Made by a program: the position numbers and the translations under genes
The notes under the pieces: generated by a model
What the model was told of the DNA's origin: nothing
Database searches by the model: none
Seen by the model: the letters and a program-made list of their open reading frames with translations, nothing else
Shown here: positions 1 through 64,000 of the stretch, piece by piece
Numbering within the stretch: position 1 is the stretch's first letter
Layout of the letters: the number at the start of each line of letters is the position of its first letter
Source of the DNA: Actinomycetota bacterium
GTDB taxonomy: Bacteria > Actinomycetota > Acidimicrobiia > Acidimicrobiales > Palsa-688
Direction: 5' to 3'
Assembly: GCA_021323695.1 (NCBI GenBank)
Contig: JAJPKN010000052.1
Span: 1-64,000, forward strand
DNA: 64,000 bases

Positions 1-375
1 CCGTTGTCGTGGTCGTACCGCCGCCTGTGGTCGTGGTTGTAGCCCCTGCGGCCGTCGTGGTGGTGGTGCCTGCGGCGGTGGTCGTCGTGGTGCCGGCCGT
101 TGTAGTCGTCGTGCCTGCGGCCGTGGTGGTCGTCGAGGCCGCGGTGGTCGTGGTGCTGGTCGGGGTGGTGGTAGTAGTGGTCTGCACCACGGTGGGCGTT
201 GTGCCTGGGGGGACGGTGGTCACCGGTGTGGTGGTCGTCGTCGTGCCGGCCGTGGTCGTGGTGGCGCCTGCGGTTGTGGTCGTGGCCCCGCCGGCCCCGG
301 TCGTGGTCGTGGTGGCGGGGACGGTCGTGGTGGTGGCCGGCACCGTGGTGGTGGCCGGCGCGGTGGTGGTCGTCG
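1..375 (-). repeat. Low-complexity Thr/Ala codon repeat
   Basis: Imperfect repeats of ACC/ACG codons, broken by Ala, Pro and Gly codons, encode the Thr-rich tail of the S8 protease. They continue past the window edge. On the plus strand the same bases give a spurious Val-rich frame. Such tracts are prone to slippage, so their length may vary between strains. Confidence 0.85.
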
Positions 376-2749
376 ACGACGGTGGGGGAGGCAATGGCAC
401 CGAGCCGACGTCGAAGAACACGGCCTGCTCGTTGCCTATGGGCGGGCCGGCGCTGCCCCCGCTTTGCACCTGGGCAGCGTAGGCGACCAGCCCGTAGTAG
501 CCCGGTGGCAGCCCCGAGCTGCCAAAGGAGATGTCGAGGGGGCTGGAGCCGTAGTTGGCGGCGTCGGTCCCCGGCGGGGCGATGAAGGCGGACCCGTCGG
601 CCCCGGTCGTGACCGGCTGGGGGGAGCTGCCGGCGATGGACCAGTCGAAGCTCAGGTTGGTGACGTAGTACATCGACCCCTGGTAGTCGTAGACCAGGGC
701 CAGGTGGTAGCCGAGGGGCACCCCGCTGGGCAGTACCCCCGGCTGGGCGCTCACCGAGATGCTGGCGCTGGCGGCCTGGTCAGGGGGGACCTGGTCGAAG
801 CCGGTGAAGTCCCACTGCACCGGCTCGGCCACCAGGGCCAGGGCCGCCTGGGCGTCCAGGCGCCCCCCGGTCACGCACTTGCCCGACAGGCCCGGCACCT
901 TTTGCACCGAGCCCAGGATGTCGTACTTCACCTGCGAGTAGCTGAGGCTCGGGTCGGCCGACCACAACAAGGCGGCGGTGGCGGCCACCAGCGGGGCCGA
1001 GTAGGAAGTGCCCGAGGCGTAGGCGTTCGGGTAGCCGGTGTAGGTGGGGTAGTCGGTGAAGACGTTGGTGCCCGGCGCCATCAGGTCGACGGTGCTCGCC
1101 CCGTAGTCCGAGTAGGTCGCCAGGTTGTCCTGGTTGTCGGTGGCCCCCACGGTGATGATGTTGTCGTAGGTGGCCTCCAAGCCGGCGGGGAGCTGCGGGG
1201 TGGTGTCGTTGTCCGTACCCGAGTTGCCCGCCGAGGCGGTTATGAGGATGCCCGCCTTTTGGGCGTCGGAGACCAGGCTGGCCAAGGTCGGGTCCGAGCT
1301 CGTCTGCTCGTCGAAGGACATGTTGATGACCGTCACGTGCTGGGAGATGGCGTACTCTCCCGCCTCGTAGATGCAACTGTCGGACAGCGTGCTGTCGTCG
1401 GAGCACTTGAGGGCCAGGATCCTGGCTTCGGGAGCCGCCCCTGCCCCCTCGGTGCCGTTGCCGGCCGCCGCGGCCAGCACCCCGTCCACGGTGGTGGCGT
1501 GGTAGAAGCCGGTTGCCGTCCCCTGGGCCTGGACGTCGTTGTTGGGCGGGCTGACCGTGAAGTTCTCCGAGGTGGGCAGGACCTGGCTGGCCAGGTCAGG
1601 GTTGTTGAGGTCCACCCCGGTGTCGATGTCGGCCACCACGACGCCGGCCCCGCGCGAGCGCGCCCAGGCGTAGGCGAAGTCGCCCGAGGCCCCCGGGGTG
1701 CCGGCCTGGCCCAGGACGGCCTGGCCCGTGTTGTCGATGTAGTACTCGTCAGCCAGGTAGGGGTCGTTGGTGGCGGGCGCGGACGAGGAGGAGAACGTGA
1801 GCAGGTTGTTGTCCACCACCGAGCCGACCCCAGCCAGGCGAGCCAGCTGGGCGCGGCTCAAGCTGGTGGCCACCTGGTAGCGGTCCCCCCATACGTGCGA
1901 CGCGTCATGCACGCCGGGGATGGCCAGCAGGGAGCGGACCACCTGGGCGCTGCCAGCCTGCGCGCCGGGGGCGAGGTGGGTGGCCCGGTGCGGTGCTCCC
2001 CAGCTGGCCTTTGGCGGGCTCGTGGCCCGGTCGGCCCTCGGGCGCGTCCCACCCCAGGTGGCCCTGGGTCCGGCCGAGCCGGGCGGCAGGACGGCCCGCA
2101 GGTTGCCCTGGCTGTCGCGTTCCAGGACCGTGCCCTTGGGGTACCGGGCCAGGCGGCTTGGCAGCAAGGAGACCGGCTCGCCGGCGCGCAGCACTATGGG
2201 GTCGGCGGCGTTGGGGGCAGCCGACTGCAAGGGGATGCCGGAGGTGCCCGAGGCCGCGCGGCTGGCGGGGTGGCCGGCTTTGCCCGCGGGTTGGGCGTTG
2301 GCCGCCGGGTCAGCCGCGGTCCCGAGGCTGCTCACCTGCACGTGGCCCGACCGGGGCCCCACGTGGCTGCCCGCGGCCCGGAGGCTGCTGGCCCGCAGGT
2401 CGCGTGGGCCGACTTTCACCTGGCGGGCCGCAGCCGTACGCACCAGCACCTGGGGGGCGGGGACGGTCAAGATGAAGTGGTTGTAGTGGTCAGGCCATTG
2501 GGGGTGCAGGTCGGCCAGGGGCCTGAGCACCCGGGCCCGGGGGCCGCGCTGGCCCTGCGCCGCGACCACGCCGTAGGCCAGCCCACCGGCCAGGAGGGCC
2601 ACCGCCGCTGCTCCGGCCAGCGCCACCGTCCTGGTTGCCTGCGCCTTGGCCAGCCGGGCCCGGGGACCTGGTGGCGCGCCTTGGCCGCCCGCGGGTGCCC
2701 AGGACCGGCTGCCACCTGAGACACCCCCCGCTGTGCCCCGCTGCCACAT
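1..2749 (-). CDS. S8 (subtilisin-like) serine protease with Thr-rich tail, 3' end outside window
   Basis: Secreted or membrane-anchored peptidase; 916 residues are visible and the reading frame is still open at the window edge. A hydrophobic segment lies near residues 40-62, followed by a roughly 250-residue variable region (probably prodomain) and then the catalytic domain. The triad is visible as DTGVD (Asp, about residue 374), YHATTVDGV (His, about 422) and GTSYSAPLV (Ser, about 582), with SAGNSG as the oxyanion-hole Asn. The usual HGTHVAG block is degenerate, but the catalytic His is kept. After the protease domain come about 80 residues of unassigned sequence and then a long run of Thr with Ala, Pro and Gly, typical of a cell-wall-spanning or glycosylated stalk. 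The start is ATG with GGAGG five bases upstream. The gene is divergent from the ATPase at 2933. Substrate unknown. Confidence 0.9.
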   Translation of the reverse strand, partial: MWQRGTAGGVSGGSRSWAPAGGQGAPPGPRARLAKAQATRTVALAGAAAVALLAGGLAYGVVAAQGQRGPRARVLRPLADLHPQWPDHYNHFILTVPAPQVLVRTAAARQVKVGPRDLRASSLRAAGSHVGPRSGHVQVSSLGTAADPAANAQPAGKAGHPASRAASGTSGIPLQSAAPNAADPIVLRAGEPVSLLPSRLARYPKGTVLERDSQGNLRAVLPPGSAGPRATWGGTRPRADRATSPPKASWGAPHRATHLAPGAQAGSAQVVRSLLAIPGVHDASHVWGDRYQVATSLSRAQLARLAGVGSVVDNNLLTFSSSSAPATNDPYLADEYYIDNTGQAVLGQAGTPGASGDFAYAWARSRGAGVVVADIDTGVDLNNPDLASQVLPTSENFTVSPPNNDVQAQGTATGFYHATTVDGVLAAAAGNGTEGAGAAPEARILALKCSDDSTLSDSCIYEAGEYAISQHVTVINMSFDEQTSSDPTLASLVSDAQKAGILITASAGNSGTDNDTTPQLPAGLEATYDNIITVGATDNQDNLATYSDYGASTVDLMAPGTNVFTDYPTYTGYPNAYASGTSYSAPLVAATAALLWSADPSLSYSQVKYDILGSVQKVPGLSGKCVTGGRLDAQAALALVAEPVQWDFTGFDQVPPDQAASASISVSAQPGVLPSGVPLGYHLALVYDYQGSMYYVTNLSFDWSIAGSSPQPVTTGADGSAFIAPPGTDAANYGSSPLDISFGSSGLPPGYYGLVAYAAQVQSGGSAGPPIGNEQAVFFDVGSVPLPPPPSSTTTTAPATTTVPATTTTVPATTTTTGAGGATTTTAGATTTTAGTTTTTTPVTTVPPGTTPTVVQTTTTTTPTSTTTTAASTTTTAAGTTTTTAGTTTTTAAGTTTTTAAGATTTTTGGGTTTTT

Positions 2750-2894
2750 GGTTGCCTCCGTGCATGGTCGAGCGGCCCTCGTCCTGAAGGCCCTTCAGGG
2801 AAAGGCTCGGCACGCCGATGGGCCACCTGAACACCGCCCGGCGGTACCGGAAGCCGGCGAAACCTCCCTTCCTCAACACGTGGGGGACGCACTC

Positions 2895-2935
2895 TTGTGC
2901 ACACTATAGCGAAGCGCTAGAATGTGCAAATAATG
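2895..2935 (+). promoter_or_regulatory. Promoter for the ATPase gene, apparently leaderless
   Basis: A -35-like TTGTGC (2895-2900) and a -10-like TAGAAT (2918-2923) are separated by 17 bases. The ATG at 2933 lies ten bases after the -10 box, about where transcription should start, and no Shine-Dalgarno precedes it. This suggests a leaderless mRNA. A 5-bp dyad, TAGCG-AAG-CGCTA (2907-2919), overlaps the -10 box and could be an operator. Inferred from sequence only. Confidence 0.5.
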
Positions 2936-4063
2936 CAGCCACCCAACCCCTTCTCTCCGGGCTTTGGCCAGCCCCCCCCGTTCCTCGCCGGGCGGGAGCG
3001 GCACCTGGCTTACGTCTCGTTCCTTGTCCGCCAGTTCGAGGCCCATGGACGTGCTGAGAGCGTCGTATGGAGCGGCGCGCGGGGGATGGGCAAGACGGTC
3101 CTCGCTCAGGCATCCGTCGAGGATGCCCGACGGCGCGGCTGGCTCGCGGCTTACACCCAGGTCCGTCGGGGGGAGGGAGCAGGGGAAAGCTTCGGTCGCC
3201 TCCTCGAGGACCTGGCTGGCAGGCCAGGGCGGGGGCGCCTCCGCCGGCTCGCAGCGATGGTCGAGGCAGTGGAGGTGAGCCTGCCCGGTGGGGCGGCGGT
3301 TGGTGCCACGATGCGCCAGCCGCGGCCCGAGGCGCTGCGGGCGCTGCTGCGCAGGCTGGGTGAGGAAGCCCACAGGCGGCACAAGGGGGTGCTGCTCGCT
3401 ATGGACGAGGCCCAGGACCTCGGCGAGCGAGGGCTGGCCCAGGTGCTCGGTGCACTGGCCGACGTGCGCTCGCTACCGGTGGCGGTCGTCTTCTGTGGCC
3501 TAACGAGCTTGCCCTCGAGGCTGCGGGCGGCAGGGACCTTCGCGGAGCGTCTCGTCTACGACGAGGTGGGCCCGCTCTCTGAGGAGGAGGCCTCCGAGGC
3601 CTACCGCGGGGGCGCAGAGGCCGCCGGGGGGAGCATCGAGCCCGACGCCCTGGGCCACCTGGTCGCCTGGGCACGCGGTTACCCCTACTTCGTGCAGCTC
3701 GCCGGGCGGGAGGCCTGGGAGGTAGCCGGGGCAAAGGCACGTATCGACCTCGCTGCCGCCAGGCTCGCCACGCAGCGAGCGGAGAGGGTTGCCGAGCGCA
3801 GCCTCTTCGCCCCCCGGCTGGAGACGCTCGGCCCGCTGGAGCGGGCTTGGGTGGAGGCGGTCGCCGAAGCCGACGACGGCACCGGGGCGGCGGTGGCGGC
3901 CGTGGCCGAGCGCCTGGGCAGGGCCCAGCAGGAGCTCAGCTACGTACGGGCGCGCCTCATCGCCAAGGGGGTGGTCGTCCCGTCGGGCCGGGGGAGGGTC
4001 GTCTTCGCGCTGCCGGGTTTCGCCGAGTACGTCCGGTCGGTTGCTGCGGCGGGACGGTCCTGA
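2933..4063 (+). CDS. AAA/Orc1-Cdc6-like P-loop ATPase
   Basis: ATP-binding protein of 376 residues. It has a Walker A motif GARGMGKT near residue 50, a Walker B LLAMDEAQD near residue 155 and a basic C-terminal part that looks like a winged helix. This layout fits the bacterial ATPases related to archaeal Orc1/Cdc6 and STAND proteins, which bind DNA or act as signalling switches; the actual role here is unknown. An in-frame GTG lies 9 bases upstream, but ATG at 2933 is preferred because a promoter sits immediately before it. The gene stands alone, divergent from the S8 protease and convergent with the phosphotriesterase-like gene, so neighbours do not help assign a function. Confidence 0.8.
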   Translation: MQPPNPFSPGFGQPPPFLAGRERHLAYVSFLVRQFEAHGRAESVVWSGARGMGKTVLAQASVEDARRRGWLAAYTQVRRGEGAGESFGRLLEDLAGRPGRGRLRRLAAMVEAVEVSLPGGAAVGATMRQPRPEALRALLRRLGEEAHRRHKGVLLAMDEAQDLGERGLAQVLGALADVRSLPVAVVFCGLTSLPSRLRAAGTFAERLVYDEVGPLSEEEASEAYRGGAEAAGGSIEPDALGHLVAWARGYPYFVQLAGREAWEVAGAKARIDLAAARLATQRAERVAERSLFAPRLETLGPLERAWVEAVAEADDGTGAAVAAVAERLGRAQQELSYVRARLIAKGVVVPSGRGRVVFALPGFAEYVRSVAAAGRS

Positions 4064-4169
4064 CCCGGTGTGCTGTTCGCCGCGCTGGCCAAGGCGGCCG
4101 CGCTGGCCAGACGTGCCCATGCTGGCCTCGCTCGGCGTGCTGGGCTGCTCGGGTTGGCCGATGGCGGGC

Positions 4170-5072
4170 TCAGGCCGGCTCGAAGCCAAAGGCCCGGGCA
4201 GGGTTGGCTACGAAGATGAGGTCCGCGAGCTCTTGGCCCAGCTCTCGTTCCAGCCTGGGCTTGAAACGGGCGAACACGTAGTCGAGGCCTGGGCCGCCTC
4301 CGTAGGCCCGCATCCTCGAGGCGCGGCCCGTGTCCCCTCCCACCAGCAACTGCTGGGCCCAGCCCCGGCCGGCCAGGTCCGAGATCAGCTGGAGGACAGT
4401 GGAGTCGGGCCAGTAGCGGGCCCGGCCCGGCCCGTCGAACTGGAGCCAGGCCCCCGCCGCGGCCGTCTCCGCATGTTCCCCCGGGTCGGGGTTGCGGTCG
4501 AGATGGGACAGGACCACCTTTGACGGGGGGACCCCCAGCCGGGCCAGGTGCTGGACGATGCCGAGGCCCATGGTCCCGTGCTCGGTGTGGGCACAAATCG
4601 GCACCCCGGTGGCCTGCTGGGCTTCGGCGGCCGCGGCGAAGGCCTTTTGCTCGAAGGGTTGGAGCCGGTAGTAGCTGGCACCGACTTTGATAACGCCGGA
4701 GCGCACGCCTGGGCCGGTGATGTCGCCGATGAAGCGTTGGGCGAGCGAACTGGCGCCCAGCTCCCGTAGCGGGTGGCCCGGCTCGTAGTGGGCGTCGCGG
4801 TGGGCCCCGGTGGCGGCGACCACCTGGAGCCCGGTCTGCTCGGAGATGCGGAGGAGCCCTTCGGGCCAGCGGCCCAACCCCAAGGGCGTCCAGTCCACCA
4901 TGGCCTTCGCCCCGGCGGCCACCAAGGCGCGGGCTTCCTCGGTGGAACGGGCCAGGTCAGCCATGTCGTCGCCGGGCTGCAGGGGGCTCACGAAGAACAG
5001 GTGCTCATGGGCGTCGGTGGCCCCCAGCTGCGAGGGGTCTATGTCGCCTCGGACGGTGCGCACGATCGCCAT
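4170..5072 (-). CDS. Phosphotriesterase-family metal hydrolase
   Basis: Amidohydrolase-superfamily enzyme of 300 residues, the usual length for phosphotriesterase-like lactonases. The metal ligands are visible in order: HEH near residue 22, a lysine in IKVGAS that is carboxylated in this family, His in AHTEHG, His in LSHLDRN and Asp in GGDTGR. Proteins of this family hydrolyse lactones or phosphoesters in the cytoplasm. The gene is divergent from the GntR regulator and its sugar-kinase operon, so opening a sugar lactone or processing a phosphorylated sugar is a reasonable inference, not a demonstrated activity. A strong AAAGGAGAGG ribosome site precedes the ATG. Confidence 0.88.
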   Translation of the reverse strand: MAIVRTVRGDIDPSQLGATDAHEHLFFVSPLQPGDDMADLARSTEEARALVAAGAKAMVDWTPLGLGRWPEGLLRISEQTGLQVVAATGAHRDAHYEPGHPLRELGASSLAQRFIGDITGPGVRSGVIKVGASYYRLQPFEQKAFAAAAEAQQATGVPICAHTEHGTMGLGIVQHLARLGVPPSKVVLSHLDRNPDPGEHAETAAAGAWLQFDGPGRARYWPDSTVLQLISDLAGRGWAQQLLVGGDTGRASRMRAYGGGPGLDYVFARFKPRLERELGQELADLIFVANPARAFGFEPA

Positions 5073-5186
5073 TGCCAGCTACCTCTCCTTTGGGGCACCC
5101 CCAGTGGCCTCCCGGCGAGCAGGGACGGCCATTTGGGGCAAGAGTGGGTTGCGTCCCGTCCACCAGTGTGGCACCATGGAGGTGAA

Positions 5187-6050
5187 ATGTCCAGACAGCT
5201 AGACAGCGCTGAACAATCAGACAGCTCCGGACAGCTAGACATATCCAGGCAACTGGCCAGCATGTTGGACCACTCGAGCCCGGTCCCGCTCTACTACCAG
5301 GCCAAACAGTGGTTCTCCAGCCGCATCCTGTCCGGGCAGATAGCCCCGGGGACCCGGCTCCCCGGTGAGCTGGAGCTCTGCCAGAGGATGGGCGTCAGCC
5401 GGGGGGTGGTGCGCCAGGCGCTGGCCGAGCTGTGCTACGAGGGCCTGGTCGAGCGCCAGCCGGGCCGGGGCAGCTTCGTGTCCAGGCCGAAGACAGCCGA
5501 GGGCTTGATCAGCGGGCTCGGTGGCCTGGCCGACGACGCCGCCTCGCGCGGCCAGGTGGTGCGGAGCAAGGTGCTCGCGCTCCACGAGCGCCCCTGCACC
5601 GAGGCGGTGGCCAGCAAGTTGGGAATTGCGCCGGGGGAGCCAGTGGTGGAGCTGGAGCGGCTGCGCACCTTGGACGGCGAGCCTCATGTCCTGGTCATGA
5701 CCTACCTGCCGGCGGCCATGGTGCCAGGCCTGGCCGGACGTGACTTCAGCGGGACCGCCTCGCTCTACCGGGCCCTGCGCGAGGACTACGGGCTGCCCAT
5801 CGTGAGCAGCCTGCGGCGGGTCGAGGCGGCGACGGCGGGCGGGCGCGAGGCGCGGCTGTTGGCGGTGGACCCCGGCAGCCCGTTGCTGGTGCTGCGGAGC
5901 ACCAGCTACACCACGGGCCGGCGGGCGCTCGAGCACTTCGTTGCCTTCCACCGGGGCGACCACAGTGCCTTCGAGGTCGAGCTGTACGGCCCCGCCGGCA
6001 CCGCGACCCGTTTCGACAGCCTGGTGGCCCCAGGGGCGCGGCTCACATGA
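5187..6050 (+). CDS. GntR family transcriptional regulator with UTRA ligand domain
   Basis: Repressor-type regulator of 287 residues. An N-terminal winged helix begins around PLYYQAK and contains the recognition helix GVSRGVVRQALAELCYEGLVE and the wing RQPGRGSFV. A UTRA sensor domain follows, the HutC subfamily arrangement that binds sugar phosphates or related metabolites. ATG 5187 follows GGAGGT at 5178-5183. A later Met at 5262 would give the conventional GntR N-terminus and leaves about 25 extra residues rich in repeated Gln-Leu-Asp. The stop overlaps the kinase start by four bases. It probably controls the adjoining sugar operon in response to a pathway intermediate. Confidence 0.88.
   Translation: MSRQLDSAEQSDSSGQLDISRQLASMLDHSSPVPLYYQAKQWFSSRILSGQIAPGTRLPGELELCQRMGVSRGVVRQALAELCYEGLVERQPGRGSFVSRPKTAEGLISGLGGLADDAASRGQVVRSKVLALHERPCTEAVASKLGIAPGEPVVELERLRTLDGEPHVLVMTYLPAAMVPGLAGRDFSGTASLYRALREDYGLPIVSSLRRVEAATAGGREARLLAVDPGSPLLVLRSTSYTTGRRALEHFVAFHRGDHSAFEVELYGPAGTATRFDSLVAPGARLT
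5188..5244 (+). promoter_or_regulatory. Clustered ACAGCTAGACA repeats at the GntR start
   Basis: ACAGCTAGACA occurs twice and a related AGACAGCT once more within about 55 bases at the start of the GntR gene. The first copy overlaps TGTC-CA-GACA, an imperfect dyad. HutC-type GntR proteins commonly bind GTC-TA-GAC-like palindromes, so this may be an autoregulatory operator. It could equally be a coding repeat, since it encodes the recurring Gln-Leu-Asp residues. Confidence 0.35.
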
Positions 6051-7537
6051 GCTCGCCCGTGCTCATCGGGGTCGATGTGGGGACCCAGAGCGTCAAGGCC
6101 GGCGCGTTCGACCTCGATGGCACCTGCCGGGCCGAGGCGGCCGTGCCGCTGGCGCTGCACCGCAGCTCTGCGGACCAGGTGGAACAGGTCCCCGAGGACT
6201 TCTACCGGGCAGCCACCAGCGCGATCGCGTCGTGCGCGGGGCGTCTGGCCCGCCCAGGCGACGTGGCCGGCTTGGCTGTGGCGGGCCAGATGGCGGGCAT
6301 CCTCGGCATCGGAGGCGACGGCCAGGCCGTGACGCCCTACGACTCGTGGTTGGACTCCCGCTGCCGCCCCGAGGTGCAGCAGGTCGCGGCCCGCCTCGGG
6401 GACCGCCTCATCGAGCTGAGCGGCTGCCCACCCATGGTCGCCCACGCCCCCAAGCTGGCGTGGTGGCGCCACCACCGCCCCGAGGTCTACCGGTCGGTGG
6501 CCAAGTTCGTCGTGCCCAGCGCTTTCGTCGCCGGACGGCTTTGTGGCCTCAGGGCCGAGGGGGCCTACATCGACCACACCCACCTGCACTTCAGTGGGTT
6601 GGCCGACACCGCCGCGGCTCGGTGGTCGGCCGAGCTGGCCGCCGGCTCGGGTGTCGAGCTGGGCAAGCTGCCCCGGGTCGTCGCCCCGACCGAGGTGGTC
6701 GGCCACCTGAGCGCGGGTGCGGCTCGGGACTGCGGCCTGCTGGCCGGCACCCCGGTGGCGGCCGGCCTGGGCGACACTGCGGCCGGCGTGCTCGGCGCCG
6801 GCGTGGTCGAGCCCGGCCAGTTGCTGGACACCGCCGGCACGGCTTCGGTGCTCGGGCTGTCCACCCCGGAGCTGAGGCCGGACTTCTCGCGGACGTTGGT
6901 CCAGATGAGAGGCGCCGTCCCGGGCCAGTGGTTCGCCTTGGCCTACCTGGCGGGAGGGGACCTGCTCGAGTGGCTGTCGCGGGTGCTGGGCGGTGCCGAC
7001 CTCAGCTCGCTGGTCGAGGAGGCAGCCGCCTGCCCGCCGGCGCGCCTGGTCTTCGTGCCCCACCTGGCCGGCCGCATACTGCCGTCGGCCCCGACGGCCC
7101 GAGGTGCCTGGGTCGGGCTCGACCTTTCCCAGACGCGGGGCGACCTGGTGCGCTCGGCCTTGGAGAGCGTCGCGTTCGAGTACGCAGGGTTCTTGGAGCG
7201 GGCCGCCGCCCTGTTCCCCGACGTGGCCCTGGGCGACGTGCGGGTGATCGGGGGCGGGGCCGGCAACGACCTGTGGAACCGGGTCAAGGCCTCGGTGCTC
7301 GGCCTCAGCTACGTGCGCCTGGAGCGGGACAACTTCAGTTGCTGGGGGGCGGCCCTGGTGGCCGGTGCCGCTGTGGGCGCGCTGAGCGACCTGGCCGGCG
7401 CCGCCCGGGCCAGCGCTGTGGAAGCCAGCCGCAGTTCCCCCGACCCTTCGTTGCAGCAGGCCTACCGCGAACGGCTGCAGGAGTACCGGTCGGTGGCCGA
7501 GCTGCTCGTGGCCAGGTCCGAGGAGGTGCTGGTGTGA
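6047..7537 (+). CDS. FGGY-family carbohydrate kinase (xylulokinase-like)
   Basis: Cytoplasmic sugar kinase of 496 residues, a normal FGGY length. The N-terminal phosphate-binding motif GVDVGTQSVKAGAFDLDG begins near residue 8. DTAGTASVLG and the adenosine-binding GGGAGNDLWNR followed by WGAALVAGAA are in the C-terminal domain. Members phosphorylate ketoses, pentitols or related polyols with ATP; the substrate cannot be read from sequence. It overlaps the GntR stop by four bases (ATGA), and its own stop overlaps the next start (GTGA), so the genes are translationally coupled. It would provide the phosphorylation step of this pathway. Confidence 0.9.
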   Translation: MSSPVLIGVDVGTQSVKAGAFDLDGTCRAEAAVPLALHRSSADQVEQVPEDFYRAATSAIASCAGRLARPGDVAGLAVAGQMAGILGIGGDGQAVTPYDSWLDSRCRPEVQQVAARLGDRLIELSGCPPMVAHAPKLAWWRHHRPEVYRSVAKFVVPSAFVAGRLCGLRAEGAYIDHTHLHFSGLADTAAARWSAELAAGSGVELGKLPRVVAPTEVVGHLSAGAARDCGLLAGTPVAAGLGDTAAGVLGAGVVEPGQLLDTAGTASVLGLSTPELRPDFSRTLVQMRGAVPGQWFALAYLAGGDLLEWLSRVLGGADLSSLVEEAAACPPARLVFVPHLAGRILPSAPTARGAWVGLDLSQTRGDLVRSALESVAFEYAGFLERAAALFPDVALGDVRVIGGGAGNDLWNRVKASVLGLSYVRLERDNFSCWGAALVAGAAVGALSDLAGAARASAVEASRSSPDPSLQQAYRERLQEYRSVAELLVARSEEVLV

Positions 7538-8568
7538 GGCCGCGTTTCCGCCTGGCCGTGGTCGGCGTCGGGCGCGCCGGCATGCTGCACGCCCGCAACG
7601 CGGCGGGGCACGTGCCGGGGGCCGAGCTTGCCTGCGTGGTGGACCCCGACGCCGAGGCCGCGGCCCGGGCCGGGGCCGAGCTCGAGGTGCCGGCCTTCCA
7701 AGACCTGGGGCAGGCATTGTCCGGGGCCGGCTTCGACGGCGTGGTGATCACGGCTCCCACCTTTGCCCACGCCGAGCTGGCCCAGCTGGCGGCCCGGGCC
7801 GGCAAGCACGTGCTTTGCGAGAAGCCGATGGCGCTCACCGTGGAGGAGTGCACCTCCATGGTGGCGGCCGCCCAAGCGGCCGGGACCGTGCTCCAGGTGG
7901 GCTTCGTGCGCCGTTGCCAGCCGGAGTTCGTGGAGGCCAAAAGGCGTATCGCAGCAGGCGAGATCGGGGCCCCCATGGTGGTCAAGTCCCTCACCCGGGG
8001 GCCGGGGTTGCCGCCGCCGTGGGCACAGGACCTGCAGCGTTCCAACGGCATGCTGGCCGAGGTCAACAGCCACGACTTCGATTGCGCCCGTTGGCTTGCC
8101 GGGTCCGAAATAGAGCGCGTCTACACCGAGACGGCCAATTTCAAGGGCCGGGAGCTGGGCGTGAGCGCGCCTGGCTTCTACGACAACGCGGTGGTGTCGC
8201 TGCGCTTTTCCAGCGGCGCCATCGGGGCTATTGACGGCACCTGCCCGGCGGGCTACGGCTATGACGCCCGAGTGGAGGTCCTCGGCACCGAAGGCCTGCT
8301 GGTGGTAGGGCAGGCCCGCTCGCTACCGGTCCTCGAGGTGCGCTCTCGGGGCGTGGGGGAGGCACCGACCTACGCGTCCTGGCCCGAGCGCTTCGAGCCG
8401 GGCTACCGAGAGGAGCTGGGGGCCTTCGTGCGGGCGGCCCTCGAGGGCTCACCTCCGGTCGCAAGCGGGGCTGACGGCCTGGCCGCCGTGGCCGCCGTGC
8501 GGGCGGCCAACCGTTCCTGGCTGGAGGGCCGCCCTGTCGCGCTGGCCGAGGAGCTGGTGGCGCCATGA
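7534..8568 (+). CDS. Gfo/Idh/MocA family oxidoreductase
   Basis: NAD(P)-dependent sugar or inositol dehydrogenase of 344 residues. A Rossmann motif GVGRAGMLHARN lies at the N-terminus, and CEKPMALT carries the family catalytic Lys. The C-terminal half contains the substrate-domain histidine in EVNSHDFDCARW. Known relatives oxidise inositols and many hexose derivatives at a ring hydroxyl. GTG at 7534 is chosen because AGGAGG at 7521-7526 lies seven bases upstream and the start overlaps the kinase stop by four bases, as do the neighbouring junctions. The stop overlaps the next ATG in the same way. Confidence 0.9.
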   Translation: MRPRFRLAVVGVGRAGMLHARNAAGHVPGAELACVVDPDAEAAARAGAELEVPAFQDLGQALSGAGFDGVVITAPTFAHAELAQLAARAGKHVLCEKPMALTVEECTSMVAAAQAAGTVLQVGFVRRCQPEFVEAKRRIAAGEIGAPMVVKSLTRGPGLPPPWAQDLQRSNGMLAEVNSHDFDCARWLAGSEIERVYTETANFKGRELGVSAPGFYDNAVVSLRFSSGAIGAIDGTCPAGYGYDARVEVLGTEGLLVVGQARSLPVLEVRSRGVGEAPTYASWPERFEPGYREELGAFVRAALEGSPPVASGADGLAAVAAVRAANRSWLEGRPVALAEELVAP

Positions 8569-9593
8569 AGGTGCTCGCCTACCGTGGCCCCGGCCCGCTC
8601 GTGCTCGAAGAGCGGCCCCAGCCTCACGCCGGCCCCGGAGAGGTGGTGGTCCACGTGGACGCCTGTTCCATATGCGGGACCGACCTGCGCATCGTTTCGG
8701 GTGAGCACCGGGCCTATGCCGACGGGCTCGGCCGGGCCCCGGGCCACGAGGTCGTCGGGACGGTGGTGGAGGTGGGCAGCGACGCCAGGGCAGTCGTGGG
8801 CCAGCGCGTCTTTGTCGCCCCCAACTATGGCTGCGGCCATTGCCGGGCCTGCCGGCGCGGGCTGGTCAACCTGTGCGAGCACCTGAGGGCCATAGGCATC
8901 ACCGAGGACGGCGGCTTCGCCGAGTACCTGTTACTGAGGCGCGACCTGGTGGCCCAGGGCAACCTGCTCGCCCTGCCTGAGGAGGCCGACGCCGCCGCGG
9001 CAGCTTTGGCCGAGCCCCTGGCGTGCGCGCTGCGGGGCTCGCAGGCCTGCCACATCGGCCCAGGCGACGTGGTGCTCGTCTACGGCGCCGGCCCCATAGG
9101 GCTGTTCCACGTTGGGCTGGCCCGCTTGGCGGGGGCCAGCTCCGTGGTCGTGTGCGAGCCCAACGCCAGCCGACGAGAGCGCGCCTTGGGCTTCGGTGCC
9201 ACGTCCGCCTTCGCCCCCGGCTCCGGGCAGCTGCGCGGCACGCTCGGCCCCGATGGCGCGGACGCGGTGATAGTGGCCACCGCCGTCCCCAGCGTGCAGG
9301 CCGAGGCGTTGCAGCTAGCCGCGGTCGGAGGCTACGTCAACTTCTTTGCCGGGCTGCCCAGCGGGCGTTCGGGCGTCGAGCTGGACACCAACCTTGTCCA
9401 TTACAAAGAGCTGGTCGTCACCGGTACGACGGGCAGCACCAACGAGTCGTGCCGGGCCGCCCTCGACCTCATAGCCGACGGCCGCTTCAAGGTGGACGGC
9501 TTCATCACCGAGCGGCTGGGCTTGGGCTCCGCACAAAGGGCCTTCGAGCTGGCCGGCTCCGGCCAGGCGCTGAAGGTGGTGATCGAGCCATGA
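8565..9593 (+). CDS. Zinc-dependent MDR alcohol/polyol dehydrogenase
   Basis: Medium-chain dehydrogenase of 342 residues. Catalytic zinc ligands are visible at CSICGTD (Cys) and GHEV (His-Glu). The structural zinc lobe has four cysteines in CGHCRACRRGLVNLC. The nucleotide site is GAGPIG. It resembles sorbitol, threonine and galactitol dehydrogenases, which oxidise a secondary hydroxyl of a polyol or sugar derivative with NAD(P). It is embedded in the four-base-overlap operon between the Gfo/Idh gene and the cupin isomerase. A second zinc dehydrogenase of the same broad family is encoded at 18717. Confidence 0.9.
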   Translation: MKVLAYRGPGPLVLEERPQPHAGPGEVVVHVDACSICGTDLRIVSGEHRAYADGLGRAPGHEVVGTVVEVGSDARAVVGQRVFVAPNYGCGHCRACRRGLVNLCEHLRAIGITEDGGFAEYLLLRRDLVAQGNLLALPEEADAAAAALAEPLACALRGSQACHIGPGDVVLVYGAGPIGLFHVGLARLAGASSVVVCEPNASRRERALGFGATSAFAPGSGQLRGTLGPDGADAVIVATAVPSVQAEALQLAAVGGYVNFFAGLPSGRSGVELDTNLVHYKELVVTGTTGSTNESCRAALDLIADGRFKVDGFITERLGLGSAQRAFELAGSGQALKVVIEP

Positions 9594-10150
9594 AGGTCAC
9601 CGCGGTGGACCCCTTTGCCCTGGCGCTCGACCTGCGCTCGGGGGCGCTGCAGCCCTACACGTCGCGCACCCAGCGCCACCTGTCGGACATGAGAGGTGCC
9701 TTCCGGGACGGCGCGGCCCTGGAGGACCTGGTCCGAGGGGGCGACCCGCTGGTCTACGAGGTGCTGCAGTACGACCTGCCCGAAGAGACGGGCCAGCTCA
9801 TTTGCTGCACCACCGTCTTGTACCCCGGGACGGTGGGGGCCGAGTACTACATGACCAAGGGCCACTACCACCTGGTGCGCGAGACAGCTGAGATCTACCT
9901 GGGCCTGAGCGGCCAGGGCTACCTGCTGCTCATGACCGAGGACGGCCGCAGCTGGGCGGAGCCGTTGGGACCGGGCACAGTGGCCTACGTACCGCCGGCC
10001 TGGGCGCACCGCAGTGTGAACGTGGGCGAGGAGCCCCTCGTCTTTTTCGCGGTGTACCCAGGCCAGGCCGGCCACGACTACGGCACCATCGAGCGCACCG
10101 GTTTCGCGCAGCGCGTCCTGCGCGGCCCCCAAGGACCGGTGCTGGCATGA
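9590..10150 (+). CDS. Cupin-type glucose-6-phosphate isomerase-like protein
   Basis: Cupin of 186 residues matching the archaeal-type phosphoglucose isomerases, which interconvert aldose and ketose phosphates using a single bound metal. The metal-binding block reads TKGHYHLVRETAEIY, giving His, His and Glu, and a further His is in PPAWAHRSVN. Within this operon it would isomerise a phosphosugar produced by the FGGY kinase; whether the substrate is glucose-6-phosphate is uncertain. ATG 9590 overlaps the previous stop. A decayed copy of the middle of this gene lies at about 25363-25505. Confidence 0.85.
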   Translation: MKVTAVDPFALALDLRSGALQPYTSRTQRHLSDMRGAFRDGAALEDLVRGGDPLVYEVLQYDLPEETGQLICCTTVLYPGTVGAEYYMTKGHYHLVRETAEIYLGLSGQGYLLLMTEDGRSWAEPLGPGTVAYVPPAWAHRSVNVGEEPLVFFAVYPGQAGHDYGTIERTGFAQRVLRGPQGPVLA

Positions 10151-11175
10151 CCCCGGCCCCGGCTGAGGTGCCGATGCTGCGGCCGCTGCGCGAGTGCACG
10201 GTGGTGGTCACCCCCCGGTCGTTCGGCTTGTACAGCGACGAGCTGCGCCAGCAGCTCGAGCAAGCGGTGGGTGAGGTGCGCTACCGGCCGGGGCCGCTCA
10301 GCGCGGCCGAACTGGCCCAGGAGGTGGCAGACGCCGACGGGTTGCTGGCCGGCCTGGACGAGGTGAGCGCCGAGGTGCTCGACGCCGCCCCCCGCCTGCG
10401 GGTGGTCGCCCGCTACGGCGTGGGCGTGGACCGGGTCGACCTGCGGGCCGCAGCAGAGCACGGCGTCACCGTGACCACGACCCCGGGAGCCAATGCGAAC
10501 GCCGTAGCCGAGCTCACCATTGCGCTGCTGTTCGTGCTCGCCCGGCCGTTGGTCGAGGGCAGGGACCAGGTACGCGCCGGCGGCTGGCCGGCGCTGCGGG
10601 GCATTGAGCTCGCGGGCCGGGCCCTGGGGCTGGTCGGCCTGGGCCGCATCGGGGCCCTGGTGGCGGCCAAGGCAGCGGCGCTGGGCATGCATGTCCTGGC
10701 CTACGACCCGGCCGTGGCTAAAAGCGAGGTCGCCCGCCTGGTGCCTCTGGCGGCCCTGGCCCGGGAGGCGGACTTCGTCTCCCTGCATGCCCCCCTCACT
10801 GAGCAGACCCGAGGCATGGTGGCGAGGTCGTTCTTCGAGCAGATGAAGCCCGGCTCCGCTCTGGTGAACACCGCTCGGGGGGAACTGGTCGACGAGGCGG
10901 CCCTGCTGTGGGCGCTGGACCAAGGGCCTCTGCGGGCGGCGGCCCTCGACGTGCTGGGCCAAGAGCCTCCCCGCCCCGGCCACCCCCTGATGGGCCGGGA
11001 CGACGTCTTTGTGACGCCGCACATTGCGCCGCACACCGTGGAAGCCACGGCGTCCATGGGCCAGATGGCCGTTGACGAGCTTTTGAACGTCCTGTCCGGG
11101 GGCCAGGCCCGCTTCGCCGTGCCGTTGCCTGGCCCGCTGCCCAGGCCAGCCGGCCTGGGCCCAAAGGAGGCATGA
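10147..11175 (+). CDS. D-isomer-specific 2-hydroxyacid dehydrogenase (SerA-like)
   Basis: NAD-dependent dehydrogenase of 342 residues. The N-terminal substrate domain precedes a nucleotide motif GLGRIG near residue 162. Catalytic Arg is in NTARGELVD, Glu in LGQEPPRPG and His in TPHIAPHT. Family members reduce 2-keto acids or oxidise 2-hydroxy acids such as phosphoglycerate, glyoxylate or erythronate-phosphate. There is no C-terminal ACT domain, so it is not a regulated biosynthetic SerA. The four-base overlap with the cupin gene ties it to the sugar pathway, where it could act on a sugar-acid intermediate. Confidence 0.88.
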   Translation: MTPAPAEVPMLRPLRECTVVVTPRSFGLYSDELRQQLEQAVGEVRYRPGPLSAAELAQEVADADGLLAGLDEVSAEVLDAAPRLRVVARYGVGVDRVDLRAAAEHGVTVTTTPGANANAVAELTIALLFVLARPLVEGRDQVRAGGWPALRGIELAGRALGLVGLGRIGALVAAKAAALGMHVLAYDPAVAKSEVARLVPLAALAREADFVSLHAPLTEQTRGMVARSFFEQMKPGSALVNTARGELVDEAALLWALDQGPLRAAALDVLGQEPPRPGHPLMGRDDVFVTPHIAPHTVEATASMGQMAVDELLNVLSGGQARFAVPLPGPLPRPAGLGPKEA

Positions 11176-11179
11176 GGAC

Positions 11180-12154
11180 ATGGGGCACACCACCGCTGAG
11201 CCCGGCCCCCCGCCGGTGGGCGCCGGCACCAGGCACTTCAGCTTCATCGGGGTCACCACCGCCAAGTCCGCCATCATGCGGGTCTTCCCCGCCTGGGCCG
11301 AGCACCTCGGCCTGAAGGACGTCGTCATGCGCGGCTACGACCTGCCCCTGCACGCCCCCGCCGAGCGCTACCGCGAGGTGGTGCAGGAGCTGCGCTCGGG
11401 CCCCGAGGAGCTGGGCGGCCTGGTCACGACCCACAAGATCGACCTGTTCAACGCTTGCCGGGACCTGTTCGACTACGTGGACCCTTACGCCGAGCTGTGC
11501 GGGGAGGTCTCGTGCCTGTCCAAGCGCGACGGCCTGTTCCGGGCGCATGCCAAAGACCCCATATCGTCGGGCCGGGCACTGGACGAGCTCGTCCCCCAGG
11601 GCTACTGGGCCGCCAGCGGGGCCGAAGTGCTCCTGTTCGGGGCCGGCGGCTCCAACCTGGCCATCAGCCTCCACCTCATGACCGGGCGGCCCCCCGAGGA
11701 CCGGCCCGGCCGCATAGTAGTCGTGAACCGCAGCCCAGGCCGGCTCGAGTCCATGCGTTCTGTGCACCAGCGCCTGCCGACGGACGTGAAGGTGGAATAC
11801 GTCCACAACGCAGATCCTCGGGAGAACGACGAGTTGCTGAAACAGCTACCGGCTGGTTCGTTGGTAGTCAACGGCACCGGGATGGGCAAGGACAGCCCCG
11901 GCAGCCCCATCTCGTGGGACGCCAGGTTCCCCGAGAACGCCTTGGTATGGGAGCTAAATTACAGGGGCGAGCTCGACTTCCTGCACCAGGCTGAGCGCCA
12001 GCAAAAGGCACACGGACTAGTTGTCGAAGACGGTTGGCGTTATTTCATACACGGCTGGACGTGCGTGGTCGAAGAGGTCTTCGACGTGGAGATGACCCCA
12101 CAAGTGGTGAGTGACCTCTCCAGTTTAGCCCAGTGGGCAAGAGAGCCAGTTTAG
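11180..12154 (+). CDS. Shikimate dehydrogenase-like (AroE fold) oxidoreductase
   Basis: Protein of 324 residues with the AroE layout. A substrate domain carries VTTHKIDLF, where the Lys occupies the catalytic position of the NVTxPxK motif. A Rossmann domain follows with GAGGSNLAIS, then NRS, VNGTGMGKD and an ELNYRGELDF region. It is longer than housekeeping AroE (about 270-290) and its substrate motif is altered, so a quinate/inositol-type or sugar-related dehydrogenase is more likely than shikimate biosynthesis. AAAGGAGG at 11163-11170 precedes the ATG. It ends the GC-rich block: base composition drops sharply in the genes that follow. Confidence 0.75.
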   Translation: MGHTTAEPGPPPVGAGTRHFSFIGVTTAKSAIMRVFPAWAEHLGLKDVVMRGYDLPLHAPAERYREVVQELRSGPEELGGLVTTHKIDLFNACRDLFDYVDPYAELCGEVSCLSKRDGLFRAHAKDPISSGRALDELVPQGYWAASGAEVLLFGAGGSNLAISLHLMTGRPPEDRPGRIVVVNRSPGRLESMRSVHQRLPTDVKVEYVHNADPRENDELLKQLPAGSLVVNGTGMGKDSPGSPISWDARFPENALVWELNYRGELDFLHQAERQQKAHGLVVEDGWRYFIHGWTCVVEEVFDVEMTPQVVSDLSSLAQWAREPV

Positions 12155-12212
12155 CGAAAGGAGATAAGAGCACACTCCTGACCAACACATACGGGATAGT
12201 TATACCGAAGTT

Positions 12213-12223
12213 TTGTATACAAT
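12213..12223. promoter_or_regulatory. TTGTATACAA palindrome and -10-like box before the importer operon
   Basis: A perfect 10-bp palindrome, TTGTATACAA (12213-12222), sits 50 bases before the binding-protein start and overlaps a -10-like TACAAT (12218-12223). No convincing -35 was seen 17 bases upstream. GntR- and LacI-type repressors bind dyads of this kind. A regulator controlling sugar uptake is a plausible reader, but the UTRA regulator at 5187 would be expected to prefer a different core. Confidence 0.4.
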
Positions 12224-12272
12224 ATCGAGCAGCAATAGTTGTCATAAACACCACAATGAAAGGAGTAGTTGG

Positions 12273-13382
12273 ATGATACCGAGTGGCAGAACTACAACAC
12301 GCGTGACGGCATCTGTCGTGGCAGCCGTAACAGTTGCAGTGTCCTTAGGGGTCCCGGCATCTGCTGCGCAGCGCCCCTCGCTACGCACGGCTGCAACGCA
12401 ACCCATTACCTTCGTTGTCTCTATACGGTCCCTCTCGAACGTCTACCAGGCACAGTATGTAACTGGAGCAAGGGCATTTGTAAAGTGGCTCGGTTACCCA
12501 GCTAGCAGCCTAAAAGTTCTACAAAGCGGCAACAACGATGAAGCGCAACTAACGCAGATTCAAACCCTGCTCTCCACGACGTCAGGCAAGATAGCTATCA
12601 ACGCCGACCCCAACACCAACAGCATAGCACAATCCATAGCAGCGTCCGTGCAACGTGACCCGAACGCCTATGTGACCATGCTCTGGAGCAAGCCCAACAA
12701 CCTGTGGCCATGGCAGTACTCACATTGGGTCGCTTTCATTGAGTTCAATGGAGTAACCGCGGCCGAGCAAACGGCGAATGTGCTACTTCAGACAATGGGT
12801 GGCCACGGGAACATAGTGGCTCTACAGGGCATACTTGGGGACCTTTCTAACCAGCAACGCTGGCAGGGGCTGCAAGCCTTTCTGAAAGCTCACCCGAGCA
12901 TGAAGCTGCTCGCAACTGAGAGCGCAAACTGGGAGGAGACCCAAGCGTACACCGAGACCAAGTCCCTAGCCGCTAAGTACGGGAAGACGCTAAACGGGGT
13001 ATGGGCAGCCAACGACGAGATGGCCGTGGGTGCCCGTGAGGCCCTGAATAGCCTCGGGCTACGACGGGTCCCAGTTGTGAGTGCAAGCGATGCCATCCCA
13101 CAGGTACTGACATCCATCAAGGCCGGGTCGGGGATCTATGCCACTACGGACCCGAACGGCTACCTAAGCGGCTCGGTACCTCTGGCGTTGTCCTACTACG
13201 CAGCCATCGGAAAGATCAATGTTGCCAGCCTTGGCCACGCAAAGCGGGCATTTTACGCCAAAGCTGAACTTGTAACGCAACACAATGTAGCGAGCGTCTT
13301 AGCTCCATTTAGCGCGACCCAGTACGTGCCTTATTGGACATTGACTGGCGTATGGCGTGACTACGCGGGTCCAATGTTGTAG
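12273..13382 (+). CDS. Sugar ABC transporter substrate-binding protein (ribose type)
   Basis: Periplasmic-type binding protein of 369 residues with a Sec signal (basic start, hydrophobic stretch TASVVAAVTVAVSLGVPASA, cleavage near ASA-AQ). Two Peripla_BP_4 lobes follow. Typical elements are the two-lobe hinge and WAANDEMAVGAREAL, the equivalent of the ribose-binding NDxMAxGA motif. It would capture an unidentified sugar outside the membrane and deliver it to the two permeases at 13628 and 16282. AAAGGAG (12259-12265) lies seven bases before ATG 12273. Codon use (many ATA, CTA and AAA) is unlike the GC-rich genes upstream. A truncated paralogue is at 23192. Confidence 0.9.
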   Translation: MIPSGRTTTRVTASVVAAVTVAVSLGVPASAAQRPSLRTAATQPITFVVSIRSLSNVYQAQYVTGARAFVKWLGYPASSLKVLQSGNNDEAQLTQIQTLLSTTSGKIAINADPNTNSIAQSIAASVQRDPNAYVTMLWSKPNNLWPWQYSHWVAFIEFNGVTAAEQTANVLLQTMGGHGNIVALQGILGDLSNQQRWQGLQAFLKAHPSMKLLATESANWEETQAYTETKSLAAKYGKTLNGVWAANDEMAVGAREALNSLGLRRVPVVSASDAIPQVLTSIKAGSGIYATTDPNGYLSGSVPLALSYYAAIGKINVASLGHAKRAFYAKAELVTQHNVASVLAPFSATQYVPYWTLTGVWRDYAGPML

Positions 13383-13407
13383 AAGGACTCCGCGTCCATA
13401 GTGATGC

Positions 13408-13449
13408 ACCTATGCTGGCGTCGGGATCGTGAGGGACGCCAGCATAGGT
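13408..13449 (+). terminator. 15-bp perfect stem-loop after the binding-protein gene
   Basis: Left arm 13408-13422 (ACCTATGCTGGCGTC) pairs perfectly with 13435-13449, leaving a 12-base loop. No T-run follows. Its place between a binding-protein gene and its permease genes fits a partial terminator or a 3'-end stabiliser that keeps binding-protein mRNA in excess. Confidence 0.75.
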
Positions 13450-13627
13450 CGCCGTCACACGTGGCTGCTGATGTGGTTTGGGGGAACCGTTGTGAAGCAA
13501 CAAGAGCTAACAAGCCAACTGGGAAAAACAGGCTATTTGCACCTCAGTAGTGCAGCTTGGCGAACCGTGGCGCGGTCGTCTAGCGTCCGATGACGGAACG
13601 GATAGTATTATACGGGAGGTCATGATC

Positions 13628-14689
13628 GTGACATGGCAGTTGGAGGCTCAAACAGACGCTAGCCCTGGACCTGCGTGCAGCGTAGAAAGTGAGACGGCGA
13701 CGAAAAGCGCAGTGCTGGAAAGGGTGTCGCGACTGTGGAGACGCTCCGGGCGTAGTGTAATGCCCATTATTGCCCTAATTATAGTTGCAATTGTGTTTGC
13801 AGCGACTAGCAGCCGCTTTATGACAGTGGCTAACGCACGAGCGATCGTCAACGACGCAGCTCTGTTGCTCATTCTTGCAGTGGGTCAGACGCTGGTGATA
13901 CTTCTCGGGTCGATCGACCTATCTGTAGAAGGCGTAATGGCCATGAGCTCGATGGTTGTGGCGCTGCTAATTAGCAATAGTCGTAACCATATTGACTTAG
14001 GTATAGGCGCCGTGTTCGCGGCCCTTGGTACGGGGGCTTTGGCCGGCTTGGTCAACGGTGTCGCTCTGACGTGGGCCCATATTCCGTCGTTCATGGCAAC
14101 GCTGGGCACGTGGTATGCAGCTCTGGGCGTCGCGACGGTGCTGTTCGGCGGCACGAGTGTCATAATTAGGAGTCATAGTTTCAACGCGCTAGGCGGCGGC
14201 TCGATTGGAGGGCTGGAGCCGATCGTGTTCATTGCGGTGGGGGTTGCGGTGGCCGGCTGGGCGTTCCTGCGCTACACCCGAGCTGGCCGGGTCATGCGGG
14301 CGATTGGTAGCAACGAACCCCTGCTTGGGCTGTCGGGCGTGCCGGTGAAGCGGTACAAGGTGCTAGCGTTCGTGATTGGTGGCACACTGAGCGCATTGGC
14401 AGGGGTTTTAGCTTCTGCGCAGGTCGAGAACGGGTCGGTCAATATCGGCACAGGTATGTTGTTTACGACGATATCCGCGGTTGTAATGGGCGGGACAGTT
14501 CTGACGGGAGGGAAGGGGGGTATAGGCAACACGGTGGTGGGCGTGCTGCTGCTCACGGTGGTCACGAACGGGATGGTGCTGGCCGGCATCACGCCGAATC
14601 TTCAGCAGGCGGTGGAGGGCGTGATTATCGTGGGCGCGGTGGTGACAGCATTGTGGCCCCAGCGGTCGCGTCTGCAGATCGCTAAGTAG
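13628..14689 (+). CDS. Sugar ABC transporter permease (RbsC-like)
   Basis: Inner-membrane permease of the BPD_transp_2 family, about 353 residues, with many hydrophobic helices. The family EAA-like cytoplasmic loop is represented by YTRAGRVMRAIGSNEPLLGLSGVPVKRYK, read here as separate motifs TRAGRVMRAIG and LSGVPVKRYK. GILASA-type helix packing and VMGGTVLTGGKGGIGNT near the C-terminus are also typical. GTG 13628 is chosen over ATG 13622 because GGGAGG (13614-13619) is eight bases away. It forms a heterodimeric channel with the permease at 16282. Lower GC than the flanking high-GC genes. Confidence 0.87.
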   Translation: MTWQLEAQTDASPGPACSVESETATKSAVLERVSRLWRRSGRSVMPIIALIIVAIVFAATSSRFMTVANARAIVNDAALLLILAVGQTLVILLGSIDLSVEGVMAMSSMVVALLISNSRNHIDLGIGAVFAALGTGALAGLVNGVALTWAHIPSFMATLGTWYAALGVATVLFGGTSVIIRSHSFNALGGGSIGGLEPIVFIAVGVAVAGWAFLRYTRAGRVMRAIGSNEPLLGLSGVPVKRYKVLAFVIGGTLSALAGVLASAQVENGSVNIGTGMLFTTISAVVMGGTVLTGGKGGIGNTVVGVLLLTVVTNGMVLAGITPNLQQAVEGVIIVGAVVTALWPQRSRLQIAK

Positions 14690-14697
14690 GATAACAG

Positions 14698-16263
14698 GTG
14701 GGTAATAAGGTTGTTCGAGATGGTGAAGCGGTGAATGCCACGAGCACAGCCGTTATGTTTAGGGCGGAAGGCGTGATGAAAGACTTTCCGGGTACTCGTG
14801 CGTTGAAAGGCGTGTCAATGGATGTGCGCGTGCACGAGGTTGTGGGGTTAGTCGGCGAAAATGGCTCTGGAAAGTCTACTCTGCTCAGAATAGCAGCTGG
14901 CGTGTTGAGGCCGGACTCGGGGAAGCTCTTCCTGCGTGGGAAGAGGGTGTCATTTAATAGCGCGCGAGACGCCCTGCGGCAAGGAATCGGGATGGTGTTC
15001 CAGGAGCAATCACTTATTCCAGGGCTCACTGTTGCGGAAAATATCTTCTTTGGGGCAGAGACGGCCGCGGTGCGCCATGGAGTATATCACTGGAGGCAGC
15101 TCTACCGAGAGGCGAAAGAGGCGCTTTCTCTTCTTGGGCTTGACGTAAACCCGCATAGCATTACGGAGTCGCTGACGTTCGCGGAGCAGCAGAAAGTTGA
15201 GATCGTGAAGGTTATGCAGACCACCAGAGCTGGCGGCGGCGAGCCGCTTGTCATACTTGACGAGCCGACTGCCGTTCTCGACGGCAGGGATGTGGAGATG
15301 CTGCTGGAACAGGTGAGGAGGCTGCGAGAAGTTGGCTCGGTGATATTCGTGTCGCACCGGGTAGACGAGGTGCTAAGTGTGGCGGATCGGGTCTATGTGC
15401 TGCGCGACGGCGATTGTGTGTTCGAGTGTGACGCGGGTGGAACTAGCCGCGATGACCTTGTCAAGGAGATGGTTGGAAGAGAAGTGGTGGCGGCACGATA
15501 CGGGGCAAGTCAGAGCGCGCTTGTCAATGATGGGGCGCCTCCGTTGCTTGAGGCGCGTTCGGTGAAGAGCGGGATATGTAAGTCGGGCTCGCTGAGGGTT
15601 CATAAAGGCGAGGTGGTAGGGATAGCTGGCGTTGTGGGTTCTGGTAAGGAGGACCTGTGCCGAGCCCTCTTCGGAGCGGCCGAGCTAGGTGGAGGTGAGA
15701 TAGTTCTAGAAGGGCGACGGGCTCGGTTCCGATCCCCGGCGGACGCAGCAAAAGCAGGGATAGGTTACGTGCCGTCAAATCGGCGGGTAGAGGGGATCGC
15801 GAGCGGGCTCGATGTCGCCGAGAACATCGTGTTGGCGGCGCCGAGGGAAGCGTGTTGGGGGCCGGTGCTTTCTAGCAAACGGTGGGGCGAATTGGTGAAA
15901 CATTGGATCAAGCAGCTTCGTATCATCACTTCTGGCCTACACGCACCGGTAGAGCATTTGAGCGGTGGTAACCAGCAAAAGGTCGTGCTAGCAAAGTGGC
16001 TGGCGAAATCGGGGTTACGAGTGTTGATTCTGGATCACCCCGCGCGCGGGCTGGACATTGGGGCGAAAGAGGAGGTGTACCGGGCGATACGTCAACTCGC
16101 GAGCAGAGGCATGGGTATCGTGTTATTAGCAGATACGTTGGACGAACTTATAGCGCTAAGCGACACGGTAGTAGTGATGCGCGACGGAATAGTAAGCGGT
16201 CATTGGGACGGTCGGCAGGGTAAGAAGCCATCTGAAGCTGAGGTAACTGGACTGATGGTGTAA
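14698..16263 (+). CDS. Sugar ABC transporter ATP-binding protein, two fused ATPase domains (RbsA-like)
   Basis: Cytoplasmic energy subunit of 521 residues with tandem ATPase domains. Domain 1 has Walker A GENGSGKST and Walker B VILDEPT, but its signature is LTFAEQQ rather than LSIGEQQ. Domain 2 has a weak Walker A (GVVGSGKED), a good signature LSGGNQQKV, and Walker B LILDHPARG in which the usual catalytic Glu is His. Each composite ATP site is thus incomplete in a different way, more strongly than in typical RbsA. GTG 14698 follows AGGA at 14688-14691. The gene sits between the two permeases, completing the importer. Confidence 0.88.
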   Translation: MGNKVVRDGEAVNATSTAVMFRAEGVMKDFPGTRALKGVSMDVRVHEVVGLVGENGSGKSTLLRIAAGVLRPDSGKLFLRGKRVSFNSARDALRQGIGMVFQEQSLIPGLTVAENIFFGAETAAVRHGVYHWRQLYREAKEALSLLGLDVNPHSITESLTFAEQQKVEIVKVMQTTRAGGGEPLVILDEPTAVLDGRDVEMLLEQVRRLREVGSVIFVSHRVDEVLSVADRVYVLRDGDCVFECDAGGTSRDDLVKEMVGREVVAARYGASQSALVNDGAPPLLEARSVKSGICKSGSLRVHKGEVVGIAGVVGSGKEDLCRALFGAAELGGGEIVLEGRRARFRSPADAAKAGIGYVPSNRRVEGIASGLDVAENIVLAAPREACWGPVLSSKRWGELVKHWIKQLRIITSGLHAPVEHLSGGNQQKVVLAKWLAKSGLRVLILDHPARGLDIGAKEEVYRAIRQLASRGMGIVLLADTLDELIALSDTVVVMRDGIVSGHWDGRQGKKPSEAEVTGLMV

Positions 16264-16281
16264 AAGGAAGGTCGTTGGGTT

Positions 16282-17331
16282 ATGGGGTTGAAGGTAGTTT
16301 GGAGGCAATCAGGGCTAGCGGGTAAGCTCTCCCTTGAGGAGAGCAGGGGTGGCAGTGGCGTAGGAGGCCGTGTAGGAGAGACAGAAGTGGCGCAAGTTGG
16401 GTCCCTGCTGCGGCGGCTGGTGCCTTTGGCGATGCTAGTCGCGATGATCGGCATTGTGGGAGGCGTGAAGCCACTGTTTTTTTCTGTGTATAGCCTCCAG
16501 ACGCAGCTGTCTGCGGCGGCACCGTTATTGTTGTTGGCGCTGGGAGAGGCGGGTGTGATCCTTCTTGGGGGCATCGATTTGTCGAACGCTACCGTTGCAG
16601 CGCTGGCCACGGTGCTTTTGGCTGAGTGGCTTGGTCACGGCCCAGGTGCAGGCATTGTGGCGGCGGTAGTGCTTATGACTACTTGCATGGGCGCCATAAA
16701 TGGAGTAGTCGCGGTGTGGGGCCAGGTGCCGTCGTTTATCGTTACACTTGGGGCAATGGGATTATGGGCCGGTGTTGCTCTTGTGGCAAGCAATGATAGT
16801 ACGATATCGGTTAACGATCCGCAGGCAATTAACTGGTTTGGTGGGATGAGCGCGGGTGTGCCGAATGCGTTTTTGGTAGGTCTGGTTGCGGTCGCGGTGG
16901 CAGCATTTGTGTTGCGGAAGGTGCCTGGGGCGCGCTTGGGAATGTATGCTATCGGGGCGGCTGAGTCGGCGGCGAGGATGTCCGGGGTGAGGGTCGGGGT
17001 TGTACGTGTGGCAGCGTTCGCGGGTGCGGGGCTGTTTGCCGGGTTGGCTGCTGTCGTTTTGGCAGCGCAGGACCTCAGCGGTGACCCAACGGCGGCGTCG
17101 TCGCTGCTGCTGCCATGTATTGCGGCGGTAGTCGTGGGCGGTAACGCGATAACGGGTGGTGTGGGTGGAGCGTGGCGGGTGTTGGTGGGTGCGCTTATAA
17201 TCACTGTGCTGGATAATGGTATAGCGATTGTCGGCGTCAACCCTCTTGCGGAGCAGATTGTTTATGGTGGGGTTCTGCTCGTGGCGGCTGGAGTGACTGT
17301 AGACCGTTCTCGGGTTAGGTTTGTGAAATGA
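16282..17331 (+). CDS. Second sugar ABC transporter permease (RbsC-like)
   Basis: Membrane protein of 349 residues. A 45-residue polar N-terminus precedes about nine or ten helices. Family markers are LLGGIDLS early, VPSFIVTLGAMG in the middle, and AAVVVGGNAITGGVGGAW near the end. It is distantly similar to the permease at 13628, so the importer probably uses a heterodimer. It begins 18 bases after the ATPase stop. The DNA shares the lower GC and codon style of the importer block. Confidence 0.87.
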   Translation: MGLKVVWRQSGLAGKLSLEESRGGSGVGGRVGETEVAQVGSLLRRLVPLAMLVAMIGIVGGVKPLFFSVYSLQTQLSAAAPLLLLALGEAGVILLGGIDLSNATVAALATVLLAEWLGHGPGAGIVAAVVLMTTCMGAINGVVAVWGQVPSFIVTLGAMGLWAGVALVASNDSTISVNDPQAINWFGGMSAGVPNAFLVGLVAVAVAAFVLRKVPGARLGMYAIGAAESAARMSGVRVGVVRVAAFAGAGLFAGLAAVVLAAQDLSGDPTAASSLLLPCIAAVVVGGNAITGGVGGAWRVLVGALIITVLDNGIAIVGVNPLAEQIVYGGVLLVAAGVTVDRSRVRFVK

Positions 17332-17429
17332 GGTGGCGGAAGGGTGTAGGGTGGTTCTTACGAGATGTTATCGGTAGGGCTGTGTATAGGGGGCGCGGTG
17401 CAGAGCAGGTGCGTAATGTTGCGTGATGG

Positions 17430-17447
17430 GCCAACGGGGTGGTTGGC
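17430..17447 (+). terminator. Small hairpin between importer and aldo/keto reductase
   Basis: GCCAAC (17430-17435) and GTTGGC (17442-17447) form a 6-bp stem with a six-base loop in the 140-base gap after the second permease. No T-run follows. It could be a weak terminator or chance. Confidence 0.25.
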
Positions 17448-17471
17448 GCAAGAAAGTGCAGGAGGTATTAG

Positions 17472-18476
17472 GTGGTGTTGAGCAAGGTGCCGTTCGGAAG
17501 CACAGGTATGGAGGTCACCCGTGTTGGGTTTGGAGCGTGGGCTGTAGGAGGCGGAGGATGGGCCTTTGGCTGGGGGGCGCAGGACGACGAGAAGTCGGTG
17601 GCGGCTCTGCGCCATGCCGTCGAGGCTGGGGTGAACTGGGTTGACACCGCTGCGGTTTACGGGCTGGGCCACTCGGAACGGGTGGTGGCTGAGGCGTTGA
17701 GGGGGATGCCTGAGGCCGACAGGCCGTACATATTTACAAAATGCGGGCTCAGGTGGAACGAGGAGGACCCCTACGAGCCGCAGCGGAGGGTGGGTGCTCC
17801 GGCCAGCATAAGGTGGGAGGTAGAGCAGTCGCTGGAGCGTTTAGAGGTCGAAAGGATCGACCTTTACCAGATGCACTGGCCAGCTGAGGACGGTACTCCG
17901 CTGGAGGAGTACTGGGATGCTTTGTTGCGGCTGAAGGAAGAGGGAAAGATCAGGGCGGCGGGTCTCAGCAACCACAGCGTCGCCCAGCTGGAGGTAGCTG
18001 AGAAGCTTGGGCACGTAGACAGCTTGCAGCCGCCGTTTTCAGCCATCAGGCGGACGAGCGCCCCTGAGATAGCTTGGTGCGCGGCCCACTCGACAGGGGT
18101 CATCGTCTACAGCCCCATGCAGTCAGGCCTTCTTAGCGGGACGATGACGGCCGAGCGGGTGCGTGCGCTGGAGGACGACTGGCGTGCGAGGGACCCGGAG
18201 TTCCAAGGGGAGCGCCTGGCGCGCAACTTGGCGTTGGCCGACGCGCTGCGTCCCATTGCAGCCCAGCGAAAGGTGAGCGTGGGCGCTATAGCCGTTAGCT
18301 GGGCGCTTTCGTGGCCCGGCGTAACTGGAGCGATCGTGGGCGCTCGGGACGCGGCTCAGGTAGATGGCTGGCTTCCGGCAGCTTCCTTGGAGCTGACGAC
18401 CGAGGAGCTGGGCGCAATCTCAAAGGCGATCGTGTCAACAGGAGCGGGTGATGGGCCGGTCCGGCCTGAAGAGTGA
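17472..18476 (+). CDS. Aldo/keto reductase
   Basis: NADPH-type oxidoreductase of 334 residues with a TIM-barrel sequence pattern. The catalytic tetrad is visible as Asp in WVDTAAVYG, Tyr in the same block, Lys in FTKCG and His in QMHWP. The cofactor-binding C-terminus contains GAIVGARDAAQVDGW. Members reduce or oxidise sugars and aldehydes. Relatives in sugar loci act as L-fucose/galactose or similar dehydrogenases, which is a hint only. GTG 17472 has AGGAGG about seven bases upstream. It follows the importer in the same direction and precedes a second zinc dehydrogenase. Confidence 0.9.
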   Translation: MVLSKVPFGSTGMEVTRVGFGAWAVGGGGWAFGWGAQDDEKSVAALRHAVEAGVNWVDTAAVYGLGHSERVVAEALRGMPEADRPYIFTKCGLRWNEEDPYEPQRRVGAPASIRWEVEQSLERLEVERIDLYQMHWPAEDGTPLEEYWDALLRLKEEGKIRAAGLSNHSVAQLEVAEKLGHVDSLQPPFSAIRRTSAPEIAWCAAHSTGVIVYSPMQSGLLSGTMTAERVRALEDDWRARDPEFQGERLARNLALADALRPIAAQRKVSVGAIAVSWALSWPGVTGAIVGARDAAQVDGWLPAASLELTTEELGAISKAIVSTGAGDGPVRPEE

Positions 18477-18600
18477 GGCCAACCTTACGGTTCAGGTCAC
18501 TGGCCGTGGAGCGGTGTGGTCGCCGCCGGGGGCCCAGCGGGTCAGCAACAGGCTCACGCGTCCGGCTTTATCGTCCAGGTCGCGTCAAACCTCAGCAACT

Positions 18601-18608
18601 GTCTAGAC
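18601..18608. promoter_or_regulatory. GTCTAGAC palindrome in the gap before the second dehydrogenase
   Basis: A perfect 8-bp palindrome lies 108 bases before the zinc dehydrogenase start, in a 240-base gap with no gene. GTCTAGAC is the core seen in HutC-type GntR operators, so it may be a site for the UTRA regulator at 5187. Nothing else was recognised in this gap. Confidence 0.35.
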
Positions 18609-18716
18609 GGACGCAACTTGGGTTCGCGCCCCCGGCTCGCCTGCTTGTTCTGCAACGGCCCACAAAGGTGAGCTGGAACGTTGGGGTGCATAAAACGACT
18701 GGGTAGGGAGATCTAG

Positions 18717-19742
18717 ATGAAACAGGTGGTGATCCGTTCTGCTGGTGAGGTCGGCTACGAGGACGCTCCGTTGCCCGAGCCCGGGCCAGGAGAGGTGCGC
18801 ATCAAGCCCTCGGTTGTCGGGATATGCGGGTCTGACTTGCACGCCTTGGCTGGTGAGCACCCGTTCATTCCGCTGCCTTGCTCGCCCGGGCATGAGGTGA
18901 GCGGTGTCATCAGTGCCCTAGGCCCAGGGGTCACGGAGCTCGAGCTCGGCTCCCGGGTCCTGTTGGAGCCGAACATCGTTTGCGGCGAGTGCGAGTACTG
19001 CAGGTCCGGCCGCTACAACCTTTGCGAGAATCTAGTGGTCGTCGGCTGCCAAGGGCCGGGTGCGATGGCCGAGGAGCTGGTCGTGCCGGCAAGCCGGCTG
19101 CACAAAGTGCCTGAGGCCATGACCGACGCGGCGGCGGCGCTGGTGGAGCCTATGGCTACTGCAGTGCACGCCTTGCGGGTGGCGCGAGACGTGCCAGGCG
19201 GGCGAGTCGTGGTGCTTGGTGCTGGTTCGATCGGGCTCCTGATGCTGCTGGCGGCGCGAGCCGCTGGTGCCTCCCGAGTGGTCGTCTCCGAGCCGAGGCC
19301 AGCCAAGCGTGAGCGAGCGTTGCGCCTCGGGGCGAGCGCTGTTTTCGACCCTGGCGACCCAGCGCTCGTGCCAAAGGTCAGGAACGAGCTTGGGGGCCAC
19401 GCTGACGTGGTCCTCGACTGCGTATCTGTCCAAGCGTCGATGTCGCAGGCAATTGCCATGGCCGAGAAGGGGGGGGCGGTGATAGTGGTCGGCGTGCCCG
19501 CTGCGGACGTGAATATACCGCTCGCGATCGTCCAGGACCGCGAGATAAGGCTTGAAGGCAGCGCGATGTACACGCGCGTCGACATGCAAAGGGCGATCGA
19601 GCTAGTCGGTGCCCCAGGTTTCCCGCTCCATGAGCTTGTGACGGCCACATTGCCGTTCGACAAGGCACCAGAGGCATTTGACCTTGCCGCCAGCGGGGAC
19701 CAAGTCAAAGTCCAGCTGGTCGTAAACGAGATGGGCAAGTGA
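18717..19742 (+). CDS. Second zinc-dependent MDR dehydrogenase
   Basis: Dehydrogenase of 341 residues. Catalytic zinc ligands are in GICGSD and GHEVSG, the structural zinc cysteines in CGECEYCRSGRYNLC, and the nucleotide motif is GAGSIG. It belongs to the sorbitol/threonine dehydrogenase group and is a distant paralogue of the enzyme at 8565. Its stop overlaps the SDR start, so the two probably work consecutively, for example oxidising a sugar alcohol and then a second hydroxyl. Substrate not assignable from sequence. Confidence 0.9.
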   Translation: MKQVVIRSAGEVGYEDAPLPEPGPGEVRIKPSVVGICGSDLHALAGEHPFIPLPCSPGHEVSGVISALGPGVTELELGSRVLLEPNIVCGECEYCRSGRYNLCENLVVVGCQGPGAMAEELVVPASRLHKVPEAMTDAAAALVEPMATAVHALRVARDVPGGRVVVLGAGSIGLLMLLAARAAGASRVVVSEPRPAKRERALRLGASAVFDPGDPALVPKVRNELGGHADVVLDCVSVQASMSQAIAMAEKGGAVIVVGVPAADVNIPLAIVQDREIRLEGSAMYTRVDMQRAIELVGAPGFPLHELVTATLPFDKAPEAFDLAASGDQVKVQLVVNEMGK

Positions 19743-20506
19743 TGGACGGGGCATTTCGTTTGGACGGCAAGGTGGCGCTTGTCACCGGTGGCCGCCGGGG
19801 CCTCGGGCACGCGTTTGCTGAGGCGCTCGCGTCCGCAGGGGCGCGAGTAGCCATCAGCTCAAGGCAGTTAGATGACGCGGCTCAGGTAGTAGAAACCATG
19901 CGCGCCCAAGGGCTCGAAGTCATGGCCGTAAGCGGCGACGTCACCTCCTATGGCGACGTAGAGGCAATGGTGGCTGCTGTCGAAGCGGCTTATGGCCCGC
20001 TCGACGTCCTGGTGAACAATGCCGGGGTGGTCGAGCACAGGCCCTCGCTTGAGGTCACCCCGGAGTCGTGGCATGACGTGGTGTCTGTCAACCTCGACGG
20101 CGTATGGTACTGCTGCCAGGTAGCCGGGCGTGGGATGGTCGCCCGCAAGAGGGGCACCATAGTCAACATCGGCTCAATATCGGCCATGATCGTGAACCGG
20201 CCACAGTGGCAGCCCTCCTATAACGCGTCGAAGGCCGCCGTGCACCAGCTGACACGCTCGTTGGCCGTCGAATGGGCGCCCTACAACGTTAGGGTGAACG
20301 CCCTGGCGTTGGGCTACGTGCGCACGGAGATGTCACCTGACCCGACCGAGCCCGAGTACGTCCAGCGCTGGGTGGAGGACGTGCCGATGCGCCGGATGGC
20401 TAAGCCGCAAGAGGTGGCACCTGCAGTGGTGTTCCTAGCTAGCGAAGCTTCTAGCTTCATGACAGGCAGCGTCGTAGTAGCCGACGGTGGCTACACCTTG
20501 TGCTGA
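19742..20506 (+). CDS. Short-chain dehydrogenase/reductase, copy 1
   Basis: Classical SDR of 254 residues. It has the cofactor motif TGGRRGLG, NNAG, catalytic Ser in NIGSIS, and Tyr-x-x-x-Lys in YNASK. It resembles the gluconate 5-dehydrogenase / 3-ketoacyl reductase-like sugar SDRs. A GTG three bases upstream (19739) is an alternative start. It overlaps the stop of the zinc dehydrogenase. The copy at 24107 is about 81% identical by eye (48 differences) but encoded by more GC-rich DNA. Confidence 0.9.
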   Translation: MDGAFRLDGKVALVTGGRRGLGHAFAEALASAGARVAISSRQLDDAAQVVETMRAQGLEVMAVSGDVTSYGDVEAMVAAVEAAYGPLDVLVNNAGVVEHRPSLEVTPESWHDVVSVNLDGVWYCCQVAGRGMVARKRGTIVNIGSISAMIVNRPQWQPSYNASKAAVHQLTRSLAVEWAPYNVRVNALALGYVRTEMSPDPTEPEYVQRWVEDVPMRRMAKPQEVAPAVVFLASEASSFMTGSVVVADGGYTLC

Positions 20507-21084
20507 GGAGCCAGGTGTGCGTCACCTGCAGCACCGCCTCCGACCTCGCCGGACGAGGTGCTCGCCGAAGTCATGGCCGTCGGCTGGGGCCAGGTCCTTT
20601 ACAACACCTACGGCTATAGCGCCTGTTACCGAGGCCGCGAAAGCTCATGACATCCTGCCGGGCCGGGCAGACGACGCTCGCGCTCACGAGCCCCGTCACC
20701 CCTTGGTCAGGCGCGGGACGGCCTGGTGTGCATCGTCGCGTTGGTACCGTAGCCATGGGCCCATGAGAGCTGCGTCGCGTGCACTGCTCAGAGCGCTGGT
20801 GCCGAGGTCCGCTAGTGAGGCCAAGACGTTGTCGATGAAAGTGTCGTTTTGCGTCAGCGTCAAAGGTATTTCCTTCGCTCAGGGCGCAGATGCCGGGGGC
20901 ACCGTGAGGGGTACGTCCTCGGGTGGTTGATAACAAAATGAAGCGAGAGAGTGGGAGCAGGCATTGTATATTGCGGGCTATTTAGTGCAGGAGATCGTGC
21001 GGAGCGTCGGACGCGCCACGACCGGCCAAGACGAGTGGAGCCTCAGCTCTCCTGGGGGTCTTACGCGGCACGGGGTCTAGAGAA
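20507..21084. other. 578-base gap, no intact gene
   Basis: No frame with convincing coding character was found. Near 20547-20620 one frame reads DEVLAEVMAVGWGQVLYNTYG, which resembles the ATP-binding region of acyl-CoA synthetases but is short and not continuous, so it may be a remnant or chance. A 12-bp palindrome, CATGGGCCCATG, lies near 20754. The final 100 bases before 21085 are AT-richer and may contain the isomerase promoter, but no clear boxes were seen. Confidence 0.4.
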
Positions 21085-22434
21085 ATGGCAACTTTGAGGG
21101 CGCGTCTCGTGCCGCTCTACCTGACCTCGCCCGATGACCCTGAGTTTGTGAGCCATACTGAACGGCTGGCCGTGTTACTAGCAGACGAAGCAGAGCTGAT
21201 GGCACCCTTGGCCTTGGGGTCGGCACTGCCAGAAGCCGACGCCGTCGTCTTCCCGCAGATGGTTGGCGAGGCCTACCGTCGCGTGGACGACTTCCGTGGT
21301 CTCGACCTGCCGGTCCTTGTGCTCACCTCGGATTTTGGCACCATGGCCATGTGGGACTGGGAGATCATCAGCTACCTGCGAGCTGAGGGCGTGAACGTCA
21401 TGGCGCCTTACTCGCTGGACGGAGCAAGGACGGCTTGCCGTGCCCTAGCAGCCAAGCGAGAGCTGAGGATAGGCCAGTTCGTTGTTTACCAAGATCACCC
21501 TGGAGAAGGCGGCCAGCAGCCGAGCATTTTTAAGCGCTTCTACTGGTGGGAAGACGAGTGCTCTTTGCGCATCCAGGAAAAGTTTGGCCTGCGTATAAAC
21601 AAGCGCAGCTTTACTGAGCTTGGGGCTCGTGCGAAGGCCATCCCCGATGTGGTGGCGGCCAGTGAGTGGGAGCGACTGAGAGGTACGGTACCGCTAGCTG
21701 ACGTGAGCAACCGAGCGGTCCTGAGCGCCCTCAAGCTCTACCGGGCGCTACGCGACGACCTTGACCAACAGGACGGGGTCTTGGCCGTGGGCATCAACTG
21801 TCTCAACGAGTCGGCGTCTTCGGACACTACGCCCTGCCTTGCTTGGGATCTTCTCTACGCAGAGCGGGGCATTATCTGGGGGTGCGAAGCGGACATTGTG
21901 TCTATGCTGACTGAGGTTATCGTTCACCGCTCCCTCGTTTCGCCGGTGATGATGACCAACTTGTATCCCTTCTTGATGGGCCAGGCGGCATTGCAGCATG
22001 AAAAGATCCCAGCCTTCCCAGACGTCGACGACCCAGACAATTATGTGTTAGCAGCCCACTGCGGCTATCTGGGCGTATTGCCGCGGTCCTTCGCTGTGTC
22101 GTGGAAGCTTCGCCCCAAAGCTCTAGCTATCGTGGACGATAATGCCGTCGCCATTGATGCTAATCTCCCAGTCGGGTGGGTCACTTTGGTAAAGCTTGGG
22201 CCAAGGTTCGATACCCTGTTGGTGGTGCAGGGCGAGCTTAGCGGATATGCAGGCTTTGCTGGCTCTGATTGCCGCAACGGGGCCGTGGTGCGGGTGCCCG
22301 ACGGCCACGGACTTGTGGAGGCGCTTCCCTCGCACCATTCGGTGCTGACGACCGGGCATGATCTTGCTAGCCTCGAACTGGTCGGTCATGTCTTCGGGCT
22401 GCGGTTGGAGAAGATCGGCAATTGGGGCGGCTAA
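21085..22434 (+). CDS. L-fucose/L-arabinose isomerase-like protein
   Basis: Protein of 449 residues related to the C-terminal and middle domains of L-fucose isomerase family proteins (COG2407 type). Visible family features are an early sugar-binding-like domain with PQMVGEAYR and LTSDFGTMAMWDWE, a middle segment GINCLNES near the expected metal region and WGCEADIVSMLTEVI, in which Glu and Asp are plausible metal ligands. Such enzymes interconvert aldoses and ketoses, but many homologues have no proven activity. It closes the second half of the sugar locus. A 49-base scrap of a related gene is at 23140. Confidence 0.75.
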   Translation: MATLRARLVPLYLTSPDDPEFVSHTERLAVLLADEAELMAPLALGSALPEADAVVFPQMVGEAYRRVDDFRGLDLPVLVLTSDFGTMAMWDWEIISYLRAEGVNVMAPYSLDGARTACRALAAKRELRIGQFVVYQDHPGEGGQQPSIFKRFYWWEDECSLRIQEKFGLRINKRSFTELGARAKAIPDVVAASEWERLRGTVPLADVSNRAVLSALKLYRALRDDLDQQDGVLAVGINCLNESASSDTTPCLAWDLLYAERGIIWGCEADIVSMLTEVIVHRSLVSPVMMTNLYPFLMGQAALQHEKIPAFPDVDDPDNYVLAAHCGYLGVLPRSFAVSWKLRPKALAIVDDNAVAIDANLPVGWVTLVKLGPRFDTLLVVQGELSGYAGFAGSDCRNGAVVRVPDGHGLVEALPSHHSVLTTGHDLASLELVGHVFGLRLEKIGNWGG

Positions 22435-22566
22435 GCCTGGATCCGCGGCATAGGTAGGCACTGGCGGGGTCGCTGAACTGGGACCATCCGCGAAAAGTGC
22501 CCTTCCGTAAGGGAAAATGGTGGTCGTCAAACCAAGACCATCCCCCAACAGGAGGGCACCTTTCAG

Positions 22567-23139
22567 ATGCGTCAATCATCGCGCAACTTGGACGCCTTGG
22601 AGGTAGTTTTCGACGACCCCAACGCGGTCGCCAACGGTGGGCTCGTGCTCCCCATGACCCTCGCCGACCGGCTCGGGCTGAAAGAGCTGGTGGAGGGAAC
22701 GTGCACCTGGGCGACGCCCCCGGGCACGCCAACGTCGGCCAGAAGGCGATGGCGCTCGTGGCCTCGGCGCTCGTGGGCGGAGACTCGATCGACGACGCCG
22801 ACGTGCTTCGGACCGGGCGCGCCGACGCCCTGCTCGGGCGCTGGGTGCCTGCCCCGAGCACCCTCGGGACCTTCCTCCGCAGCTTCTCCTGGGCCGACGC
22901 ACGCAGCTTGGACAGGGTCTCCGCCGAGCTATTGAAGAGGGCCTGGGAGGCAGGGGCGGGGCCGGGGGACCGTCCGCTCACCATCGACGTGGGCTCCTCC
23001 ATCTGCCGGGCCTACGGGCTGAAGAAGGAAGGCGTCACCTTCGGCTACACCAAGGTCGGCTACACCAAGGTGAGAGGCCTGCACCCGCTGCTCGCGACGG
23101 CTTTGGGCCAGGTGCTCGGCGTGCGCCAGCGAGGGGGCA
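22567..23139 (+). pseudogene. IS1380-family transposase remnant, frameshifted and truncated
   Basis: The first 45 codons (SRNLDALEVVFDDPNAV and LVLPMTLADRLGLKELVEG) and the continuation in another frame from 22701 (VHLGDAPGHANVGQKAMALV, then GGDSIDDADVLRTG, APSTLGTFLRSFSW, LTIDVGSSICRAYG and GLHPLLAT) follow the IS1380 DDE transposase pattern. A one-base loss near 22700 breaks the frame. An in-frame 15-base tandem duplication gives GYTKVGYTKV. The catalytic DxDS block reads DVGSS. The C-terminal half is missing where the next fragment begins. Terminal inverted repeats were not identified. Confidence 0.82.
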
Positions 23140-23188
23140 GGCTCGGATTGCCGCAACGGAGCTTTCGTGAGGGTGCCCGACGGCCACG
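23140..23188 (+). pseudogene. 49-base fragment of the isomerase-like gene
   Basis: This segment matches 22261-22309 at 43 of 49 positions and encodes the same block, GSDCRNGA-VRVPDGH. It is joined directly to the end of the transposase remnant and followed by binding-protein sequence. It is a recombination scar from a second copy of the gene at 21085. Confidence 0.7.
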
Positions 23189-23191
23189 CGG

Positions 23192-23713
23192 CTCGGGTGC
23201 AAGGGCAACTTGACTGCGGGCGAGCCGCCCATGACTTGCGCGAACGGCCAGGTCAGCTATGTGGACACGGAGACCGGCCATTGGCTGCGGCCAGCCGCCT
23301 ACACGGCTATGCAGGACATCATTGGCAAGTACCCGAAACTGGCGGGTGTGTTCGTTGAGAACGAAGACATGGCTGTTGGTGCGCACACAGCTCTCGTGGC
23401 TGCTCACAAGACCAACGTGGTGGTGGTCTCCCAGAACGGCGCCCCGTACGGCCTGGCTGGGATCAGGGCTGGTTGGCTCAAGGCTTCCGACACGTGCTCA
23501 CCGGCACTCGAGGGCATCAACTCGGTCCGGCTGATCGACGCCTACCTGAACCACAAGATCTCTGGTGGCAAGCTTTACTACTCGTATTCGGTGTTCGTGA
23601 CCAAGGCCAATGTCGACCAAGCTGTGGGATGGACTATCTACCAGAACCCTAGCGCCGTAGCCAAGTACATGGCGAGGCCGTTGCTGACGCCAGTTGCGAA
23701 CCCACCCATGTGA
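23192..23713 (+). pseudogene. C-terminal half of a sugar-binding protein
   Basis: About 170 codons resembling the second lobe of Peripla_BP_4 sugar-binding proteins. GVFVENEDMAVGAHTAL matches the NDEMAVGA motif of the protein at 12273, and INSVRLIDAYLNHKISGGK fits the region after it. The signal peptide and first lobe are absent, and the frame runs back into the unrelated scrap at 23140. A TTG at 23210 could start a 167-residue product, but without an export signal it would not function as a transport receptor. DNA is more GC-rich than 12273, suggesting a different parent cluster. Confidence 0.75.
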
Positions 23714-24103
23714 CGAGGGCGGCCTCCGCGCGGGGTTGCGCAAGGTCCGTGCCCAGCGCGGGTGGGACCTTTAGGTTGAGCTGCCGGTTGGCTCGCCCCC
23801 GCAAGGGGCGGGCCGGCGGGCATCGGGGTGAGGCTGCGGCCCCGTCCCCGGCCAGGCCACTTGGGCGGCGAGCAGGGGCGCCTGGCCTTGGCGGCGTCCA
23901 CCGCCCCTCCTGGTCGCACTGGCAGCGCGCGGAGTCGTCCGGGGAGCCGGCGTGGCCCGCGCTGCGCGCCGGCCCAAGGCCGGCCCCCCGGGTCATGGCA
24001 CTGGCGGGGAAGGCGGGTGCCGTGGTAGTGGTGGGTGTCTTCACGGACGTGGGCGTAGTGCTGCCAGCAGCCCGCAAAGGGCTGCGGGCGAGGGAAAGGG
24101 GTC
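23714..24103. other. 390-base gap with hairpins, no gene
   Basis: Very GC-rich, with no supported coding frame. CGCCCC-CGCAA-GGGGCG near 23792-23808 could end the fragment upstream. GCAGCCC-GCAAA-GGGCTGC (24067-24085) lies 21 bases before the SDR start. AAAGGGG at 24095-24101 is the SDR ribosome site. Confidence 0.5.
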
Positions 24104-24106
24104 ATG

Positions 24107-24871
24107 ATGGACCAGGTGTTCCGCCTCGACGGCAAGGTGGCTTTGGTCACCGGTGGCCGCCGAGGCCTCGGACGAGCCTTCGCTGAGGCATTGGCTTCAG
24201 CCGGGGCGCGGGTGGCGATCAGCTCGCGGGAGCCAGACGAGGGGGCCAAGGCGGCCGGAGAGATGCGCGCCAAGGGCTTCGAGGCCATGGCCGTGACCGG
24301 GGACGTCACGTCCTACAGCGACGTGGAGGCCATGGTGAGGGCAGTGGAGGACGCTTACGGGCCGCTCGACGTCCTGGTCAACAATGCCGGCGTGGTCGAG
24401 CACAAGCCGGCCCTGGAGGTCACCCAGGAGTCATGGCGCGAGGTCATCTCGGTGAACCTGGACGGGCTGTGGTACTGCTGCCAGGTCGCCGGGCGGGGGA
24501 TGGTCGAGCGCAGAAGAGGGTCAATAATCAATATCGGGTCGATATCTGGGATGATCGTGAACCGGCCGCAGTGGCAGCCGGCTTACAACGCCTCCAAAGC
24601 CGCCGTGCACCAGTTGACGCGCTCTTTGGCGGGCGAGTGGGCGCCCTACAACATCAGGGTCAACGCCCTGGCACTGGGTTATATCCGTACGGAAATGTCC
24701 CCCGACCCGGCCGACCCCGAGTACCGGCAGCGATGGGTCACCGACGCGGCCATGCAGCGCATGGCGACCCCTGAGGAGGTGGCGCCGGCAGTCGTCTTCC
24801 TCGCCAGCGAGGCGGCCAGCTTCATGACGGGCAGCGTGGTCGTCATCGACGGTGGTTACACCGTTTGGTGA
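24107..24871 (+). CDS. Short-chain dehydrogenase/reductase, copy 2
   Basis: SDR of 254 residues with TGGRRGLG, NNAG, Ser in NIGSIS and YNASK. About 81% identical by eye to the SDR at 19742, with the same ends, so both probably use the same or very similar substrates. ATG 24107 is preferred over the adjacent ATG 24104 because it matches the paralogue and is five bases from AAAGGGG. No dehydrogenase gene precedes it here, only the remnants at 22567-23713. A strong terminator follows, and a decayed third copy of its 3' end is at 25574. Confidence 0.9.
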   Translation: MDQVFRLDGKVALVTGGRRGLGRAFAEALASAGARVAISSREPDEGAKAAGEMRAKGFEAMAVTGDVTSYSDVEAMVRAVEDAYGPLDVLVNNAGVVEHKPALEVTQESWREVISVNLDGLWYCCQVAGRGMVERRRGSIINIGSISGMIVNRPQWQPAYNASKAAVHQLTRSLAGEWAPYNIRVNALALGYIRTEMSPDPADPEYRQRWVTDAAMQRMATPEEVAPAVVFLASEAASFMTGSVVVIDGGYTVW

Positions 24872-24911
24872 CGGGCGGTTTGGTGGGGCCCGGCGCGGCC
24901 TTGACCTGACA

Positions 24912-24941
24912 ATCACCGGGCACCTGGCGCTGCCCGGTGAT
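24912..24941. terminator. Strong bidirectional hairpin terminator
   Basis: ATCACCGGGCA (24912-24922) pairs perfectly with TGCCCGGTGAT (24931-24941) across an eight-base loop. It lies between the convergent ends of the SDR (24871) and the monooxygenase-like gene (24953). No T-run, as is common in high-GC actinobacteria. Confidence 0.8.
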
Positions 24942-24952
24942 CCTGCCTTGGT

Positions 24953-25261
24953 TCAGTGTGCTGGCTCGACTGTGGCCCGCGGTAGGGCATGAACGGCATC
25001 GGGTGGCAATGCGAGGTGAGGTACTACGAGCTGGTCCCAACGAGCAAAGCCGCCCAAGCCCTTGAAGGTGACCATGTGCGCCTCGACGCTTTCCCATCGC
25101 ACTAAGAGCCAGTACTCGGAGGGCCTTTCCACTCCCCTGCACAGTTCGGCCCCGTGAAAACCGGGTGCTTGAGCCAATATGTCCTTGAACTCGTCAAAGG
25201 CGCGCTCAAATTGGTCGTCGTGGCCCGGCGCTACCGTCAAGCGAGCGACTTCTGTGACCAT
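24953..25261 (-). CDS. Antibiotic biosynthesis monooxygenase (ABM) domain protein
   Basis: Small cytoplasmic protein of 102 residues with the single ABM ferredoxin-like domain: VTEVARLTVAPGHDDQF, then FKDILAQAPGFHGAEL and YWLLVRWESVEAH. Members are dimeric quinol or heme-modifying monooxygenases, or proteins of unknown role. Met at 25261 starts the domain; an upstream in-frame start at 25297 adds 12 unconvincing residues. The gene stands alone between a terminator and remnant DNA, so its role is undefined. Confidence 0.8.
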   Translation of the reverse strand: MVTEVARLTVAPGHDDQFERAFDEFKDILAQAPGFHGAELCRGVERPSEYWLLVRWESVEAHMVTFKGLGGFARWDQLVVPHLALPPDAVHALPRATVEPAH

Positions 25262-25362
25262 GAGGCGATTATCTCTTCCCAGGGCTCCCCGAGGCAAGTG
25301 CCCAACCGCACCCGGCCCGGCTCAGCCAGGGGGCTGCTGAGGCCCAGGGCGCGCGCTCAGGC

Positions 25363-25712
25363 GGCCAGGGCCCACCCCTGCTGATGACGAAGGAGGGCCG
25401 CAGCCGGGCTGAGCCGTTCGGCCCGGGCACAATGGCCTATGTAACGGCCGGGCTGGGCGCACCCCCGCGTGAACGTTGGCAAACAGGCCCTCATTTTTTT
25501 GGCCTGGCCAGTCCGGCGCGGCCCAGCACGCTCTAGCTTCGTCATCGCGTCCGGTTGCCGGCGGGCGGACGTTGGCTGCCTCGCCCGCGAGGCAGCCAGC
25601 TTCATGACGGGCAGTCATGACGGGCAGCGTGACCGTCATCGGCGGTGGTTATCACGTTTGGTGACAGGACGGTTTGGTGGGCCGGCGTGGCACCGACGTG
25701 ACAATAACCGGA
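25363..25712 (+). pseudogene. Decayed chimera of cupin isomerase and SDR 3' end
   Basis: 25363-25505 aligns with the middle of the cupin isomerase gene (about 9921-10050), sharing blocks such as GGCCGCAGC, GAGCCGTT, CGGGCACA and ATGGCCTA/GTGGCCTA, but with indels that break the frame. From about 25574 it aligns with the end of the SDR at 24107 (LAREAASFMTGS versus LASEAASFMTGS) and continues about 50 bases beyond that gene's stop. A 13-base unit, TCATGACGGGCAG, is tandemly duplicated at about 25603. Neither part can encode a working enzyme. Confidence 0.75.
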
Positions 25713-25791
25713 CAATGACCTGGCTCGGGGTGCTGCCAGGTGCTCCTGGCTGACGTCCGGCGGCCAAGGGTGACGGTCAGGGGTGCCAGGT

Positions 25792-26769
25792 ATGCTGGTA
25801 ACAGTGGACACCTTGGACATCATCCGCCAGCTTGAGGCCGACCCGGCTCTGCGCGCCCAGCTGCGGGCTGTCCTACTGGGCGACGAGTTCTTGGGGCTCC
25901 CCGGCCAGGTCGGCCGGCTGGAGGCTGCCGTTCAGCGCCTGGCCGAGGCCCAGGCCCGCACCGACGCCCGGCTGGAGCGGTTGGAGGCTGCCGTTGAGCG
26001 CCTGGCCGAGGCCCAGGCCCGCACCGACGCCAACGTCGCCGCCCTGGCCGAGGCCCAGGTCCGCACCGACGCCAACGTCGCCGCCCTGGCCGAGGCCCAG
26101 GTCCGCACCGACGCCAACGTCGCCGCCCTGGCCGAGCGGGTCGGCCGGCTGGAGGCTGCCGTTGAGCGGCTGGCCGAGGCCCAGGCCCGCACCGACGCCC
26201 GGCTGGAGCGGTTGGAGGCTGCCGTTGAGCGGCTGGCCGAGGCCCAGGCCCGCACCGACGCCAACGTCGGCGCCCTGGCCGAGCGGGTCGGCCGGCTGGA
26301 GCTTGGCCAGGAGCGCCTGGAGGAGGGCTTGCGCCGGCTGGAGCAGCGCCACGACGAGCTGCGCACCGAGGTTGGGCGGCTGTCGGCCGTGGTCGGTGGG
26401 ACGGTCGAAGAGGACGCAGCCTCCCTCATTGAAACGGTGCTCGCGCGCAAAGGCTGGGTGCTCATCGAAGCTCCCCACGCCGTGGATGTGGACGGTGAGC
26501 TGGACGTGCTGGCCCGGGCCCAGGACGGCGAGGGGAGGCCGGTCACCGTTCTGGCAGAGGCAAAGGTGCGCCTGCGCCCGGCGGACGTGCGCCGGTTCGG
26601 GGGTTCGCTCCAAGGCCTGTTGAGAGCCGCCGGCATAAGCGGCGACCACCTGGGCTACGTCTACGGGTTGCGAGTGTACAGCGGCTCCGAAGATGCCGCC
26701 CGGGAGCTCGGCCTTGGGGTGCTGAGCTACGACGGGGAGCGAGTCGAGCCCGTGCGGCAGACTGCCTGA
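25792..26769 (+). CDS. Coiled-coil repeat protein with PD-(D/E)xK nuclease-like C-terminus
   Basis: Protein of 325 residues. Residues 45-205 are repeats built on AEAQxRTDAxVAAL and RLEAAVERLAEAQ, a long coiled coil with a 14-residue period. The last 120 residues have GELDVLAR followed by VLAEAKVRL, matching the Asp...Glu-x-Lys spacing of restriction-like nuclease folds. Similar coiled-coil plus nuclease-like proteins are widespread in thermophiles and cyanobacteria without a known role. GTG 25783 is an alternative start. No signal peptide, so cytoplasmic. It has no operon partner. Nuclease activity is inferred only. Confidence 0.75.
   Translation: MLVTVDTLDIIRQLEADPALRAQLRAVLLGDEFLGLPGQVGRLEAAVQRLAEAQARTDARLERLEAAVERLAEAQARTDANVAALAEAQVRTDANVAALAEAQVRTDANVAALAERVGRLEAAVERLAEAQARTDARLERLEAAVERLAEAQARTDANVGALAERVGRLELGQERLEEGLRRLEQRHDELRTEVGRLSAVVGGTVEEDAASLIETVLARKGWVLIEAPHAVDVDGELDVLARAQDGEGRPVTVLAEAKVRLRPADVRRFGGSLQGLLRAAGISGDHLGYVYGLRVYSGSEDAARELGLGVLSYDGERVEPVRQTA
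25915..26300 (+). repeat. Tandem coding repeats (42-bp unit and larger copies)
   Basis: Units around GCCGAGGCCCAGGCCCGCAC recur every 42 or 63 bases inside the coiled-coil gene, and a block of about 100 bases is repeated almost exactly. The repeats are coding and in frame, so their number can change without breaking the protein. Confidence 0.85.
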
Positions 26770-26908
26770 CCTGACCGTGGGCGGCTGAGCCTGCCGGCCC
26801 AGGTTGTCGGCCAGGCCCGGGCGGTGCTTCAGCTGGAGCGGGGCCGCCCTGTCCCCCGGCCCGATGGGCTCCACCGGAGGGGGCCGTCACTGTCGCCCCG
26901 GTACGGGC

Positions 26909-28378
26909 TCACCTGGACGCCAGGGCCGGGGCCGAGCCGGTTGCCCGGACCAGGTCGGCGATGCGGCGGTTGGCTTCGGCCAGGTCGAAGTGCTCAGGGT
27001 CGAAGCCGCCCCCAGCCCACTCCAGGTAGTGGTCGTGCTCCTCGTCGGAAGGGTCGGAAATGGCAACCAGGAACTCCTGGTACCCGGGGGTGCCGCCCAC
27101 GTCCTCGGGAGGGCAGGCCCGCTCCCCGCCTGTGCAGCGGGGGAAGTCCTCCCCGGGCAACGCCGGGCGGACGGCCTGCACGCTGATGGTGTGCTGCCAG
27201 TCGTCGCCGAAGTCGTAGACGTAGCTGAAGCTTTGGCCCTCTGGCGCGACGTCGGCCAGGCGGTACCGGCGCTCGTCTTCAGGCGGGCCGTCCCAGCCCT
27301 CGCCGTCGTCCACCCCGTAGCGCTTGTCCCCGACGCTGATCTCGTGCAGGTGGTAACCCTGCCAACCCATGGCCTCCTGCACGACCAGGTGGAGGCCGGC
27401 GAGCGACAGCGATGAGGGGACAGCCAGGCTGCGCCAGATCTCAGGCTCGACGTCGTCCAGGCTCACTCTCAGCTCGTGGACGCTGGCGGTGGGCGGGCAG
27501 AGGGACGGCGCGTAGACCTGAGGGGCGCGGCCGGAGATGGCCAAACGGGGGACCAGCCACAACCCCACCGGCGTCGGGACGAGCGGTTGCCTGTGATCGG
27601 CTGGGCCGCTCCCGCCTGGGAGCAGCCGCAGGCGTGGCCCGGTGGAGCTGACCGCCGCCGCTGGCGAGCCGGGTTGCTCGTCCGGGCTACCCGGTGGCGG
27701 CTGGAGGATGCCTGCCAGCTCGAGCAGCTGCACGGTCTGGGACAGGTCGTGGTCGAGCAGGCCGCGCAGCTTGGCCTCCTCGGCCCAGGGCTCGGGCCAG
27801 CGGTAGTGGCGGTGCATGTAGGAGGTCAGCTGGCTGAGCGCCTCGGGGTAGCCGAGCGGGCCTTCGGCCAGGCGGAGCAAGAGGCTCGGGAAAGCACTGT
27901 CGACCGCCTCGGCCGCGCCGGCCGGCCCATCGCCGTAGTAACCGGCCAAAGGCCCCAAGGCCATCAGGGCGTCAGCCGAGCGCTGGAGGCGCTGGGCAGC
28001 AGAGAGCTGTGCCCAGCTGGCCGTCTGGCGCAACCGGCCGTGCTCCTTGCGGACCACGCCGGCCCGCAGCGCCCAGCGCAGGCTGAAGCTGAGGTCGGGC
28101 AGTTCTGCAGCCGAGCGGGTACGCCAGGTGCGCCCGCCGACCTCCGGGCCGAGGTGGTCACCCAAGCCCATGGCCCCCACCAGCTCCCGGGCGTCAGCCA
28201 GGGTGGGGTGGCCGGCCTGGGTCAACTTGCGGCCCGGACCGTAGAAAGACGCCAGCACCTCGAAGCGCCTGAGCACAGGCACCTGGGCGATAGCGGCCTG
28301 CAAGTCGGCAGGGAGGTCTTCGGTGCGCCGGGTGGGCTTGGGCGTGGCTGGTCGTCGGGCGGGGGAGGGCGCGGCCAT
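26909..28378 (-). CDS. pRiA4b ORF-3-like protein
   Basis: Protein of 489 residues. The C-terminal 170 residues match the PRiA4_ORF3 domain: VHELRVSLDDVEPEIWRSL, then VQEAMGWQGYHLHEI, SYVYDFGDDWQH and CTGGERACPPEDVGG. The N-terminal 290 residues include a predicted helical region seen in longer family members, without a known activity. Proteins of this family occur on plasmids and beside mobile elements, but their function is unknown. Met at 28378 is preferred to an upstream start whose extra residues are encoded by repeat DNA. It is convergent with the coiled-coil gene. Confidence 0.8.
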   Translation of the reverse strand: MAAPSPARRPATPKPTRRTEDLPADLQAAIAQVPVLRRFEVLASFYGPGRKLTQAGHPTLADARELVGAMGLGDHLGPEVGGRTWRTRSAAELPDLSFSLRWALRAGVVRKEHGRLRQTASWAQLSAAQRLQRSADALMALGPLAGYYGDGPAGAAEAVDSAFPSLLLRLAEGPLGYPEALSQLTSYMHRHYRWPEPWAEEAKLRGLLDHDLSQTVQLLELAGILQPPPGSPDEQPGSPAAAVSSTGPRLRLLPGGSGPADHRQPLVPTPVGLWLVPRLAISGRAPQVYAPSLCPPTASVHELRVSLDDVEPEIWRSLAVPSSLSLAGLHLVVQEAMGWQGYHLHEISVGDKRYGVDDGEGWDGPPEDERRYRLADVAPEGQSFSYVYDFGDDWQHTISVQAVRPALPGEDFPRCTGGERACPPEDVGGTPGYQEFLVAISDPSDEEHDHYLEWAGGGFDPEHFDLAEANRRIADLVRATGSAPALASR

Positions 28379-28425
28379 GCCCCAATCATGCACCCCCAGG
28401 AACTGCCCGGCGAGCCCCCGGTGGG

Positions 28426-28503
28426 GGCGAGCCCGGGTGAGCGGGTGGGCCGGCCCGGGTGAGCGGGTGAGCAAGCCCGGGCGAGCGGGTGAGCCGGCCC
28501 GGG
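28426..28503. repeat. About four copies of a 20-22-bp unit
   Basis: CCCGGGTGAGCGGGTGAGC-like units recur with small changes between the pRiA4b-like gene and the glycosyltransferase at 28551. Non-coding as far as can be seen. Too few and too similar in spacing-free tandem form to be CRISPR. Confidence 0.7.
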
Positions 28504-28550
28504 GGCAGGGAGGACGTTGCAGAAGGCTGCCCGGGTGGAGCGACGGCCCG

Positions 28551-29684
28551 TCAGCTGCCGAGCAGCTCCCGGTACAGCTGGCGGTGGTCTTCCACGAGGC
28601 GGGCCTGGCCGAAGCGCTGGGCGACCCGTCGGCGGCCTTCGGCCGCCATGCGGGCTGCTTCCTGAGGGTGCGCCAGGGCCTTGGCTAGGAGCCCAGCCAG
28701 CGCCGAGGGGTCGGCCGAGGGGCACAGCCAGCCGGTCTCGCCGTCTTGGACCACATGGCGCACGCCCCCGACGTCGGTGGCCACCACCGGCCGGGCAGCG
28801 GCCAGGGCCTCGATCAGCGCTACCGGGGTGCCCTCGTTGCGGCTGGAGAGCACCACCACGTCCAAGTCGGCCAGCACTCCGGGCATGTCGTGCTGCCAGC
28901 CGGTGAAATGCACGCGGCCGGCGATGCCGAGGCTCCGGGCGGCGGCCTCCAGGGAGGGGCGCAGCTCGCCGTCGCCCACCACGGCCAGGTGGGCCTCCGG
29001 CGTCTGGGCCAGCGCGGCGAACAAGGTGGCGTGGTCCTTGATGGGCACCAGGCGCCCGACCACCCCAACCAGGGGCACGTCGGGGCCCAGGCCGAGCAAG
29101 GAGCGCAGCCGCCCGCTCGGGCCTGCCACCTTCAGGTGGGCGTCCAGGTCCAGGCCCAAGGGGACCACCCGGTACTGGCCGGCCCGGCCCACCCCAAGGG
29201 CCAACAGCTCGTCGCGGACCTCGGGGCTGACCGCGACCAGGACGTCGGTCCACCTGGCTAACAGCCGTTCCAGCTCCAGGAAGGCGCGCTGTCGGGCGGC
29301 CCCGAAGTAGCCCTGCAGGACGTGGCCGTGGAAGGTGTGCACCAGCTTGGGGCGCGGGCGCAGGCTCAGCGCCGCCAGCCGGCCGATGGCGCCGGCCTTG
29401 GCCATATGGGTATGGACGAGGCGGGGCCGGGCCTGGTGGAGCAGCCGTCTCACAGCGACCAGGCCCCGCAGGTCGGTGAGCGGGCGGACGGGGCGCACCA
29501 AGGGCACCCTTTCCACCCGTACCGATGGGTCGGAAAGCTCGCCTTCGTGGGCGGGCGGCTGGCCGGCCACGAGCAAGGTGGGGAGCTCGTCGGCCAGGGC
29601 CTTGGTGAGCAGGAGCGCCTGGCGGGCGGGCCCGCCGATGTTCAAGCGGGTGATGAGCCGGACGACTGAGCAAGGTGCCGTCAC
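28551..29684 (-). CDS. GT4-family glycosyltransferase
   Basis: GT-B glycosyltransferase of 377 residues. The N-terminus ITRLNIGGPARQ and HTHMAKAG are acceptor-domain markers. VGVVGRLVPIKDHATL and the donor-site SSRNEGTPVALIEALA (two Glu spaced by seven) are in the C-terminal domain. It would add a sugar to a lipid-linked or growing polysaccharide chain at the inner membrane face. GTG 29684 is chosen because it follows the upstream gene's stop; longer starts overlap it by about 60 bases. It ends the three-gene minus-strand group that begins at 31961. Confidence 0.87.
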   Translation of the reverse strand: MTAPCSVVRLITRLNIGGPARQALLLTKALADELPTLLVAGQPPAHEGELSDPSVRVERVPLVRPVRPLTDLRGLVAVRRLLHQARPRLVHTHMAKAGAIGRLAALSLRPRPKLVHTFHGHVLQGYFGAARQRAFLELERLLARWTDVLVAVSPEVRDELLALGVGRAGQYRVVPLGLDLDAHLKVAGPSGRLRSLLGLGPDVPLVGVVGRLVPIKDHATLFAALAQTPEAHLAVVGDGELRPSLEAAARSLGIAGRVHFTGWQHDMPGVLADLDVVVLSSRNEGTPVALIEALAAARPVVATDVGGVRHVVQDGETGWLCPSADPSALAGLLAKALAHPQEAARMAAEGRRRVAQRFGQARLVEDHRQLYRELLGS

Positions 29685-29715
29685 CGGGGCCGTGGGAGGG
29701 GACGACCGAGCAGGC

Positions 29716-30993
29716 TCAGAGGTACTCGACGCGGCCTCCCCGGCAGCGGTGGCGGGTGTCGAGCACGTAGCGGGCACTGGACGCCACCAGGTCGTAGTCG
29801 ACGTCGTCGTGGTCGGTCAGCACCACCACCGCGTCCGCCGCCTCTAGCTCGTCCTCGGTGAGCCGGGCACGGGCCAGGCGGGCGCCGGTGGTGTGGGCAG
29901 CCAGGTCGTCTGGGCCTATGTGGTCGTCCACGTAGCGCACGTCGGCCCCGAGGTGGGCCAGGCGCTGGGCGACGGCGAGGGCGGGCGACTCGCGCATGTC
30001 GGAGGTGTTGGGCTTGTAGGCCAGGCCGAGCAGCAGCAGCCGGCTGCCGTTGAAGGCCCGCTTCTGGCGGTTGAGGGCCATGCCCAGGCGCTGGACCACG
30101 TAGTCGGGCATGTGGTCGTTCACGTCGTTGGCCAGCTCTACGAAGCGGAAGCTGCGGCCAAGGGAGGTCTTCACGTGCCAGGACAGGTAGCTGGGGTCGA
30201 TAGGCAGGCAGTGGCCGCCCACGCCGGGACCGGGGTTGAAGCGCATGAAGCCGAACGGCTTGGTCGCGGCCGCGTCGAGCGCCTCCCACACGTCGACGCC
30301 GAGGTCGGCGGCGAACATGGCGATCTCGTTGACCAGGGCCACGTTCACGTGGCGGAAGGTGTTCTCGATGAGCTTGGTGAGCTCCGCCTCCCGGGGGCGG
30401 GAAACCGGGACCGTCTTGGCCACCAAGGTGTCGTAGAAGCCCTGCACCGCGGCCAGGGAGGAACCGTTCACGCCGGAGACGACCTTGGGCGTGTCGACCA
30501 GGCCGAAGTGGCGGTTGCCGGGGTCGATGCGCTCGGGGCTGTAGCCCAGGTGGAAGTCTTGGCCGGCCACCAGGCCGCTGCCTTGTCCCAACAGCCCCGC
30601 CAGCAGCTCCTCGGTCGTGCCCGGGTAGGTCGTCGACTCCAGCACCACCACCGCCCCGGGCTTTAGGTGACCGGCCAGGGTACGGCCCGCCTCCTCGATG
30701 TAGGACAGGTCCGGGATGCCCTCTTTGAGCGGGGTCGGCACCGTGACCAGGGCGAAGTCGAAGCCCTCCAGGCGGCCGGGGTCGGTCGTCGGCAGGTAGC
30801 GGCCGGTGGCCAGGGCCTGGGACAGCTGCGCCGAGGCTATGTCCTCCACGTAGGAGTCGGCCGCGGCCAACCGGGACACCCGCCTGGGGTCCACGTCGTA
30901 GCCCACCACCTGGTAGCCGACCTCGACCGCCCGCACCGCCAGGGGCAGGCCCACGTAGCCCTGGCCGACGACCACGACCTTGGCGGGGGGCAT
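29716..30993 (-). CDS. Nucleotide-sugar 6-dehydrogenase (UDP-ManNAc/GlcNAc type)
   Basis: NAD-dependent dehydrogenase of 425 residues that oxidises a UDP-sugar C6 twice to the uronate. It has the NAD motif GQGYVGLPLA, the family block PTPLKEG, ESTTYPGTTEE, the catalytic Cys in GVGGHCLPIDP, and LGLAYKPNTSDMRESP in the C-terminal domain. It resembles WecC/WbpA/TviB-type enzymes more than UDP-glucose dehydrogenase. With the WecB-like epimerase at 40449, UDP-ManNAcA is a reasonable product. ATG at 30993, 32 bases after the epimerase stop. Confidence 0.88.
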   Translation of the reverse strand: MPPAKVVVVGQGYVGLPLAVRAVEVGYQVVGYDVDPRRVSRLAAADSYVEDIASAQLSQALATGRYLPTTDPGRLEGFDFALVTVPTPLKEGIPDLSYIEEAGRTLAGHLKPGAVVVLESTTYPGTTEELLAGLLGQGSGLVAGQDFHLGYSPERIDPGNRHFGLVDTPKVVSGVNGSSLAAVQGFYDTLVAKTVPVSRPREAELTKLIENTFRHVNVALVNEIAMFAADLGVDVWEALDAAATKPFGFMRFNPGPGVGGHCLPIDPSYLSWHVKTSLGRSFRFVELANDVNDHMPDYVVQRLGMALNRQKRAFNGSRLLLLGLAYKPNTSDMRESPALAVAQRLAHLGADVRYVDDHIGPDDLAAHTTGARLARARLTEDELEAADAVVVLTDHDDVDYDLVASSARYVLDTRHRCRGGRVEYL

Positions 30994-31025
30994 GCCCAGA
31001 TGGTTGCCCAGCGGGCCCTCCAGCG

Positions 31026-31961
31026 TCAAGACGGGGCCCAGGTGCTGGCCCACTCCACCGTGCGCCGCAGGCCCTCTTCCAGGCCCACTTTCGGCTCGAA
31101 ACCAAGCGCTGCTCGGGCTGCGGTTATGTCCGCCAGGCTGTGGCGGACGTCGCCGGGACGAGCCTCTAGGTGGCGCGCCTGGGGCACCACGCCCATCACC
31201 CGGCCCAGGGTGGCCAGCAGCTCTACCAGGGTGTGGGAACGGCCGTAGGCGATGTTGAGCACCCGGCCGGCTACTGCCTCCGCGGGGGCACTGGCAGCGG
31301 CCAGGTTGGCGTCCACCACGTCGGTGACGAAGGTGAAGTCGCGGCTTTGCTGGCCGTCCCCGTAGATGACCGGCGGTTGGCCTCGGGACAGGGCTTGTAC
31401 GAAAAGAGGCACGGCGGCGGCGTAGCGCGAGCCCGGTCGCTGGCCGGGCCCGTACACGTTGAAGTAGCGGAGGGCCACGGCCTCCAGGCCGTGCAGTTGG
31501 GCGAAGACGCGGCAGTAGTGCTCGGCGGCCAGCTTCGACACGGCGTAGGGCGAACGCGGCCAGCACGGCTCGGTCTCCTTGCTGGGCAGGGTGCCGGTCC
31601 CCCCGTAGACGCTGCTCGAGGACGAGGCCACGACGCGTCGGACGCCGTTTTCGCGCGCTGCCTGGAGCACGCACAGCGTCCCTTGGGTGTTGACCCAGTT
31701 GGTGGCCAGGGGGTCGTCCAGGGACCTCGGCACCGAGGTGTGCGCAGCCAGGTGGAACACGACCTGCACGCCGCGGGAGGCCTTGCGGACCAAGCGCTCA
31801 TCGGTGACATCCCCCTCGACCAGCTCGGCCCGGTCGCTGACGTTGCCCTTGAGGCCGGTCGAGAAGTTGTCCAGCACACGGACGTTGTCGCCCCGTTCGA
31901 CCAAGCGGGCCACCAGGTTGGAGCCGATGAAGCCGGCACCCCCGGTGACTAAGACGTCCAT
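31026..31961 (-). CDS. NAD-dependent nucleotide-sugar epimerase (extended SDR)
   Basis: Extended SDR of 311 residues with TGGAGFIG at the start, HLAAHTSVP, catalytic Ser in SSSSSVYGG, Tyr-x-x-x-Lys in YAVSK, and GPGQRPGS. It resembles UDP-glucose/UDP-GlcNAc 4-epimerases such as WbpP. Met at 31961 begins the Rossmann strand and has an AGAGGGG site. It is divergent from the AsnB gene at 32009 and is the first gene of the minus-strand group with the dehydrogenase and glycosyltransferase. Confidence 0.87.
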   Translation of the reverse strand: MDVLVTGGAGFIGSNLVARLVERGDNVRVLDNFSTGLKGNVSDRAELVEGDVTDERLVRKASRGVQVVFHLAAHTSVPRSLDDPLATNWVNTQGTLCVLQAARENGVRRVVASSSSSVYGGTGTLPSKETEPCWPRSPYAVSKLAAEHYCRVFAQLHGLEAVALRYFNVYGPGQRPGSRYAAAVPLFVQALSRGQPPVIYGDGQQSRDFTFVTDVVDANLAAASAPAEAVAGRVLNIAYGRSHTLVELLATLGRVMGVVPQARHLEARPGDVRHSLADITAARAALGFEPKVGLEEGLRRTVEWASTWAPS

Positions 31962-32008
31962 GTTCCCCTCTCGGCCACGGCCAGCCACGTTAGCGTTAGC
32001 CTGGCAGG

Positions 32009-33880
32009 GTGTGCGGGATAGCGGGCACCGTGGGCCTAGGCGCGTCCGAAGACGTGGTGCGCAGGCAGCTACGGTGCCTGGAGCACCGCGGCCCCGATGC
32101 CATGGGCGTTTTCTCGTCGGGGCCGGGGAGCGTGGGCGAGGCTCGGCTGGCGGTGGTCGACCTGGTGACGGGCGACCCCCCGGTGGCCTCCGAGCAGGGC
32201 AGGGTAGGCGCCGTACTGAACGGCGAGATCTACAACTTCAAGGAGCTGCGCCGGGAGCTGCTAGCCGCCGGCCATAGGCTCACTACGCAGGGCGACACCG
32301 AAGTGGTGGCCCACCTGGCAGAATCCCTGGGGCCGGTGGAGCTGGCCCGGCGCCTGGACGGCATGTTCGCCTTTGCCACCTGGGACGGCCTGCGCCACCG
32401 CCTGGTGCTGGGCCGCGACCGGCTGGGCAAAAAGCCCCTGTACTACTGGACAAATGGCGCCGTCTTGGTGTTCGCCAGCGAGGTCAAGGCGGTGCTGGCT
32501 CACCCTGGCACTCCCTGCCGCTTGGCCCCGGAAGCCCTGCCTACTTACTTGACGTTCGGCTACGTGCCTGACCCGGGTACCTTCTTCGAAGGGATCTCCA
32601 GTGTCCCTCCGGCCCATGTCCTGGTCTTCGAGCCTGGCCAGCCGCTGCGGCTGGAGCGCTACTGGGCGCCGGCCGCGCCCGGCATGGGCGATGTCAGCCC
32701 CCTGGAGCTGGCCCTGGACGAGGCGGCCAGAGCGGTGCGGTCCAAGCTGTCGGCGGCCGTGCAGCGCCGGCTGGTGGCCGACGTCCCAGTAGGTGCCTTC
32801 TTGAGCGGGGGCGTGGACTCTTCCAGCGTGGTGGCCCTGATGGCGGGCTCTTTGGCCGGTCCGGTGCCTACTTTCACCATCGGCTTCAACGACCGGGAGG
32901 GCTTCGACGAGCGTTCTTATGCCCGGCTGGTGGCCCGGCGCTACAAGACCGACCATACCGAGCTGGTTGTGCACCCTGATGCCACCAGCTTGGTGGAACG
33001 GCTGGTCTGGCACTACGACCAGCCCTTTGGCGACTCGAGCGCCCTCCCCAGCTTCTTGTTGTCGGAGCTGGCCCGCAGGCACGTGACAGTGGCCTTGTCT
33101 GGCGACGGCGGCGACGAGCTGTTCGCCGGCTACGAGCGCTTCGCGGCCGCGTTGGCCCTGGAGCGCCTGCAACGGCTGCCGGTGCGGCTGAGGGAGGGCT
33201 TGGGCAGGCTCGCCTCTGGTGTGCCACCCGCGGCCCTGCCCGGCCGGGCCCGGCGCGCCCAACGCTTGCTTGGTGCCGCCGGCCTCCCGGTGCTAGAGGC
33301 CTACCTGTCCTGGGCCCGCTGCGTCCCCGCCCGCTGGCAGCAAGAGCTGTTGGCTGACGGCTGGCAGCGGGTGGTGGAGGGCTACCGGCGGGTGTGGGAC
33401 CGCAGCCGAGGGGCTGAGCTCCTGGACCGCCTCATGCTGCTCAACCTGGAGACCTACCTTCCCTATGACCTGCTGGCCAAGGTCGACCGGACGTCCATGG
33501 CCCACGGGTTGGAGGTGCGTTCCCCTTTTTTGGACACGGCTTTGGTCGAGCTCGCCCTTCGCCTCCCGCCGCAGGCCAAGCTACGCGGCTTGTCGCAAAA
33601 AAGGGCCCTGAAGCTCGCGGTTTCGGACCTCCTCCCACCCCAGGTGCTGCACCGGCCCAAGCGCGGCTTTGGGGTGCCCCTCACCCGTTGGTTCCGAGAG
33701 GACCTCCGTCCCTATGTAGAAGCCCGGCTCCTCGACCCAGGTGCCCGGGTGCGGGCATACCTGCAGCCAGCGGCAGTGGACGGCCTCGTCGGCGGGCACC
33801 TGTCGGGCACCGCCGACCACCGTGACGCCCTCTGGGCCCTGCTGACCCTGGAGGAGTTCCTTCGCAAGCAGGGCTGGTGA
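32009..33880 (+). CDS. asnB: Asparagine-synthase-type amidotransferase 1
   Basis: Protein of 623 residues with an N-terminal glutaminase domain (GTG start then Cys2-Gly-Ile-Ala, the nucleophile, and NGEIYNF) and a C-terminal ATP-dependent synthase domain with the PPi loop FLSGGVDSSSV. Relatives make asparagine, but in polysaccharide clusters they amidate uronic acid carboxyl groups. GTG 32009 is required to place the catalytic Cys second. It stands alone in its direction, 48 bases from a divergent epimerase. The presence of two more paralogues favours a polysaccharide role. Confidence 0.9.
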   Translation: MCGIAGTVGLGASEDVVRRQLRCLEHRGPDAMGVFSSGPGSVGEARLAVVDLVTGDPPVASEQGRVGAVLNGEIYNFKELRRELLAAGHRLTTQGDTEVVAHLAESLGPVELARRLDGMFAFATWDGLRHRLVLGRDRLGKKPLYYWTNGAVLVFASEVKAVLAHPGTPCRLAPEALPTYLTFGYVPDPGTFFEGISSVPPAHVLVFEPGQPLRLERYWAPAAPGMGDVSPLELALDEAARAVRSKLSAAVQRRLVADVPVGAFLSGGVDSSSVVALMAGSLAGPVPTFTIGFNDREGFDERSYARLVARRYKTDHTELVVHPDATSLVERLVWHYDQPFGDSSALPSFLLSELARRHVTVALSGDGGDELFAGYERFAAALALERLQRLPVRLREGLGRLASGVPPAALPGRARRAQRLLGAAGLPVLEAYLSWARCVPARWQQELLADGWQRVVEGYRRVWDRSRGAELLDRLMLLNLETYLPYDLLAKVDRTSMAHGLEVRSPFLDTALVELALRLPPQAKLRGLSQKRALKLAVSDLLPPQVLHRPKRGFGVPLTRWFREDLRPYVEARLLDPGARVRAYLQPAAVDGLVGGHLSGTADHRDALWALLTLEEFLRKQGW

Positions 33881-33998
33881 GCGGCCTCGGCAAGCAGGGC
33901 AGGTGAACGGCTTCGGGTGAGCTCGGCGGTGGCACTGGTGGCGCAGTGGCGGCTCAATGGTGGCGTCAGGCAGGCACATGCGTCGGGCAGGCACTGCG

Positions 33999-35210
33999 TC
34001 AGGGGTTGCTGGCGGCCTCGACAGCTGCCAGCAAGGCCCGGTAGCTCGCTTCCCAAGAATGCTCCCGGGCGAAGCGGCGCCCGGCTGCGCCCAGGGCCGG
34101 GGCGGAGCCAAGGGCTTGGGCCAGCAGCCCGGCGAACTGCCGCGGTTCGGCGCACAGGAGGGCAGGGCTGGCCAGCCGGCGGAGGACGGCCGACTCCGTT
34201 GCCACCACCGGCAGGCCCGCGGCCATGTACTCGTACAGCTTGAGGGGGTTGACGTGGTCCACCAGCGCGCCGTAGCGAGCCCGGTCAAACGGTATGAGGC
34301 CGACGTCCGCGGCGGCCAGGTAGCTCGGGACGTCCCGGTAGGGCCGTTCCCCGAGCAGGTGGAGGTTGGGCCGGGAGGCCAGCCGGCGGCGGGCAGGGCG
34401 CTCGGGGCCGACGAGCACGAACGAGACGTCGGGCAGCTGCTCAGCCAGTTGGCCCACCAGGTCGAAGTCGAACCACTCCCGCAAAGAGCCCACGTAGATG
34501 GCGATGGGCCTTGGCAGGCGGGCCAGGTCGGCCGGCACTGGGCCGGGGTTGGCGAAGTGGCCGAAGTCGACCCCGTGGGGCAGGTGCAAGACCGCCTTAC
34601 CTGGCGCCAGGTGGCGCGCCACGGGGACCAGCTCGGCGGTGGTCACCGCCACCATGTCCACCCGCTGGGCCAGCTCCGCCTCGAGCACCGCCAGCTGCTC
34701 GGTCGATGAGGCAAAGCCAGGGTTGTAGTCTGTCATCCGGTACACGCTGGTAGCGGGTGCCAGTGCGCCCAGTATGAACGCCCCCAACACCGAGTCGATC
34801 ACGGCCAGGTCCGGCCGGGAGAAGCCCAGCGAGCGCAGCTCCTTGGCCACGGGCGGCACCGTGAAGCGCCACCAGTCGCGCAGCACCCACGGGTACCTGA
34901 GCCCCACCACCGACGACAGGGGAAGGACGGTCATGGGCATGAACTGGGTGACCCCGGTGGCCTCGTCGCGCTGGCCCCTGTGCCACCAGGCGGCCAGGCG
35001 GCTGCGGTGGTCCGGGCTCCGAGGGACGGCCAGGGCGTGGAAAGGGGTGACCGGAGTGGACAAAAAGAGCACCCTCCAGCCGTCCCTGGCGAACAGCCGG
35101 GCGTAATGGTGGGCGCTTACCTGTACCGCGGAGCGGTAGTGGTGGGCAGAGCAGACCACCACGCTGCGCCCGGCCGGGAGCCCCTGTGAGCGGGCCGAGG
35201 TCGGGGTCAC
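33999..35210 (-). CDS. Glycosyltransferase (GT-B fold)
   Basis: Protein of 403 residues. The N-terminal half is variable (VVVCSAHHYRSAVQVSAHHY); the C-terminal half has the donor-site pattern VYVGSLREWFDF-like region, then LIPFDRARYGAL and NPLKLYEYMAAGLPVVATE with the family Glu pair. Probable sugar transfer in polysaccharide assembly; donor unknown. GTG 35210 is used; it is divergent from the next gene with only 14 bases between starts. Confidence 0.8.
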   Translation of the reverse strand: MTPTSARSQGLPAGRSVVVCSAHHYRSAVQVSAHHYARLFARDGWRVLFLSTPVTPFHALAVPRSPDHRSRLAAWWHRGQRDEATGVTQFMPMTVLPLSSVVGLRYPWVLRDWWRFTVPPVAKELRSLGFSRPDLAVIDSVLGAFILGALAPATSVYRMTDYNPGFASSTEQLAVLEAELAQRVDMVAVTTAELVPVARHLAPGKAVLHLPHGVDFGHFANPGPVPADLARLPRPIAIYVGSLREWFDFDLVGQLAEQLPDVSFVLVGPERPARRRLASRPNLHLLGERPYRDVPSYLAAADVGLIPFDRARYGALVDHVNPLKLYEYMAAGLPVVATESAVLRRLASPALLCAEPRQFAGLLAQALGSAPALGAAGRRFAREHSWEASYRALLAAVEAASNP

Positions 35211-35224
35211 CGGGTGAGCCCCCG

Positions 35225-36334
35225 ATGGTCGTGCACCTCATCAGCTCCAATGGCGGGGTTGGGGGGGCGGAAAAAGTGGTGTCGGCAATTGCCCGCTGTG
35301 CCCCGGCCAAGGGCTGGCGGGCAGCCGTCGTCAACCCCTTCGCCGGCTCGGAGGGCCCCGAGGCGTTGCGTTCCTTTTACTGGCCGGTCCCCTATTACCA
35401 CCGGGCCACCCGACGAGCCGCCCAGTTGCCGGCCACACGGTCGTGGGCCTCGTCTGTCCTGGCCGACCTGGCCCCAGCCGTCCTCCATGTCCACCTCCGT
35501 CACGCGACAGCCCTGGCCGCCACCCTGCGCCGGCCTCCGGGCACGGTGTGGCTCCTCACTCACCATTACGGGGCGGTGTTGGACTACCAGGGCCGCCGGC
35601 TGGCCTCCGCGCTCGACCGCTGGGCCTGCCGGCGGCTGGGCCAGGCCGTTGCCGTCTCCGAAGCCGTGCGCGAGTACCTGGTCGGCCGTTGCGGCTTGGA
35701 AGCCGGCCGGGTGGCCGTCGTGCCGAACGGCTGGGGGGGCCACCCTCTTCCCGCCCCTCTGGCCGCCTCCCCGCCGACGGCCATTTCGGTTGCCAACTTC
35801 AGGCCGGAAAAGGGCCACGACGTCTTGGTGCGAGCCTTTGCCGAGGTCGCCCGCCGCCTCCCCACCGCCCGCTTGGCCCTGGTCGGCAGCGGCCCCACCG
35901 AGCCCAGCGTGCGGGCCCTGGTGAGCCGCCTGGGGCTGGGGGCCTCGGTCGACTTCAAAGGGCGCGTCTCGGACATCTGGCCCGAGCTGGCCAAGGCTGA
36001 TGTCTTCGTGCTGGCCTCGTGGTATGACACCTTCGGGCTGGCGGCCCTGGAGGCCATGGCGGCTGGGCTCCCGGTCGTCGCCACGGCTACGGGCGGGTTG
36101 ACCGACGTGGTGGGTCACGGCCGGACCGGGTGGCTGGTGCCTCCGGGTGACAAGGCGGCGTTGGCGCAGCGGCTCGCCCAGCTGCTCACCGACGGTAGCC
36201 TCAGGCGCCGGATGGGGCACGCTGCCCAGGAGACGGCCTCCACCAGGAGCGAAGCTACCATGGCCGACAGGTACTACGAGCTTTACGGGTCGCTGGCAGA
36301 GGCCGCCTGGGCCGAAGGGGCCCGTCACCGGTGA
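35225..36334 (+). CDS. GT4-family glycosyltransferase
   Basis: Glycosyltransferase of 369 residues. SSNGGVGGAEKVV forms the N-terminal acceptor loop, and SVANFRPEKGHDVLVRAF and SWYDTFGLAALEAMAAGLP the donor site with its Glu pair. A GTG at 35186 would add 13 residues but overlap the divergent neighbour. The stop overlaps the following GTG by four bases, so it forms an operon with the two-domain dehydrogenase and AsnB 2. Confidence 0.85.
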   Translation: MVVHLISSNGGVGGAEKVVSAIARCAPAKGWRAAVVNPFAGSEGPEALRSFYWPVPYYHRATRRAAQLPATRSWASSVLADLAPAVLHVHLRHATALAATLRRPPGTVWLLTHHYGAVLDYQGRRLASALDRWACRRLGQAVAVSEAVREYLVGRCGLEAGRVAVVPNGWGGHPLPAPLAASPPTAISVANFRPEKGHDVLVRAFAEVARRLPTARLALVGSGPTEPSVRALVSRLGLGASVDFKGRVSDIWPELAKADVFVLASWYDTFGLAALEAMAAGLPVVATATGGLTDVVGHGRTGWLVPPGDKAALAQRLAQLLTDGSLRRRMGHAAQETASTRSEATMADRYYELYGSLAEAAWAEGARHR

Positions 36335-38550
36335 AGCAGGTCGTCGTGCGCTCGGGCCAGGTGGTGGTCACCGACGTGCCTGAGCCGTCCCTCGAGCCAG
36401 GCACGCTCCTCGTGTCGGTGGCGGCGTCGTGCATCTCGTCGGGGACGGAGCTGAGCGGGATCGCGGCCGCCAACGTCCCCCTTTGGCGCCGGGCTGCCCG
36501 CAACCCGGCGAAGGTCAAGCGAGCAGTCGCCATGGTGGGCTCCCAGGGGCTGCGCCACACCCTGTCCGTGGTGCGCGACCAGGTGGGCAGTGGCGTGCCG
36601 CTCGGCTACTCGGCGGCGGGGACCGTCTTGGAGGTGGCGGACGACGTCGTCGGGTTCCAGCCGGGGGACAGGGTGGCGTGCGCAGGGGCGGGCATCGCCA
36701 ACCACGCCGAGGTCGCCCGGGTGCCCGTCAACCTGGCCGTCCACGTGCCCGCCAACGTGCCCCTGGACCAGGCGAGCACCGTGGCCCTGGGCGCCATCGC
36801 CCTCCAAGGGGCCCGTCGGGCAGGGGTCTCGCTGGGGGAGTCGGTCGTGGTCATCGGGCTCGGCGCGCTGGGCCTGCTCAGCGTGCAGCTCCTCAAGGCT
36901 TCCGGTTGCCGGGTGCTCGTGGCCGACCTAGACGCCAGCCGTGCCCAGGCCGCCCTGGAGCACGGGGCAGACGTCGTCCTCGGCCCCGACGACGACGCCA
37001 CGGGCCGGGAAGTCGCCTTGCTCACCGCCGGGGTGGGGGCCGACGCAGTGGTCATAACTGCCTCCAGCCCGTCCAACGAAGTTGTTGCCCGCGCCTTTCG
37101 CTCGTGCCGCAAAAAGGGCCGGGTCGTGCTGGTCGGCGACGTGGGCTTGGAGCTGAGGCGCAGCGACATCTATGCCAAGGAGCTCGATTTCTTGGTGTCC
37201 ACGTCCTACGGCCCGGGGCGTTACGACCGCCGCTACGAAGACGAGGGCCTGGACTACCCGGTCAGCTACGTGCGCTGGACCGAGAACCGCAACATGGAAG
37301 AGTTCTTGCGGTTGGTCTCCGAGGGCCGCGTCGACGTGGGCCCGCTCGTGGCTACCCGCTTCCCCATAGCAGAGGCCGCCCAAGCCTACGCTGCCCTCAA
37401 GTCCGAGCCCCGGCCTTTGTCGGCGGTCCTCACTTACGGCCCTGGTGGCGGGCCGGGCCACGCCAGCTCGGGCGTGCCCAGCTCGACCGCGTCCCGCTCG
37501 GGCAATGGCCCGCTCGCCGTGCCCAGCTCGACCGCGTCCCGCTCCCGGCGGCCCAGCCCCGCCGGCGGCAAGGTACGTTTGGCTGTCGTCGGAGCCGGGT
37601 CCTTTGCCCGGACCATGCACCTGCCCAACCTGCGTGGCCTACGCGACCTGTACGAGACGAGGTGGCTGGTGTCGCGTTCGGGCGCGGCCACGGCCGAGCT
37701 GGCTCGCCAGTACGGCGTGCCCTCGGTGTCCACCGACATAGGCCAAGCCCTGGCCGACGACGACGTCGACGCCGTGCTGGTGGCCACCAACCACGGCTCG
37801 CACGCCAGCATCGCCCTTCGGTGCTTGGCTGCCGGCAAGCATGTCTTTGTCGAAAAGCCCCTCTGCACCACCCGGGAGGACCTGGAGGCCGTGCAAAGGT
37901 TCTTTGCCGAAGGCCAGGGCGAGGCGCTGCCGGTGCTCATGACCGGGTTCAACCGCCGCTTCTCCGCTCATGCGGCCGCGTTGGCAAGGGCGGTGCGCGA
38001 CCGCCAGGCGCCACTGGTCATCTCCTACCGCGTAAACGCCGGCTGGCTACCGCCGGACAGCTGGGTCTACGGCCCAGACGGCGGGGGGCGCAACTTGGGC
38101 GAGGCCTGCCACATGTACGACCTGTTCGGGTACCTCACCGGGGCTCGCTGCGTGAGGGTGCAGGCCGTGACGACCGGGCCAGTACCGCCGGCTTACCACC
38201 GCAACGACAACTTCACCGCCTCCGCGCTGTTCGAGGACGGCTCCCTGGCCACCTTGACCTATACCTCCCTTGGCCCCGGGGGCCTCCCCAAAGAGCGCTG
38301 CGAGGTGTTCTGCGACGGCAAGGCCCTGGTGCTGGACGACTTCAGCACGACGACGGCCATAGCCGGCCGGGCGAGCCAGGTGCTGGAGGGCAAGCCGGAC
38401 AAGGGCCACCGGGCCGAGCTGGAGGCTTTTGGCCGTGCCGTGCTCGGCAGGGGGGACTGGCCCGTCCCCTTGTGGCAGCAGGTCCAGGCGACGGACATGG
38501 CCTTGCGGGCCGAAGAGTGCTTCCGCTCCGCCCCGGCCCCGGGGCAATAG
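36331..38550 (+). CDS. Two-domain oxidoreductase: zinc-free MDR fused to Gfo/Idh, copy 1
   Basis: Protein of 739 residues. Residues 1-370 are an alcohol-dehydrogenase-like MDR domain with Rossmann motif GLGALG; no GHE motif or cysteine lobe is present, so both zinc sites are missing. Residues 410-739 are a Gfo/Idh/MocA domain with VVGAGSFARTMHL, EKPLCTTRED and ACHMYDLFGYLTG. A Ser-rich linker of about 35 residues joins them and contains VPSSTASRS twice. Such fusions occur in polysaccharide clusters and probably modify nucleotide sugars in the cytoplasm, but the reaction is not established. Coupled to AsnB 2 (six-base gap). Confidence 0.87.
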   Translation: MKQVVVRSGQVVVTDVPEPSLEPGTLLVSVAASCISSGTELSGIAAANVPLWRRAARNPAKVKRAVAMVGSQGLRHTLSVVRDQVGSGVPLGYSAAGTVLEVADDVVGFQPGDRVACAGAGIANHAEVARVPVNLAVHVPANVPLDQASTVALGAIALQGARRAGVSLGESVVVIGLGALGLLSVQLLKASGCRVLVADLDASRAQAALEHGADVVLGPDDDATGREVALLTAGVGADAVVITASSPSNEVVARAFRSCRKKGRVVLVGDVGLELRRSDIYAKELDFLVSTSYGPGRYDRRYEDEGLDYPVSYVRWTENRNMEEFLRLVSEGRVDVGPLVATRFPIAEAAQAYAALKSEPRPLSAVLTYGPGGGPGHASSGVPSSTASRSGNGPLAVPSSTASRSRRPSPAGGKVRLAVVGAGSFARTMHLPNLRGLRDLYETRWLVSRSGAATAELARQYGVPSVSTDIGQALADDDVDAVLVATNHGSHASIALRCLAAGKHVFVEKPLCTTREDLEAVQRFFAEGQGEALPVLMTGFNRRFSAHAAALARAVRDRQAPLVISYRVNAGWLPPDSWVYGPDGGGRNLGEACHMYDLFGYLTGARCVRVQAVTTGPVPPAYHRNDNFTASALFEDGSLATLTYTSLGPGGLPKERCEVFCDGKALVLDDFSTTTAIAGRASQVLEGKPDKGHRAELEAFGRAVLGRGDWPVPLWQQVQATDMALRAEECFRSAPAPGQ

Positions 38551-38556
38551 CGGCCG

Positions 38557-40446
38557 ATGTGCGGCATAGCCGGCTTGGCCGCCCGCGGGGCCAGCGGGTA
38601 CCGCCCTGACGGCTCCGTGCTGGAGGCCATGGTGTCTGCGCTCCGCCACCGGGGCCCAGACGGCTCGGGCCACTGGGGCCACGCCGGCCACGGCGTGGCG
38701 CTGGGGCACCGCCGTTTGGCGGTGGTGGACCTCTCACCGTCGGCGGCCCAGCCGATGCAGGACGCGGAAGGGTCCTGCTGCATCGTCTTCAACGGGGAGA
38801 TCTACAACCACCGCCAGCTGCGCTCGGAGCTGGACGCCCTCTGCCGGCCGCCTTGGAGGACCGACCACTCGGACACCGAAGTGCTCCTGTACGCCTTCAA
38901 GCAGTGGGGCACTGGGTGCCTACAGCGCCTGGAGGGCATGTTCGCGTTCGCGCTCTACGACGCGGTGAGCAAGGAACTGTTCCTGGCCCGCGACCGGGTC
39001 GGGGTGAAGCCCCTCTACTTCGCCGTTGACGACGACCACCTGGCGTTCGCCTCCGAGGCCAAGGCACTGTTGGCCGACCCGGCCTGGTCCCGGGAGCTGG
39101 ACGAGGAGGCCCTGTACCACTACCTGTCGTTCCTGGTGGCCCCGGCGCCCATGACCATGTACAAGCAGGTGCGCAAGCTCCCCGCCGGGTCGTGGCTCAA
39201 GCTGGCTGGCGACGGCAGTACCGAGATGAGGAGGTGGTGGGACCCCTGGGACGATGTGGAGCCCCAGCCCCAGATAGGGCCAACCGAGGCCTCCGAGATC
39301 GTGCGCCACGAGCTGGCAAGGGCGGTGGCCTTGCGCAAGATGGCCGACGTGCCCGTGGGGGTGTTCCTCTCGGGGGGCCTCGACTCGAGCACCAACGCGG
39401 CGTTGTTCTCGGTGGGGGGGCAGGTGCCGGTGCGGACCTTCAGCGTGGGCTACAGGCCGGGCACCACGAGCTACCCGAGCGAGCTGGCCTTCGCCCGGTT
39501 GGTGGCCGGCCAGCTGGGCGCCGAGCACCACGAGGTCGAGCTCGGGGAGGACGACTTGGCCGCCTTCTTGCCAGCTATGGCCCGGGCCCAGGACGAGCCC
39601 TTGGGCGACCCGGTGTGCTTCCCCATGTACCACCTCGGCGTTGCCGCTCGCCAAAGCGGCACGCCGGTGGTGCAGGTGGGCGAAGGCGCAGACGAGCTGT
39701 TCGCCGGCTACCCGCGCTGGCACCAGCTCCTGCGGCTGCAAAGGGCGTCACGGCTGGTCCCTGGGGGCGCCGTGGCCAAGGCGGCGGCCCGGCTGGGGGC
39801 AGGCTTGCTCGATGCCGGCTCTTTCCGCTACGAGTACGCGCGCCGGCTGGCCAGCGGGCTGCCTGTGTTCTGGGGCGGGGCGGAGGGCTTCGGGGAGAGG
39901 CAAAAGCAGGACCTGCTAGGGCCGGAGCTGCGCCGGCGCTTCCAAGGGTCGTCGTCGTGGGAGGTGCTCTCACCCCTGCGGCGGGACTTTTGCGACAAGT
40001 CCTGGGACCGCTCCGACCTCAGTTGGATGACCTACCTGGACCTGCGCTTGCGGCTGCCCGAGCTGTTGCTTATGCGGGTCGACAAGATGACGATGGCTTC
40101 GGGCGTCGAAGCCCGCGTGCCCTTTTTGGACCCCCGGCTGGTGAGCACCGTCTTGGGCTTGCCTGCCCCGGTCCGCCTGGGCGGGGAGCCCAAGGGCCTG
40201 CTGAAGCAGGCCGTCGCCGACCTGGTGCCGGCCGAGGTGCTGGCTCGGCCCAAGCAGGGCTTCGGGGTACCCCTGCGGGACTGGATGGGCGGGGCGCTCG
40301 GGGTGACCATGGCGGCGGCCTTGGAGCGCTTCTGCCAGGCCACCGGCCTGCTCGACCTGGCAGCGGTGCGACGGCTCCTGGCCGGGCCCAGGCGGGAGCA
40401 GGCGTGGTACCTGTTCAACCTGGCGCTGTGGTGGGAGGCCCGCTAG
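38557..40446 (+). CDS. asnB: Asparagine-synthase-type amidotransferase 2
   Basis: Protein of 629 residues starting Met-Cys-Gly-Ile-Ala, with the glutaminase Cys at position 2 and NGEIYNH. The synthase domain has FLSGGLDSST. It differs clearly from copies 1 and 3, so duplication is old. It follows the two-domain dehydrogenase by six bases and probably amidates a uronic acid made in this pathway. The stop is three bases from the convergent stop of the epimerase at 40449. Confidence 0.9.
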   Translation: MCGIAGLAARGASGYRPDGSVLEAMVSALRHRGPDGSGHWGHAGHGVALGHRRLAVVDLSPSAAQPMQDAEGSCCIVFNGEIYNHRQLRSELDALCRPPWRTDHSDTEVLLYAFKQWGTGCLQRLEGMFAFALYDAVSKELFLARDRVGVKPLYFAVDDDHLAFASEAKALLADPAWSRELDEEALYHYLSFLVAPAPMTMYKQVRKLPAGSWLKLAGDGSTEMRRWWDPWDDVEPQPQIGPTEASEIVRHELARAVALRKMADVPVGVFLSGGLDSSTNAALFSVGGQVPVRTFSVGYRPGTTSYPSELAFARLVAGQLGAEHHEVELGEDDLAAFLPAMARAQDEPLGDPVCFPMYHLGVAARQSGTPVVQVGEGADELFAGYPRWHQLLRLQRASRLVPGGAVAKAAARLGAGLLDAGSFRYEYARRLASGLPVFWGGAEGFGERQKQDLLGPELRRRFQGSSSWEVLSPLRRDFCDKSWDRSDLSWMTYLDLRLRLPELLLMRVDKMTMASGVEARVPFLDPRLVSTVLGLPAPVRLGGEPKGLLKQAVADLVPAEVLARPKQGFGVPLRDWMGGALGVTMAAALERFCQATGLLDLAAVRRLLAGPRREQAWYLFNLALWWEAR

Positions 40447-40448
40447 CG

Positions 40449-41618
40449 CTAGCGCAGCTCGGCGCGCCCGGGTTGGCTCGCTCCGTCTGGCCCAGGCCCG
40501 GTGGCCGACTGCACGGGGCAGGCGGGCCGCTGCGTGGGCCGTGGGTGGCCTGGGCCCAGGGCGACGAGCACGTCGGCTATGCGCTCGCCGGCGTGGCCGT
40601 CCCACAGGGCCGGTCGCCGGGGGGCAAAGCCACCCTCCAGGGCCCGGGCCGCGGCCTCCAATATGCGCTCGGGGTCGTGCCCGGCCACCGTGTTGGTGCC
40701 CTCGCTCACGGTGACAGGGCGCTCGGTGCTGTCGCGCAAGGTGACGCACGGGACGCCGAGGACGGTCGTCTCCTCCTGCACACCGCCCGAGTCGGTGAAG
40801 ACGACCGCCGCCGACGCTTCGAGTGCGATGAAGTCCAGGTAGCCAAGCGGCTCGACGGCCCGCAGGCCCGTGGGCAGCTCCGTGCCGGCCAGGGCCTTGG
40901 CCGTGCGGGGGTGGACCGGGAACACCAGCGGGCAGTGGCGGGCGACCTGGCCCAGGACCGCCAGCAGCGAGCTCAAGGCAGGCGCGTCGTCCACGTTGGA
41001 CGGCCGGTGCAGGGTCACGAGCCCGTAGCCCTTGGGGGCCACGCCAAGCCGCTCCAGCACCCCCCGGGCCTGGGCCCTGCCCAGGTTGGCGAGGAGGGTG
41101 TCCACCATGACGTTGCCGACCAGGTGGACCTGGTCCGGCCGGTAGCCCTCGGCCTGCAGGTTGGCCAGGGCGTCCGCCGAGGGCGCGAACAGCAGGTCGC
41201 TCAGGCGGTCGGTCACCACCCGGTTGACCTCTTCGGGCATCGCCCAGTCCCCGCTGCGCAAGCCAGCCTCGACGTGGGCCACGTAGGGCCCGGCCTTGGC
41301 GGCCACTAGGGCGCAGGCCAGCGTCGAGTTCACGTCCCCCACCACCACGACCGTGGTGGCTTGGAGCCGCTCTACCAGGGGCTCGAACGCGGTCATGACC
41401 CGTGCGGTCGTCTCCGCCTGGGTCCCCGAGCCCACCCCCAGGTAATGGTCCGGCGCCCTCAGGCCGAGCTCGTGGAAAAAGACCTCGCTCATGGCCGGGT
41501 CGTAGTGCTGACCGGTATGGACCAGCACCGTTTCTGCCCCCCGCCGCTCCAGCGCGTCCAAGACGGGCTTGACCTTCATGAAGTTGGGCCTGGCCCCGGC
41601 CACGCAGACGGCTCGCAC
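40449..41618 (-). CDS. wecB: UDP-N-acetylglucosamine 2-epimerase
   Basis: Enzyme of 389 residues that interconverts UDP-GlcNAc and UDP-ManNAc. It has ARPNFMKVKP near the start, HVEAGLRSGDW, the catalytic region TDSGGVQEETTVLGVP, and TERPVTVSEGTN. The C-terminal 30 residues are Pro/Gly-rich and not conserved. With the 6-dehydrogenase at 29716, the product would be UDP-ManNAcA. It is transcribed alone. Confidence 0.92.
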   Translation of the reverse strand: MRAVCVAGARPNFMKVKPVLDALERRGAETVLVHTGQHYDPAMSEVFFHELGLRAPDHYLGVGSGTQAETTARVMTAFEPLVERLQATTVVVVGDVNSTLACALVAAKAGPYVAHVEAGLRSGDWAMPEEVNRVVTDRLSDLLFAPSADALANLQAEGYRPDQVHLVGNVMVDTLLANLGRAQARGVLERLGVAPKGYGLVTLHRPSNVDDAPALSSLLAVLGQVARHCPLVFPVHPRTAKALAGTELPTGLRAVEPLGYLDFIALEASAAVVFTDSGGVQEETTVLGVPCVTLRDSTERPVTVSEGTNTVAGHDPERILEAAARALEGGFAPRRPALWDGHAGERIADVLVALGPGHPRPTQRPACPVQSATGPGPDGASQPGRAELR

Positions 41619-41778
41619 CCTGGCTACGGTAGCCTGGCGGCACCCAACGGTGGCCCGACGATGACGTCAGCCGGCTGTGGGCCCCGCCCGCCTGCGGCGC
41701 CAGCAAGCCACGGCCAGCCCGGCTCCTTCAGCTGTCAGATCCTAGGTGCCAAGGGCGTCGCCTGCTACCCTCCTCGCC

Positions 41779-41985
41779 ATGGGACTCATCATTGCGCTTA
41801 CAACGGTCACCGCGAGGCGGATCGGCGAGATCGGCTTCGTCGTCGGTGCCATCGGGGGCTTGCTCCTCATGCTCGGCGCTGGCACCGCCAGCAGGTCGGG
41901 GGGCGGCCGAGCCAGCCTGATGCTGGCCGGGTTGTGCATAGCGGTCGGGTTCGTGCTGGGGATCGTGTACATGCACTGGGTATAG
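41779..41985 (+). CDS. Small two-helix membrane protein
   Basis: Protein of 68 residues with two hydrophobic segments (about 11-33 and 44-66) separated by a Ser/Gly/Arg loop. Codon third positions are GC-rich as expected for a real gene here. TACCCT at 41766-41771 lies seven bases upstream and may be a -10 box for a leaderless message. Similar small membrane proteins are common in actinobacteria. Function unknown; start at 41746 is less likely. Confidence 0.6.
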   Translation: MGLIIALTTVTARRIGEIGFVVGAIGGLLLMLGAGTASRSGGGRASLMLAGLCIAVGFVLGIVYMHWV

Positions 41986-42157
41986 GCGCCGCGGCCGCCA
42001 ACGTGCCCTTTGCCACGGTGGCGGTGGTTGCCGCCAGTCGTGCCGCGAGCCACCCGGCTACTGCCATAGACCAGGTCCGGGGGCCGGCCCAGGCGAGTGC
42101 CCTGGCGCCCTTGCCCGTTGGTCGAGTTGCCGGGTCTGCACCCAGTCGGCCTGTCGT

Positions 42158-42178
42158 GCCATGAGGGGCCCTCATGGC
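42158..42178. promoter_or_regulatory. 21-bp perfect palindrome
   Basis: GCCATGAGGG (42158-42167) and CCCTCATGGC (42169-42178) are exact inverse copies around one G, in the 291-base gap before the GT2 gene. With one central base it cannot form a normal RNA hairpin, so an operator for a dimeric regulator is likelier than a terminator. Nothing else was recognised in the gap. Confidence 0.55.
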
Positions 42179-42276
42179 TCACGACGGCGCACCCCGTTGT
42201 CCTTGCCAGCACCAGGGCCTGCCGCAGGCACCTGGCGTTAGGCGACCAACCTCAAGTACCCGGAGGTACGGGCACT

Positions 42277-43041
42277 GTGCCAGAAGAACGTGCCATAGGC
42301 GCAGCCCTCGACATAACCGTGCCCGTGCTCAACGAGGAGAGCTGCCTGGAGCAGAGCATTGCGACGATGGTGGGCTACCTGGCGGAGAGCTGCCCGTACG
42401 ACTGGTCCGTCACCGTGGTCGACAATGGCAGCGAGGACGCTACCTGGGCCATAGCGGCCTCTCTGGCTGCCACGTACGACCGCGTGAGCGCGTTGCACCT
42501 CGACCAGCGTGGCCGCGGCGCCGCCCTGAAGGCTTCGTGGGCACGCAGTTCGGCAGACGTGCTGGCCTACACAGATGTTGACCTGTCGACGTCCCTCGAG
42601 AGCCTGCCCGCCTTGGTCGACCCGATCGTCAGTGGGCGGGCCGAGGTCTCCATTGGTTCGCGCCTGGCGAAGGGGGCAAGTGTCAGGAGGAGCCTGCGCC
42701 GAGAAGTTATATCCCGTACGTACAATGTCATTACGAGAGCAGCCTTCCGCTACGGCGTACGGGACGCGCAGTGCGGGTTCAAAGCTTTGTCAGCGCAAGT
42801 GGCCGCCAAGCTCCTCCCCGAAATCGTTGACGACGGCTGGTTTTTCGACACAGAACTGCTCGTGAAGGCGAAGCGTTACGGCTTCCGGGTGCACGAGGTG
42901 CCCGTCGCCTGGGTAGAGGACCCTGATTCCCGAGTGCGTATCGTGAGCACGGCGGTGGCCGACCTCAAAGGCATCTGGCGGGTCCTGCGAGAGGGCCAAA
43001 CGGTCCGAGGCTCGCACCCTGGCGAGCCCCGGCAGCGGTAG
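42277..43041 (+). CDS. GT2-family glycosyltransferase (dolichol-phosphate sugar synthase-like)
   Basis: GT-A enzyme of 254 residues. It has ITVPVLNEESCLE and VVDNGSEDATW at the N-terminus, the metal-binding Asp-x-Asp in YTDVDLSTSLE and DAQCGFKALS. The acceptor region contains GWFFDTELLVKAKR. It resembles polyprenyl-phosphate mannose/glucose synthases, which load a lipid carrier at the cytoplasmic face; such carriers feed extracytoplasmic GT-C enzymes such as the one proposed at 43172. GTG 42277 follows GGAGG at 42262-42266. Confidence 0.85.
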   Translation: MPEERAIGAALDITVPVLNEESCLEQSIATMVGYLAESCPYDWSVTVVDNGSEDATWAIAASLAATYDRVSALHLDQRGRGAALKASWARSSADVLAYTDVDLSTSLESLPALVDPIVSGRAEVSIGSRLAKGASVRRSLRREVISRTYNVITRAAFRYGVRDAQCGFKALSAQVAAKLLPEIVDDGWFFDTELLVKAKRYGFRVHEVPVAWVEDPDSRVRIVSTAVADLKGIWRVLREGQTVRGSHPGEPRQR

Positions 43042-43120
43042 TTGCGTAGGCGCCGCTGGCAGCCCTCGGGCCAGGCGGCTGGGCGGGGCGGCCTAGCAGT
43101 CCAGGGACAGACCGGCCTCA

Positions 43121-43138
43121 GTGGCCAGTCGAGGCCAC
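43121..43138. terminator. Weak hairpin between convergent genes
   Basis: GTGGCC and GGCCAC form a 6-bp stem with a six-base loop in the 130-base gap between the stops at 43041 and 43172. No T-run. It may end either transcript. Confidence 0.3.
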
Positions 43139-43171
43139 GGTGGCATGGCAAGTGCCTACCGCTGGCCAGCG

Positions 43172-45172
43172 TCACGAGGCAGGCACGACCGCGACCGACT
43201 CAATGTCCCAAGTCGATGTCCCACCCCCCGGGTGCCAGTTGGCCAGCACAACTTTGACCCATGCTCGAGCTGGGTTAGCCACGGGCACCGCCATCACGTA
43301 GCTGCCCCCTTGGGCTTGACCGTACCAGAAGTTGCCGGTGGCCCCGCCGAGCCAGTCGTCGTGGCGCAGGTCCAGGGCGCCAATGCTCAGCCCTCCCGAC
43401 TGCACGGTGCCGCGTGCTACGACCACGTACCGACCTGGCGGGAGCAATATAGAAGGGCTGGACAACTGGTAGGCGTAGGTGCCGCCACTAGTACGAACTG
43501 CAACCCCATGAGCCGACTTGCGCAGGCGTGTGCCGGCATAGGTGGCCCACCCCGGGCCCTTGTGGCCGAAGTCCCAACTGGCGACGGGGGCTGCAGTGGG
43601 CACTTGTCCTGAGAGCTCTGGGAGGGTCGCCTCAGAGGCATAGGCGAACCGAGCCCTCCATATAGTGGCGTCGTGCCCCAAGACCACCGCTGCGGCTGCG
43701 AGGACGAGAGCAGCAGCGGCTACCGGCACCACAGGGACAGAGGTCCTTCCGGCCCCTTGTAGGCCGCTACTTGGCTGGAGCCAGCGCCCTGCGGCCGGGT
43801 AGTGGCGGCGCAATATGGCGGAGCTTCGCTGCTCGGCGAACGCCAAGGGGCGGCCGATGGCCAAGAACGCGGCCAAGCCGGTCATCGCCAGCCACGGCAG
43901 TTGGTACTCGTCCAGCGGCACGGTGAGCACGGGCGGCAACGACGTGACGAAGAGCACGGGCAGGAGCAGGAGCGGGAGCGCCGTCTCCCTGCGCTGCTCC
44001 TTCCAGTACAATAGTGCAACTATGTAAATGACAATAGGGAGCCAAAACTCATGGACAGCGCTGCCTACGACGACCACCGTCTTTTCGGCGTAGTCAGCTA
44101 GGACGTAGCCGGGGTCATGTGCGACCACGCTGGCAAAGGCGTGCTCCACGTCTTGTTCGTACGCGGGCGACTGGTCTTGGACATTTGGGTCGTACAGCAG
44201 TGCCGTCGCCAAGCCGTCAGTGTCGCTGTACTCGATGCCAAAACGGTTGGGCTGGATATAACTGAGGCCGAGGTAGATTTGGTGCCACAACGGGTGAGTG
44301 GCGCTCCCTGAGCTGGTAAGTGAAGCCGCAATTTCGTGGTCCCTGTAGGCGCGCACGCCGTCCAGCGCGAAGGGGTAGACCGACAACATAGCCAAGAAAG
44401 CGATGCCGAGGGCAGCGAGCCGGGGCCTCCAACCTTTGAGCCAGCAGAGCGCAGCAATGACGGCAGCCAGGAATAGGCCGGTGCCCGTGTACGACCTTAT
44501 CGAGTCGCAGAGGCTGGCGAGGACGCACACTGCCCCGATGCCTACGAGGCGGCCAGCGGTCGAGCGGTGCCTCAGGGCCAACAGCAATGGGACGGCCAGG
44601 AGGAGCACGAGGGCGGGTGCCCAGTACACGTCCACGAGCGGGACAGCCGTTCTCAGGATGTACCACAATGCCGCCGGGGCCAGCACAGCAGCCAACAGGG
44701 AGGCGAAGATCTCATAGGCCAGCAGCGGGTAGACCAGGGCGCCAAGAGCCGCTAGCGCTATGTAAAGGTCCCGAAGGGCAGCCCGGGGGTCGGCCAGCCC
44801 GAGGTAGTGGGCGAGGAGTGGTACGTAGAGGTACATGCCTTGGTCATCGCCTGGCCCGACGGCGTAAGGTGTCCCCGGTAAACCTGGTATGCCCTTGTGA
44901 GCCGACAAGTTGGCACCAGCATCACCAGGCTTGGGGGTGCCTTGGCTGAGGACACCAAGCAGCGGTGGGCCCCCATGGTCGAGCACGACGATGGAGCGTT
45001 GCATGTCGGCCAGGCGCCCCCCTTGCATGCTCACCTGTGAGGGGGTCGGCAAGCTGTGGCCCAAGAGCAGCACCATCACCAGCGCTCCTATGCAACCTGC
45101 GAAAAGGCAGATGAGCCGAGCGGTGCGGGCGGGCAAGGCCGGGCCCGAACTCGGATGTGACGTTATGGCCAC
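43172..45172 (-). CDS. Multi-pass membrane protein (GT-C-like) with C-terminal beta-sandwich domain
   Basis: Protein of 666 residues. About ten hydrophobic helices span residues 20-510 with a long outside loop near residues 45-110. HPLWHQIYLGLSYIQPNRFGI is a segment often seen in uncharacterised actinobacterial membrane proteins. The last 134 residues (from SWDFGHKGPG to the end) look like an external beta-sandwich with the pattern LLPPGRYVVVARGTV and TWDIESVAVVP. A GT-C glycosyltransferase using lipid-linked sugars is the best guess, not proven. It is the last gene of the operon and its start overlaps the preceding small gene by ten bases. Confidence 0.7.
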   Translation of the reverse strand: MAITSHPSSGPALPARTARLICLFAGCIGALVMVLLLGHSLPTPSQVSMQGGRLADMQRSIVVLDHGGPPLLGVLSQGTPKPGDAGANLSAHKGIPGLPGTPYAVGPGDDQGMYLYVPLLAHYLGLADPRAALRDLYIALAALGALVYPLLAYEIFASLLAAVLAPAALWYILRTAVPLVDVYWAPALVLLLAVPLLLALRHRSTAGRLVGIGAVCVLASLCDSIRSYTGTGLFLAAVIAALCWLKGWRPRLAALGIAFLAMLSVYPFALDGVRAYRDHEIAASLTSSGSATHPLWHQIYLGLSYIQPNRFGIEYSDTDGLATALLYDPNVQDQSPAYEQDVEHAFASVVAHDPGYVLADYAEKTVVVVGSAVHEFWLPIVIYIVALLYWKEQRRETALPLLLLPVLFVTSLPPVLTVPLDEYQLPWLAMTGLAAFLAIGRPLAFAEQRSSAILRRHYPAAGRWLQPSSGLQGAGRTSVPVVPVAAAALVLAAAAVVLGHDATIWRARFAYASEATLPELSGQVPTAAPVASWDFGHKGPGWATYAGTRLRKSAHGVAVRTSGGTYAYQLSSPSILLPPGRYVVVARGTVQSGGLSIGALDLRHDDWLGGATGNFWYGQAQGGSYVMAVPVANPARAWVKVVLANWHPGGGTSTWDIESVAVVPAS

Positions 45173-45510
45173 AGGTGTTGCTCCAGGCAGAACGACTGGA
45201 AGTCACTGCGGGACGCTGCTGTCCGAAGGCCGCTTGCGGCAGCCGAGACCAGGGGGGCGAACCTGGCGTCGACCCGAGCCGCCTGTTGTGCCTCCTGCTC
45301 GACTACGCTCAGGGGCGACTCGTCCCGGACGATGAGGGCGTACCCGGCCGAGCAGGCCAGGAGGGCCTGTTGCCTGCCGTTGGGGAGGGGGAAGTGGGTC
45401 CAGGCCGGCTGGGTTGCCTCGGCCCTGGCCCACAGCAACGCACCGGGCACGGCGAGGAGCAGGCACAGTGCAGCACCAAGGGCGATGGCCCAAAGGCGCC
45501 TACGCGACAT
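45163..45510 (-). CDS. Small membrane-anchored protein, unknown function
   Basis: Protein of 115 residues with one N-terminal helix (LWAIALGAALCLLLAVPGAL) followed by about 85 residues predicted outside the membrane. No known family was recognised. Met at 45510 is chosen because it gives a tight 11-base overlap with the Wzt gene. It lies between the exporter ATPase and the GT-C-like membrane protein, overlapping both, so a role in polymer export or modification is likely by context only. Confidence 0.65.
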   Translation of the reverse strand: MSRRRLWAIALGAALCLLLAVPGALLWARAEATQPAWTHFPLPNGRQQALLACSAGYALIVRDESPLSVVEQEAQQAARVDARFAPLVSAAASGLRTAASRSDFQSFCLEQHLWP

Positions 45511-47362
45511 CGGGCCGGGTGGTGGTCGGGGCCTGCGTGGGCTGGCTGCTAAGGGCCCAGTGGCCCTCGGCGACCCAGGCCGTCGCCTGGGCCAGGACCC
45601 TTTTGGCATGGACGTTGAAGTCTATGAGCTGGCGGACGGCTACGTGCACGTCGGGGTTGACCGTGTAAAAGGGGTCGCTCTCCCGGTAGCGGTCGTAATA
45701 GCCTTCGCGTGCGACCTGTAGGCTGACCGAATAGGGACCTGTCCCCAGCATGAGGTGGTCGAGGGTCATTGATACGGTGCCCTGAGGAGCGCTGTTGTAG
45801 TCGAAGCGCAGCGACCGTGTGAAGACACGGCAGGATGTGTCGACGCCGCTGCGTTGCAGGGAGACTGCGATGTCGCAGTTCTCGTTGAGCTCGGGGTCCC
45901 TGACCTCGTAGTCGAACGAGAAGGTGAAGGGTTCTCCGTGCCAGAAGTCGAACGTCTCTTGGCCGGAGGCGTTGGTGAGCCGGGGCCCTGCAATGCGTAT
46001 GCGCCCGGTGCCAAAGACGCTGGCGGTGCCCGGGTGCCCCGAGAGGGCCCCTTGTGTTGTGAGGCCTTGCCCCAGGGGCAGCTCCACGTGCTCCCAGCCC
46101 CGGTTGCCGACTTGCAGGAGCTGTTGGGCGACCAGGTGCTGGTCCACCCGGCAGCTCACCACCAGCCCGGCGGCTGTGTCAGCCCCTAGCTCTATGGCAA
46201 GGGTGAGGTGGCGGAGGTCGTCCAAGGCGGCTGAGGGTACCAGCATGGTGCCGCCCGCCCGGTGGAACGGCGAGCCGTAGTCCCGCATCGGCCGGGCCGG
46301 GGCCTCCAGCCAAGTGCCCACGTCGCCCCAGCAAGTACCCTCCAGGTCGAGAGCGCTGCTGGCGGGGCCGCCGTCGGCCAAGTTGCCGGCTGGGTGATCG
46401 TCAAGGGTGCTGGTGGTGACGCCGTCGACCACAGGCAGGCGGGCTATCTCCTTGGACTGCGAGAGCAGCCGGACCGAGCGCAGCCAGACCGGCCCTGGCA
46501 GCGGCCCGCCGTCTGCAGAGGACAGCTCCACGTGCAGGGCCCTGGGCTTGTGCCTGGGGCGGTCCTGGTCCCGCTGGAGGGCGAGGGCTGACTTGCTCCT
46601 GAGGCGCGCCTCTTCCTGCTGGCGGATGGAGTCCTCGTAGGCCTTGACGGCGTCCTTGGGGTCGCCGTCGAACACCACCCGGCCTTTTTCCAGCCAGACC
46701 ATGCGGTCGCACACCCGAGCGGAGGTGTAGATGTCATGGGAGACCAAAAGCAAAGTGGCGCCTTCGCGAGCTGACAGCTCGTTGATCCGGTCGAAGCTCT
46801 TGCGGGTGAAGTACGCGTCGCCGACCCCCAGCACCTCGTCCAGGACCAATATGTCGGGAGCGGTGACGGTCGAGGTGGCGAACATGAGCCGCAGCTTCAT
46901 GCCCGTGGAGTAGGTCTTCAATGGTTGGTCGATGTACTCTTCCAGCTCGGCGAAGTCGACCACTTCGTCCAAGAGCTCTGAAGCCCGGCGCCCCGAGATC
47001 CCCAGTTGGGCGAAATAGGCCTTGGCGTTGTCCCGGCCGGTGAACTCAGGGTGGAACCCGGTGCCGATCTCGAGCAGGGCCCGGGCGTTGCCGTTGACCT
47101 CTATCGACCCGCTGGTGGGCGGTATGACCCCGCTCACCAGCTTGAGGAGGGTGCTCTTGCCCGCGCCGTTGCGGCCGATGACCCCGAGACGTTCTCCTCG
47201 GGCAACCGTGATGGACACGTCCTCCAAGGCGAAGTGCTCGGTGTAACTGCCCCGCCGGCCGATGCCCAGCAGGTCCAAGATCCGTTGCTGAGGACGCTCG
47301 TAGAGCCGGTAGACCTTGGTCAGGTGCCGGGCCGCGATCGCGGGCTTGGTGGCGCTGGTCAT
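45500..47362 (-). CDS. wzt: Polysaccharide ABC exporter ATPase with C-terminal carbohydrate-binding region (Wzt-like)
   Basis: Protein of 620 residues. Residues 1-245 form the ATPase: Walker A GRNGAGKST, signature YSTGMKLRL, Walker B ILVLDEVLGVGD, switch His in LLVSHD. Residues 270-425 form an extra region with a beta-sandwich look (DLEGTCWGDVGTWLEAPA and HVELPLGQG). Residues 430-590 resemble the Wzt C-terminal domain that recognises the polymer's terminal modification. A middle region of this size is unusual. It pairs with the permease at 47369 and exports undecaprenyl-linked glycan. Confidence 0.9.
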   Translation of the reverse strand: MTSATKPAIAARHLTKVYRLYERPQQRILDLLGIGRRGSYTEHFALEDVSITVARGERLGVIGRNGAGKSTLLKLVSGVIPPTSGSIEVNGNARALLEIGTGFHPEFTGRDNAKAYFAQLGISGRRASELLDEVVDFAELEEYIDQPLKTYSTGMKLRLMFATSTVTAPDILVLDEVLGVGDAYFTRKSFDRINELSAREGATLLLVSHDIYTSARVCDRMVWLEKGRVVFDGDPKDAVKAYEDSIRQQEEARLRSKSALALQRDQDRPRHKPRALHVELSSADGGPLPGPVWLRSVRLLSQSKEIARLPVVDGVTTSTLDDHPAGNLADGGPASSALDLEGTCWGDVGTWLEAPARPMRDYGSPFHRAGGTMLVPSAALDDLRHLTLAIELGADTAAGLVVSCRVDQHLVAQQLLQVGNRGWEHVELPLGQGLTTQGALSGHPGTASVFGTGRIRIAGPRLTNASGQETFDFWHGEPFTFSFDYEVRDPELNENCDIAVSLQRSGVDTSCRVFTRSLRFDYNSAPQGTVSMTLDHLMLGTGPYSVSLQVAREGYYDRYRESDPFYTVNPDVHVAVRQLIDFNVHAKRVLAQATAWVAEGHWALSSQPTQAPTTTRPDVA

Positions 47363-47368
47363 GGGTGC

Positions 47369-48211
47369 TCAGTCGTAGTCCACGAGGTGGGGCTTGGCCC
47401 GGGCGAAGAAGGCGGCCCCTACGAAGTAGGTTACGAGGGCGATGGCACCCGCAGCCAGCAGGGACGCCCAGTCCCAGCCGGTGGCGGGCAGGGTAGCCAG
47501 GCGGAAGGGCAACAAGAGGTAGTACACCGGGTTGGCCCAGACGATGAAGTGGTAGCCGACGGGCAGGGCGGCCGGTTTGAAGGCGATGGGGGACACGAAC
47601 AGCACGAACAGGACCAACAGGTTGGTGAAGTAACCGACGTCGGGGAACAGGACCCCAAGCGGGGCCAGGAACATGGCCACCCCCAGCAAGTAGGTGGCTT
47701 CGATGGCGAGCGCCAGGGGGAGGACGGCCAAGCGGGGGCTGCCGGAGCCGCTGGCCAGGTCCAGGGCCAGCAGCATGGCCAGCCCGACCACCTCGCTGAC
47801 CAGGGCCATGCCCACCGCCCGGGCCGGGATCATCTCGACCGGCAGGATGATGTTGCGGACCAGGTGAAGGTTCTGCTTCACCGATACCACGCCCGCCGTG
47901 ACCGCCTCCATGACCGCGATGTAGGGCACCAGGCCGGAGAAGATGTAGACGACGTAGTCGAGGGTGGAGTAGCTCCGGTACCGGACCTTGAACACCACCA
48001 GGTAGACGAACAGGTATATGGCCAGCCAGAGCACGGGGTACAGCACGATCCAAGCCCGCCCGAGCAAGGAGCCCGAGTAGCGCTTCTCGAGCTCGACCCT
48101 GGTGGTGGCGGCCAGGACCTGGCGGTGGCGCCCGAGCAAACGGGCCAAGCGGAGCCCGGGGCCGACGAGCCCCGCCCGGTCCGCAGAGCGGGCCCGGGAG
48201 GGCTCAGCCAC
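47369..48211 (-). CDS. wzm: Polysaccharide ABC exporter permease (Wzm-like)
   Basis: ABC-2 membrane protein of 280 residues with six hydrophobic helices. ELEKRYSGSLLGRAWIVLYPVLW is the amphipathic start of the family, and SPIAFKPAALP and NPVYYLLLPFR match its C-terminal half. GTG 48211 is chosen because AAGGAG lies seven bases upstream; it overlaps the heparinase stop by eight bases. Met 48232 is an alternative. It works with the Wzt-like ATPase that starts seven bases after its stop. Confidence 0.9.
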   Translation of the reverse strand: MAEPSRARSADRAGLVGPGLRLARLLGRHRQVLAATTRVELEKRYSGSLLGRAWIVLYPVLWLAIYLFVYLVVFKVRYRSYSTLDYVVYIFSGLVPYIAVMEAVTAGVVSVKQNLHLVRNIILPVEMIPARAVGMALVSEVVGLAMLLALDLASGSGSPRLAVLPLALAIEATYLLGVAMFLAPLGVLFPDVGYFTNLLVLFVLFVSPIAFKPAALPVGYHFIVWANPVYYLLLPFRLATLPATGWDWASLLAAGAIALVTYFVGAAFFARAKPHLVDYD

Positions 48212-50456
48212 CTGGGTGCTCCTTGGCCCCATAGCCAGGCGAGAAGGGCACCGGGGCCGGTACCAGGCGCTGGAGGCCTGCCGGGCTGGTGACCACGGCC
48301 TCGGCCCGGGGCCGGACGGCGGGGCCGTGGGGCCCCGCCAGCCGGGGGACAGCATCGCTCACGGCAACATACTGGTCGGCGAGCCGCACCTCTCGCACGG
48401 TGGGGGGCCCGTAGCCCCAATGGGCGCCGGCGAAGCCTTCCGGCCCGAACCACAAGCAGCGGGCCCGGGCGCGCTCGGGGAGCAAGAACAGCCCGGCGCT
48501 CAGGTCGCCCGGCTCGGCGCCGTCCATGTGAGGGACCAGGTGGGCCTGGGCCGAGCGGTAGGCATTGCGGGCCTCTGGCACCGGGGTGTACAGGTAGCTC
48601 CCCGGGTCCCGGGACCAGGGGCGGCCGTCCAGCTCGACCTCCAGGCCCAGTTGGTCGTTGTGGCTGTGGCCGCCCCCGCCGGCCTGGCCTACGGGGCCGC
48701 AACGGATGGCCAGGTACAGCCGGCGCGAGCGCAGCACGAACAGCCCGAAGTCCGGGAACGCCACTGCCTCCAGGCCATCGAGGAGCCCGCCACCTCCCGG
48801 TACCAGCCTCCACCGCAGGGTGCTGTGGCTGCCAGCCGCCTCCAGTTCGTCCACGCTGAGGCCGCCCGAGCTTGCGCCCGGCCTTGCCCCGATGGGCACC
48901 GGGGCACCTCGCCACAGCGCCCGGCAGGCCTGGGTGGCCTCCTGCCCGCTCGCCCCGGAGGCGGCCCAGGCCACCTCGGCCGACAAGGCCCGCCCGAGGC
49001 TCCCCCTCTCTGGCCCGTCCAACAGGGCTTGGCCGGCCACCAGCAGGTGGGCGTGGGCCAGGCTGTCTTGTGCCCAGTGGACGTCGTCGTCCGGGAGCTC
49101 GTCGTAACCCTCGAGGTTGGCCCAACGGGCCTTGGCCTCAGCCACGGTCACCCTCGCTGGCAACGGTGCGACCGCCAAGAAGCGGCCGCTGTCGTTGTCA
49201 CCGACCTGGGCCACCTGGCCGTCGTGCCTGGTGGCCCACGCGCTGAACCCCAGCATCCGCCGTACCCGTTCGAGCTGGCCCTGGTACTGCGGTGGCGTCA
49301 GCGCACCCACGCTGGCCAGCAACGCCGTCGTGTAGACGACCATCTCGGCAGACAGGCGGTGGTAACAGGTCGAGGCCTCCTTGTTGCCGCCGTCTGGGTA
49401 GAACTGCAGCTCCGTCTCGGCCACCAGCTCACGGGCAGCCAAGGCCAGCCAGCGCCGGGCCGAAGAGGGCGGGCGGCCTCCGTTGGCCAAGTAGGCGCTG
49501 GCAAAGGCCAGCCCGCAGATGTCGGCCAGGTAGTGGTTGGACCTGAACACCGGGTGCCACTCCAAGTTGGCGGCTATGAAGCGGGCGTGGTCGTGGACCG
49601 AGGCCACGAGCACCGCCTCGAAGGCTGGGTCAGCTGGCGCCCCGTAGGCGCGCAGCAGGTCGTAGGCGACCAACCAGTTGGCTACCCGGATGGCGACGTC
49701 CATGGTGCAGCTCCAGTTGACGCCGTAGCGAGGGGGGTTGGTGGCGATGAAGTCGAGGACCTGGTCCTTGACTTCAGTGAGGTAGCGCTCGGCGGGCAAA
49801 AAGCGGCGGTCGCCGGCCACCGCCGCCCCGTAGGCGAGCGCCAGGCGGGGCAGGTGCTGGGCGCGGGCTAGCTCCCAGGGGACCTTCACGTCGGCGCCCG
49901 GCACCTGCCCGTAGGTGATGTCCCGGTACCAGGTGGTCGGCTCCCAGCGGAAGCCGGACTTGAAGTCCACGTGCCAGTCGATGGGGCGGTAGCCCCTGCT
50001 CACCAGTCCCCATGCTTGACGTGCCCGGGCCAGGTTGGCCGGGTTCACCCTGCCCGCCAGCCAAGCGCCGCCCTCGTCGGCCGCGACCTGCGGGCCGGGT
50101 GCGAAGGCGTGGCCTTCGGTCCCCCGGTAGCGGCGGCCGTAGCGGACTTGCACCCAGCCCGAGCCGAGCAGGTCGAAGCGGTGCTCGACGTAGCGGAGGC
50201 AGGCCCCGGCCAGGGCGTCGCCGCCGCTGCCGTCCCAGGTGCTGGCCGGGGCAGGCAGGATCCGGGCCAGGCTTGGCCCCAGGCCGCCCGGGCCGCGCCG
50301 CACGCCGGAGTAGGTGGGCAATACCCGGTCGCGCTGGCGGCTGGCCCAGCGCGTCGAAGCACCCCACGCCCGGCGCCCAGCTTCCCTGGCGACAGCCCGG
50401 GGTGGTGCGGAGAGGGCCTTGCGGGCCAGGCTCACTACCTTGCGCGCACCCTTCAC
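48204..50456 (-). CDS. Heparinase II/III-like protein A
   Basis: Protein of 750 residues. The first half is an alpha-toroid region (GVNWSCTMDVAIRVANW and SNHYLADICGLAF) and the second contains the heparinase II/III beta domain with GGGGHSHNDQLGLEVELDG and DPGSYLYT. The family cleaves or epimerises uronic-acid polymers. There is no signal peptide, so it is predicted cytoplasmic, which argues against scavenging of external polymer. It shares this architecture with the protein at 54097. The start overlaps the glycosyltransferase stop by four bases. Confidence 0.87.
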   Translation of the reverse strand: MKGARKVVSLARKALSAPPRAVAREAGRRAWGASTRWASRQRDRVLPTYSGVRRGPGGLGPSLARILPAPASTWDGSGGDALAGACLRYVEHRFDLLGSGWVQVRYGRRYRGTEGHAFAPGPQVAADEGGAWLAGRVNPANLARARQAWGLVSRGYRPIDWHVDFKSGFRWEPTTWYRDITYGQVPGADVKVPWELARAQHLPRLALAYGAAVAGDRRFLPAERYLTEVKDQVLDFIATNPPRYGVNWSCTMDVAIRVANWLVAYDLLRAYGAPADPAFEAVLVASVHDHARFIAANLEWHPVFRSNHYLADICGLAFASAYLANGGRPPSSARRWLALAARELVAETELQFYPDGGNKEASTCYHRLSAEMVVYTTALLASVGALTPPQYQGQLERVRRMLGFSAWATRHDGQVAQVGDNDSGRFLAVAPLPARVTVAEAKARWANLEGYDELPDDDVHWAQDSLAHAHLLVAGQALLDGPERGSLGRALSAEVAWAASGASGQEATQACRALWRGAPVPIGARPGASSGGLSVDELEAAGSHSTLRWRLVPGGGGLLDGLEAVAFPDFGLFVLRSRRLYLAIRCGPVGQAGGGGHSHNDQLGLEVELDGRPWSRDPGSYLYTPVPEARNAYRSAQAHLVPHMDGAEPGDLSAGLFLLPERARARCLWFGPEGFAGAHWGYGPPTVREVRLADQYVAVSDAVPRLAGPHGPAVRPRAEAVVTSPAGLQRLVPAPVPFSPGYGAKEHPGG

Positions 50457-52093
50457 CCCGAGCCCAGCACCTCCTCGGCCCTGGCTGCTATGCGCTCAGC
50501 GTGCTGGTGCCATGTGTAGCGTTCGACGGCGTCGCGCCGGGCCTGGTCGCCCAGGCGACGGCGCAGGCCCGGGTCGGCCACGAGGGCGGTGATGGCCGCG
50601 GCCAGGTCTTGGTCGTCCCCCGGGCGGACGAGCAGGCCGTTGCGGCCGTGCTCGACCACCTGGCCCAGCTGGCCCAGGTCAGAGGCCACCACCGCCTTGC
50701 CCATGGCCAGGTACTCGAACAGCTTGGTCGGGGAGCCGAAAAAGACGCTGCCGTCGGCGTTTGGGACGTGCGGTGCCACCAGGATGTCGCAGGCGGCCAT
50801 ATAGGCCGGGCCCTCGGCTTGGGGGACCAGCCCGGCAAAGGTCACCTGCCCCGACAGCCCAGCCGCCTCGACGAGCGCCCGGGTGGCTGCCAAGCGCGAC
50901 CCGTCCCCGACGAACAGCAGGTGCACGGGCACCGGGGAGCGGGCCACCACCAGGCGAAAGGCACGAGCCAGCACCTCCGCGCCGTGCCAGGCGCCAAAAG
51001 TGCCCACGAAGCCCACCACCACGGCCTCGGGCGGGGCCCCAAGGCTGGCCCGAACGCCGGAGCCGTCGACTGATGGGTGGTAGCGGTCGGTGTCGGCCCC
51101 GTTGGGCACCACGAGGATGCGCCCTTCGGGCACGCCGCGGGCCGCCACCTCCTCGCCCAGGGCTTGGCTCACGACCACGACCAGGCTGGCTGCCCTCAAG
51201 TTGAGGTCCTCGATGGCTATGGCCAGCGGTTCGTGGCGCAGGGGGCGGTGGCCCCAATGGCGGCTGATCCAGGCGTCAGAGCCGTTGTACTCGAGCACGA
51301 GCGGCACCCCGAGGTCCTGGGCCAGGGCGGCGGCAGCATAGCAGTAAGCGGTGGCCCGGTGGTACAAGAAGGCCGGCACCCGGCCGTCGAGCAGCTTCAG
51401 GACCTGGTCGTGGACGTGGCGGTTGAACTCGAGCCGCCACAGCAGGTCAACCGAGGGCCGAAAGGGGCTCGGGGGCAGGACATGGGCTTCCAGGGCAGGG
51501 CTCACCAGGGGTACCGGGGCGGTCGTCACCATGACCGCGCGGCGCCCTCGGAAGCGCAGGTGGTTGACCACCCCCGAGATGTGGGCCACCGCCCCACCGG
51601 CTTCGACGTCGAAGACCAAGTCGCTCCGCAGGTACAGCGGCGCGTCGGGCCCAGGGCGGGGCGGCTGCCTGCCCGAGAGGGCCAGGCTCAAGGCCTCGAC
51701 CTGGCGTCGGGCGCGCCTGATAGCCAAGGGTGCCCGGAGCCGGTCGGCGAGCCAGCGGGCGCAGAGGCCGGCTAGGTAAGTGGCAGAGACGTCCTTCTTG
51801 GTGCCGCTGTCGTCCTCCAGCCAGCAGGCGCCCCTCGCCAGCACCCGCAACAACAGGGCCGTCTTCAGGGGGTTGGGCAGCCAGGCCAGGTGCTTGGCCA
51901 TGGCCCGGGCCTGGCGGTAGCGGAAGCAACGCCGTGGTAGCTCCCTGGCCAGGTGCCACCGGGCCACCTGGTCGAGGCTGGCGCGCTCTTCGCCGGCCGA
52001 GGCGGGGCCCGGGTGCCCCCCCAGCTCCAGCGTGAAAAGCTCCCGGGCCTCCCGGGGCGGCACCGGTCGGTCAGCTCGCGCCGCGGCCCTCAC
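50453..52093 (-). CDS. GT4-family glycosyltransferase with long N-terminal extension
   Basis: Protein of 546 residues. The last 370 residues are a GT-B glycosyltransferase (NGSDAWISRHW, FVGTFGAWHGAEV and FGSPTKLFEYLAMGKAVVAS). About 150 residues before it, rich in Arg, Ala and Leu, match no known domain by eye. GTG 52093 is used, giving 23 bases of overlap with the AsnB gene; later starts cannot be excluded. It resembles the glycosyltransferase half of the fusion at 56187 (shared NGS and FGSPTKLFEY blocks). Confidence 0.83.
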   Translation of the reverse strand: MRAAARADRPVPPREARELFTLELGGHPGPASAGEERASLDQVARWHLARELPRRCFRYRQARAMAKHLAWLPNPLKTALLLRVLARGACWLEDDSGTKKDVSATYLAGLCARWLADRLRAPLAIRRARRQVEALSLALSGRQPPRPGPDAPLYLRSDLVFDVEAGGAVAHISGVVNHLRFRGRRAVMVTTAPVPLVSPALEAHVLPPSPFRPSVDLLWRLEFNRHVHDQVLKLLDGRVPAFLYHRATAYCYAAAALAQDLGVPLVLEYNGSDAWISRHWGHRPLRHEPLAIAIEDLNLRAASLVVVVSQALGEEVAARGVPEGRILVVPNGADTDRYHPSVDGSGVRASLGAPPEAVVVGFVGTFGAWHGAEVLARAFRLVVARSPVPVHLLFVGDGSRLAATRALVEAAGLSGQVTFAGLVPQAEGPAYMAACDILVAPHVPNADGSVFFGSPTKLFEYLAMGKAVVASDLGQLGQVVEHGRNGLLVRPGDDQDLAAAITALVADPGLRRRLGDQARRDAVERYTWHQHAERIAARAEEVLGSG

Positions 52094-54092
52094 CGAACCA
52101 CGCCTCGTGCCAGAACACCGCATTGAAGATGGTCCACAGTTGGAACCCGTGGCCTCCGGCGCCGGCCATTTGGGCCTGGAGCATGGCATTGACATGCTCG
52201 TTGTCGAGCAGGCCGCTCCTCGACAGCCCCGAACGCCGGTAGGTGGCCAGGCAGTGCTGGCCGAAGCCGGGCTCGGCGAACCATTGGTCCATGGGCGCCC
52301 CGAAGCCCTGCTTTTTGCGGTAGACGGTCTCGTGGTCGAGCAGGCGGCTGGCCGCCAGCTTCAGCACCTTCTTGCCCAGCCCGTCGTCCAGCTTGTACTC
52401 GGCGGGCAGCCGGTCGGAGAACTCGACCACGTCGTGGTCCAGGTAGGGCACCCGGGCTTCCACGGCGTGCGCCATGGTCATCTTGTCCACCCTCATGAGC
52501 AGGTGCTCGGAGAGCCTGAGGCGGCGCTCCAAGAACGGTACCTGGTAGAGGACCGCAGGCTCGGCCACTTCGCCGAGCTCTTCCAGGTAAGCGGAGATGA
52601 CCTTGGCCGAGTCGGCCACGGCCAGGCTGGGCGGCAAGAGCCCCTCCACCGGGCAGTCCACTTCTTGGCGGAAGCGCTCGGGGTGAGGCGTAAGCCGGCG
52701 GCGTTCAGCCCCCCAAAAGCAGGTGGCCCCGCCCCAGAACAGCGGCTCGCCCCGCCTTGCCCGCTCAGCGACCTCGGCGTCCTCAGTTGAGATGAAGGGG
52801 GAGGGTGACCGCTGGCGCCAGGCGTCCAGGCCCCGCCGTGCCAGCCGCCGCCAGCGCGGTACCTTTTCACCGGCCAGTGCGGGCAAGTAGACCTCCAAGT
52901 ACTTGCGCCGGTAGTGCTCGCACCACCAGTAGCCGAGGAAATGCTCGTCGGCCCCCTCTCCCACCTGGACCACCGTGGTCCCGCTTTGCTTCACCAGCTC
53001 GGCGAGGAAGTACAGCGGTATGCAAACGTTGTCGGCGATGGGCTCGTCCTGCAACCTGACCAGTTCGGGTAGGAAGTCGAGGGCCTCCCGGCTGTTGATG
53101 CGGCGTTCGTGGTGGTCGGCCCGGAAGCGGCGGGCAATGCGGCGGGCATGGTCGAACTCGTTGTTCTCCTCGTAAGAGCCATAGCCGACCGTGAAGGTGG
53201 TCACCGGGCGGTCCATCAGCTCGCTCATCAGGGCCACGTTGAGGCTGGAGTCGACCCCGCCGGACAAAAGCGCCCCAAAGGGGACGTCGGAGACCATCCG
53301 GCGCTCGACCGACTTGCGCAACAGCCGGAGGACCTCGTCGGCGGCCTCGTCCAAGCTGAGGTCGGCTGGCGACAAGAGGTCCTTGGCTGCCGGCTTGCTG
53401 TCCCACCAGCGCCTGGCCAGGGCGCGGCCCGAGCCGTCGATGCTCACCATGTAGCCGGCCGGCAGCTTGAAGATGCCCCGGAACATGGTCAAAGGGGCAG
53501 GGGCGACGATGAACGTGAGGTAGTGCCAAAACGCGGTGAGGTCCATTTCCCGGCTCACCCGGGGGTGCTCCAGCAGCGCACGGATCTCCGAGGCGAACAG
53601 CCATTCACCACCTGGCAACCGGGTCAGGTACAACGGCTTGACCCCAAGGCGGTCGCGCACCAGGTGCAGCAGGGGGCGGGAGGGGTCGCGTTGGTCGTAG
53701 ACGGCGAACGCGAACATCCCGTAGAGCTGGCCCAGGCACCCGGGGCCGAGGCTTTCCCAGGCGCGCAGCAGCACCTCGGTGTCGGAGTGGTCCGTCCTCC
53801 AACCGTGGGCCCCGGCAGCCGCCATTTCGGCGCGTAGTTGCTTGTGGTTGTAGATCTCACCGTTGAAGACGACGGCCAGGTCGCCTCCGGGCAGGGCCAT
53901 GGGTTGGCCCGCTTCAGGGGAAAGGTCGATGATCGCCAGCCGCCGGTGACCGAGCAGGCAGCGCCCGTCGGGGGAACGCCAAAAGCCGGCCCCGTCTGGG
54001 CCTCGGTGGGCCATGGCGTCGCGCATGGCCACCAACGTGGCCTCATCGGTGGTGGCACCCTCGGGCCGGTAGGCACCCACGATCCCGCACAC
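52071..54092 (-). CDS. asnB: Asparagine-synthase-type amidotransferase 3
   Basis: Protein of 673 residues. GTG 54092 makes Cys the second residue (Cys-Gly-Ile-Val), the nucleophile of the glutaminase domain, with NGEIYNH and LLSGGVDSSLNV in the synthase domain. It is longer than the other two copies. Placed between two heparinase-like genes in the operon, it probably amidates uronic acids of the same polymer. The start is four bases after the preceding stop. Confidence 0.9.
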   Translation of the reverse strand: MCGIVGAYRPEGATTDEATLVAMRDAMAHRGPDGAGFWRSPDGRCLLGHRRLAIIDLSPEAGQPMALPGGDLAVVFNGEIYNHKQLRAEMAAAGAHGWRTDHSDTEVLLRAWESLGPGCLGQLYGMFAFAVYDQRDPSRPLLHLVRDRLGVKPLYLTRLPGGEWLFASEIRALLEHPRVSREMDLTAFWHYLTFIVAPAPLTMFRGIFKLPAGYMVSIDGSGRALARRWWDSKPAAKDLLSPADLSLDEAADEVLRLLRKSVERRMVSDVPFGALLSGGVDSSLNVALMSELMDRPVTTFTVGYGSYEENNEFDHARRIARRFRADHHERRINSREALDFLPELVRLQDEPIADNVCIPLYFLAELVKQSGTTVVQVGEGADEHFLGYWWCEHYRRKYLEVYLPALAGEKVPRWRRLARRGLDAWRQRSPSPFISTEDAEVAERARRGEPLFWGGATCFWGAERRRLTPHPERFRQEVDCPVEGLLPPSLAVADSAKVISAYLEELGEVAEPAVLYQVPFLERRLRLSEHLLMRVDKMTMAHAVEARVPYLDHDVVEFSDRLPAEYKLDDGLGKKVLKLAASRLLDHETVYRKKQGFGAPMDQWFAEPGFGQHCLATYRRSGLSRSGLLDNEHVNAMLQAQMAGAGGHGFQLWTIFNAVFWHEAWFGEGRGAS

Positions 54093-54096
54093 GGCC

Positions 54097-56187
54097 CTAG
54101 CTCCGCGCCCACAGTTCGTCCGCGGCCCGGGCGGCCGAAGCAAGGTCGACCTCCACGTCGAGGGGGGCCAGGGCCCAAGTGACCCTCTCCGGCCCGTCGC
54201 TCCTTGCCGCGCGCAGCCTGGAGGCCGGTAGCCGGCGGCCGTAGCCGGGCGAGTACCAACACTGCTCCTGCCAGATCGCCAGGTCCCCTACCCACAGGCA
54301 CCCACCCCCGTCGGGCCCCCGGAGCAGGGCACGGCCCTGGCCCACTTCGGCCTTCACGCCCGGGTAGAGGCTGAACGACCACTCGACCACGTGCCCGTCG
54401 GTACCGCTCAAGAAGTCGTCCACCACCAGGACCGCCCCCTCCACGATGCTCACCCGGCGGCGGAAGGTCACACCCAGCCGCTCATAGGCGCTGTGCGAGC
54501 CGGCCACGCCCATGTCGGTGGCCTCCAGGTGGCCGCTCCCCCGTGCGAACAGGCGGAACAGCAGCTCGGGCCGCAGCTCGTGCTGCTCTTGGCCGTCGAC
54601 CATGACCGTGGTGTGCGCCCGGGTGGCCCGGAACGCATTGCGCGCTTGGGGGTCGGAGGTATAGCTGTAGCTGCCCGGGTCGGCGAGCAAGGGCTGCCTG
54701 CCCACCGACCACTCGACCGATAGCTGGTCGTTGTGCTTGTGGTTGCCGAAGCCGTCGGTGCCTATCGGCGTGTTCGCGATGAACAACTGGGACGGCCCGG
54801 CCCGGACCACTCCGGCCCCGCTGGCCGGGAAAAGGCGCACCGGGGCTTGCTGGCCACCGGGCGCGGCCGCCTCGCCCGGGAGGGCACCGTCCCCCCAAAA
54901 GACCCTTTCCATTTGGTCCGCGGGCCCCGTGCCCTCAGCCCATCGGGGCTGGCCCAGCACGTGGGCGGCGGCGACCAACAGCCAGTCCGCTGACTCGGTG
55001 GGCCACTTCCCGTACCGGGTGAACACATGGGCCCGGCCGTCGTCGGCGTCCCCCAACTGCGGGAGACGACCGCCCTCCTGACGTACGGCGGCCAGGAAGT
55101 CGAAGCCGGCGGCGACCCGCTGGCGGTACGCCTCCGAAAGACGGTGCCCAGCCTGGTTGCCAAGTGCCCAAGCTGACAGCAGCATCTCCAGCACCAAGCG
55201 CAGGTAGGGGATGCTGGCTTCGAACGGGCCCCCGTCCGGGTTGACCTGCCTTTGGCATTCTGCCTCCAGTGCCCTTTCGGCCGTACCCCGCCAGAGGGCG
55301 CCGGCGTCGAGCCCGGGGAAGTTGAGCGCCAGCCAGTACAGCCCGAAAACGTTGGCCAGGTAGTGGTTGGACGTCACGACCCTGCCGTCAAGCGTGCCGA
55401 ACTCGAGGTGGGCGAGCATGAAGCGGCCGTGGGCCACCAGGGACCGGCAGAACAGCTCCCACCATCGCCGGCCCAAGCAGGGGCTGCCCTGGAAGAACCC
55501 CAATGCGGCCAGCCACCCCACCACCCTCAGTGACACGTCCATGTTGCAGGCCCAGTGGGGCCCCAGCCGTACCGGGTTGCGCCGGGTGAAGTCCGAGATG
55601 CTGAGCGCGAAGCAGCGGGCGTACCTTTCGTCGCCGGTCAGCCAGTACGCCTGGCCGACGGTGACCAGGTGCTGGGCACGGCTGACCTCCCAGGGGCCTT
55701 TCACGTCGGCCCCGGGGGGCGGCAGGGCCAGGGAGCCCCAGCGCCACTCGCTGGGCCACCGGGGGAAACGCTTGCCGCTGAGCGGGTCGCGAGGCCAGTC
55801 CAAGCGGGCTACGCCCCCGGGCGCACGCCGCCTGGCCAGGGGTACTCCTTCACGCCCGAACAGGCTGAGCCTGCCCGCTACCGCGGCTTCAGCCACGCCC
55901 AGGATGCCTGGCACCGCGTCAGGCCAGTTGCTGCGGACGTCCTGGACGAAGCGGGCCCGGTCCACCGGCAGGAAGTTGCGCCGGCCGGCGCCGGCCACCT
56001 GGGCCTCCACGTACTCGGAGAAAGTGCCCAGGCCGTTGCGCCTCAGCAGGGCCGTCATCTCTCCCCGGCTGGGCAGGCCGCCCCAGCGGAGCTGTAGTTC
56101 CCAGATCCTTTCGGCAACGAGGTCGGCCCGCCTGCGCTCTTGGCGCACCAGCCTCTTGGCCGGGGCCGTGACTGCCGCCAGTCCCAC
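54097..56187 (-). CDS. Heparinase II/III-like protein B
   Basis: Protein of 696 residues sharing the architecture of the protein at 48204: alpha-toroid half with WACNMDVSLRVVGW and SNHYLANVFGLYW, and beta half with GNHKHNDQLSVEW and ADPGSYSYT. Identity between the two is low, so the pair is an old duplication or a pair of distinct enzymes. No signal peptide. GTG 56187 shares one base with the stop of the upstream fusion; GTG 56148 is possible. Substrate and reaction unknown. Confidence 0.87.
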   Translation of the reverse strand: MGLAAVTAPAKRLVRQERRRADLVAERIWELQLRWGGLPSRGEMTALLRRNGLGTFSEYVEAQVAGAGRRNFLPVDRARFVQDVRSNWPDAVPGILGVAEAAVAGRLSLFGREGVPLARRRAPGGVARLDWPRDPLSGKRFPRWPSEWRWGSLALPPPGADVKGPWEVSRAQHLVTVGQAYWLTGDERYARCFALSISDFTRRNPVRLGPHWACNMDVSLRVVGWLAALGFFQGSPCLGRRWWELFCRSLVAHGRFMLAHLEFGTLDGRVVTSNHYLANVFGLYWLALNFPGLDAGALWRGTAERALEAECQRQVNPDGGPFEASIPYLRLVLEMLLSAWALGNQAGHRLSEAYRQRVAAGFDFLAAVRQEGGRLPQLGDADDGRAHVFTRYGKWPTESADWLLVAAAHVLGQPRWAEGTGPADQMERVFWGDGALPGEAAAPGGQQAPVRLFPASGAGVVRAGPSQLFIANTPIGTDGFGNHKHNDQLSVEWSVGRQPLLADPGSYSYTSDPQARNAFRATRAHTTVMVDGQEQHELRPELLFRLFARGSGHLEATDMGVAGSHSAYERLGVTFRRRVSIVEGAVLVVDDFLSGTDGHVVEWSFSLYPGVKAEVGQGRALLRGPDGGGCLWVGDLAIWQEQCWYSPGYGRRLPASRLRAARSDGPERVTWALAPLDVEVDLASAARAADELWARS

Positions 56188-58925
56188 TACCGGAGCGCCT
56201 TGTCTGCCTTCACCACCAGGTTCCAGCCCATGACCCGCCCCAGCCAGGACGCGGGGACGGCCCGCAGCGGCTTGGGGCGCTCGGCCGGGGTGAACTGGTA
56301 CTTGTGCACCCGGACGCGCTCGAAGCCGGCGAAGAGCCGGCGTAGCGAGGCGGCGGTGTAGACCTTCACCAGGGGCCTGGCGCCGGTGGTGGACAGCTCG
56401 ACGTTGCGGGACATGATCTCGCCCATGGAAAGCTCCTCCAACTGCCACTGGCGGAGGCCGATGTCGCCCACGAGCTTGGCCCAGTAGTGCCAGGAGACCT
56501 CGGCGTAGACCATCACTATGGCCCGGCCCCCCGGGCGCAGCACCCGGTGCAGCTCTTCGACGGCCCGTTGGGTGCGCGGGGTGTGGTGCAGGGCACCGTT
56601 GGAGTACACCAGGTCGAACGAGCCGGCGGCGAAGGGGAGGTCCTCGCCGTCACCGGAGACGAAGTTGCCTTGCAGCCCCCTCAGGGCGAAGTTCTGCCGG
56701 GCGAGCTGCAGGTGGCCGGTGGACAGGTCGCAGTCGGTGGTGGACGCCCCGTTACGGGCGAACTGCACCAGGTCGGTCCCGATACCGCCCCCTACTTCCA
56801 GGACCTGCTTGCCTGCCCAGTCGGTGAACTCCATGACCTTGGGCATCCATGGCGCGTAGTCCACGTAGCGGTAGCGCTCGGCCTCCGCGAACCACTCGAG
56901 CGTGCCCTCTTCGGCCTGGGCGACGTAATGGGAGCCGCAGGGGTCAGCGTCCCACTGCCGCTTCACTTCGGCTTTGTAAGCCGTGACCGTAGCCGCTTGG
57001 CCCTCGGCGGTCCCGTGGCCTGGCCCGCTGTGCGCACGGCCCGCTCCGTCGGCGCGGGCGTCGCCGTCGCTGCGGTCTGCATGGCCCCTGGTAACGGTCT
57101 CGGGTTGGCCCCTGGTGGCCGCCTCAGCGGGGCGACCCGCCACCGCTCGAGCGCGCTGCCTCGGGGCAGCAGGCCGGGCCCCGGTGCTGGACGCGAAGGC
57201 CAACAGGCGCTCGACGTGCTTGGCCCAGGTGTAGCCCTCGACGAGCGCCTGGCGGGCGTTGCGGCCCAGTTGGGCGGCCACCTCGGGCCGGCCCACCAGG
57301 CTGCAGAGGGCCTCCGACAGTTGGGCTGCGTCCCCCGGTTCGCACAGCACAGCCCGGCGGTCCCCCACGACGAGGTCGTCCTGGGCGACCTCACTCGGTT
57401 TCAGGGCCGGCCGGAGCACTTCGCCGATCTGCTCCAGGTCGCTGGCGACGATGGCGCCACCCGTGGCCATGTACTCGAAGAGCTTGGTCGGCGACCCGAA
57501 GAACGGGCTGTCCACCATGTGGCTGGCATGCGGCGAGACGAACACGTCGCACGCCCGCAGCAGCCGGGCGCCTTCCTCGTGGTCCACCAGGCCGGTCATC
57601 ACGACCCTGTCCTTGCCCCCGCAGTTGTCGACCGCCTCTTGGACCAGCGGCCGGAGCTTGCCGTCGCCGATGAGCAGGAACGCCGCCCGGGGAGAGCGCC
57701 CCAGGACCTGGGGCAGTGCTTCGGCCAGCACCTCGATGCCGTGCCAGCCGCCGAAGCTGCCGGTGAAGCCGATGACGCAGTCGCTCGGGGCGAAGCCAAG
57801 CTCGCGGCGCAGGGCCGCCTTTTCCTCGCCAGAGGCCGGGCGGTAGGCAACGGGGTCGGCACCGTTGGGGTTGACGAGGATCTTCTCGGGGGCCACGCCC
57901 CTTTCCACCAGCGAGGCGCGGATAGGCTCGGACACGACGGAGACCACCGTGGCCTGGGCGAAGGCAGCCTCTTCGACCTCTTCGAACAGCTCCGCGCCCG
58001 AGTAGCCAGTGGCGTCGAAGCTCTTTTTGATCGACAGCTCGGATCCGTTGTACTCGACCAGGTAAGGGATGCCGAGCTCGTGGCAGAGCTGGGCACCGGC
58101 GAGGTTGCCCAGGCAGAGCCGCTCGTACACGAACGCCGGCTCGACGGCTTCGAACAACGGCCTCAATTGCAGGGCCCAGGTCGGCGTCGCGCTGAGCAGC
58201 GCGGTCTCGTTGGCTTCAGCCGCGTGGGCCTGGAGCACCACCTGGCGGGCCCCGAGCTTGTCCAGCAGTGGGAAGCGGTTGGCCATGAGGCAGGCGAACT
58301 GCTCACAGCGGCTGGCGAGCTCCTTGGCCACGTAGCAGGTGTGCCCGTAGCTGCCGCCCGTCTTGATGGGTGCCCAGTAGTCGGTGCGCAGGTAGAGCCC
58401 CCAACCCTGGACGCGGCCGTCGCTCAGCTCGGGGAAGGGCACTGGGCGCGCCCCGGCCAGCAGTGCCTGTGCCCGGCTGCGGACTTCTGCCACGGCCCTG
58501 TCCTGGGGGGCCGTGGCCAGGCCCAGGTCCCCTCCTACCCCCGAGGGGGGAGGATGGCGGCGGGCGTGGGCCTTGGCCCGCGCCCAAAGCGCCCAGTAGC
58601 TGGCCAGGCGAAGGACGTCGACGGCTTCGGCCGCGTGCTCCTGGGGCCAGAAGAACACGACCCGGTACTTGGGCAGCAGGCGGGCGGCGGCGGCCAACTG
58701 GTGGCGGCCAGGCCAGCCCCGGGCCATCTCGAAGACCACTCCCTGCACGCGGGCCCGCTTCAGCGACTCCCGGAACGGGCCGAGGAGGCCGAGCTCTGGC
58801 CGCCTCAGGCTGACCCTGTCCCTTTCTGCCAGGGCGCCTAGCTCGTCGCTGTGCACCACGCCCGCTTCGGTGAAGCTCGGGGCCACGTACAGCCAAGCGC
58901 CCCTTGGCCCCGGGGCCGCCCTCAT
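56187..58925 (-). CDS. Fusion of GT4 glycosyltransferase and SAM-dependent methyltransferase
   Basis: Protein of 912 residues. Residues 1-575 contain an N-terminal variable part and a GT-B core (NGSELSIKK, GFTGSFGGWHGIEV and FGSPTKLFEYMATGG). A low-complexity Arg/Ala/Gly/Asp linker of about 70 residues follows. Residues 650-912 form a class I methyltransferase with motif I LEVGGGIGTDL, DGEDLPF and SNGALHHT. The enzyme would add a sugar and methylate it or the chain end. A methylated end could be the cap recognised by the Wzt-like protein. It begins one base after the dehydrogenase stop. Confidence 0.88.
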   Translation of the reverse strand: MRAAPGPRGAWLYVAPSFTEAGVVHSDELGALAERDRVSLRRPELGLLGPFRESLKRARVQGVVFEMARGWPGRHQLAAAARLLPKYRVVFFWPQEHAAEAVDVLRLASYWALWARAKAHARRHPPPSGVGGDLGLATAPQDRAVAEVRSRAQALLAGARPVPFPELSDGRVQGWGLYLRTDYWAPIKTGGSYGHTCYVAKELASRCEQFACLMANRFPLLDKLGARQVVLQAHAAEANETALLSATPTWALQLRPLFEAVEPAFVYERLCLGNLAGAQLCHELGIPYLVEYNGSELSIKKSFDATGYSGAELFEEVEEAAFAQATVVSVVSEPIRASLVERGVAPEKILVNPNGADPVAYRPASGEEKAALRRELGFAPSDCVIGFTGSFGGWHGIEVLAEALPQVLGRSPRAAFLLIGDGKLRPLVQEAVDNCGGKDRVVMTGLVDHEEGARLLRACDVFVSPHASHMVDSPFFGSPTKLFEYMATGGAIVASDLEQIGEVLRPALKPSEVAQDDLVVGDRRAVLCEPGDAAQLSEALCSLVGRPEVAAQLGRNARQALVEGYTWAKHVERLLAFASSTGARPAAPRQRARAVAGRPAEAATRGQPETVTRGHADRSDGDARADGAGRAHSGPGHGTAEGQAATVTAYKAEVKRQWDADPCGSHYVAQAEEGTLEWFAEAERYRYVDYAPWMPKVMEFTDWAGKQVLEVGGGIGTDLVQFARNGASTTDCDLSTGHLQLARQNFALRGLQGNFVSGDGEDLPFAAGSFDLVYSNGALHHTPRTQRAVEELHRVLRPGGRAIVMVYAEVSWHYWAKLVGDIGLRQWQLEELSMGEIMSRNVELSTTGARPLVKVYTAASLRRLFAGFERVRVHKYQFTPAERPKPLRAVPASWLGRVMGWNLVVKADKALR

Positions 58926-58926
58926 T

Positions 58927-61539
58927 TCAGCCGTTCCCTTCTCGCAAGAGGTCTTCGACCGAAAGCGAGACGACCGAGGCCTCCATCACTTCTTCGAACG
59001 GTAGCGGGGCGGGCCCGCCGGCAGCCAAGGCGTCGCCCAGGGCCCGGACCTCTTCGGCGTGGCCTTTGTCCACCGAGCCGGACCACAGCACAGCCCCGTC
59101 CCCACAGCGCTCGGCCCTGGTGAAATCGTCTACCAGGTAAGCCTGGCCACCGCAGAAGACCTCGACCCTTTCTTTCGGCAAGCCCTGCTTGGGCCCCAGG
59201 CTGGTGTAGGTCAAGGTGGCCACGCTGCCGTCGCCGTACGCCAGCGTGGCGACGAAGTTGTCCGTCGGCAGGTAGGTGCCGGCCGGCGCGTTGATGCTGC
59301 TGGCACTGACGGCCTCGACGGGTGCCCCGGTCAGCCACCGGAAGACGTCGTACATGTGGCATGCCTCCCCTAGGTTACGGCCACCCCCGTCCGGCCCTTG
59401 CAGCCAGCTGTCCAGCGGCACGAAGCCGGCGTTCACGCGGTAGTTGACGACCAAGGGGGAACGCCGCCCGGCCAGCTCGTCGCGCAGCGCCCGCAGGGCG
59501 GGCGAGAACCGCCGGTTGTAGCCCACCATCAGGACCGGGGGGCGCTCGGCCGATCCGTAAGCCTCGGCCAGGCTGTCGAGCTCCTCCCAGCTGAGCGCCA
59601 GGGGCTTTTCCACGAACACGTGCTTGCCCGCCCTCAGGCCGGCCAAGGCCTGTGCGGCGTGGTGGCGGTGACGGGTGGCAATGACCAATAGGTCGATGTC
59701 GTCCCGGCTGAGCACTTCTTCGAGCTCGGTGGCCAGCACCTCGGCCCGAGCCGAGCGGGCCAGGTTGCCTCCTCGGGCCGAGTCCCGGCTCACCACCGCC
59801 GCCAGGGAGAACCGGCCGTCTTCAGCCAGGCGGGGCACCAACATGCTGGTAGCGAACGCCCCGGCCCCCACCAGCGCGTACCGGATCTTGCCCGGGCGGG
59901 CCAGGGCGTGGCCGCGCAGGGTCACCGATGTCGGCTCCGACCCCGGGGCGCCCGGCCCCTGGGGGTACTCGATGAGCACCCCGAGCGGCCTTTCGCCCTG
60001 GCCCCGCAGCGCTTCGTAGGCCTGAGGGGCGTCTGCCAGCGGCACTACCTGGTCGATGAGCGAGGCGACCTCCAGCCGGCCGCTGGCGAGCTGCTCCAGG
60101 TAGGCCTGCATGTTGCGGTTCAACGTCCAGCGCACGTAGCCGTAGGGGTAGTCGGCCCCTTCTTCTTCGTACCGGCGGTCGTAGCGCCCCGGCCCGTAGG
60201 AGGTGCTCATGAGGAGGTCGACCTCCTTGCGGTAAAAGCCGGCCCGCTCGGCTGCCAGCCCGACGTCCCCGACCAGCACGACCCTCCCCTTGCGGCGGGC
60301 GAGCTCCATGGCCAGGTTGACCGGGTCGTTGGACTTCGTGCTGGCCGCTACGACGACGTGGTCCGCGCCATGCCCCGAGGTGAGCTCCAAGACGGCCCGG
60401 GCCACGGCTGCCGGGTCATGGCTCCCGGCCTGCATGCCTGCCGCCCGTGCCCGCTCGACGCGAGCCGCGTCAGGGTCGTAGCCGATGACCGTGCAACCGC
60501 TGGCCAGCAGCAGCCGCACCACCAACTGGCCGATCAGGCCCAAGCCGATCACGCACGCCCTCTCCCCCAACTGGGGCTGGGCGCGCCGTACCCCTTGCAG
60601 GGCAATGGCCCCCACCGTCGTCGTAGCCGCGGCCCGCAGGTCCAGGCCCCGGGGGACCGGGCAGAGGAGGTTGCGAGGCACGCAGGCGTACTCGGCGTGG
60701 TTGGCGAACCCGGCGCCCGCGCAGGCGACCAGGTCGCCGGGGCGGACGTCTTCGACCCCCGCCCCCACAGCTACGACTTCCCCGGCGAGCGAGTAACCCA
60801 CGTTCCAGCCCTGCTGGCCCATGTCGCTGGCTGGCCCCCCGTCGGGGGCCGGGGGGAGCAGCTCCAAGCGGACCTCGTCGAAGACCGCCGTGCTTTGGCC
60901 CGCCCGCTCGACGTTGGCCAGCACCACCGTCACGTAGGGCTCCCCCGGGGGGAAGACGAAGCGGTCGTCGACGCTGCCGGGGCCAACCGCCACGCTGCCG
61001 GCCCATTTTGCCTGGCCACGGTCGAGCAGCCCCACCAACAAGGGCCACTGGCCCACCTCACCCCGGAGCCGCACTGCGGGCGACCAGCCGCCGGGCACCT
61101 CGACCGGTTGGGACACAGCCTGGTAGGCGTTGGGCACCGAGTCCCTGCTCAGCCGCAGCCTGCCGTCAGGGCCGGCTTCCAGGGTGGCCGAGCTGGCCGG
61201 CGACCAGCTGAGGTCACTGGCTGGGCGGGGCGCGGGCAAGCCGGGGCTGCGCTCGGGCAAGGCCCTCCGCACCCGCCCACGGGCCAGCGCCACCACCTGG
61301 CGGGTCGCCTTGCGAGGGTCGCGCATGGCTTTGGCCAGCAACCGGCGAGCAGCTTCCGACTTTGCCCGCAGGTCGTCGCCCGCCAGCAGGCCGGAGGAAG
61401 CCGGCGCCAGGGCGGCCAGCTCGGTGCCGGCGCTTATGAGCGAGTACCTGGCACGGACGAGCACCTGGCCGGGCTGGAGGGCGGGGCGGGGCATCCTCGC
61501 GAGGACCGCACCGGAACTGTTGAGCAGCACTTGGCGCAC
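58927..61539 (-). CDS. Two-domain oxidoreductase with inserted beta domain, copy 2
   Basis: Protein of 870 residues, first gene of the ten-gene operon. It has the MDR plus Gfo/Idh layout of the copy at 36331 (zinc-free, GLGLIG; later VGAGAFATSML, EKPLALSWEE and ACHMYDVFRWLTG), and blocks such as STSYGPGRYDRRYEEEG are shared nearly exactly. The MDR domain is interrupted at about residues 105-232 by a roughly 130-residue beta-rich segment (SDLSWSPASSATLEAG to VFDEVRLELL). No such insertion exists in copy 1. Reaction unknown; nucleotide-sugar modification is inferred from context. Confidence 0.88.
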   Translation of the reverse strand: MRQVLLNSSGAVLARMPRPALQPGQVLVRARYSLISAGTELAALAPASSGLLAGDDLRAKSEAARRLLAKAMRDPRKATRQVVALARGRVRRALPERSPGLPAPRPASDLSWSPASSATLEAGPDGRLRLSRDSVPNAYQAVSQPVEVPGGWSPAVRLRGEVGQWPLLVGLLDRGQAKWAGSVAVGPGSVDDRFVFPPGEPYVTVVLANVERAGQSTAVFDEVRLELLPPAPDGGPASDMGQQGWNVGYSLAGEVVAVGAGVEDVRPGDLVACAGAGFANHAEYACVPRNLLCPVPRGLDLRAAATTTVGAIALQGVRRAQPQLGERACVIGLGLIGQLVVRLLLASGCTVIGYDPDAARVERARAAGMQAGSHDPAAVARAVLELTSGHGADHVVVAASTKSNDPVNLAMELARRKGRVVLVGDVGLAAERAGFYRKEVDLLMSTSYGPGRYDRRYEEEGADYPYGYVRWTLNRNMQAYLEQLASGRLEVASLIDQVVPLADAPQAYEALRGQGERPLGVLIEYPQGPGAPGSEPTSVTLRGHALARPGKIRYALVGAGAFATSMLVPRLAEDGRFSLAAVVSRDSARGGNLARSARAEVLATELEEVLSRDDIDLLVIATRHRHHAAQALAGLRAGKHVFVEKPLALSWEELDSLAEAYGSAERPPVLMVGYNRRFSPALRALRDELAGRRSPLVVNYRVNAGFVPLDSWLQGPDGGGRNLGEACHMYDVFRWLTGAPVEAVSASSINAPAGTYLPTDNFVATLAYGDGSVATLTYTSLGPKQGLPKERVEVFCGGQAYLVDDFTRAERCGDGAVLWSGSVDKGHAEEVRALGDALAAGGPAPLPFEEVMEASVVSLSVEDLLREGNG

Positions 61540-61697
61540 GCTGGGACGAAGTTAGCTGCGTGGTAGGTGGGCTACAACATCACCCCGGCGGGAGCGTTGC
61601 GGGGGTCGTCCCCGCCAGTGGCGCGAAGATGGCTCCCGATGGCCCCGGCTACCCACCGCTCGCCCTGCCCGTCGGTTAGCGCCGTGGGCCCGCAGCC

Positions 61698-64000: not shown

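Follow-up and report, generated by a model that had tools for sequence, protein, structure and literature searches.

Two paired oxidoreductase, amidotransferase and heparinase sets joined with an ABC exporter in an actinobacterial glycan operon

The ten-gene operon described here is a merger of two paralogous quartets, each consisting of a bi-domain oxidoreductase, an AsnB-type amidotransferase, a GT4 glycosyltransferase and a heparinase-like enzyme. In our preferred reading, about which our confidence is evenly balanced, the operon makes, edits and exports a surface uronic polysaccharide through an ABC pathway equipped with paired cytoplasmic tailoring sets. Each component is of a known kind; the module is little studied and is spread over many distantly related bacteria. 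To our knowledge, enzymes with the heparinase II/III lyase fold are known almost only as degraders. Conserved cytoplasmic heparinases with intact catalytic residues and with an oxidoreductase and an amidotransferase of their own would mean a new tailoring step in glycan assembly, and bacteria would then have a possible counterpart of the dermatan sulfate epimerase found in animals.

The operon occupies the minus strand of the window (the whole 64,000-nucleotide stretch of DNA that was analysed), where ten long open reading frames, all with high third-position GC (0.76-0.94), follow one another from 61539 to 43172. The uninterrupted co-directional run reported by the first-pass annotation is therefore real. 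With the likeliest starts, its nine junctions measure +1, -1, +4, +7, -4, -8 (or -29), +6, -11 and -10 bases (range -29 to +7), which amounts to five overlaps and four gaps of at most seven bases. The gap limit agrees with the earlier description, but its count of seven overlaps is reached only with longer start calls. The run is much tighter than expected by chance. Promoter and terminator scans gave nothing exceeding chance. Pfam and NCBIfam assignments concur with the families named before for the domain-bearing proteins. The genes, in reading order, are:

58927-61539, minus: ox1, bi-domain oxidoreductase (MDR/ADH and Gfo/Idh/MocA), 870 aa; Pfam ADH_zinc_N and GFO_IDH_MocA
56187-58925, minus: GTMT, GT4 glycosyltransferase fused to a class I methyltransferase; Pfam GT4 and Methyltransf_11
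54097-56187, minus: hepB, PL12-fold (predicted) heparinase II/III-like enzyme, 696 aa, start GTG 56187; Pfam Hepar_II_III N and C
52071-54092, minus: asnB3, AsnB-type glutamine amidotransferase, start GTG 54092; Pfam GATase and Asn_synthase
50453-52063, minus: GTb, GT4 glycosyltransferase, start uncertain (52063-52123); Pfam GT4
48204-50456, minus: hepA, second PL12-like enzyme, 750 aa; Pfam Hepar_II_III N and C
47369-48232, minus: wzm, ABC-2 permease, start uncertain (48211 or 48232); Pfam ABC2_membrane
45500-47362, minus: wzt, ABC ATPase with Wzt_C carbohydrate-binding domain, 620 aa; Pfam ABC_tran and Wzt_C
45163-45510, minus: small membrane protein, 115 aa, one hydrophobic segment; hydropathy and third-position GC
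43172-45172, minus: gtc, GT-C-like membrane protein, nine hydrophobic segments; hydropathy, C-terminal ox1-insert domain

The final two proteins match no Pfam family, and a homologue of the small membrane protein was not found. Their earlier labels suit the one and nine hydrophobic segments; that Pfam recognised no GT-C domain in gtc counts against our preferred reading.

The first-pass annotation left unconnected a group of genes at 28-42 kb, on both strands, namely ox2, asnB1, asnB2 and those of the GumK-like glycosyltransferase, WecB and a nucleotide-sugar dehydrogenase. These belong to the same locus as the operon. The genes surrounding the operon are:

28551-29777, minus: GT4 glycosyltransferase
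29716-31000, minus: nucleotide-sugar dehydrogenase, nearest to UDP-ManNAc/UDP-GlcNAc 6-dehydrogenases, start approximate
32009-33880, plus: asnB1, further AsnB-type amidotransferase
33999-35210, minus: GumK-like glycosyltransferase, adjoining hepA in other genomes
35186-36334, plus: GT4 glycosyltransferase
36331-38550, plus: ox2, second bi-domain oxidoreductase, without insert, partner of hepA and GTb in other genomes
38557-40446, plus: asnB2, AsnB-type amidotransferase of the ox2/hepA module
40449-41618, minus: WecB-type UDP-GlcNAc 2-epimerase (TIGR00236, 283 bits against a cut-off of 210)
42097-43041, plus: GT2 glycosyltransferase
61698-62894, plus: WecA/TagO-like polyprenyl-phosphate HexNAc-1-P transferase, divergent from ox1 (PF00953; ECA_wecA 117 bits)
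62904-63911, plus: NAD-dependent sugar epimerase/dehydratase

The nucleotide-sugar dehydrogenase scores 386 bits with TIGR03026 (over the cut-off) and 226 bits with PRK11064 (under the cut-off), and its proximity makes a uronic polymer plausible. Since it is nearer to HexNAc than to glucose dehydrogenases, the uronate may not be GlcA, which is the PL12 substrate, and we count this against our reading. The host genome has four WhiB genes and no LpxC, from which we take the host to be a monoderm actinobacterium.

Just outside the window lies a gene for a Wzy_C/O-antigen-ligase-type protein (L020:3441-5789), possibly a ligase or polymerase for the same glycan. The edge of the glycan locus carries a pRiA4b ORF-3-like protein (26909-28474, minus strand), whose family is named after a plasmid. 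Window positions 12001-18000, with GC down to 0.54-0.60 and GC skew up to 0.35, hold sugar-binding protein and permease genes and are possibly acquired DNA.

Quartet 1 comprises ox1, AsnB3, GTMT and HepB; quartet 2 comprises GTb and HepA, with its ox2 and AsnB2 on the plus strand at 36.3–40.4 kb. In the oxidoreductase tree, ox1 falls into a clade with 100/100 support that covers several phyla and is internally an unresolved star, and ox2 groups with actinobacterial and Burkholderiales copies. In the heparinase tree, HepB joins other module copies (100/99) and adjoins Rhodospirillales (100/100), and HepA stands with actinobacterial, Burkholderiales and Myxococcaceae copies. Matching clades in both trees mean that each heparinase subfamily pairs with one oxidoreductase subfamily. 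Outside module loci, 40 bi-domain oxidoreductase genes of Alphaproteobacteria and Myxococcota were examined within about 9 kb on each side; 17 had a heparinase, 17 an AsnB and ten both. The same genome carries a third set of heparinase, bi-domain oxidoreductase and AsnB (contig C65:13767-20000, L021), of a type seen in other actinobacteria; in the trees, its oxidoreductase groups with other actinobacterial copies, some of them from large genomes, and its heparinase also with other actinobacteria.

From the placement of AsnB between two heparinase-like genes it had been proposed that all of these act on the same uronic polymer. The arrangement is present but local, as elsewhere AsnB3 goes with HepB and ox1, whereas HepA goes with AsnB2, ox2 and GTb. 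Because HepA and HepB belong to different sets in other genomes, the two heparinases may act at different sites.

The first-pass annotation knew of no other case of this gene combination. A genome-context search revealed that it is not singular but recurs across several phyla, and the notion of a module unique to this genome was therefore dropped. A hepB scan, in whose query neighbouring genes played no part, yielded 16 loci, from Rhodospirillales, Burkholderiales, Desulfobacterota, Acidobacteria, Nitrospinaceae, Myxococcaceae and one cyanobacterium. Neighbours at these loci include a GT4 enzyme (15 loci), an ox1-kind oxidoreductase (13), Wzm (13, or 14 with L011), AsnB (10) and Wzt (7), and nine of the 16 carry two heparinases. 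The ox1-less loci (L008, L009 and L016) have a contig end just upstream, at or close to their start. At L004 and L005, wzm and wzt were not found next to hepB, which we count against our reading. Full-length ox1 orthologues, with 50-56% identity, occur at 13 other loci, and the set of ox1, GT/MT, HepB, Wzm, Wzt and AsnB is present in about six other phyla, with the operon order mostly kept.

Curvibacter lanceolatus has eight of the ten operon families in one run, together with UDP-sugar genes also found in the window. The order there (L007, continued in L168) runs WecB, nucleotide-sugar dehydrogenase, ox2, ox1, GTMT, hepB, wzm, wzt, asnB3, asnB2, GTb, hepA and GumK-like glycosyltransferase; only the small membrane protein and gtc have no match in the run. 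Similar runs are found in a Burkholderiales MAG and a Myxococcaceae genome. The modules are defined tightly enough for direct testing in the cultured C. lanceolatus. At two loci (L006:7038-9816 and L013:7127-9807) the glycosyltransferase and the methyltransferase of GTMT are two neighbouring genes, so the fusion is a lineage variant. A Rhodospirillaceae locus encodes, between GTMT and hepB, a protein with a weak match to the D-glucuronyl C5-epimerase C-terminus (L005:5595-7067), which hints at uronate epimerisation in the pathway; it is followed by a formyltransferase.

We found no paper in the open-access literature on the gene set, the paired module or synthesis-side cytoplasmic heparinases, which is not proof of their being unreported. 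The genes listed for psc1, an AsnB-rich locus of Burkholderiales, include no heparinase (PMC3684757).

Sampled actinobacteria with a hepA-like heparinase possess ox2, AsnB2, GTb, HepA and the GumK-like enzyme without ox1, GTMT or HepB (L071, and L072 from the same class as the window genome), and parts of this ox2/HepA module were seen in L059 and other actinobacterial loci. Since the ox2 module stands alone elsewhere, and GTMT and ox1 are rare in the sampled genomes, the window operon is an ox1 module that contains, between its AsnB3 and Wzm genes, the GTb and HepA genes of the ox2 module. Among 296 sampled genomes of its own class, GTMT was found in the window genome only, and horizontal acquisition is therefore likely. 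Vertical actinobacterial inheritance of the whole operon is unlikely, given this absence of GTMT and the 100/100 association of hepB with Rhodospirillales, although the ox1 clade branches as a star. Among 297 genomes from the phylum of locus L010, full-length ox1 at the cut-off used was found once, in the L010 centre itself.

Next we consider the heparinases themselves. Residues N274, H275, Y328, D503, G505 and Y509 of HepB do not vary among 57 homologues, and H483 and H485 have one exception each. N274, Y328 and H483 align with the catalytic Asn, Tyr and His of PL12 heparinase III, whose roles are described for PL12 and PL33 (PMC11848413). Judged by sequence, HepA and HepB both retain the PL12 catalytic residues. 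The AlphaFold model of HepB (pLDDT 88.8) predicts an (alpha/alpha) toroid with a beta-sandwich, and its best match is PL12 heparinase III (5jmf; Z 35.8, rmsd 5.1, 550 residues). All best fold matches are lyases; human DS-epi1 matches more weakly (6hzn_A; Z 21.9, rmsd 4.0, 538 residues).

Hydropathy indicated no signal peptide in HepA or HepB and no signal-peptide-like segment in 16 hepB orthologues, the top N-terminal 15-residue value being 1.37 among these and 1.74 among all homologues examined. Both enzymes therefore probably work in the cytoplasm, on polymer that is still growing. Catabolic PL12 members are secreted or periplasmic, a location not strictly required for the fold family. The operon heparinases look active-site-complete and cytoplasm-retained, and they appear to work during synthesis, not as external digesters. 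As to elimination or epimerisation, residues and fold favour a lyase; location and context favour on-pathway modification.

It is possible, though we hold this only tentatively, that HepA and HepB are polymer-level uronyl C5-epimerases, a bacterial counterpart of DS-epi1 that does no chain cutting. DS-epi1, with reported catalytic residues His205, Tyr261 and Tyr473, is a biosynthetic enzyme and a relative of these lyases (PMC11848413 among other papers). The common fold would fit such a role, as would the polymer-building context without secretion and the two invariant tyrosines of HepB (Y328 and Y509), which, like the adjacent Asn-His (274-275), were identified by comparison with its own homologues. 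However, sequence and fold are nearer to PL12 lyases, and the conserved Asn matches PL12/PL33, whereas His205 is reported as a catalytic residue of DS-epi1. Slightly less likely still, in our estimation, is that HepA and HepB are cytoplasmic quality-control lyases: they would use beta-elimination to cleave polymer that has stalled or been mis-exported, and would be dispensable for the final structure. Their Asn/Tyr/His set is that of PL12 lyases and their best fold matches agree, and the AlgL lyase of alginate operons offers a comparison case; but AlgL is periplasmic, HepA and HepB are not, and two subfamily-specific enzymes, found at many loci and each with its own oxidoreductase, exceed a housekeeping need. 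Very improbable is a role in chain termination through a lyase-made end cap. Beta-elimination by the cytoplasmic heparinases would then give the lipid-linked polymer a 4,5-unsaturated uronate at its growing, non-reducing end, and the paired oxidoreductase, AsnB and methyltransferase would convert this end into the export mark for Wzt; we know of no such termination for ABC-dependent polysaccharides. We give almost no credence to a degradative or salvage locus, in which heparinases and oxidoreductases would digest uronic polymers from the environment, with ABC genes that are importers or unrelated: heparinase II/III families are known mostly from catabolism, but Wzm/Wzt is of exporter type with Wzt_C, the heparinases have no signal peptides and are surrounded by glycosyltransferases, AsnB, WecA and WecB, and Pfam recognised no sugar importer, sulfatase or glycoside hydrolase in the operon.

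Our preferred reading, synthesis followed by export, draws on the exporter and its companions. Wzm belongs to PF01061, with TarG 6jbh (E 1.3e-11), 6m96 and 6oih (bacterial O-antigen-type permeases) as its nearest solved chains, and Wzt_C (PF14524) scores 33.2 and 34.5 bits against a cut-off of 30.4. Polysaccharide export by Wzm/Wzt is well supported by these matches. The domains also bear out what was proposed earlier, namely that coupled surface-glycan genes here combine an ABC exporter with a pair of heparinase-like enzymes and an amidotransferase of the AsnB type. AsnB3 has both glutaminase and synthetase domains, and the GTG start at 54092 puts the conserved Cys right after fMet. WbpS-type AsnB enzymes produce uronamides (PMC6025236). 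The acceptors of AsnB-like enzymes can be non-sugar, a point counted against our reading. GTMT carries a Pfam methyltransferase domain, a candidate chain-end modifier, beside its GT4 domain, and no WbdD-type kinase domain. Methyl capping of the polymer is plausible, and so, by analogy with WbpS, is its amidation.

Of the two oxidoreductases of the locus, ox1 carries at residues ~105-230 an insert, some 125 residues long, that ox2 lacks, and in which the AF2 model predicts beta strands (112-228) in a beta-sandwich-like arrangement:

60820-61242, minus: ox1-insert domain, no Pfam match, putative glycan-binding

The domain is repeated at the C-terminus of gtc (~43184-43552, minus strand; hhalign probability 95.6%, E 1.1e-8), and a whole-genome search (E 1.8e-9) found it in ox1 and gtc only. 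It was also searched for in Wzt and not found. Sequence searches gave no convincing solved relative, and the domain is undescribed. In other module-bearing genomes it is fused, in two copies, to an AlgX-type protein (L163), and also to membrane proteins at L164 and L165 and, judging from the search positions, to radical SAM/SPASM-type proteins beside ox1 (L004:2686-4581, L013:2130-4451). We infer that it binds glycan.

The product of the operon would be a surface, probably wall-linked, uronic-acid-containing polysaccharide of a monoderm actinobacterium, assembled in the following presumed order. Synthesis would begin on a lipid carrier through a WecA/TagO-type enzyme; GT4 enzymes would then lengthen the chain in the cytoplasm, where the two paired sets of oxidoreductase, AsnB, GT4 and PL12-fold heparinase would edit it before export. 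The heparinases may take the C5 proton from a uronate in the nascent chain, the linkage deciding between beta-elimination and C5-epimerisation; AsnB would amidate carboxylates, and the methyltransferase half of GTMT would methylate the chain, possibly as an end mark. The C-terminal domain of Wzt would recognise the finished chain for export by Wzm/Wzt, and gtc may act outside afterwards, through the same binding domain as the ox1 insert.

Among known systems, PL12 heparinase III (BT4657, Pedobacter HepC) shares the predicted fold and the catalytic Asn/Tyr/His with the operon enzymes, which differ in their low identity (~18-20%), in having no signal peptide and in standing in synthesis loci beside an oxidoreductase and AsnB. 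Human dermatan sulfate epimerase 1 has the same toroid and beta-sandwich fold and also acts on polymer during synthesis, yet it is an animal enzyme with a reported catalytic His205 against the conserved Asn here, and its fold match is weaker. Haloarchaeal Agl32 was dropped as a precedent because its own paper calls it unlike DS-epi1. WbpS-type uronamide synthases are similar, being AsnB-like amidotransferases from surface-glycan loci that also encode a HexNAc-uronate dehydrogenase; here one locus has three AsnB copies, for which a uronate is a putative acceptor. XrtA/PEP-CTERM loci (TIGR03108, TIGR04063) have related AsnB and GT4 families, with scores far under the curated cut-offs; this assignment was dropped, AsnB3 scoring 452.9 bits against 816.9 for TIGR03108. 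On a Streptomyces plasmid, asnB, a bi-domain oxidoreductase and an 'alginate lyase family protein' are consecutive, following the same set logic with the third subfamily that is also in the host genome, but in a context of Wzz and O-antigen ligase with no adjacent Wzm/Wzt. The ABC pathway for O-antigen or wall glycan (Wzm/Wzt, TarGH) has the same ABC-2 permease, Wzt_C ATPase, WecA/TagO-type initiation gene, GT4 enzymes and methyltransferase in the operon; unlike it, the operon described here couples two oxidoreductase-AsnB-heparinase sets to the exporter and has its methyltransferase fused to a glycosyltransferase.
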